DNA of 64,000 bases from Pinibacter soli. GTDB taxonomy: Bacteria; Bacteroidota; Bacteroidia; Chitinophagales; Chitinophagaceae. The translations under genes and the position numbers were made by a program. The notes beneath the pieces were generated by a model. That model was not told the origin of the DNA, searched no databases, and was given only the letters and a program-made list of their open reading frames with translations. Shown piece after piece: positions 1 through 64,000 of the stretch. The DNA lies in contig NZ_JASBRG010000007.1 in NCBI RefSeq assembly GCF_029961145.1, positions 2,646,189 to 2,710,188 on the forward strand, given 5' to 3'. Within the stretch, counting starts at the first letter, position 1. The number at the start of each line of letters is the position of its first letter.

Positions 1-1
1 A

Positions 2-88
2 ATCAGGCATTTATCGCAGGATATTTGGGAAGACAATCGCAATATTGTAACACCTGATTTTCGGAGGGTTGAATATACGATCAGTTAG
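2..88 (+). CDS. 3' end of an unidentified protein (partial, runs off the left edge)
   Basis: Frame 2 stays open from the window edge to a TAG at 86-88 and would encode 28 residues ending in RRVEYTIS. The composition (WEDNRN, PDFRRVEY) looks like real protein and the other forward frames close sooner, but the piece is too short to assign to a family. It is followed by a long AT-rich gap before pncB, which fits a gene end here. It could also be a chance open frame. Confidence 0.35.
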   Translation: MRHLSQDIWEDNRNIVTPDFRRVEYTIS

Positions 89-411
89 AAAAGTTGATAT
101 TGATCAACTGAATTGTTTGATAAAAATAGCAACAAAAATCAATAAACCAAATGCATAACGGTTAATTTTTATATTATGGAATTGCAAACACACCCCTCCT
201 AACCCATTGTTATATAATAATAAAATATTATATAATATGTTTTTGCCTGATGAATTGCGATTTTCAATGTGCAAATTGAATATAGTCATTGCGCAATTCC
301 TTTGTTCCATTTATTATTTTTAAGCTCCGGTTTTCAAAGTTTACCCAATTACCTTAGCCCTGTTTTATTGTGAATGTCACCGCACCCTGGCTATCTTAAC
401 CTTATTAAATT
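89..411. other. AT-rich intergenic region upstream of pncB
   Basis: This stretch is AT-rich, with a run of TTATATAATAATAAAATATTATATAATAT near 209-238 that is nearly palindromic. It presumably contains the pncB promoter, but no clear TTG...TAnnTTTG pair could be placed. A 68-codon reverse-strand open frame at 104-310 has low-complexity content and no recognisable family and is not called as a gene. Confidence 0.5.
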
Positions 412-1599
412 ATGATTACGAACAATAGTGTCTCACTGTTATCTATACTCGACAATGATTTTTACAAGTTTACCATGCAGTATGCGGTGGTAAAACTTTT
501 CCCGGGTGCGCAGGCCCGTTATCAATTTATAAATCGAGGCGGGCATGCGTTTCCAGAAGGATTTGCTGAAAATCTGCGCCGCACTGTGGACTCAATGTCG
601 GGCTTGCGTTTGTCGAATGAAGAGAAGGAATTCCTGCGAAAAAACTGTCCATATCTTGATCCTACTTATCTTGACTTTTTGCAGGGTTATCGTTACGATC
701 CTTCTGAGGTAACTATAGAACAATCCGGCGCGGATTTAAGTGTTAGCGTGAGCGGGTATTGGTACCGCACCATTCTTTGGGAAGTGCCATTGCTTTTTTT
801 AATTAGCGAATGGTACTATCGCCTGATCGACCAGCCTCCTGTTTCAGATGATGAGATTGTTGCCATTAATAAAGATAAGTTTGAAAAATACAATGATCTG
901 GGTGTTACTGTGGCAGACTTTGGCACCCGCCGCAGATACTCTTACCACGTGCAGCAAAAGGTAATTGAATCTCTCAGCCGGTTTGGAGGAAAAAGCTTTG
1001 TGGGCACGAGCAATGTACACTTTGCAATGCTTCACAACACCAGGCCTATCGGAACCCATGCACATGAATGGTTTATGTTTCATGCAGCCCGGTATGGCTT
1101 TAAAATGGCGAATACAATGAGTCTGGAGCATTGGGTGGACGTTTATCGCGGCGACTTGGGCATTGCGCTTAGCGACACTTATACAACGGATGTTTTCTTT
1201 GCACAGTTTGATAAAAAATTCTCCAAACTTTTTGATGGCGTGCGCCACGATAGCGGCGATCCTATCGAGTTTGCCGAAAAAACGATTGCTCATTACAAAG
1301 GCCTTGGAATCAACCCGCTTTACAAAACGATCATTTTCTCCGATTCATTGAATTACGAAAAAGTCGCCGTGATTGCGGAGTACTGCAAAAACAAAATTGG
1401 CGTTTCCTTTGGCATCGGTACCAATCTTACGAACGATGTTGGTGTTAAACCAATGAATATTGTAATGAAACTAATTGAAGCCAAACCCGAAAACATGGAG
1501 TGGGAACCGACGGTAAAACTATCTGATGAAAAAGGAAAATACACGGGGGAGCCAAGGATGATTGAGTTGGCGAAGGCTATTCTTGGAATACAGGAGTGA
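412..1599 (+). CDS. pncB: Nicotinate phosphoribosyltransferase
   Basis: This enzyme makes nicotinate mononucleotide from nicotinate, PRPP and ATP in the Preiss-Handler NAD salvage route in the cytoplasm. The protein has 395 residues, the usual PncB length. Visible family motifs are FGTRRR at residues 170-175, GTHAHEW at 214-220 (H216 is the likely autophosphorylated histidine, by analogy with the Salmonella enzyme), FDGVRHDSGDP and GTNLTNDVG towards the C terminus. The ATG at 412 begins MITNNSVSLLSILDNDFYKFTM, where the DxYKxTM segment is conserved in the family, so the start is secure. It stands alone and converges on a glycosyltransferase gene across a long hairpin region that begins right after its stop codon. 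Confidence 0.97.
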   Translation: MITNNSVSLLSILDNDFYKFTMQYAVVKLFPGAQARYQFINRGGHAFPEGFAENLRRTVDSMSGLRLSNEEKEFLRKNCPYLDPTYLDFLQGYRYDPSEVTIEQSGADLSVSVSGYWYRTILWEVPLLFLISEWYYRLIDQPPVSDDEIVAINKDKFEKYNDLGVTVADFGTRRRYSYHVQQKVIESLSRFGGKSFVGTSNVHFAMLHNTRPIGTHAHEWFMFHAARYGFKMANTMSLEHWVDVYRGDLGIALSDTYTTDVFFAQFDKKFSKLFDGVRHDSGDPIEFAEKTIAHYKGLGINPLYKTIIFSDSLNYEKVAVIAEYCKNKIGVSFGIGTNLTNDVGVKPMNIVMKLIEAKPENMEWEPTVKLSDEKGKYTGEPRMIELAKAILGIQE

Positions 1600-1600
1600 G

Positions 1601-1888
1601 CACGCAGATCACGCTGATTTACGCAGATTTTGAATTTCGTCCATTGAATTAACTCACTGCTGTAGCATGAATTTTACCGCAAAGAATACGCAAAGAAGTC
1701 GGCAGAATAATAAATGGTAATACGCAAAAACGCAAATACAACGAAGACATCCCTTTGACTTTTCTTTCCTGATTGAACATAAGCAAACTAAATCCTGCTT
1801 AACAAACCTTCGCTTTCTTTGCTCAACCTTAGCACTCTGCGGTTAAAAAAATCTATGCAAATCAGTTAAATCAGTGTCATCTGCGTGC
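1601..1888. repeat. Long imperfect inverted repeat between convergent genes
   Basis: The outer arms (about 1601-1630 and 1848-1888) both read, on opposite strands, as a CACGCAGAT...GATTTACGCAGATTT word. Inner arms near 1674-1700 and 1809-1844 carry an ACCGCAAAG/CGCAAAG word. The arms fill the gap between the pncB stop and the glycosyltransferase stop. It could form a hairpin on either strand, so a two-way terminator is plausible. Confidence 0.7.
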
Positions 1889-1892
1889 TTTC

Positions 1893-3074
1893 TCACGCCA
1901 GTTTTTGTCTTCCCGCTTTCTCCCAGATAACGGTTTGATTGCCTTTAAGGAAACGGTTGAAACCCATGAACGCCGCGGCATTCATGAACACGAAGTAGTA
2001 AGGAACGTATAAACTTTTAATCTTAATATTTCTGTTCGCAAATTGCCAGCCGATGAAGGCAAGTGTGTAAAACACGATCTGCGCAACCATAATCCCCTTG
2101 TATAACAATAATGGAGATAAAAATACGATCAACAGGTTGGCAAAGAACATAATGACCAAACACAACGGACAAACTGCCCAGCGCAATACGCGGTGAGAAA
2201 TGTATTGAAAAGAAAGCAGCCTGTACTTAAATATGTTCAGCAGATCTTTCAGCATTTGCATGGCCTGAAAACCTCCTGCACAAATACGCACTTTTCTTTT
2301 CTGCTCTTCTTTCATTGATGAAGAAGCTGTTTCAATGGCGAAGGCTTTGGGTTCATACTTAAATAAATAACCTTTCATGCAAATGCGCAGCGACAATACA
2401 AAATCTTCTATGATCGTCCCCTCCTGCACGGGTTCATACAATTCCCGACGCACAGAAAAAAGTTCCCCAGCCGCACCTACAATGGTGCTAAGGCTTGAGT
2501 CCAAACGTTTAAGCGCTGATTCATATTTCCAGTAAAGGCCCTCTCCCGCTGCGGAAGCTTTATCGTCGATTTGCTTGATTATTTTTTTCTCGCCTGCCAC
2601 GCCGCCTACTTTAGGTGAAGCGAAATGCTTAACAAGTTCTGATACACATTCTTTATTCAACAACGTATTTGCATCGCTAAATACAAGGATATCAGCTTTT
2701 GCGTATTGCACGGCCCTGTTCATGGCAAAGGCTTTTCCTTTTCTTTCGGGAGAGTGTAATAGTTCGAAGTTGCTGTTTGCTTTTACCAGTTGCGGTGTTT
2801 TATCAGTTGAACCATCAGTAATAAAAACGACTTGTAATTTATCTGCCGGATAATCGAGTTCTTTGGTATTCTGTAGTTTGTGTAAAATAAAATCTTCTTC
2901 GTTGTATGCAGCAATAATCAGTGAAACAGTTGGCTGAAAGTTTTGCTCAGTTAGATTTTTGCGGGTAAACAACTTCTTTATGGCAACCAGGAAAGCGATT
3001 AGAAATCCATAACCCACATAAGCGTAAAACACAATAAATAAACATATCCAGAAGAGTATCTGCAAAAAAAGCAT
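1893..3074 (-). CDS. Membrane-anchored family 2 glycosyltransferase
   Basis: This is an inverting GT2 (GT-A fold) enzyme that transfers sugar from a nucleotide sugar, probably to a polysaccharide or lipid in the inner membrane. From the chosen start it has 393 residues. There is one N-terminal membrane helix (about 3-31), then the catalytic domain with SLIIAAYNEE (51-60), FITDGSTD (84-91) and the SDAN metal site (D134), an IIEDF segment, and KRKVRICAGGFQ in place of the usual QxxRW helix. Three hydrophobic helices close the C terminus. The frame is open to 3143, but the extra 23 residues read through the repeat-rich intergenic DNA, so the ATG at 3074 is preferred. The acceptor is unknown. It resembles hyaluronan/poly-GlcNAc-type synthases but is not identifiable as one. 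Confidence 0.9.
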   Translation of the reverse strand: MLFLQILFWICLFIVFYAYVGYGFLIAFLVAIKKLFTRKNLTEQNFQPTVSLIIAAYNEEDFILHKLQNTKELDYPADKLQVVFITDGSTDKTPQLVKANSNFELLHSPERKGKAFAMNRAVQYAKADILVFSDANTLLNKECVSELVKHFASPKVGGVAGEKKIIKQIDDKASAAGEGLYWKYESALKRLDSSLSTIVGAAGELFSVRRELYEPVQEGTIIEDFVLSLRICMKGYLFKYEPKAFAIETASSSMKEEQKRKVRICAGGFQAMQMLKDLLNIFKYRLLSFQYISHRVLRWAVCPLCLVIMFFANLLIVFLSPLLLYKGIMVAQIVFYTLAFIGWQFANRNIKIKSLYVPYYFVFMNAAAFMGFNRFLKGNQTVIWEKAGRQKLA

Positions 3075-3149
3075 TGGGTCTGCGATTTGGTAAGTGTGAA
3101 CAAGATAGGGCGAACGCGTGAAAATTGAAAGCAATTTTCGCAAATTTGA

Positions 3150-3312
3150 AAATATGGTAATGTGCTAATTTGAAAATGTGGAAATTTAAAAATTTGAAAA
3201 TGCTTTCTGTGCAGCATGATCAACTGCTCTTGGTTTTTCGAAATTGTGATTAACATCAAACTGGAGGCGACCCCAATTTTCAAATTTTCAAATCAGCACA
3301 TTTTCAAATTAT
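3150..3312. repeat. Inverted repeat of TTTGAAAAT words in a divergent promoter region
   Basis: GCTAATTTGAAAATGTG and further AAATTTGAAAATG copies at about 3160-3205 are mirrored by CATTTTCAAATTATTAGC-type sequence at about 3277-3315. This is the same word family as the hairpins at 28346-28562 and 63520-63660. Unlike those, it sits between two gene starts (glycosyltransferase and trmD). Confidence 0.6.
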
Positions 3313-3327
3313 TAGCGGCTGCGCCGC

Positions 3328-3335
3328 TATCTTTG
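3328..3335 (+). promoter_or_regulatory. -7 promoter box directly in front of trmD (leaderless start likely)
   Basis: TATCTTTG matches the Bacteroidota -7 consensus TAnnTTTG exactly and ends four bases before the trmD ATG. Transcription would begin within a few bases of the start codon, giving a leaderless or nearly leaderless mRNA. No good TTG -33 box was found at the right distance. Confidence 0.55.
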
Positions 3336-3339
3336 CATT

Positions 3340-4011
3340 ATGCGAATCGACATTATCTCTGTATTGCCGGAATTATTGGAAAGTCCTTTTTCTCATTCTA
3401 TCATGAAACGTGCACAAACAAAGGGTTTGCTGGAAGTGCATGTGCACCAGTTAAGGCAATGGGCCGTGAATGAGTACGGACAGGTGGATGATTATCAATA
3501 TGGTGGTGGTGCCGGCATGGTAATGATGTGTGAGCCTTTGGCAAAAGCGATCGAGCATTTACAAAGCGAAAGAAAGTATGATGAAATCATCTACATGACA
3601 CCGGATGGCAAACGCTTTGATCAACAGATTGCCAATCGTTTATCTCTTTACGAAAATCTTTTGGTCATCTGCGGACATTATAAAGGTATTGACGAACGCA
3701 TTCGTCAGCATTTTGTTACGCTTGAAATTTCCATTGGCGACTACGTCCTCAGCGGTGGAGAACTTGCTGCTGCTGTTGTAATTGACGCCATCGGCCGTAT
3801 TATACCGGGCGTATTAAACGACGAAACTTCTGCACTTACTGATTCCTTCCAGGACAATTTATTGGCTCCTCCTGTATACACACGTCCCGCTAACTTCCGC
3901 GGCTGGGAAGTACCGTCGATATTACTTAGCGGCGATCCAAAAAAAATTGAACAATGGCGCTACGAACAAGCTGTTGCGCGGACTACCGAACGAAGACCGG
4001 ACTTGGAGTAA
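3340..4011 (+). CDS. trmD: tRNA (guanine-N1)-methyltransferase
   Basis: TrmD methylates N1 of G37 in tRNAs that read CNN codons, using S-adenosylmethionine, and prevents +1 frameshifting. The 223-residue protein has the SPOUT-fold trefoil-knot motifs: [31 protein letters not shown] and the C-terminal [16 protein letters not shown]. Length and start match the family ([17 protein letters not shown]). The gene is not beside rplS or rimM here, unlike in many other bacteria. It is divergent from the glycosyltransferase, and its promoter box almost touches the ATG. Confidence 0.97.
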
Positions 4012-4130
4012 TTGAAATTGAAAGTGGTCGAACATTATGGTTGGTGTTCGGCGTTTCGTTTTATAAACAGGTGCAAGATCAAAGTTTCTGAATAAATCAT
4101 TTTCAATTTTCAACCTATTTCTTCTCAACG

Positions 4131-4601
4131 CTAATGTCCGAATGTCAATGTTATGCCCCCGCCCGAAGCGCCGAGTTTTATTTTTAAGACAGTCGCACTG
4201 AGTTCTGCCAATTGACCAACGTCTTCGTATCCTGGATCACCAATCATTATCTTGGTTTCATTATCCGCAAACTTCCATTTGGTTTCTTCAATAATTTGTG
4301 GGTCGTTGGGGTAACATTTTGTTGGACCTTCATCCCTCGTCACGGTGTTGTCCGCTTTAAATATCAAAAGGTTGTCTGTAAAACATTTCGGAAGCGCATT
4401 TATCGCTTCATTTTCCGTTTTGCCGTCTCCATCGATATCTATTGCAACTTCAAAATATTCGCTTGTAAGTTTCCATCTACCCGCGGTTATTAATTGTGTT
4501 TTATCGGCGCCGCCATTGTTCTTACCATCATCCTTGTTGCATCCTGCAATTAAAGCTGCGGTTAAAATTACCAACGCAGCTTTCGTTGTAAACTGTGTCA
4601 T
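4131..4601 (-). CDS. Lipocalin-like lipoprotein, paralog A of four
   Basis: This is a 156-residue predicted lipoprotein with a signal peptide and lipobox ending at C21 (LIAGC). After a polar linker (KDDGKNNGG) comes a single small domain with GRWKLTS at 41-47, a calcium-loop-like DIDGDGKTENE at 55-65, two cysteines (C73, C96) that could form a disulfide, a DNLLIFKADNT strand, and TKWKFADNETKIMIGDPG. The WKLTS start and alternating strands suggest the lipocalin-like domains common in Bacteroidota lipoproteins, but the function is not known. It is the last of four tandem paralogs on this strand, each with its own leader. Its product probably sits on the outer membrane. Confidence 0.85.
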   Translation of the reverse strand: MTQFTTKAALVILTAALIAGCNKDDGKNNGGADKTQLITAGRWKLTSEYFEVAIDIDGDGKTENEAINALPKCFTDNLLIFKADNTVTRDEGPTKCYPNDPQIIEETKWKFADNETKIMIGDPGYEDVGQLAELSATVLKIKLGASGGGITLTFGH

Positions 4602-4621
4602 AATACAGGTTTTAGGTTTGT
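4602..4621 (-). promoter_or_regulatory. Conserved leader box of paralog A
   Basis: On the coding strand the bases just before the ATG read AAACCTAAAACCTGTATT. The same AACCTAAAACCT box sits directly before the ATG of the other three paralogs (5207-5222, 5909-5925, 6692-6708), while the rest of the leaders differ more. There is no Shine-Dalgarno site. Confidence 0.55.
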
Positions 4622-4726
4622 GATATTGTTTAGAAAAGAATTCAATAAACCATGAATACAGAAACGGCCTTGCACGGGAGGTTGGAGATGGGAATTTTTT
4701 TTGGCGTTCAATAGTTGGTTGCCAGG

Positions 4727-5206
4727 CTAATGTTTAAAAGTTAACACTTCAGTATAAATAACACTACCGATTGTATCAACGTATTTCATTTTAAACACCG
4801 TTGAAGTAAGCTCAACCACGTGAGCCGGCCACATAGAGCCAGGGTCTCCGATCAGTATCAGAGATTCATCGGTGGAAAACATCCAGTTTGATTCTTCTTC
4901 GATCTGAGGTGCCAGGGGGTCGCATTTTGAAGCACCCTCGTCATGAATGTAGGTACCATCAGCTTTAAAGATGAAAAGGTCATCTCTGTGACATGCATCC
5001 ATTGAATTTATCAGCTCATAATCGGGGTGGCCATCTCTATCAGTATCTATCGGGGGATCGACATAATCGCTCGTTATTTTCCAACTACCGGACGTCAGCA
5101 TTTGTGTTTTGGTGGCATTACTATTGTTGCCATTTGTTTTTCTGCATCCCGCAATAACTGCTACTGCTAAAATGACCATTGCAGCTTTCTTTGAAAACTG
5201 TCTCAT
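4727..5206 (-). CDS. Lipocalin-like lipoprotein, paralog B of four
   Basis: This 159-residue lipoprotein shares the plan of its neighbours: lipobox VIAGC at about 17-21, a short Asn-rich linker, GSWKITSDY, the acidic loop DTDRDGHPDYE, paired cysteines in DACHRDDLFIF and ASKCDPLAPQ, then SNWMFSTDESLILIGDPGS. It is the most diverged of the four in the acidic loop (one Gly replaced by Arg), yet D1, D3, D5 and G6 are kept. The upstream DNA again shows the AACCTAAAACCT box and, further up, a GCATGGGAGGTTGGAGATGG-like stretch (about 5257-5281) that also occurs above paralog A. Function unknown. Confidence 0.85.
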   Translation of the reverse strand: MRQFSKKAAMVILAVAVIAGCRKTNGNNSNATKTQMLTSGSWKITSDYVDPPIDTDRDGHPDYELINSMDACHRDDLFIFKADGTYIHDEGASKCDPLAPQIEEESNWMFSTDESLILIGDPGSMWPAHVVELTSTVFKMKYVDTIGSVIYTEVLTFKH

Positions 5207-5425
5207 AACGGAGGTTTTAGGTTTGTATTGTTGCTGTCAAAAGGCTATTGAGAGCGGCTTGCATGGGAGGTTGGAGATGGTTGCAGCGGTAAACTAAACA
5301 GGATAAGGTGGTGTTATTGATAGTCGTAAAAAAATGCGCCTGGTAAACAAAAAAATATTTTTTCCTGAAAGTTATTGGTAACAGCCAAAGCCCGACAACC
5401 AATAACTTACTGAGAAATAAACTTT

Positions 5426-5908
5426 TTAGTGCGTATAAGTCAGCGTCTCCGCATAGCTAACACCCAGTTCGGTAAACTGCACTTTTATTTTCAATGTAGT
5501 TGCATTAAGCACGAGCAGCTGGGCAGATTGCTCAGAACCTGTTGCACCTACAAGTATCACAGATTCATTGTTTGAGAATTTCCAGTTTGTAGTTTGTATC
5601 ACCTGCGGGTCGGTTGGACTGCATTTTGTAGTGCCTTCATCGAGAGTAAGACCACCATCAGTTTTGAATATTAAAAGATCGTCTTTATCACATGCACTGT
5701 AAAAATTAAAAACTTCGTTCTCAACACGACCATCTCCGTCGTAATCAATGGCAGGATCAAAGTAGTCGCTTGTTAATTTCCAATTGCCGGAAGTTAGCAG
5801 TTGGGTTTTGCTTGCTCCTCCGTTATTACTGCTGTCATCTTTCTGGCATCCGGCAATTACGGCTGCAGCCAAAATAAGCAGCGCAGCATTCTTTGTAAAC
5901 TGTTTCAT
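5426..5908 (-). CDS. Lipocalin-like lipoprotein, paralog C of four
   Basis: From the ATG at 5908 this is a 160-residue lipoprotein (MKQFTKNAALLILAAAVIAGC). The frame stays open to 5974, but all three sisters begin at the equivalent MxQF residue, so the shorter start is chosen. The domain has GNWKLTSDYFDPAIDYDGDG, with the acidic loop DYDGDGRVENE, cysteines in SACDKDD and TTKCSPTDPQ, and TNWKFSNNESVILVGATGSE. It ends with a repeated-strand segment GVSYAETLTYTH, very close to paralog D. A role in calcium-dependent binding or surface display is possible but unproven. Confidence 0.85.
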   Translation of the reverse strand: MKQFTKNAALLILAAAVIAGCQKDDSSNNGGASKTQLLTSGNWKLTSDYFDPAIDYDGDGRVENEVFNFYSACDKDDLLIFKTDGGLTLDEGTTKCSPTDPQVIQTTNWKFSNNESVILVGATGSEQSAQLLVLNATTLKIKVQFTELGVSYAETLTYTH

Positions 5909-6069
5909 AATACAGGTTTTTAGGTTTCCATTGTTATTAAAATGAATACAAATAATACAATAGCGGTTTTGCATAGATGATTGGAGGGGCTATACCAAAA
6001 AATCAGCGACGAAGAAAAAAGCAGGCTGGTTGCTATTCAGTGGGAAAATACTCCGTAGAAGATACGAAA

Positions 6070-6214
6070 TGTAGTTGAGAGTTGAAAATTGAAAACGCAG
6101 AAAGATCGGACAACTATTTAAGTGTTCGACCTTTCTGTATTTAACAGGGATTTTGTTTACGCCCCAAGGCGCCTCATTTTCAACTTTCGATTTTTAATTT
6201 TCAATTCACTCTCA
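6070..6214. repeat. Mirrored TTGAAAATTGAAA hairpin with inner stem-loop, 3' of paralog D
   Basis: TGAGAGTTGAAAATTGAAAA at about 6076-6096 is mirrored by TTTTTAATTTTCAATTCACTCTCA at about 6191-6214, next to the paralog D stop. Inside lies a smaller stem (AGAAAG...CTTTCT, 6099-6136) with a TATTTAA loop. That stem resembles the terminator stem downstream of the alpha-2-macroglobulin gene. It probably ends paralog D transcription. Confidence 0.55.
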
Positions 6215-6691
6215 GTGTCCAAACGTAAGCGTTTCAGTATAAGTAACGCCTCCTTCTTCCATAGTGACTTTTACTTTCAGCACACTTGAAGTAAGTTCAA
6301 GCAATTGAGCAGATTCTTCAACTCCCGGATCGCCAATCACTATTTTTGTTTCATTGTCTGCAAACTTCCAGTGAGTTGTTTCTATCACTTGCGGATCAGA
6401 AGGGTCACATTTCGAAGCGCCTTCATCATTTACAACGGTTCCATTTGTTTTAAAAGTCATTAAGTCATCTCTGTCGCATGGTGAATAAAGATTAATCACT
6501 TCATTTTCTTTGTGTCCATCTCCATCCCAATCTACTGCCGGGCTAAAATAAATGCTGGTTTGTTTCCAACTGCCAGTAGTTAGCAATTCTGTTTTGGATT
6601 TGTTACTCGTTTTGCTATCATCTTTTTTACATCCTGTCATTGCCGCTACAGACAGCATAACGATTGCGGCTTTTTTTGTGAACTGTGTCAT
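6212..6691 (-). CDS. Lipocalin-like lipoprotein, paralog D of four
   Basis: This 159-residue lipoprotein is the first of the array in transcription order. It has signal peptide and lipobox AAMTGC at about 16-21, a Lys/Asp/Ser linker, GSWKQTSIYFSP, the acidic loop DWDGDGHKENE, cysteines in SPCDRDD and ASKCDPSDPQ, THWKFADNETKIVIGDPGVE and a final EEGGVTYTETLTFGH. The last segment is nearly shared with paralog C, which suggests that C and D are the closest pair. No enzyme motif is visible. The four copies, their separate leaders and their variable surface loops suggest functional diversification of an outer-membrane lipoprotein. Confidence 0.85.
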   Translation of the reverse strand: MTQFTKKAAIVMLSVAAMTGCKKDDSKTSNKSKTELLTTGSWKQTSIYFSPAVDWDGDGHKENEVINLYSPCDRDDLMTFKTNGTVVNDEGASKCDPSDPQVIETTHWKFADNETKIVIGDPGVEESAQLLELTSSVLKVKVTMEEGGVTYTETLTFGH

Positions 6692-7504
6692 AACAAAGGT
6701 TTTTAGGTTCTTATTGTTGTTTATTTTTCTAAAAGATTACAAGTACTTCTGCATAAGGGAATGTGTTCGCATGGATTATGAAAACGCGTTATCAAAAGGT
6801 GTGACCGAACAAATTGTTTGATCAACTTATTAGTACAAAGGCTCAAATCGAGTGTAAAAAAAGTAAGTTTTTTGCTGTGCAGCAGGTGGAAGAAGTGTTA
6901 ACTGAGGAAACAGCCGCATAGAAGTTGCGCATGAAGGGGTGAATTGTATTTGGAAACAATTAAGAATTGCCCCGGTGCGCCATTCGTTATTCTGCCATGG
7001 CAGACCTGAAAGGACAAGTCAGATACAAGGTTGCGAACCTCTTCACCTTTCTCTATGTTTTTCATCTTCCATTTATTCATCCTGTCATGTTTAGAATTTT
7101 ATCCGTTGACTGAAGTCAACGGCAATGAATTATCTGCTGCAGTTTTCAATTTCCCATTGCCGACCTGATATTCAAGACGGCATATAATATTCTCAGGTGT
7201 ATCACAGGAAGAATTCTTAATTCTTAATTCTTAATTCTTAATTTCTAATTCCTCCTCCTAATTCCTGCTAATCAACGCATAGTACTTTTACTATTTTTAA
7301 ATTTCTTACTGCAGGAACCCGGCCGGGTGCTTTTAAAAATGAAAAAAAGTTTTTATTTTGGTAACATCAAATCCAATTTCCTTCCCGTTACTAAATTTTC
7401 TATTACACATCTCCTAGCGTAAAAACCGTTCAAAGCTTTTAATCCACTCGCTGTGTTGAACCGTTTGCTTCCATTCACCATTCGCAAAAGAAAACATAAC
7501 CCTT
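6692..7504. other. Gene-poor spacer between paralog D and the MtfA-like peptidase
   Basis: After the paralog D leader no convincing gene is seen. A reverse-strand open frame at 6898-7080 (60 codons) resembles no family known to me. Two repeat types occur: a perfect 8-bp palindrome with TGAA loop at 7103-7122 (CCGTTGAC/GTCAACGG), and a tandem AATTCTTAATTCTTAATTCTT run at about 7210-7243 that recurs elsewhere in the window. The promoter of the 7505 gene must lie in the last part but was not placed. Confidence 0.5.
7103..7122. repeat. REP-like palindrome CCGTTGAC-TGAA-GTCAACGG
   Basis: This is a perfect 8-bp stem with a four-base loop standing alone in the spacer. Its compact form resembles the dispersed palindromic repeats common in Bacteroidota intergenic DNA. 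No T-run follows, so it is not a typical terminator. Confidence 0.5.
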
Positions 7505-8314
7505 ATGGAAATCTTGTACATTTTAGGTACGGTGTTATTAATCATACTCTTCTTTGGCGCTGTACAATCCCGCTACGAGAAGTTTATATTTTATCATCGA
7601 AAAAAAGGTTTCGCACAACACGAAGCTTACTACCGGACAATCATTTCGCAAAACATTCCTTACTTCAACAGGCTTAGCTCCGACGAGCAACACAAGATGC
7701 TTTTTAGAACTTACCTGTTCAGACGGTCAAAAAAATTTCACTACGTTGGCATAGACAAACGTGAGGACATGCCTATACTTATCAGCGCAGTGGCAACACA
7801 ACTCACACTTGGCCTGCAAAAATTTTCACTTAACTATTTCCACGATATTTATGTGCTACAGCATGACTATCACTATGGTTATTATTCATTGCCTTTCATG
7901 GGGCACGTGGATAGCACAGGCATTTATTTATCATGGGATGATTTCCTGCATGGCCTTCACAACGCACAAGACAACAGCAATGTAGGCTTGCATGAAATGG
8001 CGCACGCGTTGGCCTATGTAAATTTTATTACCCGTACAGAAGAAGATAAAATTTTCAAGAAAGAGTTCAAGAATTTCTCCAAAGTAGCGAGACCTGTTTT
8101 CCAGGAAATGCAAAAAGGAAGAAAGACTTTGCTGGGAGATTACGCAGCTACCAACTATCATGAATTTTGGGCTGTGAGTGTAGAAACTTTCTTTGAGAGC
8201 CCGATGCGTATGCTGAACGAACTTCCTGATCTCTATAATGCTATGGTAAAGGTTTTGAACCAGGATCCCAACAGCGTTATCATGGGCCAGTATTATAACA
8301 AGTATTTAGCGTAG
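7505..8314 (+). CDS. MtfA-like zinc-dependent peptidase
   Basis: This 269-residue protein has one N-terminal membrane helix (about 3-20) and an MtfA-type (peptidase M90) domain. The zinc site is HEMAH at residues 163-167, and further acidic residues follow in a YHEFWAVSVETFFE segment that fits the third ligand region. Other family features are SSDEQHKMLFRTYLF and an SWDDFLHG segment before the zinc helix. In E. coli MtfA is a soluble aminopeptidase that binds the repressor Mlc. The membrane anchor here and the absence of sugar-PTS genes nearby mean that role should not be carried over. It is a single gene, convergent with the next one. Confidence 0.85.
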   Translation: MEILYILGTVLLIILFFGAVQSRYEKFIFYHRKKGFAQHEAYYRTIISQNIPYFNRLSSDEQHKMLFRTYLFRRSKKFHYVGIDKREDMPILISAVATQLTLGLQKFSLNYFHDIYVLQHDYHYGYYSLPFMGHVDSTGIYLSWDDFLHGLHNAQDNSNVGLHEMAHALAYVNFITRTEEDKIFKKEFKNFSKVARPVFQEMQKGRKTLLGDYAATNYHEFWAVSVETFFESPMRMLNELPDLYNAMVKVLNQDPNSVIMGQYYNKYLA

Positions 8315-8321
8315 AGAAGGG

Positions 8322-8506
8322 GACGCAGATTTTTATGATTGTGAAGATTGGTTAAGATTTTTCTTTAAGTTTTTTGAAATTAAGATTTAAGACTGTTTAT
8401 CTATTATACATGCAACTCACATTTTGTGTGTGTTTGTTGCAATCATTTTCGTTGTTCTTTTTTATCTATATCTTAATAATCATCACGATCATAAAAATCT
8501 GCGTTC
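8322..8506. repeat. Inverted repeat between convergent genes (ACGCAGATTTTTATGAT word)
   Basis: GACGCAGATTTTTATGATTG at 8322-8341, continuing to 8356, is mirrored at 8472-8506 (ATCATAAAAATCTGCGTTC). The arms are about 35 bases with few mismatches and flank an AT-rich loop. It fills the gap between two convergent stops. The CGCAGATT word recurs at 1601-1888, 38275-38375 and 49780-49810. Confidence 0.7.
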
Positions 8507-8509
8507 TGT

Positions 8510-8887
8510 CTATGCTTCGAGCTTCGCGGCCTTTTTTTCCTTAGGCAAAATGAACAGATAATAAATGGCAATGAACACCAGTCCAATGCCAAATGGAATG
8601 ATCGTGTAATAACGCAGCTCATCTCTGTTCAAAAATTCTGTGGCCATCCAATAGCAGTTGGCGAATATCCAAAAAGTAACCGCAAGGTTGTGATAAAGCT
8701 CTGCTTTTAAATGTCTTGTTTGCCAGGTTATTAATAAGGCTACCGAAACAGTAGGAAGTATCATGAAGATGCCGAGCGGCTTCCAAAGCATTGCCCAGCT
8801 CATGTCTTTAATCAGCCAAAAAACGATGTGAAGGTTTTCTATTTTCCTGAATTTTTCAGGAATGGAATACATGGGTTCATTGCTCAT
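8510..8887 (-). CDS. Small membrane protein of unknown function
   Basis: The 125-residue protein has a polar N terminus (about 1-35), then three or four hydrophobic segments: WAMLWKPLGIFMILPTVSVALLITW, LAVTFWIFANCYWMATEF and YYTIIPFGIGLVFIAIYYLFIL. It ends in a basic tail, LPKEKKAAKLEA. The pattern is that of an inner-membrane protein with a cytoplasmic tail. I do not recognise the family. It is transcribed alone, and a good -7 box lies about 30 bases upstream. Confidence 0.75.
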   Translation of the reverse strand: MSNEPMYSIPEKFRKIENLHIVFWLIKDMSWAMLWKPLGIFMILPTVSVALLITWQTRHLKAELYHNLAVTFWIFANCYWMATEFLNRDELRYYTIIPFGIGLVFIAIYYLFILPKEKKAAKLEA

Positions 8888-8915
8888 GGAGAGTAGTTGG
8901 TTTGCGTAAGGAGAG

Positions 8916-8923
8916 CAAAGATA
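8916..8923 (-). promoter_or_regulatory. -7 promoter box upstream of the small membrane protein
   Basis: On the minus strand TATCTTTG matches TAnnTTTG exactly, with a weak TTTC -33-like element about 18 bases further up. The predicted leader is short, about 25 bases. Confidence 0.5.
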
Positions 8924-9053
8924 GTGGGAATGAGGAATCGTGAAAGTTGCAATGAAGTCTTTTTACTGCAGCTAAATTTTGCCTGCATTTAAAAGGTTAC
9001 CCTAAACAAGGGGAGACCAAATTCACGACCGTCGATTCACCATTTACGTCTCG

Positions 9054-10109
9054 CTATCTCGCAAGCACTTTCGCAAATCTCTCTACCGATGCTTCCGGCA
9101 TTACAGGTTTTGCTTCAATAATATTTTCTACTAACTGCTTCGCAAAAAAAGGTGACAACGAACAGCCTTTCGTACCCATGCCGTTTAGTATACCGATGTT
9201 TTTGTGCTGCGGATGAAATCCTACAAATGGCCTGCGTTCCAAAGTTGCCGGACGTATGGCAGCCATGTGGTCCAGCACTTCAAAAGGTAGTTTCACTGTT
9301 TGTGTGAGCCAGTTTTTGGCAAACTGATAAAAGCCGGGAGAAGGATCTGCATTTTCAAATTCCCACAGATAAGTTGAACCGAGCCAAAAGATATTCTCTT
9401 TCCACGGCACAAGGCTGTAGCCTCTTTTGAGAATATTTGCAGACGGCATATCTTTTATTTCAACCAACAATGCCTCTCCTTTATTTGCACCGTAAGGCAG
9501 GTTTTTAAAATAGGGATTGCTGAACCCGTTTGCCCCATCGCAAAAGATAATACCAGAGGCCGTTATCTCCTTGTAGATAATTTTATTGTCTTCAACCTGT
9601 AATTGAGTAATGTCGAAGTGGTCAGTGATCAGTTGATTTTTGCTGATGAGATTTTTTCGCTGTGCCTGCAAAAGCAATTGCAGATCTATCCAATAGCAGG
9701 GGTCGATAATGCCGTACCCAAATTCGTAGTTTATTTTATCGCGCCAATCGTTTTCGTCTTTTGGAAGGGAAAGGAACTGCTGATCTTTTTCGAACCTTCC
9801 TTCAAAGGCCAGCTTCATTTGTGGCGTTGGAAAAAAATCGATAATATTCTTTTGATCAATGCAATCGATATTTAAATCGCTGCCGATAGAAGTATACGCA
9901 TTCCATGCAAACGGCATCAGATCTTCGATCATCCATGTTTTTACAATGCGTCTCCCGGTAACGGGATTTATTACGCCGGAAGCAACTTTTGTCGCAGTAA
10001 AAGGTTTGTCTTCATCAATTACAACAAATGACAAATTCGCCTTTTGCATTTCCCAACTCAAAAATGTTCCGCAAATGCCTTGGCCAACAATGATAAAATC
10101 TATTTGCAT
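9054..10109 (-). CDS. FAD-dependent oxidoreductase (DAO family)
   Basis: The 351-residue protein begins with a Rossmann dinucleotide site (VGQGICG, residues 8-14) and the acidic end of the second strand, VVIDED, typical for FAD. Other family segments are ASGVINPVTGRR in the FAD pyrophosphate region and RPATLERRPFVG plus GILNGMGTKG near the C terminus, as in glycine/D-amino-acid oxidases and the FAD domain of MnmC. It has no signal peptide, so it is cytoplasmic. The substrate is not predictable, though an amine or D-amino acid is likely. It lies downstream of the alpha-2-macroglobulin gene but is separated by a terminator and has its own promoter box next to the ATG. Confidence 0.87.
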   Translation of the reverse strand: MQIDFIIVGQGICGTFLSWEMQKANLSFVVIDEDKPFTATKVASGVINPVTGRRIVKTWMIEDLMPFAWNAYTSIGSDLNIDCIDQKNIIDFFPTPQMKLAFEGRFEKDQQFLSLPKDENDWRDKINYEFGYGIIDPCYWIDLQLLLQAQRKNLISKNQLITDHFDITQLQVEDNKIIYKEITASGIIFCDGANGFSNPYFKNLPYGANKGEALLVEIKDMPSANILKRGYSLVPWKENIFWLGSTYLWEFENADPSPGFYQFAKNWLTQTVKLPFEVLDHMAAIRPATLERRPFVGFHPQHKNIGILNGMGTKGCSLSPFFAKQLVENIIEAKPVMPEASVERFAKVLAR

Positions 10110-10113
10110 GTGG

Positions 10114-10121
10114 CGAAGATA
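10114..10121 (-). promoter_or_regulatory. -7-like box just before the FAD oxidoreductase start
   Basis: The minus strand reads TATCTTCG, one mismatch from TAnnTTTG, ending four bases before the ATG. This is the same geometry as at trmD and suggests a leaderless transcript. Confidence 0.4.
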
Positions 10122-10178
10122 AGATGAAAGGCGAGGATGCTTTTATGATTTCGATAATGTTTCGCACAAGTGCGCAGG

Positions 10179-10327
10179 TTTCACGCAAAGGCGCGGAGGA
10201 AACGCAAAGGACGCAAAGTCCTCTTGACTAATCGTAAACAAAAAAAAAGTCCGACACTTATTTAAAGTGCCGGACTCCCTATAACCCTTTGCGTCCTTGT
10301 TTTTCTTCTTTGCTTCTTTGCGTGAAA
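10179..10327. repeat. Inverted repeat of CGCAAAG words 3' of the alpha-2-macroglobulin gene
   Basis: TTTCACGCAAAGG...GGACGCAAAG at 10179-10218 is mirrored by CTTTGCGTCC...CTTTGCGTGAAA at 10287-10327, which ends against the stop codon at 10330. The terminator stem at 10248-10276 sits in the loop, giving a nested structure. Confidence 0.7.
10240..10276 (-). terminator. Intrinsic terminator of the alpha-2-macroglobulin gene
   Basis: On the minus strand, AGTCCG and CACTT pair with AAGTG and CGGACT around a short AT loop (one internal mismatch), followed directly by nine T residues. This is a classical intrinsic terminator placed about 55 bases past the stop. Confidence 0.8.
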
Positions 10328-10329
10328 TG

Positions 10330-13300
10330 TCACTCCACGTTTACACGCACACCATCACTGTGGCTCGTAAACTCAGGTGCATACATGCATTGAATGGTTG
10401 TAACACCGTTGCTGAAATTCCCTTCGTGCGTTACAAACAGTGGGTATTCGAAAACGTACGTGCCTTTTCTTATGTAAGAGAAGAAAAAGTTGGCGCTTGC
10501 ATCCTTGGTGCTTTCGTAATAGCCCAAACCGTCCTGCCATTTGTACGTGCTGATCACATTTACAGGTTCCATGCAGCTTGCACGCATATCTTTCATATGC
10601 ACATATTCCATGTCACGATCAGCACGAAGCTCGATGCGCACTTTGATTTTATCTCCCACTTTCAACACATCGTTTTCATTTACAGGTTGTAGTACAGGTC
10701 CGCGATCGCTATTCTTTTCAACAAACAATTTCTTCGTCAGCTTAAGCGGCGTCGCAGATGATGTAATATTTTCCAGTCTCTCAAAATATTGCCAGTACAC
10801 GCTTCCCCACGATGATGTATTATTGGCATTACCAGAAACACTCACCGTAATATTTCCCATTTCTGGTTTTACAAACGCGCCATCGATAGTGGTTTTGAAA
10901 TATCCTGTTCCAGCTTCAGATTTACTATCTGTACTGCTGATGGTTTTGTCGCCCAATTTGATTTTAACCGCAGGTGTTTCACTTAACCAGTCGCCGCCTT
11001 GTAGCAACAACGCGTAACATGCGTCGGCTGTTGCTTTTGTTGTTTTCCAGTTATTGGTTTGTTTGTTTTTCAGCAACCATGTTTTAAGATCGTTTACTGT
11101 TTTAGTATCGCCTGAAATTTCAGCAAATGCTTCGATCATTAACGATTGCGTTTCAACCGGAGCCTCGTACCAGAAATAACCGGATCTAACATCTTTCCAA
11201 TACATGCCCTGTTCTTCATTTACAATCGCATTTTGTTGTAAAGATTTAATGATTGCCGCGGCGTTCGCTTTGTCACCTGTTCGGTTCAGCGCAAGAGCAA
11301 TCATCCCTTTTGCATAGACACCTTGCTGTAACCAATATTGCTGTGCCTGTTTTCTGTAATAGCTAATCGCGTTCATGGCAGAGCCGGGAATGGCGATATC
11401 ATTGTAGAAGCTGCGCATGTACAAATATTGTATCGCGATATAGCTGAGGTTGTTTTTCTTCAAATCAACTTTCCTTTTTACAAGCTCATTGTAATCGTCG
11501 GCTATTCTTTTGTCAAGATAGGCAACTGCATTTTTTGAAATCCCGTTCCAATCTTGTTTTGTTTGTTGCAACGCTCCCAGCTTTTTCAAATGGCCGATGC
11601 TGCTGGCGATGTATTGCGTGATGTATCTGTCATCAGGTCCGCCTTTGAACCAAACGAATCCTCCGTTTTCACTTTGCAATTGTTTCAGCTTTTCGTAGGT
11701 TGTTTGCAAGCCTGCGTTCATGCGAACCATGTCAAACAACAATGCGATGTTTTTCTTTTGCTGCGCTTCGTTCTTAGCTTCCAATACCCATGGCGTTTCT
11801 TCCAGCAATACAGATTTCAGTTCTTCATTTTTCTGCAGATTGCTCAGCAAAGCAGATGAATCTGTCGCGTTCCATTTTTCTACAATTGCTTTCAGCTTGG
11901 GCGCTTTATTTGCAATCATTCCTGCCAATGCATTTGCATAGTAACGGTTGAATGTTTGCTCTGCACACTCGTATGGAAAATCAGTTAAGTAAGGCAGAGA
12001 CTGCACTGCATACCACGCCGGATTGGATGTGTATTCAACCGTCAAAGCATGTTGTTGCAATGTTTCGCTTTTTCCTGATTGCAATAGTTTTTCGAACGTG
12101 AATGATTTGGAGTTGGTATTGCGCAAATTCAACGGCATGCTTTCTGTAACCAACATGCTGTTTGCCACAACCGGCAATGCCATTTCTTCTCCATCTCTTA
12201 AATTTCCGGAAATGGCTTTGAAACGATACACTACTGCATTGTTGTAACCATAAGGAATGCTTACGCTAAACTTCATGGGAGCGCTTTGCCCGGCACTTAC
12301 CGTAAAGTATTGCAGTGGCTGAATGTTTTGGAACCAACCATCTACAGGCTGCATCGTGGATGCATTCAGCAATTCTAGCTGTACTGTTCCCGTCATTTCT
12401 TTATCGCTCATGTTCACCACTTTTGCACTGAGCTCTATTTTATCTCCCTCACGTAAAAATCTTGGTGCGTTTGGCTGGATCATCAACTCTTTTTGTGTTA
12501 CCACATCTACAGTTGAGTAGCCGAACGAAAGATCCTTTGTATGTGCCAATGCCTGGAATTTCCATTTGGTTAATGCTTCCGGCATGGTGAAACTAAAGCG
12601 GATGTTACCTTCAGCGTCTGTTTTCAAGTCGGGGAAGAAGAAGGCTGTTTCGTTGAAGTTTTTGCGGAGTTGTACACTAGCCATTTGTTCTTGCTGATTT
12701 GGAGCCGTAGTATCCTGGATGGCTACTTCATTTACTGCGACATAAGACAAAGCTGCTCCGGTCACATCTTTCTTTTTCTGCGTACCATATCCTATTACAA
12801 CCACTTCATTATTAGCTTTTACATCAACCCCTGCAACCCTTCCTTGTAGCATAACACCCGGTGGCGCCAGCTTTGATTCAACGTTTATATAATACGGTGT
12901 AATTAACACGTCATAATTTTTTTCGAAAGAAAAATTTCCATCGCTGTACAAATATTTTTCCTGTGATTGAATGGAAAGAAAGTTGACTCTGCTATTCCAA
13001 TTGGCGTACAAACTATTAAACGGCCACACTCCCGGCTTTTCCCAAGCGTGAGGCTTAAACTGATCCAGCGATGCATCGTACATGCCGGCCAACACTTCTG
13101 CTGCTACTTTTTCCTTTTTATTACCTGTTATTTTAATGCTCCATTTTTCTTCACTGCCAGGTTGCAGTTTATCGCGCCAGGTTTCATATGTTATGCTCAA
13201 TTCCTTGTTTCTCCATGGCACGAGTATGCTATTATTACTGGTATAAAAACGGTTATTTTTTACCATAAAATAGATCATGCCAATGCCGCCTCTATCTTCT

Positions 13301-16300
13301 TCTGTTGGGCTTACAACTATGTATTTTTTTTCATTATTAAGTGTAAGGACATTGTATTGAAAAGCCCCCTTTTCCTTTATTGCAGTTTTATTTGTTTGTT
13401 GTATCAATGTAACATCATTGGCCGCAGTACCAATTGTAACTATCGCTTCCTCCCCGGGTTCTACTATTGTTTTATCGGTTGATGTCGTGAGATAAGTTTT
13501 CGCCGGCAGCTGCTTGCTTTTATTGTCATGCAGCAAAACATACTTTACATCTTTTACGGAATCGCCGTATTTATCTTTGGCTACCGCTTCAATCATATAC
13601 CAACCAGCCGTCAGTGCATTTTGTCCTATAGATATATCATGATTCGCACTGTCATTTACCTGAGCAATGGCCGTGCCCTTACTCCATGTATCCTTGTTAC
13701 CTTCGTTGCTGTATTCATCATTAGGAAATAGTTTAACATACTCATTGTATGTCATTACAAACTGATCAGGCTCACTCCAGTATCTTTCCCTGATCAACCT
13801 ATCGGGCTGTTGTAATTTATACAGCTTCAACTGCACTTGCGCACTTGTCTCCCTGTTATTAAAGTTCTTTGCAGTTACGGATATCTTTTTCAAGCTATCA
13901 ATTGCCAACGTTTCGTTTTGCGCAAGATCAATTTGCAATTGTATTGCCTTGTATCCGGCAGATACAATTATTTCACCGCTTCTTGTCTCTCCGTTTATGT
14001 CCGTCACATCGGCAACTACTGCGTAATCAAATACCGGCTCCAACGATTTACTAACATGTTCATCCGGTATTGCTTTGAAGCGGATAATGAAACTTCCGTC
14101 ATTGCTTGTAATTACCTCACCATTGGCTATTTCCATCGGACCGCTACTTACAGGATAGCCCCCTTTGAAGGAATACAACCACGGATAAATAAATCTTGCA
14201 GCACGGGTTACATGGTATTTTACCTTGGCGCCGTCAATGTTATTGCCCGCATATGCTTTTGCATTTCCTTTTACAGTAACGCTATCATTTACGCGATAGG
14301 CATTCGTAAGCTTATTATACTCTACGGAAAACTTAGGCCGTTTATATTCTTCTACAGAAAATGAGACGTTTCCTTCAATGTCATCGCTTTCCAATCTAAA
14401 GATCCCGTTCAATCCACTTGACGGCAACACAAACTTTCCTGAGTATGAACCAAACTCGTTAGTAGTGAGCACCAACGAATCAATCTGCTCACCATTTGCA
14501 TTGTACAGCGCTAATTTCGATTGTACTCCGGAAACTATCTTTGGCTTACGGGTTTTAAAATCCTTGGTGATTGCTATTCCTTTGAAGTAAACAGTTTGCC
14601 CCGGGCGATATATTGATCTGTCGGTAAATAAGAAAACCTTTGCCTGATCTCTTTCATAAACTGCACTATCTTCATCTTTTTCGTTTTCATAACGGTTAAA
14701 AGAATAAGTTGCCTCATCCAGAAACAAATGATCTTCTTTGTAATTTATCTCAAAACGCCTGCTTTTATTGACCTTTGATGTATCGTCTTTCAGTTTAAAA
14801 TAACCTTTGCTATCAGTATTCAATAATTCGCCTTTCTTGTTCACATAGCCTCTTGAATTATAGTCGTAATAATTCTCCCAAACCTGTACCTGCGCATTCT
14901 GAAGTGGCTTTCCTGTTTCACGATGGAGTACAAAATATTCGTTATCGTTGTTTACATAACTTATATTGGATACATGGAAATATTGTACAGCCAGTGGATT
15001 TTTATCCAGTGAAAATTTCCCGTCCGCACTGGCGACGATCAAATAATCCCCAACCGGTAAGGCATCTACTTTTATTTCTACTTTGTGTGATTGATAATCT
15101 TTTGTGTCAGGCAAATTTTGTGACCAGGTCCTGAATGCTTTGGCGACTGTTACCTGCCGCCAGTAACTATCATCATAGCGTTGTTTTAACTGGGCCTTCA
15201 AATTTTCGCTCAGCTGCACTATCCGGAAGGTTAGTTGTGTAATATTTTTATAAGTAACCAATGTTCTAAATGATTGCCCCGGTATGTTTACTTTTTCTGT
15301 GTTAAGATTAAATTGAGGATGCTGAATTTGCTGCAATAAATTGGCACAATTCGCTTTTCCTTCGCTTGATTCTTGTTGTTGTGCAATTTTTTCACAAATT
15401 TCTTTCGTCTTTATGTATTCGTATCTATTTGTTGTATCACCTGTTGGCGCATATCCGGCAGCTTTATTCGCGTGCCACTGTGCCACCAAATACCAGGCTT
15501 GTGCCGCAGCAGGATAGCTCTCGTATTGATGCGCCACATGATTGCTCGAATTGTAGTAAAACTGGTCGGTTTTTTCTGCGATTGAATATTGCTTTACAAA
15601 CTGAATTCTTTGCAAATCCACATCAATTAAAGCATCTGGTTTCTGATCATCAATGTGAAAGGCAATTAATTTCTGATAAATGAGTAGCGCTTTGTAATGA
15701 AGCGAAGCCGTATCTTTTGTTTCAAATTTTCGATGAATAAAATCTGCTGCAGGATCAAAGGCTGCCGCTTGTGTTATTTCGAAATTGTAGGCCGGTTTTG
15801 TAACATAGCGTTCATCTGTTTTGAAAAACTCCAGCGCACGGTTGGCAAGCAGATCATACAATGTGGGACGCAGATAACGAACATTGCCTTTTACCAGTAT
15901 CGGATCATATACGTCCAGTTTTGTTTGCTGTAATAGCTTTTCCTCTTTTATGGAAGCGAGGTATAAATCAGATGTTTTTTTCTGCAGGTCTTCAAGTGTC
16001 CAGGTGGAAGGATCGTCTTTCTTAAAATCTACAGTTTTTGTCCTGTTGTAAAATTTCCACCGGTTGTTTTGAAAGTAGCGATTGTATTTGTCTGCGGCCA
16101 TGCTGTTTAGTAAAGCCTTTGTTGCCGGAACATTTGTTTGTGCAATTTCTTTTTCCCAAAATTGCATGCTCTTAATATTGCCATCTTCGTTGAGGTTTTG
16201 TTCCAGCGCCGATTTGTATGTCAGCGCTTTTATGACCTGCGGCTGCAGGTTTTCTTTTTTTGCCAGCGCATATATTTTATTTACCTCATCGAGGGCAGAC

Positions 16301-16446
16301 CTTGTTAAGCCTTTTTTCGAGTAAAGTGAATCCACTTTTTTCCATAACACGTCATAGTTGGTTTTTGGCGTTTGTGCTTTCGTGATCATAGGGTATAAAA
16401 AAACAAGTAGCAACACCGCCGGCCATAGAAGGATTTTATTAGTCAT
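10330..16446 (-). CDS. Alpha-2-macroglobulin family protein with an embedded TonB-plug-like segment
   Basis: From the ATG at 16446 (MTNKILLWPAVLLLVFLYPMITKAQ, a signal peptide) the protein has 2038 residues. Upstream in-frame codons to 16494 are unlikely to be used. After a helical N-terminal third come MG domains with the MG2 signature DRSIYRPGQTVYFKG, an MG3-type VEEYKRPKFSVEY, the segment FPDLKTDAEGNIRFSF and the thioester motif CAEQ (cysteine at about residue 1494), followed by an alpha-toroid region (GGFVWFKGGPDDRYITQYIA) and a C-terminal receptor-like domain. Such proteins trap attacking proteases covalently in the periplasm or at the surface. Unusually, at about residues 1195-1225 it has LQGRVAGVDV then EVVVIGYGTQKKKDVTGA, motifs of SusC-type TonB receptors. 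The usual penicillin-binding-protein 1C partner is not adjacent. Confidence 0.9.
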   Translation of the reverse strand: MTNKILLWPAVLLLVFLYPMITKAQTPKTNYDVLWKKVDSLYSKKGLTRSALDEVNKIYALAKKENLQPQVIKALTYKSALEQNLNEDGNIKSMQFWEKEIAQTNVPATKALLNSMAADKYNRYFQNNRWKFYNRTKTVDFKKDDPSTWTLEDLQKKTSDLYLASIKEEKLLQQTKLDVYDPILVKGNVRYLRPTLYDLLANRALEFFKTDERYVTKPAYNFEITQAAAFDPAADFIHRKFETKDTASLHYKALLIYQKLIAFHIDDQKPDALIDVDLQRIQFVKQYSIAEKTDQFYYNSSNHVAHQYESYPAAAQAWYLVAQWHANKAAGYAPTGDTTNRYEYIKTKEICEKIAQQQESSEGKANCANLLQQIQHPQFNLNTEKVNIPGQSFRTLVTYKNITQLTFRIVQLSENLKAQLKQRYDDSYWRQVTVAKAFRTWSQNLPDTKDYQSHKVEIKVDALPVGDYLIVASADGKFSLDKNPLAVQYFHVSNISYVNNDNEYFVLHRETGKPLQNAQVQVWENYYDYNSRGYVNKKGELLNTDSKGYFKLKDDTSKVNKSRRFEINYKEDHLFLDEATYSFNRYENEKDEDSAVYERDQAKVFLFTDRSIYRPGQTVYFKGIAITKDFKTRKPKIVSGVQSKLALYNANGEQIDSLVLTTNEFGSYSGKFVLPSSGLNGIFRLESDDIEGNVSFSVEEYKRPKFSVEYNKLTNAYRVNDSVTVKGNAKAYAGNNIDGAKVKYHVTRAARFIYPWLYSFKGGYPVSSGPMEIANGEVITSNDGSFIIRFKAIPDEHVSKSLEPVFDYAVVADVTDINGETRSGEIIVSAGYKAIQLQIDLAQNETLAIDSLKKISVTAKNFNNRETSAQVQLKLYKLQQPDRLIRERYWSEPDQFVMTYNEYVKLFPNDEYSNEGNKDTWSKGTAIAQVNDSANHDISIGQNALTAGWYMIEAVAKDKYGDSVKDVKYVLLHDNKSKQLPAKTYLTTSTDKTIVEPGEEAIVTIGTAANDVTLIQQTNKTAIKEKGAFQYNVLTLNNEKKYIVVSPTEEDRGGIGMIYFMVKNNRFYTSNNSILVPWRNKELSITYETWRDKLQPGSEEKWSIKITGNKKEKVAAEVLAGMYDASLDQFKPHAWEKPGVWPFNSLYANWNSRVNFLSIQSQEKYLYSDGNFSFEKNYDVLITPYYINVESKLAPPGVMLQGRVAGVDVKANNEVVVIGYGTQKKKDVTGAALSYVAVNEVAIQDTTAPNQQEQMASVQLRKNFNETAFFFPDLKTDAEGNIRFSFTMPEALTKWKFQALAHTKDLSFGYSTVDVVTQKELMIQPNAPRFLREGDKIELSAKVVNMSDKEMTGTVQLELLNASTMQPVDGWFQNIQPLQYFTVSAGQSAPMKFSVSIPYGYNNAVVYRFKAISGNLRDGEEMALPVVANSMLVTESMPLNLRNTNSKSFTFEKLLQSGKSETLQQHALTVEYTSNPAWYAVQSLPYLTDFPYECAEQTFNRYYANALAGMIANKAPKLKAIVEKWNATDSSALLSNLQKNEELKSVLLEETPWVLEAKNEAQQKKNIALLFDMVRMNAGLQTTYEKLKQLQSENGGFVWFKGGPDDRYITQYIASSIGHLKKLGALQQTKQDWNGISKNAVAYLDKRIADDYNELVKRKVDLKKNNLSYIAIQYLYMRSFYNDIAIPGSAMNAISYYRKQAQQYWLQQGVYAKGMIALALNRTGDKANAAAIIKSLQQNAIVNEEQGMYWKDVRSGYFWYEAPVETQSLMIEAFAEISGDTKTVNDLKTWLLKNKQTNNWKTTKATADACYALLLQGGDWLSETPAVKIKLGDKTISSTDSKSEAGTGYFKTTIDGAFVKPEMGNITVSVSGNANNTSSWGSVYWQYFERLENITSSATPLKLTKKLFVEKNSDRGPVLQPVNENDVLKVGDKIKVRIELRADRDMEYVHMKDMRASCMEPVNVISTYKWQDGLGYYESTKDASANFFFSYIRKGTYVFEYPLFVTHEGNFSNGVTTIQCMYAPEFTSHSDGVRVNVE

Positions 16447-16621
16447 TCGCTTGGAAAATTTATTCAAGTTATCAATGTTGTAATGAAGATGCAATTAATA
16501 ATAGGATTACACAAATGCCTTGACATGCTGCGGGACCATTTTGTTGCTTTAACAATCCGCTAACGGTTGTATTTTAAACATAATTTCCCATTAACCGTCT
16601 TATATATAAAATGATCAAATT

Positions 16622-16840
16622 ATGAATACCAAATTCCCCTTACTGATAGCAGCAGGATTGCTTCTTACAGTTGCCACTACACAAGCTCAGAACAATTCTA
16701 AAAAATATGCCGCAAACTATCCTGCGCATAATTCAGCAGCAACAAAATCAAGTGACAGGCCTTTCCATAAAAATGAAGGTAAGAGCCACAAACAGCCGGG
16801 AAAACACCACCATCATCACGGACATGGTCACCATAAATAA
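16622..16840 (+). CDS. Small secreted His-rich protein
   Basis: This 72-residue protein has a clear signal peptide (MNTKFPLLIAAGLLLTVATTQAQ), leaving about 49 mature residues. The body is polar and basic (Lys, Asn, Ser), and the tail is GKHHHHHGHGHHK with nine histidines in thirteen residues. That suggests binding of Zn, Ni or Cu in the periplasm, or storage or buffering of metal, but no family is recognised. It is followed by its own terminator at 16873-16903 and is divergent from the alpha-2-macroglobulin gene, which supports a real independent transcript. Confidence 0.75.
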   Translation: MNTKFPLLIAAGLLLTVATTQAQNNSKKYAANYPAHNSAATKSSDRPFHKNEGKSHKQPGKHHHHHGHGHHK

Positions 16841-16872
16841 AAAAACTCCCTATGATTACAACTTGTAATCGT

Positions 16873-16903
16873 AAAAGCCCAGACAGTTTGTCCGGGCTTT
16901 TTT
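16873..16903 (+). terminator. Terminator of the His-rich protein gene
   Basis: AAAAGCCC and GACA pair with TGTC and GGGCTTTT around a GTT loop (one A/C mismatch), followed by T residues. It lies about 30 bases past the stop codon. Confidence 0.8.
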
Positions 16904-17015
16904 GCAAATAATTGGATGACTGACGCTCAGGTACATCAGACAAAAACAAATGCAACGTATATGCTATTCGATTTTAAAGGCAGCAGAAAATGGTGCATGC
17001 AAAACCCGGAAAGTT

Positions 17016-17180
17016 CCGGCTCCGTAGGAGCAAAACGTTCGTAGAGAAATCTGACAATGCACGGTTCTAATACCAGCTCCGTAGGAGCGACACGTAATTT
17101 GACATATCGCTCCTACGGAGCTGGTATTGAAATGTGGACGATGTCTTTTCTACGAACATGTCGCCCCCTCTGGGGCTAAA
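17016..17180. repeat. Composite palindromic element built on GCTCC-GTA-GGAGC
   Basis: Its core is a perfect 22-bp inverted repeat: 17069-17090 pairs with 17107-17128 around a 16-base loop. A further copy of the GGCTCCGTAGGAGC core lies at 17018-17031, and TCGTAGA / TCTACGA words flank both sides (near 17039 and 17150). The layout suggests two related units inserted side by side in opposite orientation, a REP/BIME-like element. Confidence 0.75.
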
Positions 17181-17273
17181 AGGCAGAAGGTTGAAAATTC
17201 TATTTCTCAATCTAAAATACTGGCAGCTTCACAGAAAGCATTTTCAACTTTCAACTTTCAATTTTCCACTAAT

Positions 17274-17313
17274 AAAAAAAAAGAGAGCGCAAATTTTGCG
17301 CTCTCTTTTTTTT
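17274..17313 (-). terminator. Intrinsic terminator of sucD
   Basis: GAGAGCGC (17283-17290) pairs with GCGCTCTC (17298-17305), extended by A/T runs on both sides. On the minus strand the stem is followed by a T-run. It begins about 17 bases past the sucD stop. Confidence 0.85.
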
Positions 17314-17329
17314 ATCTAAAGTCTGCTTC

Positions 17330-18202
17330 TTACTTTTTGATTACTTCTGCCATTTTTTTACCAATGTCAGCAGGGCTTTGTACTACGTGTATACCGCAGT
17401 CAGCCATGATCTTCATTTTTGCAGCAGCTGTATCATCTGCACCGCCAATGATCGCACCTGCGTGGCCCATACGGCGGCCCGGAGGCGCTGTTTGACCGGC
17501 AATGAAACCTACAACTGGCTTAGTACCGTTTTCTTTGATCCATTTTGCTGCTTCAGCTTCCATGCTACCACCAATTTCACCAATCATAACGATACCTTCT
17601 GTTTCAGGATCGTTCATCAATAATTCTACCGCTTCTTTAGTTGGAGTACCGATGATTGGGTCACCACCAATACCAATAGCTGTAGAAATGCCCAAACCAG
17701 CTTTTGCAACCTGGTCAGCGGCTTCATATGTTAAGGTACCTGATTTAGATACGATACCGATTTTACCAGTTTTGAATACAAAGCCCGGCATGATACCAAC
17801 TTTACACTCACCGGCAGTGATTACACCGGGACAGTTTGGCCCGATCAATCTTGTTTTTTTGCCTTGCAAATAGTTTTTAGCCTTTACCATGTCCTGAACC
17901 GGAATACCTTCTGTGATACAAACTACCAGTTCAATACCAGCTTCTGCTGCTTCCATGATAGCGTCTGCAGCGAATGCCGGCGGTACAAATATGATGGAAA
18001 CATTAGCGCCGGTTGCTTTTACGGCGTCTGCTACTGTGTTAAAAACCGGACGGTCAAGGTGAGAGGTACCGCCTTTGTTTGGCGTAACGCCACCTACTAC
18101 ATTGGTACCGTATTCGATCATTTGGGTGGCATGGAACGTTCCTTCTGTTCCTGTAAAGCCCTGAACCAAAATTTTAGAACTTTTGTTGACTAAAACGCTC
18201 AT
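17330..18202 (-). CDS. sucD: Succinate-CoA ligase, alpha subunit
   Basis: SucD forms, with SucC, the TCA-cycle enzyme that interconverts succinyl-CoA and succinate with ADP or GDP phosphorylation. The 290-residue protein has the CoA-binding N-terminal Rossmann domain ([19 protein letters not shown]), the [10 protein letters not shown] segment of the ligase domain and the phosphorylated histidine in [10 protein letters not shown] (H247). Length and start match the family. The sucC gene is not in this window, so the two subunits are encoded apart. A TACTTTTG promoter box lies about 20 bases upstream of the ATG. Confidence 0.97.
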
Positions 18203-18222
18203 ACGCTTTTTTTTAAGTTGGG

Positions 18223-18230
18223 CAAAAGTA
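18223..18230 (-). promoter_or_regulatory. -7 promoter box of sucD
   Basis: The minus strand reads TACTTTTG, an exact TAnnTTTG match, giving a leader of about 15 A-rich bases. No Shine-Dalgarno site is present. Confidence 0.55.
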
Positions 18231-18250
18231 AGGCAAACAGGCGGGAATTT

Positions 18251-18387
18251 GAATTAATAATTAATAATTAATAATTAAGAGGGCAGCATTCAATAGTGAA
18301 TACCACCCTCAATTTTTTAACCACTTTTGCAACTTCGCTTTTGTCAGGCAGGCAGCCGTATTAATTCTTAATTATTAATTATTAATT
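18251..18387. repeat. Mirrored TTAATAATTAATAATTAA repeat 3' of mlaF
   Basis: A 21-base arm at 18259-18279 is the perfect reverse complement of 18367-18387, and the left arm continues as a tandem AATTAATA run from 18252. The right arm ends three bases from the mlaF stop at 18390. The loop holds no gene. Confidence 0.75.
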
Positions 18388-18389
18388 GC

Positions 18390-19223
18390 TTAGGAGTTCA
18401 GCACGTCCTCATCACTATTCAACAGCTCGTCCATGTTGCGGTCGTTGTCTATCTTGCCTTTTACCTCGAGCATACGCATGTCCTTGGCATCCTTAAGGAA
18501 CTCAGAGGCAAAAATGAAGGAGTTGAGTTTCTCGTTTTTATTGAAGATTATTTCTTTGTTATTTCCTTCCCACTCCTTATGACCCTGGTACATGTAAATG
18601 ATATTATCACCTATTTCCATCACACTGTTCATGTCGTGGGTGTTAATCACGGTGGTGATGTTGTACTCTGTCGTGAGTTCTTTAATCAGCTGGTCAATTA
18701 CAAGTGAGGTTTGCGGATCGAGGCCGGAGTTCGGCTCATCGCAGAAAAGATATTTAGGATTGAGCACGATGGCACGGGCGATACCTACTCTTTTTTTCAT
18801 ACCACCGCTTATCTCTGCAGGAAACTTCTTGTTGGCATCTTTCAGGTTTACCCTTGCCAATACTTCGTTTACTCGTTTTAGCTTATCCTGGTAAGAATCT
18901 TTGGTAAACATGTCGAGCGGAAACATTACGTTTTGCTCCACGGTCAAACTGTCGAACAATGCAGAGCCCTGAAAAAGCATTCCGATCTGCTTGCGGGTTT
19001 CTTTTTTTTCCTCATCGCTCATGGTAACGAGGTCGTTCCCGCTGTACAAAATTTCCCCTTCATCAGGTTCAAAAAGACCCACCAGGCATTTCATGAATAC
19101 CGTTTTACCACTACCGCTGGAACCGATTATCAGATTGCATTTGCCCGCTTGCATCGTGGCATCCACACCTTTAATAACCAGTTTATCTTCAAAACCTTTT
19201 TTTAAGTTTTTTACTTCAATCAT
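18390..19223 (-). CDS. mlaF: MlaF-type ABC transporter ATPase (phospholipid/toluene-tolerance system)
   Basis: This is the ATPase of the MlaFEDB-type lipid transporter that keeps outer-membrane lipid asymmetry. In its 277 residues the Walker A site is GSSGSGKT (34-41), the signature is ISGGMKKRVGIARA, Walker B is YLFCDEPNSGLDP and the switch histidine lies in NTHDM. A C-terminal tail of about 35 residues rich in Asp, Glu and Asn follows the ATPase core. It lies downstream of mlaE on the same strand with an 86-base gap. MlaD and the other partners are not adjacent here. Confidence 0.93.
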   Translation of the reverse strand: MIEVKNLKKGFEDKLVIKGVDATMQAGKCNLIIGSSGSGKTVFMKCLVGLFEPDEGEILYSGNDLVTMSDEEKKETRKQIGMLFQGSALFDSLTVEQNVMFPLDMFTKDSYQDKLKRVNEVLARVNLKDANKKFPAEISGGMKKRVGIARAIVLNPKYLFCDEPNSGLDPQTSLVIDQLIKELTTEYNITTVINTHDMNSVMEIGDNIIYMYQGHKEWEGNNKEIIFNKNEKLNSFIFASEFLKDAKDMRMLEVKGKIDNDRNMDELLNSDEDVLNS

Positions 19224-19309
19224 AAAGAAGAATAATTCAAAAGTTAAAAGTCAAAAGTCAAAAACGGATCCACCATTTTTACTTTTGAATTTTTAATTTT
19301 TACTTTTTG

Positions 19310-20047
19310 TCACAGCAACAACGCAGACAACACATAATCCGCCATCAAAATAAGCACGCAGCTTACTACCACGCTTTTTGTACTTGCCCTACCAATTTCA
19401 AGAGCTCCGCCGCTTACGTTATATCCGTAAAAAGCAGGTATGCTGGAAATGAAAAAAGCAAATGTGTATGATTTTGCCATGGCAAAGAACACGTTGTAGG
19501 GCGTAAAGTTTTGGAGTAACCCTTTAGTATAATCTGCGGAGCTTAAAATACCAGAGGATGTTCCGGCAATGCGCCCTCCTAAAATCCCCAATCCTGCAGA
19601 AACCACTACCAGCATGGGTATTACCAATAATGCCGCAAGAATTTTTGGCATAACAAGATATGCCTTGCTGTTAATACCCATAATTTCCAGCGCATCGATC
19701 TGCTCACTTACGCGCATGTTACCAAGCTCACTGGCAATTTTACTCCCTACCACACCCGCCAGTACAATACAAACCAGCGTTGGGGCAAATTCAAGTATTA
19801 CCGTGTCTCGAACGATCTGTGCAATGGTGCTTTTAGGAATAATAGGGCTTACAAGCTGATAAGCTGTTTGAACAGCAGATACGGCACCCATAAAAAAGGA
19901 AATGATGACTACGATTCCCAAAGATCCTATTCCAATATCTGAACATTGATGCATAAACTCCTTCCAGTACATCTTTCCGTTTTCCGGTTTGGAAAACATT
20001 CCTTTGAGCATCAACAAATACCTGCCTGTTTCGGTAAATAACTTCAT
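19310..20047 (-). CDS. mlaE: MlaE-type ABC transporter permease
   Basis: The 245-residue MlaE/DUF140 permease is the membrane dimer of the phospholipid transporter, working with MlaF encoded just downstream. It shows the amphipathic N terminus (YLLMLKGMFSKPENGKMYWKEF), then five hydrophobic segments with GSLGIVVIISFFMGAVSAVQ, EFAPTLVCIVLAGVVGSKIASELGNMRVSEQIDALEIMGIN (the conserved coupling loop) and PAFYGYNVSGGALEIGRASTKSVV. The start is typical. A TACATTTG promoter box lies about 40 bases upstream. Together mlaE and mlaF form a two-gene unit. Confidence 0.94.
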   Translation of the reverse strand: MKLFTETGRYLLMLKGMFSKPENGKMYWKEFMHQCSDIGIGSLGIVVIISFFMGAVSAVQTAYQLVSPIIPKSTIAQIVRDTVILEFAPTLVCIVLAGVVGSKIASELGNMRVSEQIDALEIMGINSKAYLVMPKILAALLVIPMLVVVSAGLGILGGRIAGTSSGILSSADYTKGLLQNFTPYNVFFAMAKSYTFAFFISSIPAFYGYNVSGGALEIGRASTKSVVVSCVLILMADYVLSALLL

Positions 20048-20084
20048 TTATAACAAATTGAAAATCTTATTCCCTAATAATGCT

Positions 20085-20092
20085 CAAATGTA
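20085..20092 (-). promoter_or_regulatory. -7 promoter box of mlaE-mlaF
   Basis: The minus strand reads TACATTTG (exact TAnnTTTG), just downstream of the long GTACGA hairpin. The predicted leader is about 32 bases. Confidence 0.55.
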
Positions 20093-20110
20093 AACGTAAA
20101 AATGGGAAAA

Positions 20111-20199
20111 GTGTACGATGTACGAAGTACGGTGTACGAAATTCGTTAGAATGCCAATCCTAAAACAATTTCGTACACCGTACTTCGTACATCGTACAC
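20111..20199. repeat. Perfect 33-bp inverted repeat of GTACGA words 3' of maeB
   Basis: 20111-20143 is the exact reverse complement of 20167-20199, with a 23-base loop. Each arm is itself built from repeated GTGTACGA/GTACGAAGTACG words. The right arm ends five bases from the maeB stop. A degenerate copy of one arm occurs at about 23296-23325. Confidence 0.9.
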
Positions 20200-20203
20200 C
20201 CTG

Positions 20204-22552
20204 CTAAATCTCCCTTGCCACTTTATTAAACTTCTTCCACCACGGAGATTTCTTCACTTCTTCCTCTGTAGAAATATTTTTACACTTCTGCTGGGCGCTG
20301 ATCACGGCTACGAGTGCCATGTTGAAAATGCTTCTTACAGAACTACCCAATTGCAGGATGTGTACAGGTTTTTTCAGGCCCAACAAAATTGGTCCGATAG
20401 CATCCGCGCCTCCTACTTCTTTCAAAATATTATAAGCAATATTACCTGCGGCAAGGTTAGGAAATATCAATGTGTTTACATCTTGTCCCACCAACTCGCT
20501 GAATGGATAGTTGTCTTTCAGGATGTCTTGATTAAAGGCGATATTTGCCTGCACCTCACCATCTACTATAAGCGAAGGATTTCTTTCTTTTACAATGGCT
20601 CTTGCTTTTGCCATTAGCTGCGCTTCTGGTGATGCGCTGCTGCCGAAATTGCTGTAGCTGAGCATTGCAATTTTGGGCGTCAGGTTAAAGTTCCTTACCT
20701 CTTTCGCCACCATTAAAGTAATATCAGCCAACTCTTCTGCAGTTGGGTTGAAGTTTACTGTTGTATCCGCCATGAACAACGGACCTTTTTTAGTCAACAG
20801 CAAATACATACCTGCAATTTTTTGAGCACTATCTTCTTTGCCTATTACCTGCAATGCCGGCCTGATCGCATCTGCGTAGTTCCTTGTTAACCCGGAAAGC
20901 ATTGCATCAGCTTCGCCTGTTTCCACCATCATGCTACCAAAGTAGTTGCGGTCACGCATCATTTTGATGGACTCATATTTAGAAACTCCTTTGCGCTGCC
21001 GTTTTTTGAAGAATATCTCTCCGTATTGAATGCGTTTTTCGTTGAACTCTTTGTCTTTCGGATCAATGATCGGAAATCCCTCCAAATCGATCTGATTCTC
21101 TTCTGCCAGTTGATGGATCTTTTTCTCATCACCTAACAGTATCGGATATGCGACACCTTCTTCAAAAACCAATTGTGCCGCTTTCAATATTTTCAGGTTA
21201 TCTGCCTCTGTAAATACCAAACGTTTAGGCTGGCTGCGGGCCTTGCTACCCAATACACGCATTAATTGGTTGTCTAGGCCAAGGCGTTTGTTCAGCTCAA
21301 CTTTATAAGCATCCCAATCCTGAATCGGAGATTTTGCCACACCGCTTTCTATCGCAGCTTTCGCCACAGCCGGAGCTACTGTTTCCAGCAGACGCGGATC
21401 AAGTGGTTTTGGAATAATATAATCCGGCCCAAATGCGATGTTCTTTTCGTTGTACGCCAAGTTCACTATATCAGGAACCGGTTTTCGTGCCATTTCTGCC
21501 AAAGCGTGAACAGCAGCGAGTTTCATTTCCTCATTAATAGCAGAAGCTCTCACATCCAGTGCTCCGCGGAAGATATAAGGGAAACCAAGTACATTGTTTA
21601 CCTGGTTCGGATAATCGCTCCGGCCCGTTGCCATGATAATATCTTTGCGGGAAGCGATGGCAATTTCATAATCAATTTCCGGCGTTGGATTTGCCATGGC
21701 AAACACGATCGGATTTTTCGCCATGCTCTTTACCATCTCTGCAGTTACGATGTTTCCGGCACTAAGGCCAATGAAAACATCGGCATCCTTCATAGCGCCA
21801 GCCAGATTAATGTCGCGCTTTTTAGGAGATGCCAGTTCTCTAGCCGTTTCGCCAAGGTCAGTTCTTTCTGCATGTACAAAACCGTTTACGTCGAAGATCA
21901 TTACGTTTTCCAGTTTTGCACCAAGTGCCAGGTATAATTTAAGGCAGGACAAAGCTGCAGCACCCGCTCCGCTCACTACAAATCTTGCCTTTTCTATTTT
22001 CTTTTTTTGCAGCTCAAGCGCGTTCAGCAAAGCTGCCGCACTAATGATGGCCGTTCCGTGCTGATCATCGTGCATTACGGGAATGGCGAGTTGTTTGCGT
22101 AGTTCTTTTTCTATGTAAAAACATTCCGGCGCTTTAATATCTTCCAGGTTAATTCCTCCGAAAGTTGGCTCCAGCGCCTTTACGATCTGCACGAATTTTT
22201 CAGGATCTTTTTCATTGATCTCAATGTCAAATACGTCGATATCTGCGAATATTTTGAACAAAACGCCTTTTCCTTCCATCACCGGTTTTCCGGCTTCCGG
22301 GCCTATATCGCCCAGACCAAGCACTGCAGTACCATTACTGATCACCGCTACAAGGTTTCCTTTGGCGGTGTATTTATAAACGTTTTCTACATTTTTTTTG
22401 ATTTCGAGGCAAGGTTCTGCTACCCCTGGAGAGTAGGCAAGTGAAAGATCTCTTTGTGTCTTAGCTTCTTTTGTTGGAATCACTTCTATCTTGCCTGGTC
22501 GTCCCATGGCATGATATTCTAACGCCTGTTCGCGTCCTAGCTTTTTTTGCAT
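20204..22552 (-). CDS. maeB: NADP-dependent malic enzyme fused to a phosphotransacetylase-like domain
   Basis: MaeB decarboxylates malate to pyruvate with NADP, supplying NADPH and linking the TCA cycle to pyruvate. The 782-residue protein has the malic domain first (residues about 1-425; [32 protein letters not shown] for nucleotide binding, [14 protein letters not shown]) and then a phosphate acetyl/butyryltransferase-like domain (about 430-782; [52 protein letters not shown]). In characterised members the second domain is regulatory (acetyl-CoA sensing) rather than catalytic. It is transcribed alone. A stem-loop lies in its leader and a perfect 33-bp inverted repeat follows its stop. Confidence 0.95.
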
Positions 22553-22945
22553 ATGTAAAATTTAGGTGATGGGCGACACCCGTTCAACATCGTTGCCCGC
22601 CCTGATGAAACCGTTCGGACGGGTGTCACTCACTTCAGCTGATAAATAAAATTCAGCAATGGGGCCGCAAAATACGAAAATGGCGATTACAAGGCGCTGG
22701 ACATTGAATTTTAAGGCTTTGGCCGCGATTGCAGATTCTAACAACAAATAAAATTTTCAACTTGTTTATTGCAGGAATAGAGCAGATCAATGAAAATCAA
22801 TTAAAAAATGTCGCCAACAAAAGCATATCATCTTCTCTGTTGATTCAAACCATTAACAATCAATACATTTGCCAATTTATCATATATTGATCTTTTTACT
22901 TTTATCGTTTTAAAAATTGCCGGATATTAGGTAATAATTTATCCT
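22553..22945. other. Intergenic region upstream of maeB and the DUF1801 gene
   Basis: The divergent promoters of maeB (minus) and the DUF1801 gene (plus) must lie here. On the maeB side a stem (22575-22583 with 22619-22627, GACACCCGT/ACGGGTGTC) lies 23-75 bases before the ATG. The right half is AT-rich with no clear promoter box and no plausible gene. Confidence 0.45.
22575..22627 (-). promoter_or_regulatory. Possible leader stem-loop of maeB
   Basis: Nine-base perfect arms GACACCCGT/ACGGGTGTC enclose a GC-rich loop containing GGGCGGGCAACGA on the transcript strand. It is close enough to the start codon to affect translation, but it could equally be a dispersed palindrome. Confidence 0.35.
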
Positions 22946-23293
22946 ATGCTTCGCCCCATCGATAATTATTTTCTTCAAAAAGAAGAGCCTTTCAAAAGCT
23001 GTCTGCAGTTTTTGAGGCAACATATTCTTTCAATGGACAGCGATATAAAGGAAGACTGGAAATACGGCATGCCATTCTATTGCATTCATGGAAAAATGTT
23101 TTGTTATTTGTGGGTACACAAAAAATACAACCAACCGTACATAGGAATAGTGGAAGGAAACAAACTCGACCATCCGGATCTACTAACGGAAAAAAGAGCG
23201 AGAATGAAAATATTGCTGGTCGATGCGGAGAAAGATATTCCTGTGAAAAAGATCAATCTTATTTTGAGGTCCGCGATCCGGTTGTATAAGTAA
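22946..23293 (+). CDS. DUF1801 (YdhG-like) domain protein
   Basis: This small cytoplasmic protein of 115 residues fits the DUF1801 fold: an N-terminal helix (DNYFLQKEEPFKSCLQFLRQHIL), WKYGMPFYCIHGKMFCYLWVHKK, the strand pair PYIGIVEGNKLDHPDL and a C-terminal LRSAIRLYK helix. Members resemble the frataxin-like YdhG/YdeI proteins, and their function is not established. The next gene, encoding a TfoX-N protein, follows on the same strand after about 90 bases that contain a degenerate GTACGA repeat arm. Confidence 0.8.
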   Translation: MLRPIDNYFLQKEEPFKSCLQFLRQHILSMDSDIKEDWKYGMPFYCIHGKMFCYLWVHKKYNQPYIGIVEGNKLDHPDLLTEKRARMKILLVDAEKDIPVKKINLILRSAIRLYK

Positions 23294-23385
23294 AGGTGTA
23301 TGAAGTACGGTGTACGAGATACTTCCTGAAAGCTCACTCTAATGACTTTCGTACATAGCACGCAGACTTAACTAAACGTCGCCTC

Positions 23386-23730
23386 ATGACCTACAACGAA
23401 AAACTACTTAACCGCGTTCGCGAAGCACTGGACGGTCAGAAAGATTTGGAAGAGAAAAAAATGTTTGGTGGCATCTGTTTTATGATCGATGATAAAATGT
23501 GTATTGGTGTTAACAAAGAAGAAATGCTCTGCCGTATTGGCCCCGATGAAGTGGACGCAGCACTTGAGCACAATGGTGTACGCGAAATGGTAATGGGCGA
23601 TCGCGTTGCGAAAGGCTATGTCTTTATAAGTGAAGAAGCGATGAAGACAAAAAAACAATTTGATCACTGGATCAATCTCTGCCTGGCGTTTAACAAATTT
23701 GCGAAGTCATCGAAAGAGAAGAAGAAATGA
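23386..23730 (+). CDS. TfoX N-terminal domain protein
   Basis: The 114-residue protein matches the TfoX/Sxy N-terminal domain: RVREALDGQKDLEEKKMFGGICFMIDDKMCIGV, MLCRIGPDEVDAAL and GYVFISEEAMKTKKQFDHWINLCLAF, ending in a Lys-rich tail. Stand-alone N-domains are common in Bacteroidota, often next to DUF1801 genes as here. A role in competence, as for full-length Sxy in gammaproteobacteria, should not be assumed. The start ATG is clear. There is no Shine-Dalgarno site. Confidence 0.88.
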   Translation: MTYNEKLLNRVREALDGQKDLEEKKMFGGICFMIDDKMCIGVNKEEMLCRIGPDEVDAALEHNGVREMVMGDRVAKGYVFISEEAMKTKKQFDHWINLCLAFNKFAKSSKEKKK

Positions 23731-23802
23731 TATACAAGTCAAAATGGACATTGCCCACCGTATGCAACCAGCGCAGAAAGAATTCTTAATTCTTAACTGT
23801 CG

Positions 23803-23865
23803 CCTCAACGATATCCCGGCACTTACCACAAACCTTCTCTCCTTTGCCGGGACATGGCGTTGAGG
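23803..23865. repeat. Interrupted stem-loop CCTCAACG..CCCGGCA / TGCCGGG..CGTTGAGG
   Basis: Outer 8-base arms (23803-23810 and 23858-23865) and inner 7-base arms (23815-23821 and 23845-23851) are perfect complements with a small internal loop. It begins about 75 bases past the TfoX-N stop and may serve as its 3' structure. Confidence 0.6.
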
Positions 23866-23930
23866 TCATCACTAATCTGATCTTCATATTTGATTACAAT
23901 ACACCCCCAACTGTAACCAATGAAACTACT

Positions 23931-24041
23931 ATGAAACCATGTTGCTCTTCATCAACAATACAAAGGTTGTTATTTGCAAAGGCAAATAAAACAAGCGGTG
24001 TGGTGAATTGTTATAATTTTGAAGCAGATCGTAGTTATTGA
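23931..24041 (+). CDS. Possible 36-residue Cys-containing peptide
   Basis: The short frame begins MKPCCSSSTIQRLLFAKANK and ends NFEADRSY. It has three cysteines and no signal peptide. Support is weak: it sits between repeat copies and lacks a clear promoter, and the frame is open a little further upstream. It is listed only because nothing else explains this stretch. Confidence 0.2.
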   Translation: MKPCCSSSTIQRLLFAKANKTSGVVNCYNFEADRSY

Positions 24042-24169
24042 AGATGCAGTGTATTTCAGGTAAAAATTAAAAAGGCAAAATAAAGATCACCCGTTGCAAT
24101 ACAGCTGCACGGAAGGAATTCTTAATTCTTAATTGTTCAATCAACGTTTCCAAACATAAACGCTCTCAC

Positions 24170-24964
24170 ATGAAAGTTACCATTACACAAATCGACACCG
24201 CGTGTTTGCTTATAGACATCAATGGTTTTAAGATACTTACTGATCCCGCTTTTGATGAGGCGGGCAAAAAATATTTGCGTGCAGATGGCAAAACCTATTT
24301 GCACAAAACAGGTTCTCCGGCAATGTCAACAGCTGACCTTGGCGCAATTGATCTTGTGTTATTAAGTCACCACCAACATAAAGACAATCTTGATGATGCA
24401 GGCAGAGCTTTTATTGAAACTGTTCCAGGTGTAATTTCCACCAAAGAAGCGGTTGAGCAGCTGCAACTAAATAATGTTTACTCGCTGGAAGAATGGGAAT
24501 CGCTTGAAGTAGAAGCAGACACGGTGGAAGAACTTACCATCACTGCCACACCTTGTCAGCACGCTTCTACAAAAGAAGTAAGTGCAAAAATGGGCCACGT
24601 GATCGGCTTTGTTATTGAATGGAAGGAACAGGCAAACGGTGTTCTATACATTTCTGGCGATACCGTATTATTTGAAGGTGTAAGGGATGTGGCTGAACGC
24701 TTTTTAGTAAACACTGCGATTCTTAATGTTGGCAAAGCGGGCATTCCCGCAAGTACAGGTGATGTGTACTACACCTTCACTGCAGACGAAGCGATCGAAG
24801 TGGCAGAAATGATGCACGTAGATCACCTCATTCCCACACACTGGGAGGGCTGGGACCACTTCCAGGAAAAATCGCAGGAAGCCATGAACCATTTTGCGAA
24901 ATCTCACATTGCAGAGAAAGTGATTAAGCTCGAGCCGGGAAAAGCGGTGGAGATAGATATCTAG
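24170..24964 (+). CDS. MBL-fold metallo-hydrolase (UlaG-like)
   Basis: The 264-residue cytoplasmic protein has the metallo-beta-lactamase fold. The metal motif is HHQHKDN at residues 67-73, in which the last position of the usual HxHxDH is Asn. Later ligands are the histidine in TPCQHAS, the aspartate in YISGDTVLFEG and the histidine in LIPTHWEGW. The layout resembles UlaG-type lactonases and related hydrolases. The Asn variant appears to be normal for this Bacteroidota subgroup (from memory, not checked). The substrate is unknown. The gene stands alone and converges on the membrane-protein gene. Confidence 0.85.
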   Translation: MKVTITQIDTACLLIDINGFKILTDPAFDEAGKKYLRADGKTYLHKTGSPAMSTADLGAIDLVLLSHHQHKDNLDDAGRAFIETVPGVISTKEAVEQLQLNNVYSLEEWESLEVEADTVEELTITATPCQHASTKEVSAKMGHVIGFVIEWKEQANGVLYISGDTVLFEGVRDVAERFLVNTAILNVGKAGIPASTGDVYYTFTADEAIEVAEMMHVDHLIPTHWEGWDHFQEKSQEAMNHFAKSHIAEKVIKLEPGKAVEIDI

Positions 24965-25050
24965 GGAATTGAAAGTTGAAAATTGTTAGGAGTTCATACA
25001 TAGGCAGCATGTTTCATTAAAGAATCTCCTAACAACTATCAACTTGAATA
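24965..25050. repeat. Mirrored repeat between convergent genes (AAGTTGAAAATTGTTAGGAG word)
   Basis: AAGTTGAAAATTGTTAGGAG near 24972-24992 is mirrored by CTCCTAACAACTATCAACTT near 25026-25045. The arms almost fill the gap between the two convergent stops. Confidence 0.65.
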
Positions 25051-26442
25051 TTACTCCTCCGGATTTGCTCTCCATTTTTTAATCAGCGGTATCATTACGA
25101 AGAGCATCATTAGTAAACTGAATACGAAGTTTGTGATAAAAAAACTGTTCGAGTTATCCCCTAACCAGTCGTGCAAACGATCGGAAAAGGTGAACACCTT
25201 CTTCGCTGTGCTATAATGATCATATCTTGTGATTCTATACACGAAACTATACACCGCCAACACAAAAAAGGTAGATACAAATAAAGAAAGCAAATAAGTA
25301 ATTCCCGAAAGAAACTTTTGCCTTTTTTTGAAGGTATTGACAACGCTTATTGAAAGCCCAACAATGCCTACTACAATTGGTGACAGTGTAAGTAGGTTTT
25401 CATCTCTACCAGACGCGAAACCAACAACTGTGCAAACAGTCAGGATCACTCCAGCTATAATGGAAGATATCCATGTTTTTATTGGCGTCACTCTAAAAGA
25501 AAATAACAGGTAGCTTAGACAAAGGGTCCACATACTCAATATCCAATACTCGTCTGGCATGAGGCCTTGCCTTGCAAAATAAATTGTATTTAAAGCCCCA
25601 TTCGCCCTGTATTCGTTTGCTATGTAATAACTGTTAAGCATACCACGACTGTCAAATTTCCCGGATGGGATTTCCTCTTTAACGATAAAATCCGGAGTAG
25701 AAAAAATGCCGTTTACATGCGCAGTTGAATTAAACTTATATTCTGCACCATATTTTCTGCAAAGTTGGAGATACTTGTCAATGCAATTGATAATAGAGTC
25801 CTTCCGGTGCATTTTTAACCAGCTTATTGCTTTTTCATTAAGCAAGCTATCGTAATCAGGTTCGGTTTCATCATAAATACCACGCCCCCTGAAATTCAGA
25901 TAACTCAGGCCTGCAACCATGCCTTTTTCTATTTTGGCAGTGTCAATTTCCCCATCTTCAGCATACTCTTTGCGTGGAGAAAAGTTACTAAGATCAAAGG
26001 GCAAAAAATGACTTGCAAGGGATATGATGCGCCTTTCCTTCTTAATATTTACAGATTTGCCCAATTTATTTATCTTGGTATTGACACCCCATTTCGTTAT
26101 CAGGATTGGGCTTATCAATCCAAAGATTACAATTAAAATGATCAGGAATTCTCTTTGCAAATAAAATTTCGATAAGGGAAGCAGCGCCTTGAACGCATTG
26201 TGCCGCAAGTAAAAAACCAACCACACCAATACTATCAGAAATGCAATAAGCAATTCGACCGCATCGATCGTTATTGCAGCAAAATAGCTCCAGTCGCTAA
26301 CATTTTTCAAAGTTATATTCTGACAATACCCCCAAAAGAAAAATATTATATTTAACGAAATCACCAAAGGCAACATGATATGAAACCTTGTGTTCCATAT
26401 GAGTGGATGATTGGTGAGCATCCAGTTATTGATTTTTTTCAT
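25051..26442 (-). CDS. Polytopic membrane protein, partner of an ABC ATPase
   Basis: The 463-residue protein has about three hydrophobic segments near the N terminus (around 22-42, 55-78 and 93-113), a large hydrophilic loop (about 120-300) that probably faces the periplasm, and five or so further helices at the C terminus. Its gene begins 12 bases after the ABC ATPase gene ends, so the two are co-transcribed and likely form one transporter or lipid/protein-handling complex. The shape (helix bundle, large exported loop, helix bundle) recalls ABC-2 or MacB/LolE-type permeases without a clear match. Family not recognised, substrate unknown. Confidence 0.8.
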   Translation of the reverse strand: MKKINNWMLTNHPLIWNTRFHIMLPLVISLNIIFFFWGYCQNITLKNVSDWSYFAAITIDAVELLIAFLIVLVWLVFYLRHNAFKALLPLSKFYLQREFLIILIVIFGLISPILITKWGVNTKINKLGKSVNIKKERRIISLASHFLPFDLSNFSPRKEYAEDGEIDTAKIEKGMVAGLSYLNFRGRGIYDETEPDYDSLLNEKAISWLKMHRKDSIINCIDKYLQLCRKYGAEYKFNSTAHVNGIFSTPDFIVKEEIPSGKFDSRGMLNSYYIANEYRANGALNTIYFARQGLMPDEYWILSMWTLCLSYLLFSFRVTPIKTWISSIIAGVILTVCTVVGFASGRDENLLTLSPIVVGIVGLSISVVNTFKKRQKFLSGITYLLSLFVSTFFVLAVYSFVYRITRYDHYSTAKKVFTFSDRLHDWLGDNSNSFFITNFVFSLLMMLFVMIPLIKKWRANPEE

Positions 26443-26454
26443 GGTTGGGGTTAA

Positions 26455-27627
26455 TTAGTTCGTAAAGAAGCGGCGTGATGAATTTGAAATGTCTCTCAGA
26501 TAGGTTATTTCCACAGCATTGCTTGCAAGCGCATTTAGCACCTGCTGCATGGATGTGCCAGCCTGGAAATAAATGATGAAAACATTTCCATTGTATTGAA
26601 TCTTTTCTACTTGAAGTTCTGCAAACGCAGCAGCGATCTCGTTTCTATCGGCATTGGCTTCCATTTCCAACGCCAGTTGTTTCGGTGCTTCTTCGCTTAC
26701 TGACGACAATTGTTGCTGATATTTAGCATGCCCATTTTTCAGAAAAATAATACTATCGGAAACTTTCTCTACTTCGTAAATGTGCTGCGAACTGATCATC
26801 ATTCCAAATGGACGTGAAATAGATCCGGATAAAAACTTCAGGTCCTGCAAAATGGTTTGCTGCGCATTGATATCAAGGTTGGCTAGCGGTTCATCAAGCA
26901 ATAATATTTGCGGATTGCGTAGTAAAGTTTTAGCGAGTTCAAATCTTGTTCTGTAACCGGATGACAAACGATTCCAGCTTAAATTTTTGTAAGGTCGCAG
27001 GCTAAGTCTTGCCACCATTATTTCGGCCCACAGCAAATTATCTTTGTCTTTAACGCCATGTTGCGCCAGTGTAAACTGCAAATTTTCCATCAAACGTCCC
27101 CACCAGCGCGGTATGCGTTGCGGAACGTATAACAACTTTGAGCGCAGCTCATACAATGAATCATTTTTTGCAAAATGATAATCTAGTTTACCCTGCTCGG
27201 CTTTCAGCTCACCATTGAGCAAACGCATGAGCGTTGTTTTACCATTTCCATTTTCACCAACCAACCCAATGATCTCTCCTTTGCGTAGTGAGACGCTTAT
27301 GTTGTTGAGTGCAAAATTTCCTTTGGAATATTTCTTTGAAATTTCTGTTGCTGTGAGTAGTTGGTTATTTTCCTTCCATCCATCGCTTATGGATGCATGT
27401 TGCAGTATTTCGAGCAGTTCAAAGGCTTTCGAACGAATGACTTCTTTTCCTGAAGACTCACCATTGGCATCGAGCCACTCGCAGTAAGTCAATGCTTTTT
27501 CAAATAACGGCATATCCGCCGTTTCAATTACACAATCAAGCAAGCGCCTGTGTGCCAGATCAAAGTCTCCTGCATGGTAGTGCCCGTGCACTTCCTGCAG
27601 TTGGTTTTCATAGAGAGTTTGTTGCAT
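26455..27627 (-). CDS. ABC transporter ATPase with an extra N-terminal helical region
   Basis: From the ATG at 27627 the protein has 390 residues. Residues 1-80 are helical (MQQTLYENQLQEVHGHYHAG..., with two TPR-like helix pairs), which is unusual ahead of an ABC ATPase. The ATPase core follows: GLVGENGNGKTT (Walker A), a degenerate signature LSSGYRTRFELAK, LLLDEPLANLD (Walker B) and SSQHIYEVEKV (switch). About 60 residues at the end form a separate domain. An in-frame extension to 27699 reads intergenic repeat words and is rejected. The membrane protein encoded 12 bases downstream is the evident partner. Confidence 0.88.
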   Translation of the reverse strand: MQQTLYENQLQEVHGHYHAGDFDLAHRRLLDCVIETADMPLFEKALTYCEWLDANGESSGKEVIRSKAFELLEILQHASISDGWKENNQLLTATEISKKYSKGNFALNNISVSLRKGEIIGLVGENGNGKTTLMRLLNGELKAEQGKLDYHFAKNDSLYELRSKLLYVPQRIPRWWGRLMENLQFTLAQHGVKDKDNLLWAEIMVARLSLRPYKNLSWNRLSSGYRTRFELAKTLLRNPQILLLDEPLANLDINAQQTILQDLKFLSGSISRPFGMMISSQHIYEVEKVSDSIIFLKNGHAKYQQQLSSVSEEAPKQLALEMEANADRNEIAAAFAELQVEKIQYNGNVFIIYFQAGTSMQQVLNALASNAVEITYLRDISNSSRRFFTN

Positions 27628-27633
27628 ATAAAG

Positions 27634-27720
27634 TTGGTAGTTGAAAATGGAGAGTTGATAGTGATGGTTGACAGTTGGAGATCTTCTAACAACTATCAAC
27701 CAACAACTAACAACTTCCTA
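27634..27720. repeat. Mirrored AACTATCAACCAACAACTAACAAC repeat
   Basis: AGTTGGTAGTTG...GAGAGTTGATAGTG...GGTTGACAGTTGG words (27634-27677) face CTAACAACTATCAACCAACAACTAACAAC words (27686-27714). It lies between the SRPBCC stop and the ABC ATPase start. The CAACAACTAACAACCAACAAC word also occurs inside the coding sequence at 51700-51725. Confidence 0.65.
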
Positions 27721-28257
27721 TTAATTTTCGCTTATTTTTTTCAATTTCGCCAAGCCACCGTTAAAATCTTTGCCGAGGCCTTCTTCCATGTTCATGAATT
27801 TTGAAAAAACATTGAACGGATATGGAAAGCGGCTGTCGAAGCCCCAAACGACTTTTGTACCACCTTGCTCATCAGTTAAATTTACGTAAGCAACGGCACG
27901 GCTATCAAACGGTTCTATGAAGTGAAGATCTGTTTCAATGCGGTTAGGTGCTTCTATTTTTTTGATTGTCTGGCTACCACTTCCAACATCTTTATTTCCT
28001 TTCCATGTAGAAACGGCGCCAACGGTGCCATCCTGTCCCTGTATGCTTTTCTGCATATTCGGATCACGATCGTTCCATGGGGACCATTTGTCCATTCCGG
28101 CGAGTGTTCCTACATTCTGCCAAACCTTTTCCTTTGGTGCATTTATAATAATACTTTTTTCAAAATGAAAATCTCGGGAAATAAAAATCCCAGCGATTAA
28201 GACGATTGCAATAACAGCAACGACAAACAGCAGGATGTACTTTAATACTTTTTTCAT
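27721..28257 (-). CDS. SRPBCC (START-like) family protein with N-terminal membrane anchor
   Basis: The chosen ATG at 28257 gives 178 residues (MKKVLKYILLFVVAVIAIVLIAGIFI, an N-terminal membrane helix). The open frame extends to 28374, but that part reads repeat DNA. The rest is one SRPBCC domain: FHFEKSIIINAPKEKVWQNVGTLAGMDKWSPW (the hallmark start), then GSWxGN-like VSTWKGNKDVGSGSQTI, TDLHFIEPFDSRAVAYV and a long C-terminal helix MNMEEGLGKDFNGGLAKL. Such domains bind hydrophobic ligands. The ligand is unknown. The domain probably faces the periplasm. Confidence 0.87.
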   Translation of the reverse strand: MKKVLKYILLFVVAVIAIVLIAGIFISRDFHFEKSIIINAPKEKVWQNVGTLAGMDKWSPWNDRDPNMQKSIQGQDGTVGAVSTWKGNKDVGSGSQTIKKIEAPNRIETDLHFIEPFDSRAVAYVNLTDEQGGTKVVWGFDSRFPYPFNVFSKFMNMEEGLGKDFNGGLAKLKKISEN

Positions 28258-28345
28258 TTGGTGTGTTTTTGGACTGTTTAAACAGGTGTTGTTGATCGCC
28301 AAGATAGCTAAGTTTCCCTTGGAATTCAAGGATTGCAAAACGCGG

Positions 28346-28562
28346 AATTGAAAATTGAAAATGAGATGGATCAATTTGAAAACTTGAAAATATGGAAATT
28401 TGAAAATGCTTTCTGTGTTTATTTCCTTAAGAAGAGGCTGATTAATTCTGTGTTACAAATTGGAAACAAATTTGGCCAACTTTTCCCGAGAAGTTGCATT
28501 CATTTTCAAATTTCCATATTTTCAAATTGCCACATTTGCGCTCCCATTTTCAATTTTCAATT
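28346..28562. repeat. Two-tier mirrored repeat 3' of the prolyl oligopeptidase gene
   Basis: Outer arms AATTGAAAATTGAAAATG (28346-28363) and CATTTTCAATTTTCAATT (28545-28562) are perfect complements, and the right arm includes part of the peptidase stop codon. Inner arms 28373-28408 and 28501-28528 match with few gaps (TTGAAAATATGGAAATTTGAAAATG). The loop has no gene. Confidence 0.85.
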
Positions 28563-30675
28563 ACCTAAACTCCATTCCCAAATTATACATTACAAAGCTC
28601 CATATGTCGGTTGCTTCGTCGATTTGTTTGCTGGTGGGTTTACCTGCACCGTGACCGGCTTTGCTGTCGATGCGTATCAATGTAGGATTGCCGCAGCTTT
28701 GGCATTCCTGCAATGTGGCTGCAAATTTGAATGAATGCGCCGGCACCACTCTGTCATCATGATCCGCTGTCGTTACCAGTGTAGCGGGATAACAGGTTCC
28801 TTTTTTTAAATTATGTAAAGGCGAAAAACTGTACAGGTTCTTGAAATCCGCTTCACTTTTTTCGGCGTTGCCATATTCCACGGCCCAGCCCCAGCCAACT
28901 GTAAATCGCTGAAAACGCAACATATCCATCACGCCTACCTGTGGAATGGCAACTTTAAAAAGATCAGGGCGTTGCGTCATCACTGCACCTACAAGCAAGC
29001 CGCCATTGCTGCCGCCGCGGACGGCCAGTTTATTTTTATTGGAATATTTATTTGCTATCAGCCATTCTGCGGAAGCTATCATGTCGTTGAACACATTTTG
29101 CTTATTCAATAACATTCCTGATTTGTGCCAGCTTTCCCCATATTCATTTCCACCGCGCAAACTCACCTGCGCATAAATTCCTCCCTGCTCTAAAAAGAAC
29201 ATATTGGATATGCTGAATGACGGAGTAATTGCAATATTGAATCCACCGTAACCATACAACAGCGCAGGATTATTTCCATCCAGCTTAATGCCTTTTTTAT
29301 AGGTCAGGAACATCGGCACTTTGGCGCCATCCTTTGAAGTTACAAATACCTGTTTTGTTTCGTAATCGTCTACATTAAACTTCACTGCTGATTTACGAAA
29401 AACAGTTGCCTTTCCTGACGAAACATCGTAGTGAAAAATAGTGGGTGGATAGGTAAATGAAGTGTATGTATAAAACAACTCTTTATACTGTCTATCAGTA
29501 GCGAACCCTGATGCAAAGCCTATTCCTGGAAAAGCAATTTCTCGTACAAGCTTGCCTTCATAAGTATATTGAAACACTTTTGTAGAAGCATCTTTCAAAT
29601 AACTGGCAAAAAGAAATCCACCACCAACGGTCACTGCTTGCAATGCATCTTTTTGTTCCGGAATAATTTCCTTCCAGTTTTCCTTTGCAGGATTTTTAGG
29701 GTCCACCAATACAACTTTAAAGTTGGGCGCACCATCATTTGTTCTCAATAAAACCTTATCTCCGTCGTTGTCTATGATAGTGGGTTCTGATGTAAAACCT
29801 GGCACCAGCACTTTGAAGTTTTTCTGTTTCGCATCCTTAAGATCTTTACATAACACTTCCCCGCCACTGGTTCCTTCTGTTACTTTTACAAAAAGGAAAC
29901 GTTGATCTTCCGTGATCTGTGAGCGGCAATAACGCAGTGAATGCGCTGGATCTTCCCAGATCAAAACATCACTGTCTTGCGGTGTTCCTAATTTGTGGTA
30001 GTAGATTTTCTGGTATTCGTTTTTCTGCACCATCTTATTTTTTTCATCTGGCTTTGGATAGCGGCTGTAGTAAAAGCCTTCGTCGCCTCTCCATGAAAAA
30101 CTTCCAAATTTGATATAATCGATTTTATCGCTAACCAGTTGCTTTGTTTCTGCATTTATTACGTATGCGATTTGCCAGTCGCTGCCAGACTGTGCAATTG
30201 AGTATACCGCGTATTTACCATTTTGCGAAAACTCAATATCAGCAAGGGCTGCAGTACCGTCTTCTGATAGTTTGTTTGGATCTAAGAAAACTTCAGGCTC
30301 CGCGTCAATCGCATTTTGCCTGTACAAAACACTTTGGTTTTGCAGACCATCGTTTTTGTAATAGTAATAGTATTTTCCTTTTCTAAATGGCGACCCGTAT
30401 TTGGGATAGTTCCACAATTCCTCAAGGCGCTTCTTCACATCTGCTCTGAATGGGATCTTCGCGAGGTATGCATTGGTAACATCGTTTTGTTTTTTAACCC
30501 AGTCCTCTGTTTCCCCGCTGTTATCATCTTCGAGCCAGCGATAGGGATCTGAAACTTTAGTACCGAAGTAATTATCTGTTTGATCAATTTTTCTTGTTGT
30601 AGGATAAGGCGCCTGCGCAAATGTTTGTATCGTCATCATGACCATTGCAGCAAGAACCAATCGTTTTTTTTCCAT
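28561..30675 (-). CDS. Prolyl oligopeptidase family serine peptidase (S9A)
   Basis: The 704-residue exported enzyme has a signal peptide (MEKKRLVLAAMVMMTIQTFAQ). The seven-bladed propeller (DPYRWLEDDNSGETEDWVKKQN onward) is followed by an alpha/beta-hydrolase domain with the nucleophile in RGGSNGG, the aspartate in TADHDDRVVPAHS and the histidine in KAGHGAGKPT. These enzymes cut small peptides after proline. Periplasmic forms are common in Bacteroidota peptide users. Length fits S9A. It is transcribed alone, with mirrored repeats on both sides. Confidence 0.95.
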   Translation of the reverse strand: MEKKRLVLAAMVMMTIQTFAQAPYPTTRKIDQTDNYFGTKVSDPYRWLEDDNSGETEDWVKKQNDVTNAYLAKIPFRADVKKRLEELWNYPKYGSPFRKGKYYYYYKNDGLQNQSVLYRQNAIDAEPEVFLDPNKLSEDGTAALADIEFSQNGKYAVYSIAQSGSDWQIAYVINAETKQLVSDKIDYIKFGSFSWRGDEGFYYSRYPKPDEKNKMVQKNEYQKIYYHKLGTPQDSDVLIWEDPAHSLRYCRSQITEDQRFLFVKVTEGTSGGEVLCKDLKDAKQKNFKVLVPGFTSEPTIIDNDGDKVLLRTNDGAPNFKVVLVDPKNPAKENWKEIIPEQKDALQAVTVGGGFLFASYLKDASTKVFQYTYEGKLVREIAFPGIGFASGFATDRQYKELFYTYTSFTYPPTIFHYDVSSGKATVFRKSAVKFNVDDYETKQVFVTSKDGAKVPMFLTYKKGIKLDGNNPALLYGYGGFNIAITPSFSISNMFFLEQGGIYAQVSLRGGNEYGESWHKSGMLLNKQNVFNDMIASAEWLIANKYSNKNKLAVRGGSNGGLLVGAVMTQRPDLFKVAIPQVGVMDMLRFQRFTVGWGWAVEYGNAEKSEADFKNLYSFSPLHNLKKGTCYPATLVTTADHDDRVVPAHSFKFAATLQECQSCGNPTLIRIDSKAGHGAGKPTSKQIDEATDIWSFVMYNLGMEFR

Positions 30676-30721
30676 GTTTAAGATTTGATGGCTTGTGTAG
30701 GCGTAAAATACGGAAACAATC

Positions 30722-30888
30722 AGGAATTAGAAATTAGAAGTTGGGCGCGACAATGCTTCGACAAGCTCAGCCTTTCACTTCGCTCACGCTATCAGGCAGA
30801 GCTTGTCGAAGCCTTCTCGATAACTTAAAAACTTTTAATTTCTAATCCTAATTTCTAGTTCCTAGCTCCTAATTCCTAATTCCTAATT
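30722..30888. repeat. Mirrored AATTAGGAATT-type repeat with inner CTTCGACAAGCTC palindrome
   Basis: AGGAATTAGAAATTAGAAG (30722-30740) faces TTTCTAATCCTAATTTCTAGTTCC...CCTAATTCCT (about 30838-30886). Inside, GCTTCGACAAGCTC (30755-30768) pairs perfectly with GAGCTTGTCGAAGC (30799-30812). The CTTCGACAAGCTC core is a well-known type of dispersed intergenic palindrome. Confidence 0.75.
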
Positions 30889-31545
30889 AAAGACACCATC
30901 AATCTCCTCTTTTAATTTCGCAACAAAGGTCCTAAGATATTCCACATTACTTTCCGCCATTTGTTTGCCTGTTGCAGTATTCATCAACGCAGGCAATTTG
31001 AAAAGTTTCAAAGTAAAATGATCGAGCGCAAATTGATTGTCATTTAACGCTCTGTCGTTGCCGAAAGGATCATCGGCATGAAAGAGATTTGATTTGAATA
31101 AACCGGCGGTATAAAACACTCGTGCAAGCCCAATGGCTCCCAGGGCTTCCATGCGGTCCGCATCCTGCAGGATCTTTGCCTCTATTGTTTCTGGTGGTAT
31201 ACCTGCGGAAAAACTATGTGCGTGAATGGCGTGTGCCACGTCCTGTAATTTCTCTTTCGGAAAATCGGGAAAATCATTTTGCAATATTTCTACTGCTTTA
31301 TCAGCGCTAAACCTTGAGGCTTTGCTTCTGTCAGGACTGTTCTTAGGAACAGTTACATAGTCATGAAAATAGCTGCCAGCCAGCAATACAAGAGAATCGG
31401 CAACATTACCCTCTGCATTGTTAATGTATTGACTTGTTTTCCAAACACGGTTAAAATGCTTAAGATCATGCGCCGCATCATCGCTTTTATAATGTCCGTG
31501 TAAATAGTTGATGAAAGCGTTTTCCCAGTGTTGGAGAGAATCCAT
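30883..31545 (-). CDS. HD-domain phosphohydrolase (YedJ-like)
   Basis: The 220-residue cytoplasmic protein has the HD metal-site pattern: a histidine in AAHDLKHFNRVWKTSQY near residue 25, HD in GSYFHDYVTVP, and an aspartate in ILQDADRMEALGAIGLARVF. That places it with the YedJ/YpgQ-type HD proteins, which cleave phosphate from nucleotides or related compounds. The substrate is not predictable. The start ATG is conserved in position for the family, since the first helix follows at once. The gene is followed by a mirrored repeat and has no operon partner. Confidence 0.88.
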   Translation of the reverse strand: MDSLQHWENAFINYLHGHYKSDDAAHDLKHFNRVWKTSQYINNAEGNVADSLVLLAGSYFHDYVTVPKNSPDRSKASRFSADKAVEILQNDFPDFPKEKLQDVAHAIHAHSFSAGIPPETIEAKILQDADRMEALGAIGLARVFYTAGLFKSNLFHADDPFGNDRALNDNQFALDHFTLKLFKLPALMNTATGKQMAESNVEYLRTFVAKLKEEIDGVFN

Positions 31546-31713
31546 GAGAGTTGTTTGTTGTTAATTGATAGTTGTCGGGTTTTGGGGCAATAACTGAATA
31601 ACTGATGTTGAGGATCGACTATTGTTTTCTTCTGCTAATATCGCTTATGTTTAAGAAGGCTTCTACCGGCCGAATCCGGAGAAACCTTCACGCTTATTTA
31701 GCAACGCCAACTA

Positions 31714-32904
31714 TTAATTATTAATTATTGCACTACTTCCCAGCCACGCCATCATTCCCATTCCTATTTCGATCGCATGTTCATCAATGTTGAATGTTGG
31801 AGTGTGTACGCCGGAAGTAATTCCTTTCTCCACGTTCATCACACCAAGTCTGTAAAAGCAACCCGGAATTACCTGTGAGTAGTAACCGAAATCTTCAGCG
31901 CCCATTCTCACTTCTGTTTCTTCTACTTTTTCTTTTGTCAGGAATTGTTCCGCGAGTGCAACAGCAATACTATTAAGCGCTTCATTGTTGTATACGTTTG
32001 GATAACCTACATCAATCAACAAATCAAGTTCTGCGCCCATTGAGTGCACAAGGTCGGTTGATAGTTTGCGAATGAGGTCATGTGCTTTGTAGCGCCACTC
32101 TTCATCCAATGCGCGGAAGGTTCCCATCAGTTTTACTTCACTTGGAATAACATTGGTTGTATAACCTCCCTGAAATGATGTGATGGACAACACCGACGGA
32201 TTCAGCGGATTTCTGTTTCTGCTTATAATTTGTTGCAGGCTCGTTACCAAATGCGAAGCAACCAAAATTGTATCTGTTGTTAAATGCGGTGCCGCCGCGT
32301 GACCACCTTTGCTGCGAATGGTCATGTACAGTTCATCTGCGCTTGCCATTACTTTACCGCTTCGGAAACTGACTTTTCCTATTTCAAGTCCGGGGTGAAC
32401 ATGCAAACCAAATATTCCCTGCGGAACCGGATCTTCCAGCACGCCTGCCTTAATCATGAGGCTGGCACCACCGGGATTCTTTTCTTCACCGGGCTGAAAG
32501 ATCAACTTCACCGTTCCTTCCCACTCATCCTTTAATTCATTTAATATTTTTGCCGCGCCAAGCAAAATAGTAGTGTGCACATCATGACCGCATGCATGCA
32601 TCACACCTGCATTGGTTGATTTGTATGCCACTTGGTTTTCTTCCTGTATGGGCAACGCGTCCATATCTGCACGCAATGCAATGATACGTGACGCTGGATT
32701 TTTTCCTTCAATAATTCCAACCACGCCGGTTTCCGCCATTATTGTAAAAGGAATGCCGAAAGATTTCAATTTATTCTGAACGAATTTTGATGTCTCAAAT
32801 TCTTTGTAACTCAATTCAGGATGTGCATGCAAATGGTGGCGTACGTTGATAAATTCGTCCGCATATGTCGCCGCCAGTTGTTTTATTTTGTCTGATAAAT
32901 CCAT
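31714..32904 (-). CDS. M20 family amidohydrolase (hippurate hydrolase/aminoacylase type)
   Basis: The 396-residue cytoplasmic metallohydrolase removes acyl or amino-acid groups from N-acyl amino acids. Motifs: RHHLHAHPELSYKEFETS, RADMDALPIQEENQ, HACGHDVHTTILLGAA (metal ligands), QPGEEKNPGGASLMI (catalytic Glu) and MGAEDFGYY near the C terminus, all typical of the M20D subgroup. The dimerisation domain lies between about 185 and 300. It begins 27 bases after the SPOR gene ends, so the two are probably co-transcribed. Confidence 0.95.
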   Translation of the reverse strand: MDLSDKIKQLAATYADEFINVRHHLHAHPELSYKEFETSKFVQNKLKSFGIPFTIMAETGVVGIIEGKNPASRIIALRADMDALPIQEENQVAYKSTNAGVMHACGHDVHTTILLGAAKILNELKDEWEGTVKLIFQPGEEKNPGGASLMIKAGVLEDPVPQGIFGLHVHPGLEIGKVSFRSGKVMASADELYMTIRSKGGHAAAPHLTTDTILVASHLVTSLQQIISRNRNPLNPSVLSITSFQGGYTTNVIPSEVKLMGTFRALDEEWRYKAHDLIRKLSTDLVHSMGAELDLLIDVGYPNVYNNEALNSIAVALAEQFLTKEKVEETEVRMGAEDFGYYSQVIPGCFYRLGVMNVEKGITSGVHTPTFNIDEHAIEIGMGMMAWLGSSAIINN

Positions 32905-32931
32905 AGATTGTTTAGGAGTAAAAGGTCACAA

Positions 32932-33354
32932 TTAGTTCGAATCATCCAGCGTATCTGGTTTCACTTCGATAATATCTCTAACGATAAGCGTGTTGTCAAA
33001 TTGCTTTGCCAGTTTTTTCTGGTAAGCTGCTGCCTCGTCCTGTGTTTTAAAATTCCCTACCCGCAAGCGGAAATACGGTGCCTGGTACAGGAGGTATGCT
33101 TTAAGATCAGGATAGAGTTCGTATACTTTGGTTTTAGCGGCAATCGCTTTGTTTCTGTCGTTTGTGTTGATCACCTGTATTCTGAAACCCTGTGCTGAAC
33201 TTCTTGAGGCGCGAGTGGTGGCTTCGTTGATCTGCATCTGCTTTTTAATAAGCATATCAATGCGCGGATCTTTCTTAACTGCTACACTGGTCGTGTTTTG
33301 TGCGTTTGCATAAAAAACGGTACAGATCATGAACATCACAAATACGATTTTCAT
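32932..33354 (-). CDS. SPOR domain protein
   Basis: The 140-residue exported protein has a signal peptide (MKIVFVMFMICTVFYANAQ), a short basic linker (DPRIDMLIKKQMQINEATTR) and a C-terminal SPOR domain (FRIQVINTNDRNKAIAAKTKV, YFRLRVGNFKTQDEAAAYQKKL). SPOR domains bind glycan strands of peptidoglycan lacking stem peptides, often at the division site. The protein has no membrane anchor beyond the signal and is probably periplasmic. Its gene is the first of a two-gene unit with the M20 amidohydrolase. Confidence 0.9.
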   Translation of the reverse strand: MKIVFVMFMICTVFYANAQNTTSVAVKKDPRIDMLIKKQMQINEATTRASRSSAQGFRIQVINTNDRNKAIAAKTKVYELYPDLKAYLLYQAPYFRLRVGNFKTQDEAAAYQKKLAKQFDNTLIVRDIIEVKPDTLDDSN

Positions 33355-33443
33355 CAGCTTATTTTTTATTTTATTTTGGTCAGATGGAATTCGCCCCGCG
33401 CCATTGGCAGGCGGGGCTCATTTCATAGTTTTATTTTTTTCTG

Positions 33444-34118
33444 TTAATATCCTTTTGTATCGAATGAAGGGTCACCTGTTACAATGGCTACGCTAGCACT
33501 ACAACCCAACCTGTCGGCTCCTGCATCCACCAGTTTTTTTGCAAATTCAAAATCCCTGATACCACCGGATGCTTTGATCTTGATATTTGACGGCAAATGT
33601 TTGCGCATAAGTTGCACTGCTTCCACTGTTGCGCCTTTTTCCGCATAACCGGTAGAAGTTTTCATAAAGTCGATACCCGCGTTGCCCAGTTTTTCACAAC
33701 ATTCTATTATTTCATTATCAGAAAGAATGCCACTTTCTACAATTAGCTTGAAAACTTTGCCTTTATTGCGGATCACTTCCGCCAGCAGCTTCACTTCTTT
33801 TACCAGGAAATCCCAGTCGTTCATGCGTAAAGCGATAAGATTGATCACTACGTCTATTTCGTCAGCTCCGTCTACCAGTGCCAAAACAGTTTCAGCCAAT
33901 TTAGCCTCTGTTGCAGAATAGCCAAAAGGAAAACCTACGACTGTTGCGACTTTCACATCTGTCGGGTCCAAAATGGCATCGGCGCGTTTTACAAATGAAG
34001 GCGGTACGCAAACAGCCGCAAAGCCGTATTTAACAGCTTCGCCGCACAATTTTTCCACTTCTGCCAATGTGGTGGTTGGCTTTAATATCGTGTGATCTAT
34101 ATATCCTGCTATGTTCAT
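33444..34118 (-). CDS. deoC: Deoxyribose-phosphate aldolase
   Basis: DeoC cleaves 2-deoxyribose 5-phosphate to glyceraldehyde 3-phosphate and acetaldehyde in deoxynucleoside catabolism. The 224-residue class I aldolase has DHTILKPTTT, VCVPPSFV, VVGFPFG, the lysine-containing strand GKVFKLIVESG (Schiff-base lysine region), FMKTSTGYAEKGATVEAV and KASGGIRD (second active-site lysine). Length and start are normal. No other deo genes are next to it. Confidence 0.96.
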   Translation of the reverse strand: MNIAGYIDHTILKPTTTLAEVEKLCGEAVKYGFAAVCVPPSFVKRADAILDPTDVKVATVVGFPFGYSATEAKLAETVLALVDGADEIDVVINLIALRMNDWDFLVKEVKLLAEVIRNKGKVFKLIVESGILSDNEIIECCEKLGNAGIDFMKTSTGYAEKGATVEAVQLMRKHLPSNIKIKASGGIRDFEFAKKLVDAGADRLGCSASVAIVTGDPSFDTKGY

Positions 34119-34132
34119 ATGTCTTAGATTAA

Positions 34133-34216
34133 GTCAAAAGTAAAAAATAAAAAGTAAAACGCCTGCCTTGGCCAATACTTGGCCTATAGTATAAGCTTTT
34201 TGACTTTTTATTTTAA
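34133..34216. repeat. Mirrored AAAAAGTAAAA/TTTTTACTTTTT repeat 3' of the phytase-like gene
   Basis: AGTCAAAAGTAAAAAATAAAAAGTAAAA at 34134-34160 faces GCTTTTTGACTTTTTATTTTAACT at 34196-34218. It overlaps the stop of the 34217 gene by a base or two. The same words occur at 19230-19310 between mlaE and mlaF. Confidence 0.55.
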
Positions 34217-35329
34217 CTAGTCAACCTGAAACAACAAAAACTGCGTCTTCCGGTCTGAATGAAAATCATTGTCGGAAACGAAGATCATACTGCGTTTACC
34301 GTTTGATAAACGCGGGCCGAACGTTGCACCTTCCACGTTGTCTATGTAAATGTTCAGCGAGTCCATGTCTAGCAAAAGTTGTTTTTTCACCGGCATCTTT
34401 GGGCGATTTACTTTCAGAGATTGAACATTTGTTATGTCCGATGCAGTTTGGAAGTTGCATTTAAAAACTTTGATCGTGCAGTTTTTCACACCAGTTGAAA
34501 AAGATCTTTCGGTGATCATAAATTCGTCGGCTCCAATTGGCAAAATATCTACAATGCCATTTACTTTGAAGCCATCTTCCGGTTTTGGTGCGTGCGCAAT
34601 GGACGAAAGTTTGTAGGCATACTGTGCCAATAATTTTTTATTGTCTACATCATACTTCAAAATGCGAACGTAAGCGGATGTGTCCTTCAAGCCGGCAGGG
34701 GGGCCATCCTGATACAAAGGCACTTCTGTGGTCACGTACATTGTTTTGCTGTTGTCAGTGAAACATACACCTTCAAATGCACCATTCTGCCGCGGACCTT
34801 TTTCATCTTTCGACATTTGAAATTGCTTGGGCAATGGGAAATGGCCAATGTCTTTCCCGTTGCTATCTATTATGATAATTGCAGGATCCTGTAAAATGGC
34901 ATTGCCGTCTTTGATAATTCGCTCTCCTTCTGAGGTCCAGACAAAATATTTTTTTGCGCTGTTAAAACGGATCGCCTCCGGATCAGGCGCGTGTGCAGGA
35001 TCGGTACTTAAAGACGGATACAATGCACCGTTGGGTTGGCGTAGTTCTGTTTGGGAGATAAATAAAGCCGTGTCAATTTTACCAGCTTTCAAATTGATTT
35101 TTGCTGTATAAAATCTTATTGGGTTTATAACGGCCCGATCGTCGCAGATGAGATAATATTCATTGGCTTTGGGATTGTAGTCTATACCAGACAAACCACC
35201 GACAGTAGTGTTTTGAAACTGGAAGTTATAGGGTATGTCAAACTCGCTGAGAAAGGTGAGTTTCTTTATGGTTTGGGCATTTGCGGCGCATGCAAACAAA
35301 AATATCAATGCGGTGAGGATCGATTTCAT
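34217..35329 (-). CDS. Esterase-like activity of phytase family protein
   Basis: With the ATG at 35329 the protein has 370 residues (MKSILTALIFLFACAANAQ, a signal peptide). A longer frame to 35521 runs through mirrored repeat DNA and is rejected. The mature protein is a beta-propeller-like domain: GGLSGIDYNPKANEYYLICDDRA, HAPDPEAIRFN, NGAFEGVCFTDNSKTMYVTTE and VEGATFGPRLSNGKRSMIFVSDNDF. This is the 'phytase esterase-like' family of exported calcium-dependent propellers. The real substrate is unknown (phosphoesters or sugar phosphates have been suggested for relatives). Transcribed alone. Confidence 0.88.
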   Translation of the reverse strand: MKSILTALIFLFACAANAQTIKKLTFLSEFDIPYNFQFQNTTVGGLSGIDYNPKANEYYLICDDRAVINPIRFYTAKINLKAGKIDTALFISQTELRQPNGALYPSLSTDPAHAPDPEAIRFNSAKKYFVWTSEGERIIKDGNAILQDPAIIIIDSNGKDIGHFPLPKQFQMSKDEKGPRQNGAFEGVCFTDNSKTMYVTTEVPLYQDGPPAGLKDTSAYVRILKYDVDNKKLLAQYAYKLSSIAHAPKPEDGFKVNGIVDILPIGADEFMITERSFSTGVKNCTIKVFKCNFQTASDITNVQSLKVNRPKMPVKKQLLLDMDSLNIYIDNVEGATFGPRLSNGKRSMIFVSDNDFHSDRKTQFLLFQVD

Positions 35330-35359
35330 CGAACTTATTTTTGTGCAAAATACGTTGTT

Positions 35360-35592
35360 TACCACTAAGGCAATAAGGACACAAAGTTTCACTAAGGAGG
35401 AACGCTTCGCGTTCTTTTTTACCACGGAGGAAAGGAGTTCTTTTTCACAGAGAGAAGGAGATTTAATACTCTTCTCCGTCCCCTCTATCCCTCCAGGGTT
35501 ACTATTTATTTCGGAGCACATCCTCCTTTCCTCTGTGAAAAAAAACTCCTTTCCGCCGTGGTTAAAAAGGCAGTTGGTGTCTTAGTGGTAAT
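35360..35592. repeat. Long mirrored repeat 3' of treY (ACCACGGAGGAAAGGAGTT word)
   Basis: Outer arms TACCACTAAGG...AAGGACAC (35360-35382) and GTGTCTTAGTGGTA (35577-35590), and inner arms TTACCACGGAGGAAAGGAGTTC...CACAGAG (35419-35452) and CTCTGTG...AACTCCTTTCCGCCGTGG (35531-35561), nest into one large hairpin. The right arm includes the treY stop codon (35582-35584). Confidence 0.75.
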
Positions 35593-38242
35593 TCTCGAAA
35601 ACCGCTACAGGAAACTGATTGAAGATTTCTTTAAGTTGCAGCTCGCCGTTGGTGGTAATTGTTTCACCAGTAAAAATATTCCTCCAGTGTTTAGGTGTAC
35701 CTGTTGGTATAATGATATTAATCCCTTCCCAGCCGGTTTTTTGCACGGCAACCAATCCGGTAGGAATAACTATCAACACCCATTTGTCATCTTTCCTTCT
35801 GGCGTAAGCAATTACTTTGCGCTTGCCTTCTTCTATTTCAAGAGGAATATAATCGCCTTCGATAAACAACTCATTGTTTGCTTTACGATATTGAAGAATT
35901 GTTCTGGTGGTAAACATTTTTTGTCCGCCGACAAGTAATTTATTTTGTGACCAGCAAAGCACATCCTCTAACGATTGCTTTTCATTTTGCAACAATTCGT
36001 TCATCAAACTCTTTCGTAAATCATAGTTTACTTGTCGTCTGTTGTCCGGATCTACATAACTCAAATCCCATAATTCACTACCCTGGTAAAAATCGGGAAT
36101 GCCCGGAGCAGTTGATTTTATTACAACCTGCGACAAACTGTAAATTTCTGCGTACGACTTCACCTTTCTTACAAAAGGAACCATGCCCGACAAAAATGCA
36201 TGTGAGGGATCGAATAACGCGTCGATAAATTCCATGCAAGCTTTTTCATAATCATCATCCGGACGTGATGGCGTGCTGAAAAATTTTGATTCACGAAGTG
36301 CCTTTGTGTAGAACCATTTTAACCGATCTTTGCTTTCATTGCTGGTGTTCAGGTCTTCTGGAAAACCACCAACAATGCTTTGGTATAAAAAATACTCATC
36401 GTTGAAAACAGGTGCCATCACATCTTTCACACGCTTTTTAAACGCTGCGTTTATTTGCTGCCAGCGCGTTACCAGCGCGACCCATTCATTTGTCAATTCA
36501 CTAAGAACGTTTATTCTGGCACGGGCATCTTCACCGCGCTTGGTGTCATGCGTCGAAGTACTGTTGAGAGATAAAGGGTTTGCTCGATGGCGTTGCTGCA
36601 TTTTTTCATGAAAGCCGCTCACAGGAATACCAAGTACACAAGGCAAATCACCTACTTCATTATGTGAGATCAATGGATTGTATAAATAGAACGTTGTATC
36701 CTCCACGCCCTTTGCGGCAAGCGGTCCTGTGAATTGCATGAGGCGTTGAATGAATTGCAATCGCTTGGTTTGTTTATCGCCACCGTCATTAAACAACTTC
36801 TTCAATAATTGAAAAGCGGCTTTCAAATGACCTGCTCTATTTTCGGCGTCTTCAAATGCTTTGTTCACTATTTCCCTACTAATATCATCAACAGGAAATT
36901 GATCAATGTAAACCCGATATACAGGAAACGCGGCCATGAATGTTCCCAATGCCTGATGGAGTTCTTCCTGTTTAATTGATTTGTTTTCGATAATATTCAG
37001 TGACAGCAGCAAACGAAAAAGGTTGTCCCATTCGCCGTGCATGTATTTTTCCAGAAAAGAAAATTTTCTATCGAAAACGATGTCATAATAATTTTGAAAA
37101 TCCGGAGCGTGTTGGTGGTAAAATGTCAACAGCTTTTCAGCACCGTTCATGTCTGTCAATACCTGGTTGATGTAGGAAAGAAACTCATAGCCACTCGTAC
37201 CTTCCAAATCAAATGATTCAGGTAATTGCTCTTTTATTTCGAGAATTTTTTCAACAATGATGTAGCAATCTTTTCCAAGTAATTTTTTTAGACGCCTTAT
37301 ATACTCTGCTGGATCTTTTAAACCGTCGATATGGTCGATCCGAAGCCCCTGGATCAATCCTTCATCATACAATTGCTTTATGAGTTGATGATAATCATTG
37401 AACACTTGCTCTTCTTCTATCCGAACACATATCAAACTATTGACGGTAAAGAAACGTCTGTAGTTCATTATCCTGTCAGCTTCTCCGTACCATTCAAGTT
37501 TGTAGTACTGATCATTTGCCAGTTGCAACAGAAGCTCATTATTTTCGTTAATACGATTTACGCCATCTTCTATTTTATTCTTGCTCTTCGAAAGTTTTTC
37601 AACGAATTGCTTTTTTATTTTTTGCCAGCTTTGATAATCTGCATTTTTGCTTGCGAGATATTTCTGCAAATCATCTTCATATGCCTCTCTCAGCAAATCA
37701 CATTTCGAAAGCAATAAATCGTAGCTGTCGGGCTTTACAGGATAATGATTTTCATAGTAGCATATTTCAAAACCATTTTCTGCGAAGCGCAATCTTACTT
37801 TGTTTTCCCTGATGCAGTTTTGCAGGTTAGCTTCCAGAAAAGGCAACATCACTCTGTCCCGTAGTTGCGGATGATCCCAATCGATATCAAAATAATTTCC
37901 GTAACCGGAAGTTCGTCCTCTTTCCAAAACATCCCACAATCTGTAATTTGTATCGATCACCGACATATGGTTGGGCACGATGTCCTGTATCCATGAAAAG
38001 CCTTTCTCTTTTAATTTTTTCGATAGCGTTCGTAGTTCGTCAATCGTACCAATCTCATCATTAATAATATGCGGATTAACCACATCATAGCCGTGATCGC
38101 TTCCATTCATTGCTTTAAAAATAGGCGATGCATAAATGGTTGAAATGCCAAGCGCTTCGAGATAATCAATGATTTGGTCAAGATTTTTAAAAGTAAAATT
38201 CTTGTTGAACTGTATGCGATATGTCGATGAGGGATGAAGCAT
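35582..38242 (-). CDS. treY: Malto-oligosyltrehalose synthase
   Basis: TreY turns the reducing end of a malto-oligosaccharide into a trehalose linkage. TreZ then releases trehalose. The 886-residue GH13 enzyme starts at 38242 (MLHPSSTYRIQFNKNFTF). Upstream codons to 38305 are not conserved. Motifs: GISTIYASPIFKA, GSDHGYDVVNPHII, QDIVPNHMSV, GLRIDHIDGLKDPAEY (nucleophile Asp region), YIIVEKILEIKEQLP (acid/base Glu), GVEDTTFYLYNPL, STHDTKRGEDARAR and SQVVIKSTAPGIPDFYQGSELWDLSYVDPDNRR. No treZ, treX or glgE genes are adjacent in this window, so its partner must be elsewhere. Confidence 0.95.
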   Translation of the reverse strand: MLHPSSTYRIQFNKNFTFKNLDQIIDYLEALGISTIYASPIFKAMNGSDHGYDVVNPHIINDEIGTIDELRTLSKKLKEKGFSWIQDIVPNHMSVIDTNYRLWDVLERGRTSGYGNYFDIDWDHPQLRDRVMLPFLEANLQNCIRENKVRLRFAENGFEICYYENHYPVKPDSYDLLLSKCDLLREAYEDDLQKYLASKNADYQSWQKIKKQFVEKLSKSKNKIEDGVNRINENNELLLQLANDQYYKLEWYGEADRIMNYRRFFTVNSLICVRIEEEQVFNDYHQLIKQLYDEGLIQGLRIDHIDGLKDPAEYIRRLKKLLGKDCYIIVEKILEIKEQLPESFDLEGTSGYEFLSYINQVLTDMNGAEKLLTFYHQHAPDFQNYYDIVFDRKFSFLEKYMHGEWDNLFRLLLSLNIIENKSIKQEELHQALGTFMAAFPVYRVYIDQFPVDDISREIVNKAFEDAENRAGHLKAAFQLLKKLFNDGGDKQTKRLQFIQRLMQFTGPLAAKGVEDTTFYLYNPLISHNEVGDLPCVLGIPVSGFHEKMQQRHRANPLSLNSTSTHDTKRGEDARARINVLSELTNEWVALVTRWQQINAAFKKRVKDVMAPVFNDEYFLYQSIVGGFPEDLNTSNESKDRLKWFYTKALRESKFFSTPSRPDDDYEKACMEFIDALFDPSHAFLSGMVPFVRKVKSYAEIYSLSQVVIKSTAPGIPDFYQGSELWDLSYVDPDNRRQVNYDLRKSLMNELLQNEKQSLEDVLCWSQNKLLVGGQKMFTTRTILQYRKANNELFIEGDYIPLEIEEGKRKVIAYARRKDDKWVLIVIPTGLVAVQKTGWEGINIIIPTGTPKHWRNIFTGETITTNGELQLKEIFNQFPVAVFENYH

Positions 38243-38267
38243 AGGAGTTATGAGTTTTGAGTTATGA

Positions 38268-38375
38268 GATTGAGAGAAGGGAACGCAGATTTTCATGATG
38301 GTCATGATTTATTATGAATAGGAAAAAAATCTTACCTGATCATAACAACCTTAATAATCTGCATTCCCTTCTCTC
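38268..38375. repeat. Mirrored GAGAAGGGAACGCAGATT repeat 3' of mscS
   Basis: GAGAGAAGGGAACGCAGATT (about 38271-38291) pairs with AATCTGCATTCCCTTCTCTC (about 38355-38374) with one mismatch, and further ATCATGA-type words pair inside. It lies between the mscS stop (38374) and the treY start. Confidence 0.8.
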
Positions 38376-39162
38376 ACGTCATTCCTGGAAGCTTAATGCC
38401 CGCCTCGCTTATATCTTCCAATAGCTTTTCCTGTATGATCATTTGATTATCGATAAAGCCATGTGCCTCAAGCCATGCGCTGATCATTACTTTATAGCCA
38501 TCAGGATCAAACGATGATATGCCAGTTCTGAACTCGGGTTCTTTCAATACGTCTTTATGCTCTGTCAATGTTTTTGAAACGGCATCCTTTACTTCATTGT
38601 AACTAATCCCATAGCTGAATTTCATTTCAATATCCAATCTGCGCTTGCCCTGCATGCTGGTATTTATGATTACTTCGTTGGATAGCTTGCTATTAGGAAT
38701 GATGACAGTTTTGTTGTCGTACGTGAGGACTACCGTATAGAATATCTGGATAGAAGTTACAATCCCTGAGTTGCCTTGCGCAGTAATGCTGTCTCCAACT
38801 TTGTATGGCTTTAGCAGAAGAATAAGAATGCCACTCATGAAATTTTGCAAAGTGCCGGATAACGCCAAACCCGCGGCTACACCAAAGGCACCAATCAAAG
38901 CAGTAAAGATGGTTACTTTTACCCCGATAATATCCATTAACGCAAACACCAAAAGTAATTGCAGAGCGACGCTGATCATACTGATAAGAAACGGCTGTAA
39001 AGTGGGATCAACATCTTCCCTGGTCATTAACTTTCTGATCCATTTCTTCAGCAGCCTGATGAGCCATTGCGCAATAATGAAAATGACAACGCCCAGCAGT
39101 ATGTGGCCTCCGTGCGTTAACATCCAGGTCTTTAATGCGGCATAAACTTCTTCCAGCTTCAT
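38374..39162 (-). CDS. Small-conductance mechanosensitive channel (MscS type), first copy
   Basis: The 262-residue inner-membrane channel opens on membrane tension to release solutes in osmotic downshock. Three helices: about 18-38, 60-82 and the pore helix (VTIFTALIGAFGVAAGLALSGTLQNFMSGILILL), followed by a beta domain (YKVGDSITAQGNSGIVTSIQIFYTVVLTYDNKTVIIPNSKLSNEVIINTS) and a C-terminal mixed domain. The pore helix has the Gly/Ala packing of MscS. A second, longer MscS-type gene lies at 49840-50928, so the two may differ in gating threshold. Transcribed alone. Confidence 0.93.
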   Translation of the reverse strand: MKLEEVYAALKTWMLTHGGHILLGVVIFIIAQWLIRLLKKWIRKLMTREDVDPTLQPFLISMISVALQLLLVFALMDIIGVKVTIFTALIGAFGVAAGLALSGTLQNFMSGILILLLKPYKVGDSITAQGNSGIVTSIQIFYTVVLTYDNKTVIIPNSKLSNEVIINTSMQGKRRLDIEMKFSYGISYNEVKDAVSKTLTEHKDVLKEPEFRTGISSFDPDGYKVMISAWLEAHGFIDNQMIIQEKLLEDISEAGIKLPGMT

Positions 39163-39229
39163 AAATGAACTTGCTTGTGAAGCAGTAACACTTAAAATAT
39201 TATGCCGGGGGCGAAATAGGAATCGTTAA

Positions 39230-39320
39230 ACGCAAAACGTCAATCGTGAATAGGTTTCCAACAATTCAACATGGCTGCGGAAAAACCATTCGCGATTGAC
39301 GCTTCACTATTCACGACTAT
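39230..39320. repeat. Mirrored CGTCAATCGTGAATAG repeat 3' of the TlpA-like gene
   Basis: AACGTCAATCGTGAATAGG (about 39236-39254) faces CGCGATTGACG...CACTATTCACGAC (39290-39317). The arms match only in part, with shifted sub-words. The right arm reaches the stop codon region of the TlpA-like gene. Confidence 0.5.
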
Positions 39321-40525
39321 TTTAGCACTTCTGCAAGCTTCTTATCAAGATCTTCTCCTCTTAAAGCTTCTGCAATAATATTTCCCTGCGGATCGATTAA
39401 CACATTGTAAGGTATGCCCTGAAAATTAAATGTTTTTACTGCATTGCTGTTCCAGAATTGAAGATCACTTACATGCGTCCACGTCAGTTTATCAGCTGCG
39501 ATTGCTTTTTGCCATGGATCTTTTTCTTTATCCAAAGACACACCAAGAATGGCAAAATTTTTATTCTTATACTTGTTGAAAGCTGCAACAACATTCGGGT
39601 TTTCTGCTCTGCAAGGTCCGCACCAGCTAGCCCAGAAATCTACCAGCAAATACTTGCCTTTAAAATCCGCGATGGAAACATTTTTTCCGTTTACATCCGG
39701 TAAAGTCAATGCCGGTGCCTGTTTACCCACCCACGATGTTGTTGGCGCCTCTTGCTGCGTTTGTGCCTGCTTAACCTGGTTGTCGTAGTTTGTCTTTAAC
39801 TGGGTCAACGGTTTGTAATCAGGAAACTTTTTCACGCTTTCATTCAATGCATTTTCAAACATTTCCTTTTGGAAAGAGCGTGAAGAAAATCCGAGTATGA
39901 ATAAATTGATGGCAGGATGGGAATTATTGCTGGTCAATGTTCCGTTTATAAAGCTGTTCAATTTATCCAATTCGCCATTCTTTTTTTCTGTGGCAAGGAT
40001 AATAAGACTATCGGATGCTCCGCTTTTCTTTAAACTGTCCATTGCCTTAAAAGCCACGTTGGCACTGTAAATTTTATCGCTATAAGTGTACAGGTAGTCT
40101 TTTAATTGCTTGCTTGCTTCAGAACCGCTTACCGAGTAGTAATCTTTGTGCTTCGCAAAATCTATGTCTACAGTAATTTCTTTCCCATCGTTGATCAATG
40201 CTACAATGGGGCCGTTCTCTACTGACAGTTGGTAAATATTTTCCTGTGCGCCATTACCTTTCAAAGTAAGTGTACCGTTGCTCGCTTTTAAAACACCGGT
40301 ATCGAGTAATATTGGGTTCTGATCTTCGCCAAAAGGAATTTCTTCAAAAAACACTTTTACTGCGCTCACCACTTTTGCGGATTCGCCAGGCAAGTGCATC
40401 AGTTTATCGGCATTTTTATAGTTCACTATTACTTTAAATGCACCGTCCTTTTTAGTGTTACATGCCATCGCGAAAAGCAACAACACAGAGGTAATTGCCA
40501 GTAATGTTTTTCTTAAATATTGCAT
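39317..40525 (-). CDS. TlpA-like thioredoxin-fold lipoprotein with DUF4369 domain
   Basis: The 402-residue lipoprotein (MQYLRKTLLAITSVLLLFAMAC, lipobox) has an N-terminal DUF4369 domain (about 25-130; FKVIVNYKNADKLMH..., GTLTLKGNGAQENIYQL), a helical middle region and a C-terminal thioredoxin-fold AhpC/TSA-Redoxin domain with the CxxC site in WASWCGPCRAENP and GIPYNVLIDPQGNIIAE. In Bacteroidota such proteins reduce disulfides or act in thiol maintenance in the periplasm. It lies 16 bases downstream of gatB on the same strand, so read-through from gatB is possible. Confidence 0.9.
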   Translation of the reverse strand: MQYLRKTLLAITSVLLLFAMACNTKKDGAFKVIVNYKNADKLMHLPGESAKVVSAVKVFFEEIPFGEDQNPILLDTGVLKASNGTLTLKGNGAQENIYQLSVENGPIVALINDGKEITVDIDFAKHKDYYSVSGSEASKQLKDYLYTYSDKIYSANVAFKAMDSLKKSGASDSLIILATEKKNGELDKLNSFINGTLTSNNSHPAINLFILGFSSRSFQKEMFENALNESVKKFPDYKPLTQLKTNYDNQVKQAQTQQEAPTTSWVGKQAPALTLPDVNGKNVSIADFKGKYLLVDFWASWCGPCRAENPNVVAAFNKYKNKNFAILGVSLDKEKDPWQKAIAADKLTWTHVSDLQFWNSNAVKTFNFQGIPYNVLIDPQGNIIAEALRGEDLDKKLAEVLK

Positions 40526-40541
40526 TTATTATCGTTGAAAA

Positions 40542-41993
40542 TTATTGACTAAGTTTTTCTGTCAGCAATTGAGTGGTCACTTTAGGGTCAGCCTTTCCTT
40601 TTGAAACTTTTTTCACTTCGCCCATAAACAGACCGATCAGGCCCTTCTTTCCTTTTTTATATTCTGCAACTTTATCCGGCATTTTGGCCAACACTTCATC
40701 CACCCATGTTGCAATGCTATCGGTGTCCGACTCCTGCAATAGATTCATTTCAGTAGCCGTTTCAAGTGCTGTTTTAGAGCCATCTTTCACCAATGCAGGG
40801 AAAATTCTGTGGGCCGCGATAGAGAAGTTTACATTACCACTTTCTACCAGTTCAATAATATCAGCCAGCTTTGCCGGTGTTAATGCGAAGTCCTCGATAG
40901 CAACGTTATGATCGTTGAGGAAAGATTTAACCGGACCAAGCATCCAGTTTGCAGCAGGCTTTGTGTGGGTCGTGTGTTTTATAAGTGTTTCAAAATATTG
41001 AATGGTTCCACCGTCGTCGCAAATTACACGGGCATCATACTCGGGCAGGTGCAACTGCTCCATGTATTTTTTTACCAGTTGCTCTGGCAAGGCCGGCATT
41101 GCGTCTTGTATATTTTTCAATTGAGTTTCACTGACAATGAACGGAGGCAAATCAGGATCGGGGAAATAGCGATAGTCATTCGCTTCTTCTTTCGATCTTA
41201 AAGAGAACGTAGTATCGTTTGTCGCATCAAAACTGCGTGTTTCCTGCAAAATCTGTTCGCCTTTTTCTACCATTTCCACCATTCTATCTACTTCGTAATC
41301 AATTGCCTTTTTCACATTGCGAATAGAGTTAAGGTTTTTCACCTCAACTTTGGTTCCCAGTTTTGTTTCTCCTTTCAGGCGAATGGAAATGTTGGCATCG
41401 CAACGCAAACTACCTTCTTCCATGTTACCATCGCAAACATTGAGATAACGAACGAGTTTGCGCAGCTCTGTAATATAGGTATAGGCCTCTTCACTGCTGT
41501 GAATATCTGGCTCCGTGACAATTTCTACTAGTGGAACGCCGGCGCGATTGTAGTCCACGCAAGTGTTTTTATCATCCACATCGTGAATGCTTTTGCCTGC
41601 ATCTTCTTCCAGGTGAATACGATTGAGCACTACATCGCGTTTCCCGTCGGCAGTGCGGATAGTTACAAAACCACCTTTACAGATGGGTGTTGTGTGCTGG
41701 GATATTTGATAGCCTTTTGGAAGATCGGGGTAAAAGTAATTTTTGCGGGCAAAATAGTTGATCCTTTCAATTTCGCAACCGCACGCCAAACCCAATCTGA
41801 TGGCTAGTTCTACTGCTTCTTTGTTTAATTTAGGCAATGTGCCGGGATAGGCCAGCGTGATCGGACTAATATGCGTATTTGCTTCACCGCCAAATGCCGC
41901 ACTGTCGCCACTGAAAAGTTTACTTTTTGTAAGCAACTGTGCGTGCACCTCTAGTCCTATAACCACTTCATACTTGTCTTTACCTTGTACCAT
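40542..41993 (-). CDS. gatB: Aspartyl/glutamyl-tRNA(Asn/Gln) amidotransferase subunit B
   Basis: GatB is the tRNA-binding kinase subunit of GatCAB, which amidates misacylated Glu-tRNA(Gln) and Asp-tRNA(Asn). The 483-residue protein has the family start (KYEVVIGLEVHAQLLTKSKLFSGD), YPDLPKGYQISQ, RIHLEEDAGKS, DYNRAGVPLVEIVTEPDI, EGSLRCDANISIR and the YRYFPDPDLPP segment, then the C-terminal YqeY-like helical tail (GKKGLIGLFMGEVKKVSKGKADPK). gatA and gatC are elsewhere. A TAGTTTTG promoter box lies about 28 bases upstream. Confidence 0.97.
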   Translation of the reverse strand: MVQGKDKYEVVIGLEVHAQLLTKSKLFSGDSAAFGGEANTHISPITLAYPGTLPKLNKEAVELAIRLGLACGCEIERINYFARKNYFYPDLPKGYQISQHTTPICKGGFVTIRTADGKRDVVLNRIHLEEDAGKSIHDVDDKNTCVDYNRAGVPLVEIVTEPDIHSSEEAYTYITELRKLVRYLNVCDGNMEEGSLRCDANISIRLKGETKLGTKVEVKNLNSIRNVKKAIDYEVDRMVEMVEKGEQILQETRSFDATNDTTFSLRSKEEANDYRYFPDPDLPPFIVSETQLKNIQDAMPALPEQLVKKYMEQLHLPEYDARVICDDGGTIQYFETLIKHTTHTKPAANWMLGPVKSFLNDHNVAIEDFALTPAKLADIIELVESGNVNFSIAAHRIFPALVKDGSKTALETATEMNLLQESDTDSIATWVDEVLAKMPDKVAEYKKGKKGLIGLFMGEVKKVSKGKADPKVTTQLLTEKLSQ

Positions 41994-42021
41994 AGTTAAT
42001 TGCCTCTTTAGAGAATATCTG

Positions 42022-42029
42022 CAAAACTA
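42022..42029 (-). promoter_or_regulatory. -7 promoter box of gatB
   Basis: The minus strand reads TAGTTTTG (exact TAnnTTTG), about 28 bases before the ATG, with a TTTA-type element some 15-18 bases above it. Confidence 0.55.
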
Positions 42030-42069
42030 CCGGAATAATCGAATAAACGAGTTTTCGCGGAGCGAAAAG

Positions 42070-42189
42070 TTGAATAACTGAATGACTGAATAACTGAACC
42101 ATTGAATGTTGGTATTCAAATAATTATCCAGCCGTCTATTAGGGGTAACATTCAACTCTGTTATTCAATTATTCAGTTATTCAGTCATT
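42070..42189. repeat. Mirrored GAATAACTGAATAACTGAA repeat
   Basis: TTGAATAACTGAATGACTGA... (42070-42098) faces TTATTCAATTATTCAGTTATTC... (42161-42189). Both arms are built of GAATAACT repeats. It lies between the PDZ-protein terminator and the gatB start. Confidence 0.75.
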
Positions 42190-42220
42190 AAAAAAGGGCA
42201 CAAGCTATACGCTCATGCCC
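42190..42220 (-). terminator. Intrinsic terminator of the 360-residue PDZ protein gene
   Basis: On the minus strand GGGCATGAGC pairs with GCTTGTGCCC (two G-U pairs) around GTATA, followed by six T residues, about 25 bases past the stop. Confidence 0.8.
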
Positions 42221-42245
42221 CAAACGATCGGCTGTTGTATACTAA

Positions 42246-43328
42246 TTATAGATTCGCTGTTTTCAATTTCTTTGGAATTTTTATTTGCAGATCCTGGTTG
42301 GTGCCATTGCGGATAACTTTTACAGGAATGGTACTTTTTTCTCTTGCATCTCTTGAGGCTGCTACTAACTGTTCGGTGCTGGCTATCGGTTTATCATCAA
42401 AAGACGTGATGACGTCGCCTTCTTTCAAGCCCGACTTAGCGGCATTTGAAGAATCTTCTACACTCAATACTTTCACGCCTTTTCCATCTTCTGTGTCTTG
42501 TGCTTTGATGCCAAGTCTAGGGGCGTTATTAGGTCCACGGAAACCGTAAACTTTCATATCGCCGCCCATGTCGCCAAGAGCTTTTAGTTCATCAAGCTGT
42601 TTTTGATCGAAGTCAAAATGAAAATCTTCCGGTCCCTGAAAATTGTAATTATAGGTCATTTCCTGTGGTGGACGTTTACCCAGGTTCATTGTAACCTTTT
42701 GAGCTTTTTTATTTCGTACGTAAGAGATGGTCACTTTTTCATTTGGCTTATAGGAACCTACCGCTTTTGAAAGATCTTCCGGTGATGTTATAGCAACATC
42801 ATCTATTTTGGTAATATAGTCACCTGATTTAAAACCTGCTTTTTCTGCGGGACTACCGGGCGTAACTTCCGTAACTTTTACACCGCTATTATCTTTTTCC
42901 GTTTTCACCCCAAGAAAACCTCTCGGATCGTTCATGTTTATCGAATAGGATTTCCCTGTACGAAACTGCGGATTAACTCTCACGCCAGGTGCTGGCGGTG
43001 TTGGTGGCATTGGGGGCATCGGCTCATTAAAAGCCATGTCGGCATCATCACCATGAATAATTATTTTTTTCTGGATAATGGCAAGGTCATCGTCATTGAA
43101 ATCTTCTACTTTTTTACCATTAACGGTTACAACACCTTTATTGATCTCAATGGTAAGCTTTCGATCCTTGTCGCTGTCGCTTTTCTTTTTAATGATGATC
43201 TCATCATACTGATTAAGCTTGTCTTTCGGTTTAGCGCCGTTCTTTACACCGCCGCCACCTTGAGCAAACAAGCTTCCGGTAGCGAGCACACCCGTAACCA
43301 GAACAACTGTTTTTATAAAATTTTTCAT
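42246..43328 (-). CDS. Exported protein with two PDZ domains
   Basis: The 360-residue exported protein (signal MKNFIKTVVLVTGVLATGSLFAQ) has a disordered, charged and Pro/Met-rich stretch (about 24-125, with MPPMPPTPPAPG) followed by two PDZ domains: about 133-218 (FLGVKTEKDNSGVKVTEVTPGSPAEKAGFKSGDYITKIDD) and about 265-350 (LGIKAQDTEDGKGVKVLSVEDSSNAAKSGLKEGDVITSFDD). It looks like the PDZ tail of a DegP/HtrA protease without the protease domain, so it is probably a scaffold or chaperone-like factor rather than an enzyme. A shortened duplicate lies directly upstream. Confidence 0.87.
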   Translation of the reverse strand: MKNFIKTVVLVTGVLATGSLFAQGGGGVKNGAKPKDKLNQYDEIIIKKKSDSDKDRKLTIEINKGVVTVNGKKVEDFNDDDLAIIQKKIIIHGDDADMAFNEPMPPMPPTPPAPGVRVNPQFRTGKSYSINMNDPRGFLGVKTEKDNSGVKVTEVTPGSPAEKAGFKSGDYITKIDDVAITSPEDLSKAVGSYKPNEKVTISYVRNKKAQKVTMNLGKRPPQEMTYNYNFQGPEDFHFDFDQKQLDELKALGDMGGDMKVYGFRGPNNAPRLGIKAQDTEDGKGVKVLSVEDSSNAAKSGLKEGDVITSFDDKPIASTEQLVAASRDAREKSTIPVKVIRNGTNQDLQIKIPKKLKTANL

Positions 43329-43670
43329 ACCAGAATTTTTATATGAACTAAGTACGTTTTTTTTCGTAGATCAAATATACTTCATTTTATGATATACGAA
43401 AGTTTTCGCAATTCAATTTTTCCTTTTAACTATTTTTTAGGAAGTAGGGCCAAATCGCATTCGTACTACAGCGCGTTGGAGATGTTGTTTTAGTCAGAAA
43501 GTGTTTCTTGTAAGCGCTATAGTCGTCAATCTGAGCGAGATTGACATTGTTCGTATCGAAGCTAAGTTTTCATGAAGGAGTACTAACAACAATAGTGCGA
43601 GAGGTTGTTGTGGGTCACGCCCAAAAACAACCCTTCACACTGGATCTTCCGGACTCCGGAAATTGTAATC
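43329..43670. other. Spacer between the two PDZ genes
   Basis: The left part is the promoter/leader of the 360-residue gene, nearly repeated at 44150-44260 above the short PDZ gene. A perfect 8-bp palindrome (GTCAATCT/AGATTGAC) lies at 43525-43545. The rest holds no gene. A GTTGTTGTGGGTCACGCCC... stretch near 43600-43630 was noted without assignment. Confidence 0.5.
43372..43379 (-). promoter_or_regulatory. -7 promoter box of the 360-residue PDZ gene
   Basis: The minus strand reads TATATTTG (exact TAnnTTTG) with TTTC about 18 bases above. The corresponding site above the short duplicate (about 44183-44190) reads CATATTTG, and the surrounding sequence (TTGATC/TTGATTTGCGAA...AACGTACTT) is shared. 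Confidence 0.6.
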
Positions 43671-44021
43671 CTATTTCATTTCGTTTGTAGGAGGTCCGGT
43701 CAAAGTTGCGGCAACTTTGTAATCTTTCTTATTTCGTTTGTAAGAAATTGTGACTGTATCATTTTGCTTAAATGACTTCAGGGATTCTGAAAGATCTTCC
43801 GGAGAGGTAACAGCCATATCATCTATTTTGGTGATGCTATCCCCCACTTTCAAACCCGCTTTTTCTGCTGGCCCGCCTGGTGTAACCGCAGTGATTTTAG
43901 CACAATTATGTTTTTCTATTATTGTTATAGCAAGAATACCATTCTTAACACCTTGAGTAAATGAGGTCGTTGCAGCCAGAACGCCTGCAAACAGGGCGAT
44001 TGTTTTTGCAAAATGTTTCAT
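43671..44021 (-). CDS. Exported single-PDZ protein, shortened duplicate of its neighbour
   Basis: The ATG at 44021 gives 116 residues (MKHFAKTIALFAGVLAATTSFTQ). The frame continues to 44102 without support. The protein keeps the signal peptide and the GVKNG segment after it, then jumps to the first PDZ domain (KITAVTPGGPAEKAGLKVGDSITKIDDMAVTSPEDLSESL) and stops where the second PDZ of the neighbour would begin. The acidic/Pro-rich linker and second PDZ are missing. Similar promoter DNA above both genes shows a tandem duplication followed by loss of the middle and end. It is intact, with no internal stops, and may be functional. Confidence 0.82.
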   Translation of the reverse strand: MKHFAKTIALFAGVLAATTSFTQGVKNGILAITIIEKHNCAKITAVTPGGPAEKAGLKVGDSITKIDDMAVTSPEDLSESLKSFKQNDTVTISYKRNKKDYKVAATLTGPPTNEMK

Positions 44022-44364
44022 CTGTATATTTTTTATTTTGTTTTGGCCAGAAGGCCGTCTGAATGACCTTGGTAGGGCAGGGAATTTGCGTAAAAAAAAC
44101 ACGTCGGTCTTTGGCGAATTCTTCTCATGCTCATTTCATTCTAAAATGTTTGGATGAATAAAGTACGTTTTCTTCGCAAATCAAATATGTGCATTTTTCC
44201 TAATACAATAAAGCTTTCGCAATTCAAATTTTTCCTTTTTTAACTGTTTTTAGGACGTTGCGATGTCTAATAGCAGGCAGCTTTAAACTAATTAATGTGC
44301 CGGTTGTAATTATGATAGTTCACTCGTCTATCAAACCTTTTATTATTCAACTAAACCTTACACG
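44022..44364. other. Spacer upstream of the short PDZ gene and the GH19-like gene
   Basis: It contains the duplicated promoter copy (44150-44260), and a TTTTTTATTTTGTTTTGGCCAGA word (about 44028-44051) that closely resembles TTTTTTATTTTATTTTGGTCAGA just upstream of the SPOR gene start (about 33361-33385). No gene was found. Confidence 0.5.
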
Positions 44365-44922
44365 ATGATCAACCGGAATTTCTTTTTTTCACAAGTAAGA
44401 TTACGTCCATTCAGCGGTTCGCTCTCCCAATCACAAGTTGCAGGACTAACAGCTATTCTTGATGAATGGGAGCTTAAGTACGCGAAAAAAGACGATCGCT
44501 GGCTGGCATACATGCTGGCAACTGCACATCATGAAACCGATAAAACTATCAAGCCTATCCGCGAATATGGACGCGGTGCGGGAAGATCTTATGGTACCGC
44601 AGACCCTCAAACAAAACAGGTCTATTACGGTCGTGGTTTCGTACAGCTTACATGGAGAAACAATTATCAAAAAATGAGCACAGTTGTGGGAGCCAACCTT
44701 GTAACCAATGCTGATCTTGCATTGCGTCCCGACTATGCTTCTGAGATTATGTTTTACGGAATGATGAATGGCAGCTTCACAGGTAAAAAACTTGCTGATT
44801 ATTTTTCTGCCGCAAAAGAAGATTGGGTGAATGCAAGGCGCATCATCAATGGAACGGATAAAGCGAATCAGATTGCTGATTATGGAAAACAGTATTATGC
44901 AGCGATCAGTTATACGAAATAA
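44365..44922 (+). CDS. GH19-like lytic enzyme (endolysin/chitinase fold) without a signal peptide
   Basis: The 185-residue protein has the GH19/lysozyme-like core: a HHET motif (H55-T58, with E57 the likely catalytic acid), YGTADPQTKQVYYGRGFVQLTWRNNYQKMS and the C-terminal WVNARRIINGT segment, all familiar from phage endolysins and GH19 chitinases. There is no signal peptide or membrane helix, so it is cytoplasmic unless exported by another route. The gene is a single unit convergent with alaS, with no holin, Rz or phage structural genes around it. It may be a phage remnant put to cell use, or the effector of a lysis or injection device encoded elsewhere. Confidence 0.85.
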   Translation: MINRNFFFSQVRLRPFSGSLSQSQVAGLTAILDEWELKYAKKDDRWLAYMLATAHHETDKTIKPIREYGRGAGRSYGTADPQTKQVYYGRGFVQLTWRNNYQKMSTVVGANLVTNADLALRPDYASEIMFYGMMNGSFTGKKLADYFSAAKEDWVNARRIINGTDKANQIADYGKQYYAAISYTK

Positions 44923-44993
44923 TTGATAGCGCGTTTGCGAAATTATTTGCTGCGTGTGAGGGCGAATCGCATTCGCCCCGCATCCACAAAAAC

Positions 44994-45025
44994 ATAAGCG
45001 GCTACCCATCAGAGTAGCCGCTTAT
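44994..45025. terminator. Bidirectional terminator between the GH19-like gene and alaS
   Basis: ATAAGCGGCTAC (44994-45005) pairs perfectly with GTAGCCGCTTAT (45014-45025) around an eight-base loop. An upstream stem GGGCGAATcgcATTCGCC (about 44960-44977) adds a second structure. A TTAATTATTAATTAT word follows before the alaS stop. Confidence 0.8.
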
Positions 45026-45049
45026 TAATTATTCTTTATTAATTATTAA

Positions 45050-47668
45050 TTATACCAGCTCTTTCACCTTCTCAATCACGGCTTGTAAGTTGCTTGCGTC
45101 CTGTCCGCCTGCAGTTGCCAAAGTTTTCTGGCCACCGCCACCACCTTTGATAAGCGGAGCAACATGTTCTTTAATGATCTTCCCCGCATCCAAACCTTTC
45201 GAAGTAACAACATTATCACTGATGCCTACGGCAACAGATGCTTTACCATCTACATTTGCGCAAAGAACGGCCACGTATTCATCAAGGTTTTGTTTAAGAT
45301 CGAAGCAAAGTTTTTTCAATGCATCTGCGCTGCTTACTTCTACCACTTCTCCAATAAAGCTTACACCGTTGATAACTGTTGCTTTTTTGATGATCTCTTC
45401 GCGAAGCGTTCCAAGAAAACGTGCTTCCAAATGTTCAACTTTCTTTCTAAGATCAGCTGCTTCTGCAAGCGTGCTTTCAACTGCTTTTGCAACGTCTTTA
45501 GGGTTTTTAAGCGTTTCTTTTATACTGGCTAAAGTTTGCAAATGATCATTTACAAACACTTCTGCTGCATGACCGCTTACCGCTTCGATACGACGAACAC
45601 CGGCAGCCACCGCACTTTCATGTTTTATTTTAAAGAAACCCAACTCTCCTGTCGCGCCTACGTGTGTACCACCGCAAAGCTCGATTGAATATTTAGAGTC
45701 CATGATCACTACGCGAACGCGATCGCCATATTTTTCACCAAAAAGCGCCATGGCTCCAAGTTGTATCGCTTCTTCCTTTGGTAGTTCTTTTATCACAACC
45801 GGAATATTTTCACGGATCTTTTCATTTACAATTGCTTCGATCTGTGCAATTTCTTCGTCGGTAACTTTCGCAAAATGTGAAAAGTCAAAACGTAAATGTT
45901 CTTCATTCACCAATGAACCTTTCTGTGCCACGTGTGTACCCAACACCTTACGCAAAGCCGCATGCAGCAAGTGCGTAGCAGAGTGATGCACCTGGGTTTT
46001 TCTACGCTTTTCTTCAGCTACTCTCGCAGATACAATTGCTGTAATGTTTACAGGCAGTTTCTCTGCAAAGTGAATGATCAGATCATTTTCTTTCTTTGTA
46101 TCAGTTACGGCAATTTCTTCACCTTCAAAAAGTAAAATACCGGTATCACCAACCTGTCCGCCGCTTTCTGCATAGAAAGGAGTTGCTTCCAATACGAGCT
46201 GGAATGATTCTTTTCCTTTCGCTTTTACCTTGCGGTATTTGGTTACTTTGGTTTCTGTGTTCAAAGTATGATAACCTTCGAAACTTGTATTGGCTGTATC
46301 TTTTAGTACCACCCAGTCTTCCGTGTCAAGCGCCGTCGCTGCACGGGAACGGTCCTTTTGTTGTGCCAATGCTTTTTCGAAAGCTTCTTCGTCAACCTTC
46401 AAATTATTTTCCTGAGCGATCAATCTCGTAAGGTCAATCGGGAACCCGTAAGTATCGAGTAACTCGAAAGCAGCTTCACCATTGATCGCCACTCCTTTCG
46501 TTTGTACGATTACCTCATCTATTTTCTTCAAACCTTTTTCAAGTGTCCTTAAGAATGCATCTTCTTCTTCCTTCACCACTTTGCTCACAAAATCCAATTG
46601 TGCAAACAATTCAGGGAACACTGTTTTGAATTGTTCTGCAAGAACCGGCATTAATTGATACAACAGTGGCTCTTTCATATCAAGGTAAGAGAAGTAATAA
46701 CGTACCGCCCTTCTCAAAATTCTTCTGATCACATAACCGGCGCCGGTGTTGCTTGGCAATTGTCCGTCTGCAATGGTAAATGCGATTGCTCTGATGTGGT
46801 CAGCGATTACGCGAAATGCGATCGCTTGCTTTGTATCGGAGAAGTCGTATTTCTTGCCAGTGATTTTTTCTGTAGCTGCGATTGTCCCGGTAAATACGTC
46901 AGAATCGTAGTTGGATGTTTTTTGTTGCAGAACCCTTACCAGACGCTCAAAGCCCATTCCGGTATCTACGTGTTTTGCAGGTAACAGTTCAAGTGAACCA
47001 TCTTTCAAACGGTTGAACTGGATAAATACGTTGTTCCAGATCTCTATCACTTGTGGGTGATCGTTATTCACCAATGTTTTTCCGTCTACTGCTTTTCTTT
47101 CTTCATCGGGGCGACAATCTACATGGATCTCCGTACAAGGACCGCACGGACCGGTATCGCCCATTTCCCAGAAATTGTCTTTTTTATTACCTAAGAGAAT
47201 TCTGTCTTCGGCTATCCATTTTTTCCATTCATTGAAAGCTTCTTCGTCTTTAGGTAGATTCTCTTTTGCATCGCCTTCAAATATGGTAACATACAATCTG
47301 TCTTTGGGAATACCCAATACCTCTGCCAATAATTCCCAGCTCCATTCGATGGCTTCTTTTTTAAAGTAATCGCCAAAGCTCCAGTTGCCGAGCATTTCAA
47401 ACATGGTGTGGTGATACGTGTCAACGCCTACTTCTTCAAGGTCGTTGTGCTTACCACTAACACGTAAACATTTTTGAGTGTCCGCTATGCGTGAAGAGGG
47501 CGCTTTCTTGTTTCCGAGGAAATAGTCTTTAAACTGGTTCATGCCCGCATTGGTAAACAGCAATGTAGGGTCATTCTTAACTACAATAGGAGCCGAAGGC
47601 ACAATAGCATGGCCTTTGGAAGCAAAAAAATCTAGAAACTTTTGTCGAATCTCTGCACTTGTTAGCAT
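45050..47668 (-). CDS. alaS: Alanyl-tRNA synthetase
   Basis: AlaS charges tRNA(Ala) and edits mischarged Ser and Gly. The 872-residue class II enzyme has the family start (TSAEIRQKFLDFFASKGHAIVPSAPIV), GMNQFKDYFLG, DVDT-type HHTMFEMLGNWSFGDYFKKEAI, GRxGPCGPCTEIHVD, the editing-domain HHSATHLLHAALRKVLGTHVAQ zinc site with C and H in ELCGGTHV, and the C-terminal C-Ala domain (GGGGGQKTLATAGGQDASNL). It is followed on the other strand by the M23 peptidase gene and MerR regulator, an order I recall as common in Bacteroidota. The leader is about 75 bases. Confidence 0.98.
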   Translation of the reverse strand: MLTSAEIRQKFLDFFASKGHAIVPSAPIVVKNDPTLLFTNAGMNQFKDYFLGNKKAPSSRIADTQKCLRVSGKHNDLEEVGVDTYHHTMFEMLGNWSFGDYFKKEAIEWSWELLAEVLGIPKDRLYVTIFEGDAKENLPKDEEAFNEWKKWIAEDRILLGNKKDNFWEMGDTGPCGPCTEIHVDCRPDEERKAVDGKTLVNNDHPQVIEIWNNVFIQFNRLKDGSLELLPAKHVDTGMGFERLVRVLQQKTSNYDSDVFTGTIAATEKITGKKYDFSDTKQAIAFRVIADHIRAIAFTIADGQLPSNTGAGYVIRRILRRAVRYYFSYLDMKEPLLYQLMPVLAEQFKTVFPELFAQLDFVSKVVKEEEDAFLRTLEKGLKKIDEVIVQTKGVAINGEAAFELLDTYGFPIDLTRLIAQENNLKVDEEAFEKALAQQKDRSRAATALDTEDWVVLKDTANTSFEGYHTLNTETKVTKYRKVKAKGKESFQLVLEATPFYAESGGQVGDTGILLFEGEEIAVTDTKKENDLIIHFAEKLPVNITAIVSARVAEEKRRKTQVHHSATHLLHAALRKVLGTHVAQKGSLVNEEHLRFDFSHFAKVTDEEIAQIEAIVNEKIRENIPVVIKELPKEEAIQLGAMALFGEKYGDRVRVVIMDSKYSIELCGGTHVGATGELGFFKIKHESAVAAGVRRIEAVSGHAAEVFVNDHLQTLASIKETLKNPKDVAKAVESTLAEAADLRKKVEHLEARFLGTLREEIIKKATVINGVSFIGEVVEVSSADALKKLCFDLKQNLDEYVAVLCANVDGKASVAVGISDNVVTSKGLDAGKIIKEHVAPLIKGGGGGQKTLATAGGQDASNLQAVIEKVKELV

Positions 47669-47742
47669 AAACGGAACAATCTTTGGTTGTTAGTTGCCTT
47701 CCGGGAAACTATATTTGTAGATATCTCCGGAAGAAATGAGTG

Positions 47743-47750
47743 CAAAGATA
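47743..47750 (-). promoter_or_regulatory. -7 promoter box of alaS
   Basis: The minus strand reads TATCTTTG (exact consensus), giving a leader of about 70 bases that contains a TTCCGG/CCGGAA stem (near 47699-47732). That leader is longer than in other genes here, so a regulatory role is possible. Confidence 0.55.
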
Positions 47751-47807
47751 GGGAGTGAAAAGAGTTACAGCTATTTTCCCGGTTTTATAATTGGAGTAAT
47801 TTTTAAT

Positions 47808-47836
47808 TTGTCAGTTCCTTAGAAAACGTATTTTTA
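47808..47836 (+). promoter_or_regulatory. Possible promoter of the M23 peptidase gene
   Basis: TTG at 47808-47810 and TATTTTTA at 47829-47836 are spaced 18 bases apart, close to the Bacteroidota TTG-N19-TAnnTTTG arrangement (one base off in the -7 box). The leader would be about 35 bases. Confidence 0.35.
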
Positions 47837-47875
47837 ACGCGACGCAAACAAAACCCATGTTTCTTTAGCAGGGCC

Positions 47876-48847
47876 ATGAAAAAAATAAAATATTTCTATA
47901 ATACCAATAGTCTTCGCTATGAAAAGCTTGAAACCCCTTTACACGTAAAACTATTACGGGTGTTGGGCTTCTTAGCCGCAAGTATTGTGACCTCCCTGAT
48001 AATTGTAGCCATCGCCTTCAGATATATAGATTCTCCGAAAGAAAAAGTAATGAGTGGCCGGTTTGAAAACATGCAGAACAATTACGCTGTTCTTCAGGAC
48101 CGGGTACAAAAACTGCAACAACAAATGACGGACCTCGAGAAACGCGACAACAACGTTTACCGTTCCATCTTTGAGGCTGATCCGATTCCCGATAGTGCCC
48201 GAGTAAAGGAAATGGAAAAGAAAAAAGAACTGGAATTGTTGCAGGGTATGGACGAAAACGATCTTTCAGGTTCTATCGCACGTACGCTCAACAACCTTAC
48301 GATGCGTATTGAGTATGAGGATAAATCTTACAACGAAATTGAAGGTTTTGTAAAAAATAAAGAAGTGATGCTGGCGGCGACTCCCGCCATTCAGCCGGTG
48401 AGCAACAAGGATCTTAGCCGTATTGCATCTGGTTTTGGTCATCGCATCGACCCGGTTTACAAAACGGTAAAAATGCACGCTGGTCTTGACTTTGCGGCAC
48501 CGCAGGGAACACCTATTTATGCTACGGCAAATGGGACCATCTCTGTTGCTGGCAATACCGGTAACGGATACGGCAATCACGTGATCATTAACCATGGTTA
48601 TGGTTACGAAACGCTATACGGCCACATGGTAAAAGTGAAATGTTCTCCGGGCCAAAAGATAAAACGCGGTGAGATCATCGGCTATGTGGGCAGCACAGGA
48701 AAATCAACCGGCCCTCACTGTCACTACGAAGTACACAAAAACGGCAAACCTCTCGACCCTGTTTACTTTTTCTATAACGACTTAACGCCTGAGCAATACG
48801 ACCGCTTGTTGAAGATGGCGTCGGCGAGCAATCAGAGCTTTGATTAG
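47876..48847 (+). CDS. Membrane-anchored M23 peptidase (LytM/murein hydrolase type)
   Basis: The 323-residue protein has a short cytoplasmic N terminus, a membrane helix (about 28-50), a coiled coil (about 58-95), a spacer and a C-terminal LytM domain with the zinc residues H201xxxD205 (MHAGLDFAAPQGTP) and H281-C-H283 (GPHCHYEVHKNGKPLDPVYF). All catalytic residues are present, so it should cut peptidoglycan cross-links, or activate others, at the periplasmic face. The coiled coil resembles division-linked EnvC/NlpD-type factors. It is next to a MerR regulator gene on the same strand, divergent from alaS. Confidence 0.92.
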   Translation: MKKIKYFYNTNSLRYEKLETPLHVKLLRVLGFLAASIVTSLIIVAIAFRYIDSPKEKVMSGRFENMQNNYAVLQDRVQKLQQQMTDLEKRDNNVYRSIFEADPIPDSARVKEMEKKKELELLQGMDENDLSGSIARTLNNLTMRIEYEDKSYNEIEGFVKNKEVMLAATPAIQPVSNKDLSRIASGFGHRIDPVYKTVKMHAGLDFAAPQGTPIYATANGTISVAGNTGNGYGNHVIINHGYGYETLYGHMVKVKCSPGQKIKRGEIIGYVGSTGKSTGPHCHYEVHKNGKPLDPVYFFYNDLTPEQYDRLLKMASASNQSFD

Positions 48848-48996
48848 TGGAGAGTTGAGAATGGAGAGTTGAGAGTTGTTTAAATAGCTTAAAACGGTTT
48901 GGAGATTATTCTTCAAACCGTTTTTCTTTTCACAAAACAAGAGTTGAGCTAAACCTTAACTCTCAATTTTCAACTCTCAACTCTCAATTCTCCACT
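48846..48996. repeat. Mirrored GAGAGTTGAGA repeat around the M23 gene terminator
   Basis: AGTGGAGAGTTGAGAATGGAGAGTTGAGAGTTG (as two blocks, 48846-48878) faces CAACTCTCAACTCTCAATTCTCCACT (48971-48996). The left arm starts right at the M23 stop codon. The terminator stem at 48891-48925 lies in the loop. Confidence 0.8.
48891..48925 (+). terminator. Intrinsic terminator of the M23 gene
   Basis: AAAACGGTTTG pairs with CAAACCGTTTT around a 12-base loop, followed by a T-rich tail. It lies about 45 bases past the stop. Confidence 0.85.
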
Positions 48997-49051
48997 GTTA
49001 ACGACTTTTCCACAGTCTCGTAAATCCCCGTGCCACTACCATCAGGGATTG

Positions 49052-49059
49052 TATCTTTA
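49052..49059 (+). promoter_or_regulatory. -7-like box just before the MerR gene
   Basis: TATCTTTA (one base off TAnnTTTG) ends eight bases before the ATG, so the transcript would be nearly leaderless. Confidence 0.45.
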
Positions 49060-49067
49060 CCAAGCCT

Positions 49068-49748
49068 ATGATGAGTGAATTCCGACAAACAGCATTTGAT
49101 TTTGGATTTGATGAGCCGGCTAAAAAACCGGCCCCGACTCCGCCTGTCAGTGCAGTTCCTGCCGACGTTCCTGTATCAGAAGAAGTTTCTCTATCTACCC
49201 CGATGCCCGCCGTTGTAAACGAGGTTTCTGAAGTCATTCCTGTTGTGCAGGTTCTGCCAACATCGAAAATTCACGTAACTATGCCAACAACAATGCCGAA
49301 AACTACGCGGGGCAGAAAGCCGAAAGCGGCTTCTTCTTTGCCTAAACAACCGGGCAAACGCGGCCGTAAGTCATTCAAAGAAATGAATGCCGAGGTTGAC
49401 CTTATCAATATTCCCGATGACGAGGTGCTTTTTCAAAAACAATACTATTCCATCGGTGAGGTAGCGGAAATGTTTCACGTAAACTATTCTTTGCTGCGCC
49501 TTTGGGCCAATGAGTTCGACGGGTTTCTCCAACCCAAGAAAAATAGAAAAGGCGATCGTTTCTTCCGCCCCGTAGATGTGAAAAACATTCACATGATCTA
49601 TCACCTTTTGCGCGAGAAAAAATACACCATGGAAGGCGCGAAAGACTACATCAAAAATCAAAAGAAAAAGGCTGACCAGCAATTTGAGATTACTGTTTCA
49701 TTGCAGAAGTTAAAGGCTTTTTTATTGGAGTTAAAAGCCAATATGTAG
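49068..49748 (+). CDS. MerR family transcriptional regulator with long N-terminal linker
   Basis: The 226-residue protein has a Pro/Ala/Val-rich, probably disordered stretch for the first 105 residues (FDEPAKKPAPTPPVSAVPADVP..., with a RGRKPKA basic patch and GKRGRKSF), then a MerR-type winged-helix domain (YYSIGEVAEMFHVNYSLLRLWANEF, KKNRKGDRFFRPVDVKNIHMIYHLLREKKYTMEGAKDYI) and a short C-terminal helix (QQFEITVSLQKLKAFLLELKANM). No metal-binding cysteines are visible, so the signal sensed is unknown. The start is the ATG at 49068 (MMSEF). The downstream second ATG is also possible. A TATCTTTA box lies about nine bases upstream. Confidence 0.85.
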   Translation: MMSEFRQTAFDFGFDEPAKKPAPTPPVSAVPADVPVSEEVSLSTPMPAVVNEVSEVIPVVQVLPTSKIHVTMPTTMPKTTRGRKPKAASSLPKQPGKRGRKSFKEMNAEVDLINIPDDEVLFQKQYYSIGEVAEMFHVNYSLLRLWANEFDGFLQPKKNRKGDRFFRPVDVKNIHMIYHLLREKKYTMEGAKDYIKNQKKKADQQFEITVSLQKLKAFLLELKANM

Positions 49749-49839
49749 AGAAGGAACGCCCGCCTGAATAACTAGTCGGGCAGGCAGATTTTCACGATTG
49801 TCATGATTTGTTATGATATTTTGCGTTAAGCCTTCTGCT

Positions 49840-50928
49840 TCAACCCTCCTTCCCAATAATTATCCTCGTATCCTTTCCTGCCAGTTCAACTTTATTGCCT
49901 TCCAACAATCGTAGTACCTGCAAATTGATCGTTTGCTTTAGCTGGTTGAAATCCTCCATAGGAATTACGCCGGTGTAATATTCTACCGTTAAAATGTAGG
50001 CGTTTTGTGTAATGTCGCTGAAGGTTACGTTGCTATTTGTTACAATGGGATGTGTGAGAATTTTCTTTATGCCGTCACCTATTTTTTGCATCGTGTCGGC
50101 AGATGTCGACAAACTTATTTCCAACCTGATATCTGCACGACGTAAACTTCTCAACGTAAGATTGTCCAGAACGCTATCCACCATTTGTTTGTTGGGCACG
50201 GTAACAAATGTCTTTTGATCCGTGCGGATCCTCGTGCTTCTCAGCCCTATTTTTTCTACAGAGCCGGAAATATTTAACACCTTCACGCTATCGCCGATAT
50301 GGAAAGGTTTGTCAAAAAAGATGATGAACGATGCGATCAAATTCTCCAGGCTTTCTTTTGCGGCTAGGGCGATGGCGGCACCTACGATACTTAACCCAGC
50401 AAGCAATTTGGTAACGTCTTTGTGAAATGCAAAACGAATGACCAGGATAATTCCAATCAAAATAATGATTGCTTTAAAAAAGTCTTTAAAGAAGGACACC
50501 ATTTTCGTTTCCGCCACATGATGGGAAAACTGAGCCTGATTGTCCTGCATGGTAGTGGCGATAAAATCTATGAATCGTAGCAACATTCCAATAAAGGCGA
50601 TGATGATAATGCAACTACCTATCGAATCTACAATTTCCTCTGCCGATGTTTTGTGTATGGTAAAATGAAATGCTTCAGGAAAATTGAGTTTATCCAACGT
50701 TACAAATGAAACCAACAGCACCAGGAAAATTTCAAGTGGTTGTACAAGCAGATCAAAGAAGGACTCACGAGTCACTTTCCACGATGTATTCTTAATAAGC
50801 CTGAAAAGTATACTGGCTATGTATTTTGAGAACAGTCTTTTAAAGATCAGGATAATAAAAATCGTGATCGCACATATGATGTAGCTCTCAATTGTATTGC
50901 TAAGAAATTCGCGTTGAAGGAAATTCAT
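49840..50928 (-). CDS. Mechanosensitive channel family protein (MscS type), second copy
   Basis: The 362-residue protein has more N-terminal helices than the first MscS copy (about four: 12-35, 55-75, 95-120 and 148-168), then the pore helix (LLAGLSIVGAAIALAAKESLENLIASFIIFFDKPF) and the beta domain (GDSVKVLNISGSVEKIGLRSTRIRTDQKTFVTVPNKQMVDSVLDNLTLRS). The motif order is MscS-like. It is the last gene of a tightly packed cluster (LUD protein, GGCT-like, lpxH, propeller-like, mscS) with a three-base gap before it. The clustering with envelope genes suggests envelope stress. Confidence 0.92.
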   Translation of the reverse strand: MNFLQREFLSNTIESYIICAITIFIILIFKRLFSKYIASILFRLIKNTSWKVTRESFFDLLVQPLEIFLVLLVSFVTLDKLNFPEAFHFTIHKTSAEEIVDSIGSCIIIIAFIGMLLRFIDFIATTMQDNQAQFSHHVAETKMVSFFKDFFKAIIILIGIILVIRFAFHKDVTKLLAGLSIVGAAIALAAKESLENLIASFIIFFDKPFHIGDSVKVLNISGSVEKIGLRSTRIRTDQKTFVTVPNKQMVDSVLDNLTLRSLRRADIRLEISLSTSADTMQKIGDGIKKILTHPIVTNSNVTFSDITQNAYILTVEYYTGVIPMEDFNQLKQTINLQVLRLLEGNKVELAGKDTRIIIGKEG

Positions 50929-50931
50929 TTT

Positions 50932-51816
50932 TTACAATTCATACACATACACCTTTCCACTGGAAAGGCAGTATAATTTATTTACAGAAATGCGACATTT
51001 ATCTACGTTGGTAAGTATCGCAGGAAATGCCTGTTCGTTTAATATTAAAGAGCCTGTTTCATATTTCTCCAGCACATTGCCTTTTCTTCCAAAAACAGTT
51101 TTATCAATTACCTGGAAGTCTTCCCAATCCAGTAAGGCAATTTTATTTTTCAGGCTTCCATAATAATCAAAAATGTACAGCCCTTGTTTGGGGTCGTAGA
51201 GATAAACCATTTTGTCGTGATCTTCAATATCAACAGGAGTTGGCGGTGTACTGAACAACACGCGGAAATCAGAGGTATTATCTATTACATTTCCATTGTC
51301 GTCAAGTCTTTTCAGTTTTGCTTCTACTTCATCATACACCCAAATGCCGTTATCGAACGACTGGCTGATGGCGCGTGCCTGCATTATATTTTGCTGCCGT
51401 AAATCAAATGTATAACGCTTGTTCAAAACTCGGTCCAGCACCACAACTGTTGTAAAATCCTGGAAGTATAACAACAGCTTCAAAGGGTTTGTTGCATCAA
51501 TATAAGTGAGGTTGCCATACTTTCTCACCTCATTGAACACTCCGACGGAATCGCCTTTCTCATTGAGTTTTTTGAGCTGGTATTTACTGTTAATGAGATA
51601 AACATTACCCAGGTTGTCAACTGTAAAATTAACGATGTCACCTTCAATGACCTGCAGTAGTTTGAGGTCTGCACTTGGTGGAACAGTGTCGAAAGGAAGT
51701 TGTTGGTTGTTAGTTGTTGGCTGATGGGCATTCAGCGCATCAATGTTGCAAGGGAATGCGCTTGCAAATAATGTGCTGGCCAAAACGATGGATAATATGA
51801 CTAAAAACTTTCTCAA
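50932..51816 (-). CDS. Exported protein with beta-propeller-like strands, function unknown
   Basis: The 294-residue protein has a signal peptide (MRKFLVILSIVLASTLFASA), a low-complexity stretch (about 30-44, HQPTTNNQQLPF) and then a repeated beta pattern (FTVDNLGNVYLINSKYQLKKLNEKGDS, LLLYFQDFTTVVVLDRVLNKRYTFDL, YLYDPKQGLYIFDYYG), as in propeller or NHL-type proteins. It has no recognised enzyme motif. Its start overlaps the lpxH stop by four bases. The odd HQPTTNNQQLPF stretch is encoded by a copy of the intergenic AACAACTAACAACCAAC word, so part of the protein derives from a captured repeat. Confidence 0.75.
   Translation of the reverse strand: MRKFLVILSIVLASTLFASAFPCNIDALNAHQPTTNNQQLPFDTVPPSADLKLLQVIEGDIVNFTVDNLGNVYLINSKYQLKKLNEKGDSVGVFNEVRKYGNLTYIDATNPLKLLLYFQDFTTVVVLDRVLNKRYTFDLRQQNIMQARAISQSFDNGIWVYDEVEAKLKRLDDNGNVIDNTSDFRVLFSTPPTPVDIEDHDKMVYLYDPKQGLYIFDYYGSLKNKIALLDWEDFQVIDKTVFGRKGNVLEKYETGSLILNEQAFPAILTNVDKCRISVNKLYCLSSGKVYVYEL
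51700..51728. repeat. Intergenic repeat word inside a coding sequence
   Basis: The bases read GGAAGTTGTTGGTTGTTAGTTG. On the minus strand they form the CAACTAACAACCAACAACTTCC word found at 27690-27720 outside any gene. Here it encodes TTNNQQLP just after a signal peptide, without breaking the frame. Confidence 0.65.
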
Positions 51817-52571
51817 TCCTTGTAATATTTTAGTTGAAGGTCATTTCCGTCAAACACAGCATAACTGTTATAATAAATCCAGTCACCAAGATTTATATAG
51901 CGACTGTTTCCGCCAAGATCAAAATCTATTGGTAAATGCCTGTGTCCGAAAATAAAGTAATCGTAATGCTTATTTTGTAGTACTTCTTTGCTGTAAATGA
52001 TCAGCCATTCGTTTTCGGGACCTAAAAATTTTTTATCATTTTCTCCTGTCGCTGCCCGGCTTGAATGGCTCATATAATCTGCAACACCAACTCCAATAGC
52101 TGGAGGCAATATGCCAAACAACCATTTACACACAGGGTTGCGAAATATCTTTTTGATGAACTTGTAACCATGATCACCGGGGCCCAGCCCGTCACCATGA
52201 CCCACCCAAAATTTTTTATTGTTGAATACAAACTCTTTTGGTTCGTAGTAAACAGGAATGTTCAATTCTTTTTCAAAATAGCCGCGCATCCACATATCGT
52301 GATTGCCCACAAAGAATGTTATTGGAATGCCACTGTCTGTTATCTCTGCCATCTTTCCCAGAATCCTCACATAACCTTTTGGCACCACTTTTCTGTATTC
52401 GTACCAGAAATCGAACAGATCGCCTACAATAAAAATATGCGCCGCATCCTTTTGGGCAATGCTCAAAAACTCCACAATCTTTTTTTCCCTGGCAAGGCTT
52501 GTGGAATGATCCGGAACTCCTAAATGAAAATCTGATAGAAAATAAACTTTTTTATTGGGCGCCAATTCCAT
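51813..52571 (-). CDS. lpxH: UDP-2,3-diacylglucosamine diphosphatase
   Basis: LpxH hydrolyses UDP-2,3-diacylglucosamine to lipid X in lipid A synthesis at the inner-membrane face. The 252-residue metallophosphoesterase has the metal-site motifs SDFHLG (13-18), GDLFDFW, GNHDMWMRGY, HGDGLGPGD and GHRHLPIDF in order. Insert sequences between the motifs match LpxH rather than other phosphoesterases. The gene is in the middle of a close-packed unit: seven bases after the GGCT-like gene and overlapping the next one by four. Confidence 0.93.
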   Translation of the reverse strand: MELAPNKKVYFLSDFHLGVPDHSTSLAREKKIVEFLSIAQKDAAHIFIVGDLFDFWYEYRKVVPKGYVRILGKMAEITDSGIPITFFVGNHDMWMRGYFEKELNIPVYYEPKEFVFNNKKFWVGHGDGLGPGDHGYKFIKKIFRNPVCKWLFGILPPAIGVGVADYMSHSSRAATGENDKKFLGPENEWLIIYSKEVLQNKHYDYFIFGHRHLPIDFDLGGNSRYINLGDWIYYNSYAVFDGNDLQLKYYKD

Positions 52572-52578
52572 TCTTACT

Positions 52579-53079
52579 TCACTTTATTTTTTGATTGTTA
52601 TAATACTCCACTAAATCTCCAGATTCTATCGCCTCCAAATTCTCCACACTTTTATTGTACCAGTATATCCAGGTTTTTATTGAATTGTTATCAACAAAAA
52701 TAGTTGTCCTTTCTCTTACAAATAATTCATTCTGCACTTCTTCATATTCGTCCAGTCTGCAGAAAACCTCTCCAAAAAAATCTTCGTTTTTCAATTTGTA
52801 CAATTCACCCTGAATAGACTTTTCTTTTTCTGTTGGAACGGCTGCAGGAAAACTGCCTTCATAATAAAGCTCTCCTCTGATCTGTGCATTGCAAACAAAA
52901 GAAAAATATTCCTCTATTGTAGAATGTGCGGGAAAAGATTTCCGAAGCGTGCCATATACAAACAAGTAGGTCGTCACATTAAATTTCGGATCAATGGATG
53001 AAATGACAGCTGAAGGATCAGATTCAAAGCCAAGAGCTGAAAGTAAAAATTCAAAAAGAGTCGCTAAAGGATTCGTCAT
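52579..53079 (-). CDS. Gamma-glutamylcyclotransferase-like (AIG2/GGCT) protein
   Basis: The 166-residue protein has an N-terminal extension of about 35 residues, then the GGCT-like fold beginning YLFVYGTLRKSFPAHS (the YGTLR hallmark), PAAVPTEKEKSIQGELYKL and RLDEYEEVQNELFVRERTTI, which holds the acidic active-site region. Family members cleave gamma-glutamyl amines or degrade glutathione-type peptides. The natural substrate here is unknown. The long N terminus includes a hydrophobic LATLFEFLLSALGF stretch that may associate with membranes. It is the second gene of the cluster, 30 bases after the LUD gene. Confidence 0.87.
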   Translation of the reverse strand: MTNPLATLFEFLLSALGFESDPSAVISSIDPKFNVTTYLFVYGTLRKSFPAHSTIEEYFSFVCNAQIRGELYYEGSFPAAVPTEKEKSIQGELYKLKNEDFFGEVFCRLDEYEEVQNELFVRERTTIFVDNNSIKTWIYWYNKSVENLEAIESGDLVEYYNNQKIK

Positions 53080-53109
53080 TTTTTGAATTTTTTAATTTTG
53101 ATTTTTTAC

Positions 53110-53751
53110 TTAGTCATTACTATCGTCTACCAAAAAGCAATAAACCTCCTTCGGTCCGTGCACGCCTACAACTAACGTTTTCTCAATATCTGCCGTGCGA
53201 CTGGGCCCCGTTGCAAATGTTATCATTGAAGGCAAATTATGACCGTACTTATCTTTCATGAACAACAATCCATCTTTCACATCATACACCAGTTGCTTCG
53301 CGTAAGCAATGCAAATATGAATGGGGGCATACACACTCACCGTACGACCGCTCTCTTGTCCGGCGCTCATGACGATGGTTCCGGTTCTTGCCACCAAACA
53401 TTCGCATGAAGTTATGCTGGCGTCACAGTTTTTTAAATCATCGGTATACCACCGGCCCAGTGTGTTTGCAAAGTTGTCGCGCAAATTGATCTCACTGCAA
53501 AACAATTTTTCCCAATGATTACTGGCAGCGAGTTGCGACAGTTGATCTGCCAATTCTTCTTTATTCATGCAATACACAAATTTGCCTTTCAGGTTGGTAA
53601 ACTCTTCGGCAAACTGTACTTCCAGCTCTTGTCGTGATGGCTGAAATACGGAGCTGTTTCCCTCACTTTGTAAAAAAGGAATAGGCGTTGAGCTACTCAA
53701 CGCCTTTCTTATTTTCTTTAAAATATTTTCCTTGGATGGTGAAACGTTCAT
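53110..53751 (-). CDS. LUD domain protein (LutC/YkgG family)
   Basis: The ATG at 53751 gives 213 residues (MNVSPSKENILKKIRKALS). A longer frame to 53817 reads TTGAAAATTGAAA repeat words. The protein is one LUD domain: QLAASNHWEKLFCSEIN, CDASITSCECLVARTGTIVMSAG, RTVSVYAPIHICIAYAKQLV, MITFATGPSRTADIEKTLVVGVHGPKEV. LutC is part of the LutABC lactate oxidase, but lutA and lutB are absent here, and LUD genes next to ftsH are, as I recall, a usual Bacteroidota arrangement. The role beside ftsH is unknown. Confidence 0.9.
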   Translation of the reverse strand: MNVSPSKENILKKIRKALSSSTPIPFLQSEGNSSVFQPSRQELEVQFAEEFTNLKGKFVYCMNKEELADQLSQLAASNHWEKLFCSEINLRDNFANTLGRWYTDDLKNCDASITSCECLVARTGTIVMSAGQESGRTVSVYAPIHICIAYAKQLVYDVKDGLLFMKDKYGHNLPSMITFATGPSRTADIEKTLVVGVHGPKEVYCFLVDDSND

Positions 53752-53753
53752 AT

Positions 53754-53838
53754 CAATTGAAAATTGAAAGTTGAAAGTTGAAAATGGAAAACTGAAAAAG
53801 TTTCTCTTAATTTTCAATTTTCAACTTTCAACTCTCCA
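53754..53838. repeat. Mirrored TTGAAAATTGAAAGTTGAAA repeat 3' of ftsH
   Basis: CAATTGAAAATTGAAAG... (53754-53785) faces TTAATTTTCAATTTTCAACTTTCAACTCTCC (53807-53837). The right arm ends next to the ftsH stop codon and the left starts just above the LUD gene ATG. Confidence 0.8.
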
Positions 53839-55926
53839 CTAATTATTAAGCGCTTTGTTTGTTACATCGCTATCATAAGGAGGAACGCCTTCGCTGATCT
53901 CTCCCACTGTTGAACTTGGACCATGATCTTTACCGTCTACATCCAGCACTTTCTTCTCTTCAAACGGACGTTTTCCGATCAAAACTTCTACATCGCTTTG
54001 GAACAACACCTCTTTATCTAACAATGCTTCTGCCAGTTTTGCAACATCACCTTTCTTCTCTGTAAGCAAAGCCTTGGTGCGTTCGTAAGCCGCATCAATC
54101 AATTTCCTTACTTCTTCGTCGATCATTTTAGATGTTTCCTCAGAATATGGTTTTGTAAATGAGTTTTCAGTTTGCGGATCATAGAAACTTACGTTACCTA
54201 TTTTATCATTCATACCATATACGGTTATCATTGCGTATGCAGTACGTGTAATTTGCTGCAGGTCGTTTTGTGCACCTGTAGAAATTTTGTTGAAAAAAAT
54301 CTCCTCACTTGCACGGCCACCAAGCGTCATACAAATTTGATCCAACAATTGATCTGTATTGTACAGATATTGTTCTTTCGGAGTGTATTGAGCGTAACCC
54401 AATGCTGCAGTACCTCTCGGAACGATGGTTACTTTCAGTAAAGGATACGCGTGTTCCAGGTACCAACCGCAAATGGCGTGTCCGGCTTCGTGGTAAGCAA
54501 TGATCTTTTTCTCGTCGGGAGAAATGATCTTGTTCTTTTTCTCCAAACCGCCGATCACTCTATCCACCGCATCCTGGAAGTCTTCCATTTCCACACCAGC
54601 CTTTCCTTTACGTGCAGCGATCAATGCAGCTTCGTTACAAACGTTAGCGATATCCGCACCCGCAAATCCCGGGGTTTGTTCAGCTAGTTTGTGAATATCT
54701 ACAGTGTTTGAAATTTTGATTGGTTTCAGATGCACTTTGAAGATCGCTTCACGACCTTTTACATCTGGTTTATCAATGCTGATCTGTCTGTCGAAACGGC
54801 CTGGACGCAACAAAGCGCTATCCAAAACGTCCGGACGGTTAGTCGCTGCCAGCACGATAATTCCGCTGTCGCCACCAAAACCATCCATTTCCACCAGCAA
54901 TTGGTTCAATGTACTTTCACGCTCGTCGTTGCTCATGATCGCATTTTTACCGCGGGCACGACCGATCGCGTCAATCTCATCGATGAATATTATGCAAGGT
55001 GATTTTTCTCTTGCTTGCTTGAACAAGTCACGCACACGGCTCGCACCTACGCCCACAAACATTTCCACGAAATCGCTACCGCTCATGCTGAAGAATGGAA
55101 CTTGAGCCTCACCTGCCATGGCTTTTGCCAAAAGGGTTTTACCTGTTCCCGGAGGACCTACGAGTAACGCACCTTTGGGGATCTTACCGCCGAGCGATGT
55201 GTACTTTTTCGGATTCTTCAGGAAGTCAACAATTTCCATCACCTCCACTTTTGCTTCGTCCAAACCTGCCACATCGCTAAAAGTGATGTTTACTTTTGTT
55301 CCTTTATCGAATAGAGTAGCTTTTGATTTTCCGATGCTGAAAATGCCGCCGGGACCGCCGGTTCCTCCAGCTCCTCCGCCCATTTTACGCATCAGCAATA
55401 TCCAGATCAGTACGATCACTACGATTGGGAAAATATAACCAATGAACTGGCTCAGCCATTCGGCTTCAGTTTCATCGATACGCGGCACTTCCTTTACAAC
55501 TGGATTCTTGGTATAGAATTCGCGCAGATCGTCTGCAAATATTTCCGGTTTTGCGATAGTGAATTCAAACTGCGGACCTTTGTCGGTCGTAATGCGCATT
55601 GAATTTTTTGAAATAAGATTCTGATAGTAAGGCTTTTTAATGCTGTCTGGTTTTATAAAAACTCTCACCAGATTTTTATTGCTAACCAGTACCATTTTGT
55701 CAACATCTCCTTTGGAGAGCATGTCCTGGAAAAACTGGTATTGATTGATCTTTTGTCCATCCTGATTAAATGAACCCCAAATCTGAAAGCTGAGCAGGAT
55801 CGCCGCGATAGCACCCCACACCCAGTAGATGTTGAATTTTGGTCCTTTCGGAGCGTTTCTGTCATCTTTGGGACGCATCTTTGGGAACTGGCCTTTGTTA
55901 TTTGATTGTTTATCTTCTGGTACCAT
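53839..55926 (-). CDS. ftsH: ATP-dependent zinc metalloprotease FtsH
   Basis: FtsH is the membrane AAA+ protease that degrades unfolded and regulatory membrane proteins. The 695-residue protein has two membrane helices (about 35-51 and 161-178), Walker A GPPGTGKT (257-264), Walker [10 protein letters not shown], the second region of homology RPGRFDRQI and the zinc site HEAGH (479-483) with a downstream Asp/Glu-rich segment. The N-terminal extension (residues 1-30) is longer than in E. coli and highly charged. Its C-terminal tail is acidic and probably disordered. The rsfS gene lies 51 bases upstream in the same direction. Confidence 0.98.
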
Positions 55927-55977
55927 GATATTAGTCTTGTTCTAAATTATTGCTATGTTGGTTTATTGGTTCAATGC

Positions 55978-56382
55978 CTAGCCGTTGTGCTCTGTTACTT
56001 CCGCGTCGCTCCACATTTCTTCGAGTTTATAAAATTTACGGGTTTCCGGTTGCATCACATGTACTACAACGTTCACGTAATCTATCAGGACCCATTGCAA
56101 AGCCGAGCGCCCTTCCTGCCTGTAAGGCATTTCTTCGCACTGGCTTTTCACTTCCATTTCTATAGAATCTGATATAGCTTTTACCTGTGGAGAGGACGAT
56201 CCCTGGCAAATGATGAAAAAATCTGCAACTGCTTCAGGGATTTTTCGAAGATCCATAGCTATTATGTTTTCACCCTTTTTTTCCTGAATAGCATGAATGA
56301 TGACCTTGAGGATTTTGGAGCTCTTCGTTAACCTTGCTACACTGCTACGTTTGCGGGTAGCTAATACTGACAATTGTTCCAA
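55978..56382 (-). CDS. rsfS: Ribosome silencing factor RsfS
   Basis: RsfS (RsfA/YbeB) binds L14 and blocks subunit joining when nutrients are scarce. The 134-residue protein has the Iojap-family core (KILKVIIHAIQEKKGENIIAMDLRKIPEAVADFFIICQGSSSPQVKAISDSI..., GRSALQWVLIDYVNVVVHVM, RKFYKLEEMWSDAE). No ATG exists at the right place: the in-frame starts are TTG at 56382 and another TTG three codons on, with an upstream TAA closing the frame. So translation probably begins at a TTG. The gene leads the rsfS-ftsH unit and is divergent from birA. Confidence 0.93.
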   Translation of the reverse strand: MEQLSVLATRKRSSVARLTKSSKILKVIIHAIQEKKGENIIAMDLRKIPEAVADFFIICQGSSSPQVKAISDSIEMEVKSQCEEMPYRQEGRSALQWVLIDYVNVVVHVMQPETRKFYKLEEMWSDAEVTEHNG

Positions 56383-56619
56383 TAATGAAATCTTTTAGTA
56401 ATTAAATATTAGTAGGTTGCTATTGTGATTCCGGGGATGTTTTCTTTATCCAAAATAGCCCCGTAACTAAAGTAAACTACATTCAAAAGTTGCTTTACGA
56501 TTTTAAAAAAGTGGTTGAAATGCAGTTCCTGTTTTTCAGCAGCCTTTACCATCTCAAAATAAAGAAAATACTACATTCGCAACGCTCAAAAGTAATAATC
56601 TTTTCCAACTTCTTTATGT

Positions 56620-57360
56620 ATGGCAACTATAGGCTTCCCTTTTACCGAATTGGCTAGTATTGACAGCACCAACAACTATGCCATGGCAATGGCACATGAA
56701 GGATTGGCTACTCATGGAGCGGCATTTTTCGCTCACGAACAAACCGCCGGAAGGGGACAATTGGGCCGCCAGTGGAAAACGACCGCGCTGGAAAATATCA
56801 TGCTTTCCCTTGTACTTAAGCCTTCGGAGCTTCTGGTGAGCCGACAATTCTTTTTAAGCGCAGCTATTGCAGCCGGTTGTTATGACTTTTTAAAAAAATA
56901 TGCCATTGACGATGTTGCGGTTAAATGGCCAAATGATATTTATTGGCGTGACAGAAAGGCAGGGGGAATTTTGATCGAAAACGTCCTTACCGGCAATAAT
57001 TGGCAATTTGCCATCGTGGGGATCGGCCTCAATATCAACCAGACTGTTTTTGCCGAAGGCGTTACAAATCCGGTTTCACTAAAACAGATTACGGGAAAAA
57101 CCTTTCCAACCGTGGAAATGGCGAAGGAATTGTGCAATTGCCTCCAAAAAAGATATGATTTGTTGTTTTCTGCTCCTTTGCAGGAAACTTTAGACAATTA
57201 CAATTCGATTTTGTACAAAAGGGGACAAAAAGTGAAATTGAAAAAGGACATCGCCGTTTTTGAAACAATCATCAAAGGTGTGAACGAGCAGGGAAAACTG
57301 ATGACATTTGATACAATGGAGCGAGAGTTTAGCCTGGGAGAGGTTAGTTTGGTGGTCTGA
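56620..57360 (+). CDS. birA: Biotin-[acetyl-CoA-carboxylase] ligase (monofunctional BirA)
   Basis: BirA attaches biotin to the biotin carboxyl carrier protein of acetyl-CoA carboxylase. The 246-residue protein lacks the N-terminal DNA-binding domain of E. coli BirA, so it is a pure ligase and not a repressor. Motifs: SIDSTNNYA, GRGQLGR (44-50, biotinyl-AMP loop), VKWPNDIYWRDRKAGGILIE (KWPND) and the C-terminal SH3-like domain (KRGQKVKLKKDIAVFETIIKGVNEQGKL). It is divergent from rsfS, and a mirrored repeat begins just after its stop. Confidence 0.95.
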   Translation: MATIGFPFTELASIDSTNNYAMAMAHEGLATHGAAFFAHEQTAGRGQLGRQWKTTALENIMLSLVLKPSELLVSRQFFLSAAIAAGCYDFLKKYAIDDVAVKWPNDIYWRDRKAGGILIENVLTGNNWQFAIVGIGLNINQTVFAEGVTNPVSLKQITGKTFPTVEMAKELCNCLQKRYDLLFSAPLQETLDNYNSILYKRGQKVKLKKDIAVFETIIKGVNEQGKLMTFDTMEREFSLGEVSLVV

Positions 57361-57370
57361 ACTTTAAGTT

Positions 57371-57443
57371 TGCCACAGAAGCACTGAGAACACAGAATAA
57401 TTTATTTCTTATCAAATTCTGTGTTCTCAGTGTCTCTGCGGCA
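57371..57443. terminator. Bidirectional hairpin between birA and the S9 peptidase gene
   Basis: A 28-base arm (57371-57398) pairs with 57416-57443 (three mismatches) around 17 bases of AT-rich loop. Both arms are built of a GCCACAGAAGCACTGAGAACACAGAAT word. It occupies most of the gap between two convergent stops, so it should act on both transcripts. Confidence 0.75.
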
Positions 57444-57453
57444 ATCCTCTCTC

Positions 57454-59562
57454 CTATTTCCAGAAATCTTCCGGCATAGGCTTGTTCAACAAATTTTTAT
57501 AGTAAAACTTGTAAGACTCGACTGCATTGTGAATGCGCTTAGCCGCCACATTTGAACCTATTCCGTGACGCTCGTTTGGATAGAGCATAAACTCAAAATC
57601 TTTTTTCAGATCTTCCAGCTTATTGATGAGTTGGATACTGTTTTGCATGTGCACATTATCATCGGTTGTGCCGTGTACAATTCTCAGTAAGCCTTTGTAT
57701 TTATTGGCGGAGGTAACAACAGCCGTGCTTTTATAGCCGTCCGGATTATCTTTTGGCGTATCCATAAAACGCTCTGTATAGTGCGTATCGTACAATTGCC
57801 AATCGGTTACCGAAGCCTGTGCAATACCAAAATCAAATACATCCGCTCCGTAAGTGAGCGCCATGCAAGTCATGTAACCACCAAAGCTGCCGCCTGTAGT
57901 GCAAAGTTTTTTGTTATCCATCCACGGTTGTTTTTTCAACCAGCGACCACAGGTCATGAAATCTCCAATCTCATATTTGCCCAACTGACGATAAATGTAG
58001 TTCATGCCGTTTTTACCAAAGTGCCCACTACTGCGATTGTCAAACGCCACTTGTACCAGTCCCTCTTGCGCCCACCACTGGTTCACACCACCTATGGGTT
58101 TCCATCTGTCGTAAACAGTTCCTGCATCCGGGCCTCCATAAATACTTACCAACACCGGATATTTTTTGGAAGGATCGAAGTTGATCGGATAAGTGATCGT
58201 TACCGGCAAATCAAACAAACCGTCGTCACTTTTCACCCTCACCAGCTCTGTTTTTGGCAATGCATAGCTTTCGAAATTCGCGCCTTTGCTATCGCCCAAT
58301 TCACGGATCACTTTCCCTTTATTGTCAACCAGCGCCATTGTTGGAGGCGTGTTAAGATTGGAATACGTCGTGATGAAATATTTGCCATCTGGCGAAACAT
58401 TGATCGCGTCGTGGGTGTATTCACCGAAAGTTAGTCGGGTAATGCCTTTGCCGTTTAAGGGAGCTTTGTATAAATCGAAACGTGCTGAGTTTTCTTTGCG
58501 TGCTTTAAAGTAAACAGCGTTGTTTTTTTCGTCCACAAACGAAACGTCGGTAACGGTAAAATCGCCCTGGGTAATAGCATTCACAAACGTTCCGTCAGCA
58601 TCGTACAGATACAATTGTTTCCAGCCGCTTTTGTCACTTTTTAAGATGAACTGTTTGCCGCTATTGATGAATTGGAAACGATCATCTTCATCCAGCACGA
58701 TCCATGTTTTTTGTTCCTCGTTGTACACTTGTTTTTTTGCGCCATCAAAACCTACTGAATAAATTTTCAGGTTGTTCTGATCACGGTTCATCCACTGTAC
58801 CCATAGAGTGTTATCTGGCGCCCACATTGGCGTACCGAAATACTGATCGTCCTTATCGTTGAAGTCGGCCCAACTCACTTTTGCGCTGGCGACATCTACG
58901 ATACCAACTTTTACTTCAGGATTTTTATCGCCGGCTTTTGGATAGCGTTGATTTTCCAAATATCCATGTTGACCGTCTGCAACATAAATAGGAAAAACAG
59001 GCACCATTGATTGATCAAAACGCATGAAGGCGAGATGTTTGCTATCGTCGCTCCACCAGAAGGCCTTGTAGTGACTGGCTCTTCCGAGGATTTCTTCATA
59101 GTACACCCATGAAGCATAGCCGTTCAGAATATTGTCAGAGCCGTCGTTTGTAAGCTGCGTTTCTTTATGTGTCGCAATCTCTAATGTGTAGAGATTGTTG
59201 TTTTTTGTATAAGCGAAAAATTTACCGTCCGGAGAAGCCGTCATGTTCACAGCACCCTCTACACCGATCATTGGAACTATCGGCTGGGCAGGTTTCAATT
59301 GGCCGGTGAAAACAACAGCCTTGCCTGTTTTTGCATCTACGCTGTATTGCGTGGTTTTGCCATCTTCTCTCTTTGTTTCCAAGTAATGTTCATTGTCGAT
59401 CCATTTGGAGATGTCCGGCAATGGTTTGGTAATATTCAGGTTTGCACCGGGTTTAAAAACATCATTGAATGAGAATGTTTTCTTTTGGGCGAAAGAAACG
59501 TTGGAGCTGCATGCTACAACAATTGATGCAGCCAACAATAGATTTTTCCTCATGTTAAGCAT
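57454..59562 (-). CDS. Dipeptidyl-peptidase IV-like S9 serine peptidase
   Basis: The 702-residue exported protein (MLNMRKNLLLAASIVVACSSNVSFAQ; the ATG at 59553 is an equally good start) has an N-terminal beta-propeller of the DPP-IV type (about 30-440; SPDGKFFAYTKNNNLY, RPSDDSKHLAF-type repeats) and an alpha/beta-hydrolase domain with the nucleophile in TGGSFGGYMTCMA, an aspartate in GTTDDNVHMQN and the histidine in NERHGIGS. Such enzymes release X-Pro dipeptides. It is the second S9 peptidase in the window, which suggests a peptide-using lifestyle. Confidence 0.94.
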   Translation of the reverse strand: MLNMRKNLLLAASIVVACSSNVSFAQKKTFSFNDVFKPGANLNITKPLPDISKWIDNEHYLETKREDGKTTQYSVDAKTGKAVVFTGQLKPAQPIVPMIGVEGAVNMTASPDGKFFAYTKNNNLYTLEIATHKETQLTNDGSDNILNGYASWVYYEEILGRASHYKAFWWSDDSKHLAFMRFDQSMVPVFPIYVADGQHGYLENQRYPKAGDKNPEVKVGIVDVASAKVSWADFNDKDDQYFGTPMWAPDNTLWVQWMNRDQNNLKIYSVGFDGAKKQVYNEEQKTWIVLDEDDRFQFINSGKQFILKSDKSGWKQLYLYDADGTFVNAITQGDFTVTDVSFVDEKNNAVYFKARKENSARFDLYKAPLNGKGITRLTFGEYTHDAINVSPDGKYFITTYSNLNTPPTMALVDNKGKVIRELGDSKGANFESYALPKTELVRVKSDDGLFDLPVTITYPINFDPSKKYPVLVSIYGGPDAGTVYDRWKPIGGVNQWWAQEGLVQVAFDNRSSGHFGKNGMNYIYRQLGKYEIGDFMTCGRWLKKQPWMDNKKLCTTGGSFGGYMTCMALTYGADVFDFGIAQASVTDWQLYDTHYTERFMDTPKDNPDGYKSTAVVTSANKYKGLLRIVHGTTDDNVHMQNSIQLINKLEDLKKDFEFMLYPNERHGIGSNVAAKRIHNAVESYKFYYKNLLNKPMPEDFWK

Positions 59563-59996
59563 TTATTTGATCGTCGAATGTAAAGAAGGTTTTGAGAAAT
59601 GAAGTACCGATGGTGTAAAAAATTGAAAGGAAAAGAAATGAATTGACTCTTTTGTTACTTCTTGACGGTTACTGACTTTTGAAATTCAAAGCTTGTTTTT
59701 AAAAATCTGACTTTCTATATTTTCCATGTCCTTTTGCCTTGATGCAAAAGGACCAAAAAATCAAGGCAAACCGATGCCTCCGGCCGTTTTGCCTTGCCGA
59801 CGCCTCCCCTTGTGCTACAGTGTTTATTTAACTTATACCCTCTGATATATTGATTTTTACAAAGGAGCAATCAAAAATTACGAAAACGAAAATGCCATGG
59901 TTCGTGTCTTCACGAACCATGGCATTTTGCAATATCCTTGGGATAATCCTTCAACGAATTCTTAATTCCTAATTCTTAATTCTTAATTGATGTCCA
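59563..59996. other. Spacer between the S9 peptidase and the ABC exporter genes
   Basis: No gene was found. It holds a perfect 10-bp stem (59728-59753, GTCCTTTTGC/GCAAAAGGAC) within a CAAAAAATCAAGGCAAACCGATGCCTCC-type stretch that resembles a dispersed Bacteroidota element, the exporter terminator at 59889-59928, and an AATTCTTAATTCCTAATTCTTAATT word run at about 59957-59988. Confidence 0.55.
59889..59928 (-). terminator. Perfect 18-bp hairpin 3' of the ABC exporter gene
   Basis: 59889-59906 pairs with 59911-59928 without mismatch around a TCTT loop (AAAATGCCATGG... stem), followed on the minus strand by a T-rich stretch (CATTTTCGTTTTCG). It lies about 70 bases past the stop. Confidence 0.8.
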
Positions 59997-61805
59997 CTAT
60001 TTCACTTCCTGCATATTCACCAATTTCTTATAAAAGCCTTCCAGTGCTATCAACTCCTCGTGCGTTCCACGTTCTACAATTTCACCTTTTTGCAACACGA
60101 TGATTTCATCGGCGTGGCGAATGGTAGAAAGTCTGTGCGCAATTACAATGCTGGTGCGGTTTTGCATCATATTGTTGATAGCATCTTGTACCAACCTTTC
60201 GCTTTCTGTATCAAGGGAGGAAGTTGCTTCATCCAGGATCAGGATTGGAGGATTTTTCAACAAGGCTCTCGCAATGGTGAGCCTTTGTCTTTCACCACCA
60301 CTCAGTTTAGAGCCGCGGTCACCAATATTTGTATCGTATCCTTCTTCTTTTTGTACAATAAATTTATGGGCGTTTGCTACCGTTGCCGCATTTATGATTT
60401 CTTCTTTTGTTGCATTTGGAGAACCTAAAGAAATGTTGTTGGCAATGGTATCATTAAATAAGATCGGCTCTTGTGTTACGATGCTTATGTGTTGTCTTAC
60501 AGATGCCAGAGAGTAATCTCTTATATTAACACCGTCGATCAAAACTTCACCGCCGGTCGCATCATGAAAACGCGGTACAAGGTCGGCCAGCGTTGATTTT
60601 CCGGCACCCGAGGAACCCACCAATGCGATTGTTTTTCCTTTCTTTATCGTAAGATTGATATTCTTTAAAATCACCGCATCCTCGTAAGCGAAGCTTATAT
60701 TGCGCAACTCAATACTATCGTTGAAAGCCGGAAGCAATTTGCCATTTGGATTATCATCTACAGTAACAGGTGCATTCAACACTTCTTCTACACGGTCAAT
60801 TGCCGCAGCGCCACGTTGTATGTTAAAAAATGAAGTGGAAATATTTTTTGAAGGATTGATGATAAATGCGAATAAGGCAATATATGCCACCAAACCCGAA
60901 GCAGTAAGGCCATTACTTCCTGAAAGAACAAGCCTTCCTCCAAAATATAAGATGGTGCAAAGCACTACTACTCCTAATAACTCCGTGAGTGGCGAAGCTA
61001 AATCACGACGTGCATTCATTTTTTTACGAATGCGGAAAAGATCATTATTCACATTAAAAAATCTTGTGCTCAACAATTTTTCCGCCATGAAAGCTTTAAT
61101 AACCCGAAGCCCGCCAAGTGTTTCATCCATAATTGATAAGCTTTCACCCAATCTTATTGCGGCATCTTGCGATTGCGCTTTTAATTTGCGGCTTATTCTT
61201 CCAATCAAGAATCCTGTTACGGGAAGCAATATTAAAAGAAAAAGAGAAAGCATTGGAGAGATTATAACCAGTGAAATCAAATACCCAATAAGTGTAAGCG
61301 GATCTTTTACGAGTCCCTCCAACGTTCCTACAATTGAACTTTCGATCTCCACCAAATCATTCGTCATTCTTGACATGATATCGCCCTTTCTCTTCTCCGT
61401 AAAATAGCCTATAGGCAGCGCCAATATTTTATTATATATGTCACCACGCAATTCGGTAATAACGGCACTGCGTATGGGCGCTGAAATAAGATTTGACGAA
61501 TACAGAAATATATTTTTCAGCAGAGTAGTTATAATGATGAAAATGCAAATAAAAGTAAGCGCCCCAACTCGCCCCTCAGAATGCATTACAATCAATATGT
61601 ACTTATTAACAAAATTCATTAATGCGTTATCGCTTAATATTTTATTAGTGGGTGCATCCGGCTTAAAAATCAAGTCGAAAAAGGGCATCAACATTGTTAT
61701 TGAAAAAATACCAAATACCGTAGAAAGTATTGTACAAACAAAATAAAGGACAAGCTTATTGCTATACTTACTGATATACTTAAAAATCCTCGAAAACTTC
61801 TTCAT
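59997..61805 (-). CDS. ABC exporter, fused membrane and ATPase domains (MsbA-like)
   Basis: The 602-residue half-transporter has six membrane helices in the first 320 residues (for example LVLYFVCTILSTVFGIFSITMLMPFFDLIF, LISLVIISPMLSLFLLILLPVTGFLIG) and a C-terminal ATPase with Walker A GSSGAGKS, signature LSGGERQRL, Walker B LILDEATSSLD and switch histidine in IAHRLSTI. As a homodimer it may flip lipid A or another lipid/glycan across the inner membrane. Similarity to MsbA is by architecture only, and other subfamilies (drug, lipid-linked sugar) cannot be ruled out. It is divergent from rbfA, with a TACCTTTG box near its start. Confidence 0.92.
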   Translation of the reverse strand: MKKFSRIFKYISKYSNKLVLYFVCTILSTVFGIFSITMLMPFFDLIFKPDAPTNKILSDNALMNFVNKYILIVMHSEGRVGALTFICIFIIITTLLKNIFLYSSNLISAPIRSAVITELRGDIYNKILALPIGYFTEKRKGDIMSRMTNDLVEIESSIVGTLEGLVKDPLTLIGYLISLVIISPMLSLFLLILLPVTGFLIGRISRKLKAQSQDAAIRLGESLSIMDETLGGLRVIKAFMAEKLLSTRFFNVNNDLFRIRKKMNARRDLASPLTELLGVVVLCTILYFGGRLVLSGSNGLTASGLVAYIALFAFIINPSKNISTSFFNIQRGAAAIDRVEEVLNAPVTVDDNPNGKLLPAFNDSIELRNISFAYEDAVILKNINLTIKKGKTIALVGSSGAGKSTLADLVPRFHDATGGEVLIDGVNIRDYSLASVRQHISIVTQEPILFNDTIANNISLGSPNATKEEIINAATVANAHKFIVQKEEGYDTNIGDRGSKLSGGERQRLTIARALLKNPPILILDEATSSLDTESERLVQDAINNMMQNRTSIVIAHRLSTIRHADEIIVLQKGEIVERGTHEELIALEGFYKKLVNMQEVK

Positions 61806-61867
61806 TTTATATTTGATCTGGTGGTTTTATCCCAGCTTCACTTTTAAAGCTGTAAATTTACAGCGCA

Positions 61868-61875
61868 CAAAGGTA
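61868..61875 (-). promoter_or_regulatory. -7 promoter box of the ABC exporter gene
   Basis: The minus strand reads TACCTTTG (exact TAnnTTTG), about 62 bases before the ATG at 61805 and five bases before the divergent rbfA start. A TTTG -33-like element lies inside rbfA but with a spacing of about 23 bases, longer than usual. Confidence 0.45.
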
Positions 61876-61880
61876 ATATT

Positions 61881-62261
61881 ATGGAAGAAGGAAAAAGACA
61901 AAAACAGGTGGCCGGTTTGTTAAATGAAGAACTGAACGCCATTTTTCAAAAACTTGGTTTGAGCATGATCGATGGCGGAATGGTTTCCATTTCCTCCGTA
62001 AAAATTACTCCGGACCTGTTCCAGGCGAGAATATATCTAAGTTTTTTTCAGATAAAAGACCCCAAATCTACGCTCAAAAAAATTGAGGAAAGAGAATGGG
62101 AAATCAAAAAAGAGCTGGTTGCCCGCGTAAAAAGCCAGCTGCGCTCTATGCCACAACTTACATTCTACGTCGATGATACATTGGATTATGTATTTAAAAT
62201 GGAAGAATTGTTCAAAAAAATCAATGAGGAACGTCCTTCTTCGGGAGAAGAGAAACCCTAA
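61881..62261 (+). CDS. rbfA: Ribosome-binding factor A
   Basis: RbfA binds the 30S subunit during 16S rRNA maturation. The 126-residue KH-fold protein shows KRQKQVAGLLNEELNAIFQKLG, GMVSISSVKITPDLFQARIYLSFF and LRSMPQLTFYVDDTLDYVFKMEELFKKI, the family layout. It has a few more C-terminal residues (NEERPSSGEEKP), which are probably disordered. It is the first gene of a pair with the permease gene 25 bases downstream, an order I recall from other Bacteroidota. Confidence 0.95.
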   Translation: MEEGKRQKQVAGLLNEELNAIFQKLGLSMIDGGMVSISSVKITPDLFQARIYLSFFQIKDPKSTLKKIEEREWEIKKELVARVKSQLRSMPQLTFYVDDTLDYVFKMEELFKKINEERPSSGEEKP

Positions 62262-62286
62262 GTTTATAGCATAAAAAACTTCCCAA

Positions 62287-63507
62287 TTGAATTTTCTATT
62301 TGCCTGGCGCTATTTCAGATCTAAAAAATCAACCAACGCCATTAACATCATTGCATGGATAAGTGTGCTTGCCATTATGGTTGGCACTGCTTCATTTATA
62401 GTGGTGCTTAGCGTGTACAACGGATTTGAAGATCTGGTAAAGTCGCTGTATGCTTCGTTTTACACGGATCTTAAAGTGGTTCCGGTAAAAGGCAAAACGA
62501 TCATTTTTACTCCGGAAGAATTAGCGAAAATCAAGACCGTACCTGGCGTCAATGCCTATTCGCTGAATGTGGAGGAAAAGGCTCTGATGAGAAACGGCGA
62601 TTGGCAAAGCCTCGTTTATTTAAAAGGCGTAGACTCAGACTACACAAAAGTTACCAGCGTAAAGCAACATGTAAGACATGGCTCCTATGAAACAGGAACT
62701 GCCGATAAACCGGTTGCTGTTTTAGGAATTGGTATCGAAAATGCATTGGCGCTCGAAGCGGAAAAGGCTTTATTGCCTCTAACGGTTTATCTCCCCAAAA
62801 AAGGAATCAACATTGACGCGTCTGATCCGATGCAAAGTCTGGTGGCAGATAATGTAAGTACGTCCGGTTCTTTCGCCATCCAGGAAGATTTTGACAACAA
62901 ATATGTGATCACCAATATCGGCTTCATGCAGCGTATGCTGAATTTACAACCTGATGAATACAGCTCCGCAGAAATTTCATTGAATGCCGGAGCCGATCCT
63001 GATAAGGTGAAACACAATTTAAAAACTGCACTTGGAAACAAGATTGATGTAATTACAAGGTATGAGCAAAACAAAACATTCTTCTCTGCAATGCAGCTGG
63101 AGAAATGGATAATCTATGGTGTGCTTTCTCTAATCCTTACCGTAGCAGCATTTACCATGATCGGCGCACTCACAATGCTAGTATTGGAAAAACAAAAAGA
63201 TATTCAAATATTGAAAGCGCTTGGTACGACTGACGTTAAAGTGCAAGGCATTTTTTTAAGCGAAGGTTTGCTATTGGCCTGTGTTGGCGGCGTTGGCGGC
63301 GTTCTATTGGCTGTGATTATTTGCTGGGCGCAGGAAAAATTTAAGATCATCGCCCTCGAAGGAGGCAGTTTTGTAATCGATCATTATCCTGTAAAATTAT
63401 ATGCATCGGATGTTTTGCTGGTGCTCTTCACCGTTATAATAGTTGCATTGCTGGCGAGTTGGTTTCCGTCGAGAAAAGCATCTCTGCAACCGATAGAACT
63501 GCGCTAA
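62287..63507 (+). CDS. LolC/LolE-like ABC permease (FtsX-type, MacB core)
   Basis: The 406-residue inner-membrane permease has the fold of LolC/E: a first helix preceded by FAWRYFRSKKSTNAINIIAWISVLAIMVGTASFIVVLSVYNGFEDLV, a periplasmic domain (about 65-260) and three C-terminal helices (about 270-300, 320-350 and 375-395; GVLSLILTVAAFTMIGALTMLVLEKQKDIQILKALG). LolCDE extracts lipoproteins from the inner membrane. LolD is not adjacent. There is no ATG at the expected start: the codon used is TTG (62287). It follows rbfA by 25 bases and is probably co-transcribed. Confidence 0.9.
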   Translation: MNFLFAWRYFRSKKSTNAINIIAWISVLAIMVGTASFIVVLSVYNGFEDLVKSLYASFYTDLKVVPVKGKTIIFTPEELAKIKTVPGVNAYSLNVEEKALMRNGDWQSLVYLKGVDSDYTKVTSVKQHVRHGSYETGTADKPVAVLGIGIENALALEAEKALLPLTVYLPKKGINIDASDPMQSLVADNVSTSGSFAIQEDFDNKYVITNIGFMQRMLNLQPDEYSSAEISLNAGADPDKVKHNLKTALGNKIDVITRYEQNKTFFSAMQLEKWIIYGVLSLILTVAAFTMIGALTMLVLEKQKDIQILKALGTTDVKVQGIFLSEGLLLACVGGVGGVLLAVIICWAQEKFKIIALEGGSFVIDHYPVKLYASDVLLVLFTVIIVALLASWFPSRKASLQPIELR

Positions 63508-63511
63508 AGGC

Positions 63512-63660
63512 GCCATGTGGAAATTTGAAAATTCTTTATTGTCGACTACCCAAAGCATTATTTTAACTTCTCTAATATTCAAGATGTTTAAAAGTGAAAA
63601 ATGCTGGTCGCATTTCTCATTTTCAAATTTTCAAATCTTCAAATTGCCGGATAGTCGCCC
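63512..63660. repeat. Mirrored TTTGAAAAT repeat between convergent genes
   Basis: CATGTGGAAATTTGAAAATTC (about 63513-63533) faces CATTTTCAAATTTTCAAATCTTCAAATTGCCGG (about 63620-63652). The same words form the hairpins at 3150-3312 and 28346-28562. It lies between the convergent permease and transketolase gene stops, and its right arm overlaps the latter. Confidence 0.65.
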
Positions 63661-64000
63661 AGCGTCTCCGTTATCTGCGCCAGCGCTTTAGTCAGTTGTT
63701 CATCATTTGGAGCAACACCATGCCATTCGTGGTGGCCCTCCATAAAATCTACCCCTTTGCCCATAACTGTATGCATCATGATAGCAATGGGTTTTCCCTT
63801 ACCCAAAAATGTCTTCGCGCTTTCTATGGTGCTTACCACAAGATCCATATTGTTTCCATCCTCCAAACGAATTACTTCCCAGCCGAAAGCGGCGAATTTT
63901 TCCGCCAGATTACCCAAACTCATCACTTTTGCCGTAGGACCGTCAATTTGTTGTCCATTCCAATCTACAGTTGAAATAAGATTGTCCACTTTGTGATGCG
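63639..64000 (-). CDS. Transketolase, N-terminal (thiamine-diphosphate binding) subunit, partial
   Basis: The last 120 or so codons of a split-type transketolase N-subunit (the rest lies past the right edge). The start is not in the window: the frame continues through ...HHKVDNLISTVDWNGQQIDGPT to the edge. Visible motifs: DNLISTVDWNGQQIDGPT and VMGKGVDFMEGHHEWHGVAPNDEQL, both typical of the C-terminal part of the TktA N-subunit. A partner C-subunit is not visible. The apparent GTG start near 63989 is internal. Confidence 0.93.
   Translation of the reverse strand, partial: HHKVDNLISTVDWNGQQIDGPTAKVMSLGNLAEKFAAFGWEVIRLEDGNNMDLVVSTIESAKTFLGKGKPIAIMMHTVMGKGVDFMEGHHEWHGVAPNDEQLTKALAQITETLGDYPAI

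What the first reader, a model, noticed from the sequence alone, without database searches (positions are those of the whole stretch)
1601..63660. A family of long hairpins made of recurring short words marks gene 3' ends across the window
About twenty intergenic gaps contain inverted repeats whose arms are built from a few low-complexity words, each occurring several times in the window (TTGAAAATTGAAA; TTAATAATTAA; GTACGAAGTACG; CACGCAGATTT; CGCAAAGG; GAATAACTGAA; GAGAGTTGAGA; AACAACTAACAAC). Nearly all lie just after a stop codon or between convergent stops, and several arms include a stop codon (28561, 35582, 38374, 63639). Different word families fill the same position, so position and mirror symmetry seem conserved rather than sequence. 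That suggests a spreading class of 3'-end elements (terminators, RNA stabilisers or nuclease targets). Only the 3150-3312 case sits between two gene starts.
Basis: partly seen in the sequence, partly recalled or inferred. Interest (0 to 1): 0.75.

Follow-up and report, generated by a model that had tools for sequence, protein, structure and literature searches.

The report
Seven-base-word hairpins at gene ends
In a genus of Bacteroidota, many genes end in a long DNA hairpin whose two arms are often made of a repeated 7- or 8-letter word; the word differs from place to place, between sister species and between genera, while the repeat length, the mirror symmetry and the position at the stop codon stay the same.

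Summary
In the window's Chitinophagaceae genus, long inverted repeats fill 52-86% of convergent, 33-57% of tandem and 19% of divergent gaps, against 0-1% in shuffles. They form 21 clusters, 13 of them low-complexity words by inspection. Another genus uses its own heptad (568 hits, none in this genus). Periodic tandem hairpins start a median of 2 nt after the stop codon. At the same gap in sister species both arms often carry another word: 34 of 64 classified comparisons. Loops are mostly private to each locus. Arms change in concert (60 columns against 3), yet mismatches show no RNA bias (G-U 101, A-C 98) and no U-tract follows. RAYT and reverse-transcriptase explanations fit poorly. Best reading: REPIN-like inverted arms, grown by slippage and homogenised by template switching, tolerated or co-opted at 3' ends. 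How words spread, and any function, remain unproven.

The parts
1599..1889 (.). CGCAGAT/CTGATT decad-type hairpin between convergent genes, arms 1599-1630 and 1859-1889; the best repeat at this gap is TGAATAAC in G002 and GTCATTGC in G001
3166..3311 (.). AATTTGAA octad hairpin, the only one between gene starts in the window; G002 has AATTGAA heptads there, G001 only right-hand arrays in a 63-nt gap
8323..8504 (.). CGCAGATT/CATGATT hairpin between convergent genes, same family in G001 and G002
10179..10327 (.). CGCAAAGG arms around an ordinary terminator hairpin; G002 has GTACGAT arms and no inner terminator
18252..18387 (.). AATTAAT heptad hairpin (period 7), same family in all three species
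19231..19308 (.). AGTCAAA heptad hairpin
20111..20199 (.). GTACGAT heptad hairpin, 33-nt arms 100% complementary, RNA fold -64.2 kcal/mol, z -13; G001 keeps only the left arm beside a CACTAAGG hairpin
24973..25045 (.). Mixed AATTGAA/GTTGTTA hairpin filling a convergent gap; AGTTGAG in G001, AATTGAA in G002
27646..27722 (.). GTTGTTA-type heptad arrays, right arm overlaps the stop of the 27721 gene; a stronger hairpin stands in G002
28346..28562 (.). AATTGAA outer plus AATTTGAA inner hairpin, right arm reaches into the stop of the 28561 gene; AGTTGAG in G001 and G002
30718..30888 (.). AATTAGG heptad hairpin with a nested CTTCGACAAGCTCAG hairpin (30748-30819) in its loop
34144..34214 (.). AGTCAAA/AGTAAAA heptad hairpin
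35414..35569 (.). CACAGAG hairpin, 47-nt arms; lies beside a remnant of a CACTAAGG hairpin that G001 has alone and G002 has with the CACAGAG hairpin nested in it
38271..38376 (.). CGCAGATT/CATGATT hairpin, right arm includes the stop at 38374
39214..39322 (.). CGTGAAT heptad hairpin; AGTCAAA family in G001
42071..42192 (.). TGAATAAC octad hairpin, same family in all three species
48846..48996 (.). AGTTGAG heptad arms around an ordinary terminator; in G002 the inner terminator is kept while both arms read AATTGAA
53752..53843 (.). AATTGAA/AGTTGAA heptad hairpin (period 7), RNA fold z -5.6; AGTTGAG in G001
57370..57444 (.). CACAGAG hairpin filling a convergent gap; CACTAAGG in G001 and G002
63515..63646 (.). 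AATTTGAA arrays in a convergent gap, right array includes the stop at 63639; pairing weak here (score 21), strong in G001 (59) and G002 (34)

Best explanation
The elements are one class of DNA-level inverted repeats. Shown: about half of the arms are clear tandem arrays of a 7- or 8-nt unit (274 of 585 by the strict test); the two arms carry the same unit in inverted order, mostly purine-rich inwards on both strands; they bracket a mostly locus-private spacer; the outer end sits at or just after the stop codon; words differ between loci, species and genera; arms of one hairpin change in concert. Inferred: arrays grow by replication slippage in ~7-nt steps; the arms are kept alike by polymerase template switching (quasipalindrome correction) rather than by pairwise selection on RNA; arms spread between loci like REP/REPIN arms or by ectopic conversion between arrays; they persist after stop codons because insertion there is harmless, or because a long hairpin of any sequence is useful as a 3'-end barrier for transcripts from either strand.
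For: Strict periods 7 and 8 only; period-7 arrays 1.79/kb non-coding against 0.029/kb coding, period-8 0.77 against 0.035. Same period with other words in some other Chitinophagales loci and 568 hits of GATGACA in another genus. Indels inside arrays are multiples of the period more often than outside (20/100 v 54/540, p 0.006; period 8: 8/34 v 45/540, p 0.008). Concerted columns 60 v 3 cross, with no sense-strand G-U bias. Loops rarely shared. Arms differ around a kept inner terminator (window 48847-49067). Stop anchoring: of 127 periodic tandem hairpins 80% start within 15 nt of the stop, 19% end within 15 nt of the next start. Unpaired arrays in tandem gaps keep the orientation (near the upstream gene end 62 R: 9 Y; near the next gene 19 R: 40 Y).
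Against: The route by which a word reaches a new locus is not shown; no clean empty site was found. By-arm columns (38) show that many hairpins keep old arm differences. No spacer inversion, a known product of template switching, was convincing: 10 of 43 loop pairs scored better inverted, all with low scores. Slippage alone does not explain why the same 30-nt arm stands at two loci of the own sample and one of G001. Only about a fifth to a quarter of array indels are whole units. Non-coding arrays of periods 9-11 are also 2.5-3 times denser than coding ones. Unpaired arrays in divergent gaps show no orientation (5:5 and 5:6).
Confidence: 0.5

Rival explanations
1. Selfish REPIN-like elements mobilised in trans by Y1 (RAYT) transposases, tolerated only after stop codons, with no host function.
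For: REPINs also have conserved inverted arms, less conserved spacers, compensatory changes and decayed singlets (PMC3116915, passages). The own genome has three Y1 matches. The AATTTGAA family shares some loop sequence (5 similar loop pairs) and an AATTTGAA hairpin follows one Y1 gene in G000 and G001; a CATGATT-word arm or hairpin stands in the gap after a second one in G000, G001 and G002.
Against: Y1 matches occur in 29 of 39 genomes searched, own included, most of which have few or no hits of the one word tested. The second Y1 gene has its own GC-rich REPs on both sides and the third has a GC-rich REP beside it. At least 13 word clusters for three Y1 genes; loops shared in 8 of 374 pairs.
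Confidence: 0.25
2. Sequence-independent RNA hairpins selected as bidirectional transcription terminators or 3' barriers; words are neutral fillers.
For: Anchored at stop codons and in slots reused by different families. Stable folds (z -2.8 to -13, five tested). Ordinary terminators tend to be rarer in tandem gaps with a periodic hairpin (5/123 v 33/344, p 0.056; convergent 4/34 v 17/90, p 0.43).
Against: No U-tract and no G-U bias; 181 of 554 arrays have no partner in the gap; slot reuse could reflect gap type and length.
Confidence: 0.17
3. A reverse transcriptase or telomerase-like writer adds templated heptads.
For: Tandem 7-8 nt units of changing sequence resemble templated repeat addition (inference only). 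G002, with the most hits of one word, has four RVT_1 matches.
Against: No RVT_1 match in G000 or G001, which also have hundreds of hits; 9 of the 24 genomes searched have one.
Confidence: 0.03
4. Chance low-complexity inverted repeats or an assembly artefact.
For: AT-rich intergenic DNA makes some short pairs.
Against: Shuffles give 0-1%; seen in three assemblies at orthologous gaps.
Confidence: 0.01

Closest known systems
REP/REPIN elements with RAYT transposases
   Same: Inverted arms around a less conserved spacer, extragenic, compensatory changes, decayed singlets (PMC3116915, passages); REPs mostly downstream of coding regions (PMC3733652, abstract).
   Different: Arms here are often degenerate 7-8 nt tandem arrays; many word families per genome; loops mostly unrelated; two of three own Y1 genes have other, GC-rich REPs beside them.
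Heptanucleotide long simple repeats / TAACTGA repeats (PMC4679880: abstract and sections 3 and 12 read; Mrazek 2007 known only through it)
   Same: 7-nt tandem units, intergenic; the TGAATAAC family contains TAACTGA; [quoted passage not shown]
   Different: Direct repeats, in the main species mostly before start codons, with one indirect repeat reported. Here arrays are mostly paired in inversion after stop codons, in many word families.
Intrinsic (Rho-independent) terminators
   Same: Hairpin after a stop codon.
   Different: No U-tract, long stems, often long loops that may contain an ordinary terminator.
Quasipalindrome correction by template switching (PMC8604942, passages; PMC7202029, listing)
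   Same: Homogenises arms of imperfect inverted repeats.
   Different: Does not by itself move words between loci; no convincing spacer inversion here.
DNA uptake sequences in inverted pairs (recalled; Kingsford 2007 seen only in a reference list)
   Same: Short words as inverted pairs after genes.
   Different: One fixed word per species there, many drifting tandem words here. Not tested.

Membership tests
REP/REPIN with RAYT | Inverted arms separated by a less conserved spacer, forming a hairpin | tested here: met
REP/REPIN with RAYT | The repeat flanks its own RAYT gene on both sides | tested here: not met
   No Y1 gene examined has a word family on both sides. Own Y1 genes: one followed by an AATTTGAA hairpin, one with GC-rich REPs on both sides plus a CATGATT arm on one, one with a GC-rich REP on one side
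REP/REPIN with RAYT | Compensatory changes between arms | tested here: met
   60 by-species columns v 3 cross
REP/REPIN with RAYT | GTAG or CGTC tag at the foot of the hairpin | not tested
   no scan made
Intrinsic terminator | T-rich tract directly after the 3' arm | tested here: not met
   >=5 T of 8 in 4.6% of 109; mean T 0.345 v 0.322 background
Intrinsic terminator | Selection for RNA pairing (G-U tolerated over A-C) | tested here: not met
   101:98 in periodic tandem hairpins v 14:4 in 38 classical terminators; small control
Intrinsic terminator | Transcripts end there | not testable with these tools
   no RNA data
MITE | Copies share interior sequence | tested here: not met
   8 of 374 within-family pairs among 86 loops similar, 5 of them AATTTGAA, which may be an exception
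MITE | Target-site duplication at clean empty sites | tested here: inconclusive
   species too diverged; presence/absence pairs have ragged borders
Heptanucleotide simple repeats | Period-7 tandem units, intergenic | tested here: met
Heptanucleotide simple repeats | Direct repeats without an inverted partner | tested here: not met
   373 of 554 arrays have an inverted partner in the same gap, 181 do not

The most novel reading that the evidence does not exclude
Chitinophagaceae carry a previously undescribed class of 3'-end hairpin in which only the format is inherited (7-8 nt tandem unit, mirrored arms, outer end at the stop codon) while the word is rewritten in both arms together, each genus holding its own vocabulary: a DNA element conserved in format but not in sequence.
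Probability: 0.5. Interest if true: 0.78.

Novelty: new variant of a known kind. Interest (0 to 1): 0.62.

Why it matters
It is a countable natural case, with hundreds of pattern hits of a single word per genome, in which sequence turns over while format and place are kept. It allows tests of slippage, template switching and the spread of repeats between loci, and of whether any long hairpin suffices at a bacterial 3' end. The Rfam scan of the window found nothing, so searches by sequence family can miss such elements.

Tried and rejected
Rfam gathering scan of the window: no match. A common heptad consensus behind all families: 3.40 bits against 3.37 in shuffled heptads, rejected; a purine/pyrimidine pattern RRYYR is commoner than in shuffles (14 of 22 against 7.5, p 0.006), not followed. 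Stop codons as the reason for the words: 16 of 22 heptads against 13.7 in shuffles, weak. Y1/RAYT as the obvious mover. Reverse transcriptase: no RVT_1 match in G000 and G001, four in G002. Spacer inversion: no convincing case. Whole-hairpin dispersal: loops rarely shared. Clean empty sites: not found at this divergence. The pattern AGTTGACAGTTGACAGTTGA reads the same backwards and, in the rows listed, hit AGTTGAG or AGTTGAA arrays, so says nothing about that word. Literature: six searches of the held open-access library; in the listings shown (one search listed 15 of 947, 12 of 34, 15 of 43, 10 of 31) I saw no description of inverted heptad arms at stop codons; subscription papers are mostly missing, so this is no proof of absence.

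Rows dropped before counts: gaps <20 or >800 nt or outside 40-600; ORFs <90 aa ignored; arms <22 nt left out of the period table; 38 of 279 hairpins were singletons and 95 of 341 had no family, whose loop test used 86 own-species loops >=30 nt; one search used arms alike at >=70% over >=16 nt, and one gap can enter up to three times, 24 of 88 hairpin pairs were unassigned; divergent gaps were left out. One search counted palindromes at full length, so its scores are not those.
Full report
WHERE. The window is G000:C11:2646189-2710188 of a 5.9 Mb genome. Two same-genus genomes are held. G002 matches 'Chitinophagaceae bacterium 26-R-25': its contig C2 and JARWSJ010000002.1 are both 1,571,785 nt long and the gene coordinates agree. 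The window is syntenic with G001:C16 and G002:C2; the 20 kb compared match at 78-91% DNA identity, ORF order.

IS IT REAL. Yes. Inverted repeats with arm score >=28 occur in 42/81 convergent, 127/388 tandem and 15/77 divergent gaps of the own species, and in 25/29, 65/115 and 5/26 gaps of G001+G002; dinucleotide shuffles give 0-1%. Convergent against divergent: p 2.9e-5 and 5.8e-7; tandem against divergent: p 0.021 and 0.0009. One word (TTGAAAATTGAAAATTGAAA, up to 2 mismatches) has 496 hits in the own genome against 17 for the reversed control, and 460 and 1095 in G001 and G002; in one genome of each of 21 other genera of the family it has 0-16. A second word (TGAATAACTGAATAACTGAA) has 469 hits in the own genome, while 18 of 197 other Bacteroidota searched have any hit, at most 9 (G001 and G002 were not in that draw). 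Hits overlap, so they are not counts of elements.

ANATOMY. 279 hairpins fall into 21 clusters and 38 singletons; by inspection 13 clusters are low-complexity words and 8 are GC-rich repeats. The shared feature is the period: of 585 arms >=22 nt, 212 have period 7 and 62 have period 8 at >=65% lag identity (shuffle 3.4 and 3.0), every other period at most 3 arms. The rest, among them the CACTAAGG, CACAGAG and CGCAGAT families, are less regular. Period-7 arrays stand at 1.79/kb in non-coding and 0.029/kb in coding DNA, period 8 at 0.77 and 0.035; periods 9-11 are 2.5-3 times denser in non-coding DNA, 6 and 12 are not. Left arms have more than half purines in 82-95% of hairpins by gap type, reading inwards. 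Of 127 periodic tandem hairpins the left arm starts a median of 2 nt after the stop codon, 80% within 15 nt, while 19% of right arms end within 15 nt of the next start; of 34 periodic convergent hairpins 71% have both ends within 15 nt of the two stops. Of 554 arrays in 858 gaps, 181 have no partner in the gap; in tandem gaps these keep the orientation (62 purine: 9 pyrimidine near the upstream gene, 19:40 near the next gene), in divergent gaps they do not. Five window hairpins fold as RNA with z -2.8 to -13.

OTHER GENERA. In 79 loci of other Chitinophagales, long inverted repeats of any kind fill 11/47 convergent, 26/318 tandem and 0/24 divergent gaps. Heptad arms occur in 8 of these 79 loci, with words unlike most of those here. 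In 40 stretches of other Bacteroidota, mostly 20 kb, left arms of period 7 or 8 (>=0.60) appear in 4 stretches from three genomes. Of 66 arms examined (the 79 loci and 20 of the 40 stretches), 18 have period 7 and 7 have period 8. The heptad GATGACA, taken from G022, has 568 hits there, 49 in G006 and none in the 13 other genomes asked, this genus included. So the format reaches beyond the genus with other vocabularies, but in a minority of what was sampled.

TURNOVER. At orthologous convergent and tandem gaps presence is correlated (both / first only / second only / none: G001-own 34/20/5/23, G002-own 25/13/6/25, G001-G002 29/9/4/12; odds ratios 7.8, 8.0, 9.7). Where both sides have a family, 9 of 23, 13 of 17 and 12 of 24 differ; some of these are related words (AGTTGAG/AATTGAA) and some are GC-rich repeats inside an older hairpin. 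Counting only different-family pairs the association remains (Mantel-Haenszel odds ratio 3.2, p 0.0025; singly p 0.36, 0.02, 0.09; pairs share genomes; gap length and operon structure are not controlled). Mosaics occur: an old left arm beside a new hairpin (window 20048-20203 in G001), a hairpin nested in another (35414-35584 in G002), arms of different families at the two ends of one gap. At 48847-49067 the inner terminator is kept in all three species while both arms read AGTTGAG in two and AATTGAA in one.

DNA OR RNA. In 48 same-family ortholog comparisons, 60 columns group both arms by species, 38 group by arm and 3 cross. 28 of the 60 come from five comparisons with partly changed words; without them 32 against at most 3 remain (test). 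Arms therefore change together. If RNA pairing were kept pair by pair, sense-strand G-U intermediates should exceed A-C: observed 223:195 (p 0.19) in all 233 tandem hairpins and 101:98 in the periodic ones, against 14:4 in 38 ordinary terminators found in the same set of tandem gaps (Fisher p 0.046, small control). No T-run follows the right arm. In very long stems a single pair may matter little, so this weakens but does not exclude an RNA role. Among 86 own-species loops, 8 of 374 within-family and 0 of 3281 between-family pairs are similar, so arms rather than whole hairpins recur; AATTTGAA (5 of the 8) may be an exception. Indels inside arrays favour whole units (tests).

MECHANISM. The evidence fits arrays growing by slippage (7 nt was proposed as a polymerase contact length by Mrazek, as reported in PMC4679880, section read; I did not see Mrazek's paper) and arms being equalised by template switching, which is known to homogenise inverted repeats (PMC8604942, passages). 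The spread of words between loci needs a further step, REPIN-like mobility or ectopic conversion, which I could not show. Three Y1 matches exist in the own genome: one gene is followed by an AATTTGAA hairpin, one has GC-rich REPs on both sides and a CATGATT arm on one side, one has a GC-rich REP on one side. No RVT_1 match was found in G000 or G001, four in G002. Position at stop codons may be tolerance or use; slot reuse and tight anchoring lean towards use, the absence of RNA signatures leans against the usual terminator.

NOVELTY. It works like a REPIN in form but fails the RAYT-flank test, and like heptamer simple repeats in unit length but is mostly inverted and post-stop. I saw no description of it in the listings of six searches. 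I file it as a new variant of a known kind.

Noticed in passing
window 17037-17157: GC-rich REP hairpin (CCGTAGGAGCGACACGT type); the same family stands beside the Y1 gene at G000:C11:242721 (L058) and its decayed copy in G002 (L064), a possible RAYT-REP pair.
   Followed up: partly
window 30748-30819: CTTCGACAAGCTCAG hairpin nested in the loop of an AATTAGG hairpin; G002 has a GTCATCCCGACGAAGG hairpin in the same gap and G001 neither, so GC-rich repeats seem to insert into loops.
   Followed up: partly
L111 around 5427-5991 (G000:C9): Second Y1 gene flanked on both sides by GCAAGGCT / GTTGCC-type palindromes, also in G001 (L113) and G002 (L114); a CATGATT-word arm or hairpin lies in the same gap.
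   Followed up: partly
G001 gap matching own2 gene 184: Insert with ends AATTCAATGTC(G/T)TTTAGTTAAG nested in an AATTAGG hairpin; a pair with the same end, 93% identical over 209 nt, exists in the own genome, perhaps a young MITE.
   Followed up: no
G001:C1:142791-142908 and similar: Long AGTTGAG arrays (about 17 units) in G001 and G002, longer than any listed for the own genome: perhaps a recent expansion of one heptad.
   Followed up: no
window 10330-16494 minus: ORF of 2054 aa whose 3' end is followed by the CGCAAAGG hairpin; protein not analysed.
   Followed up: no
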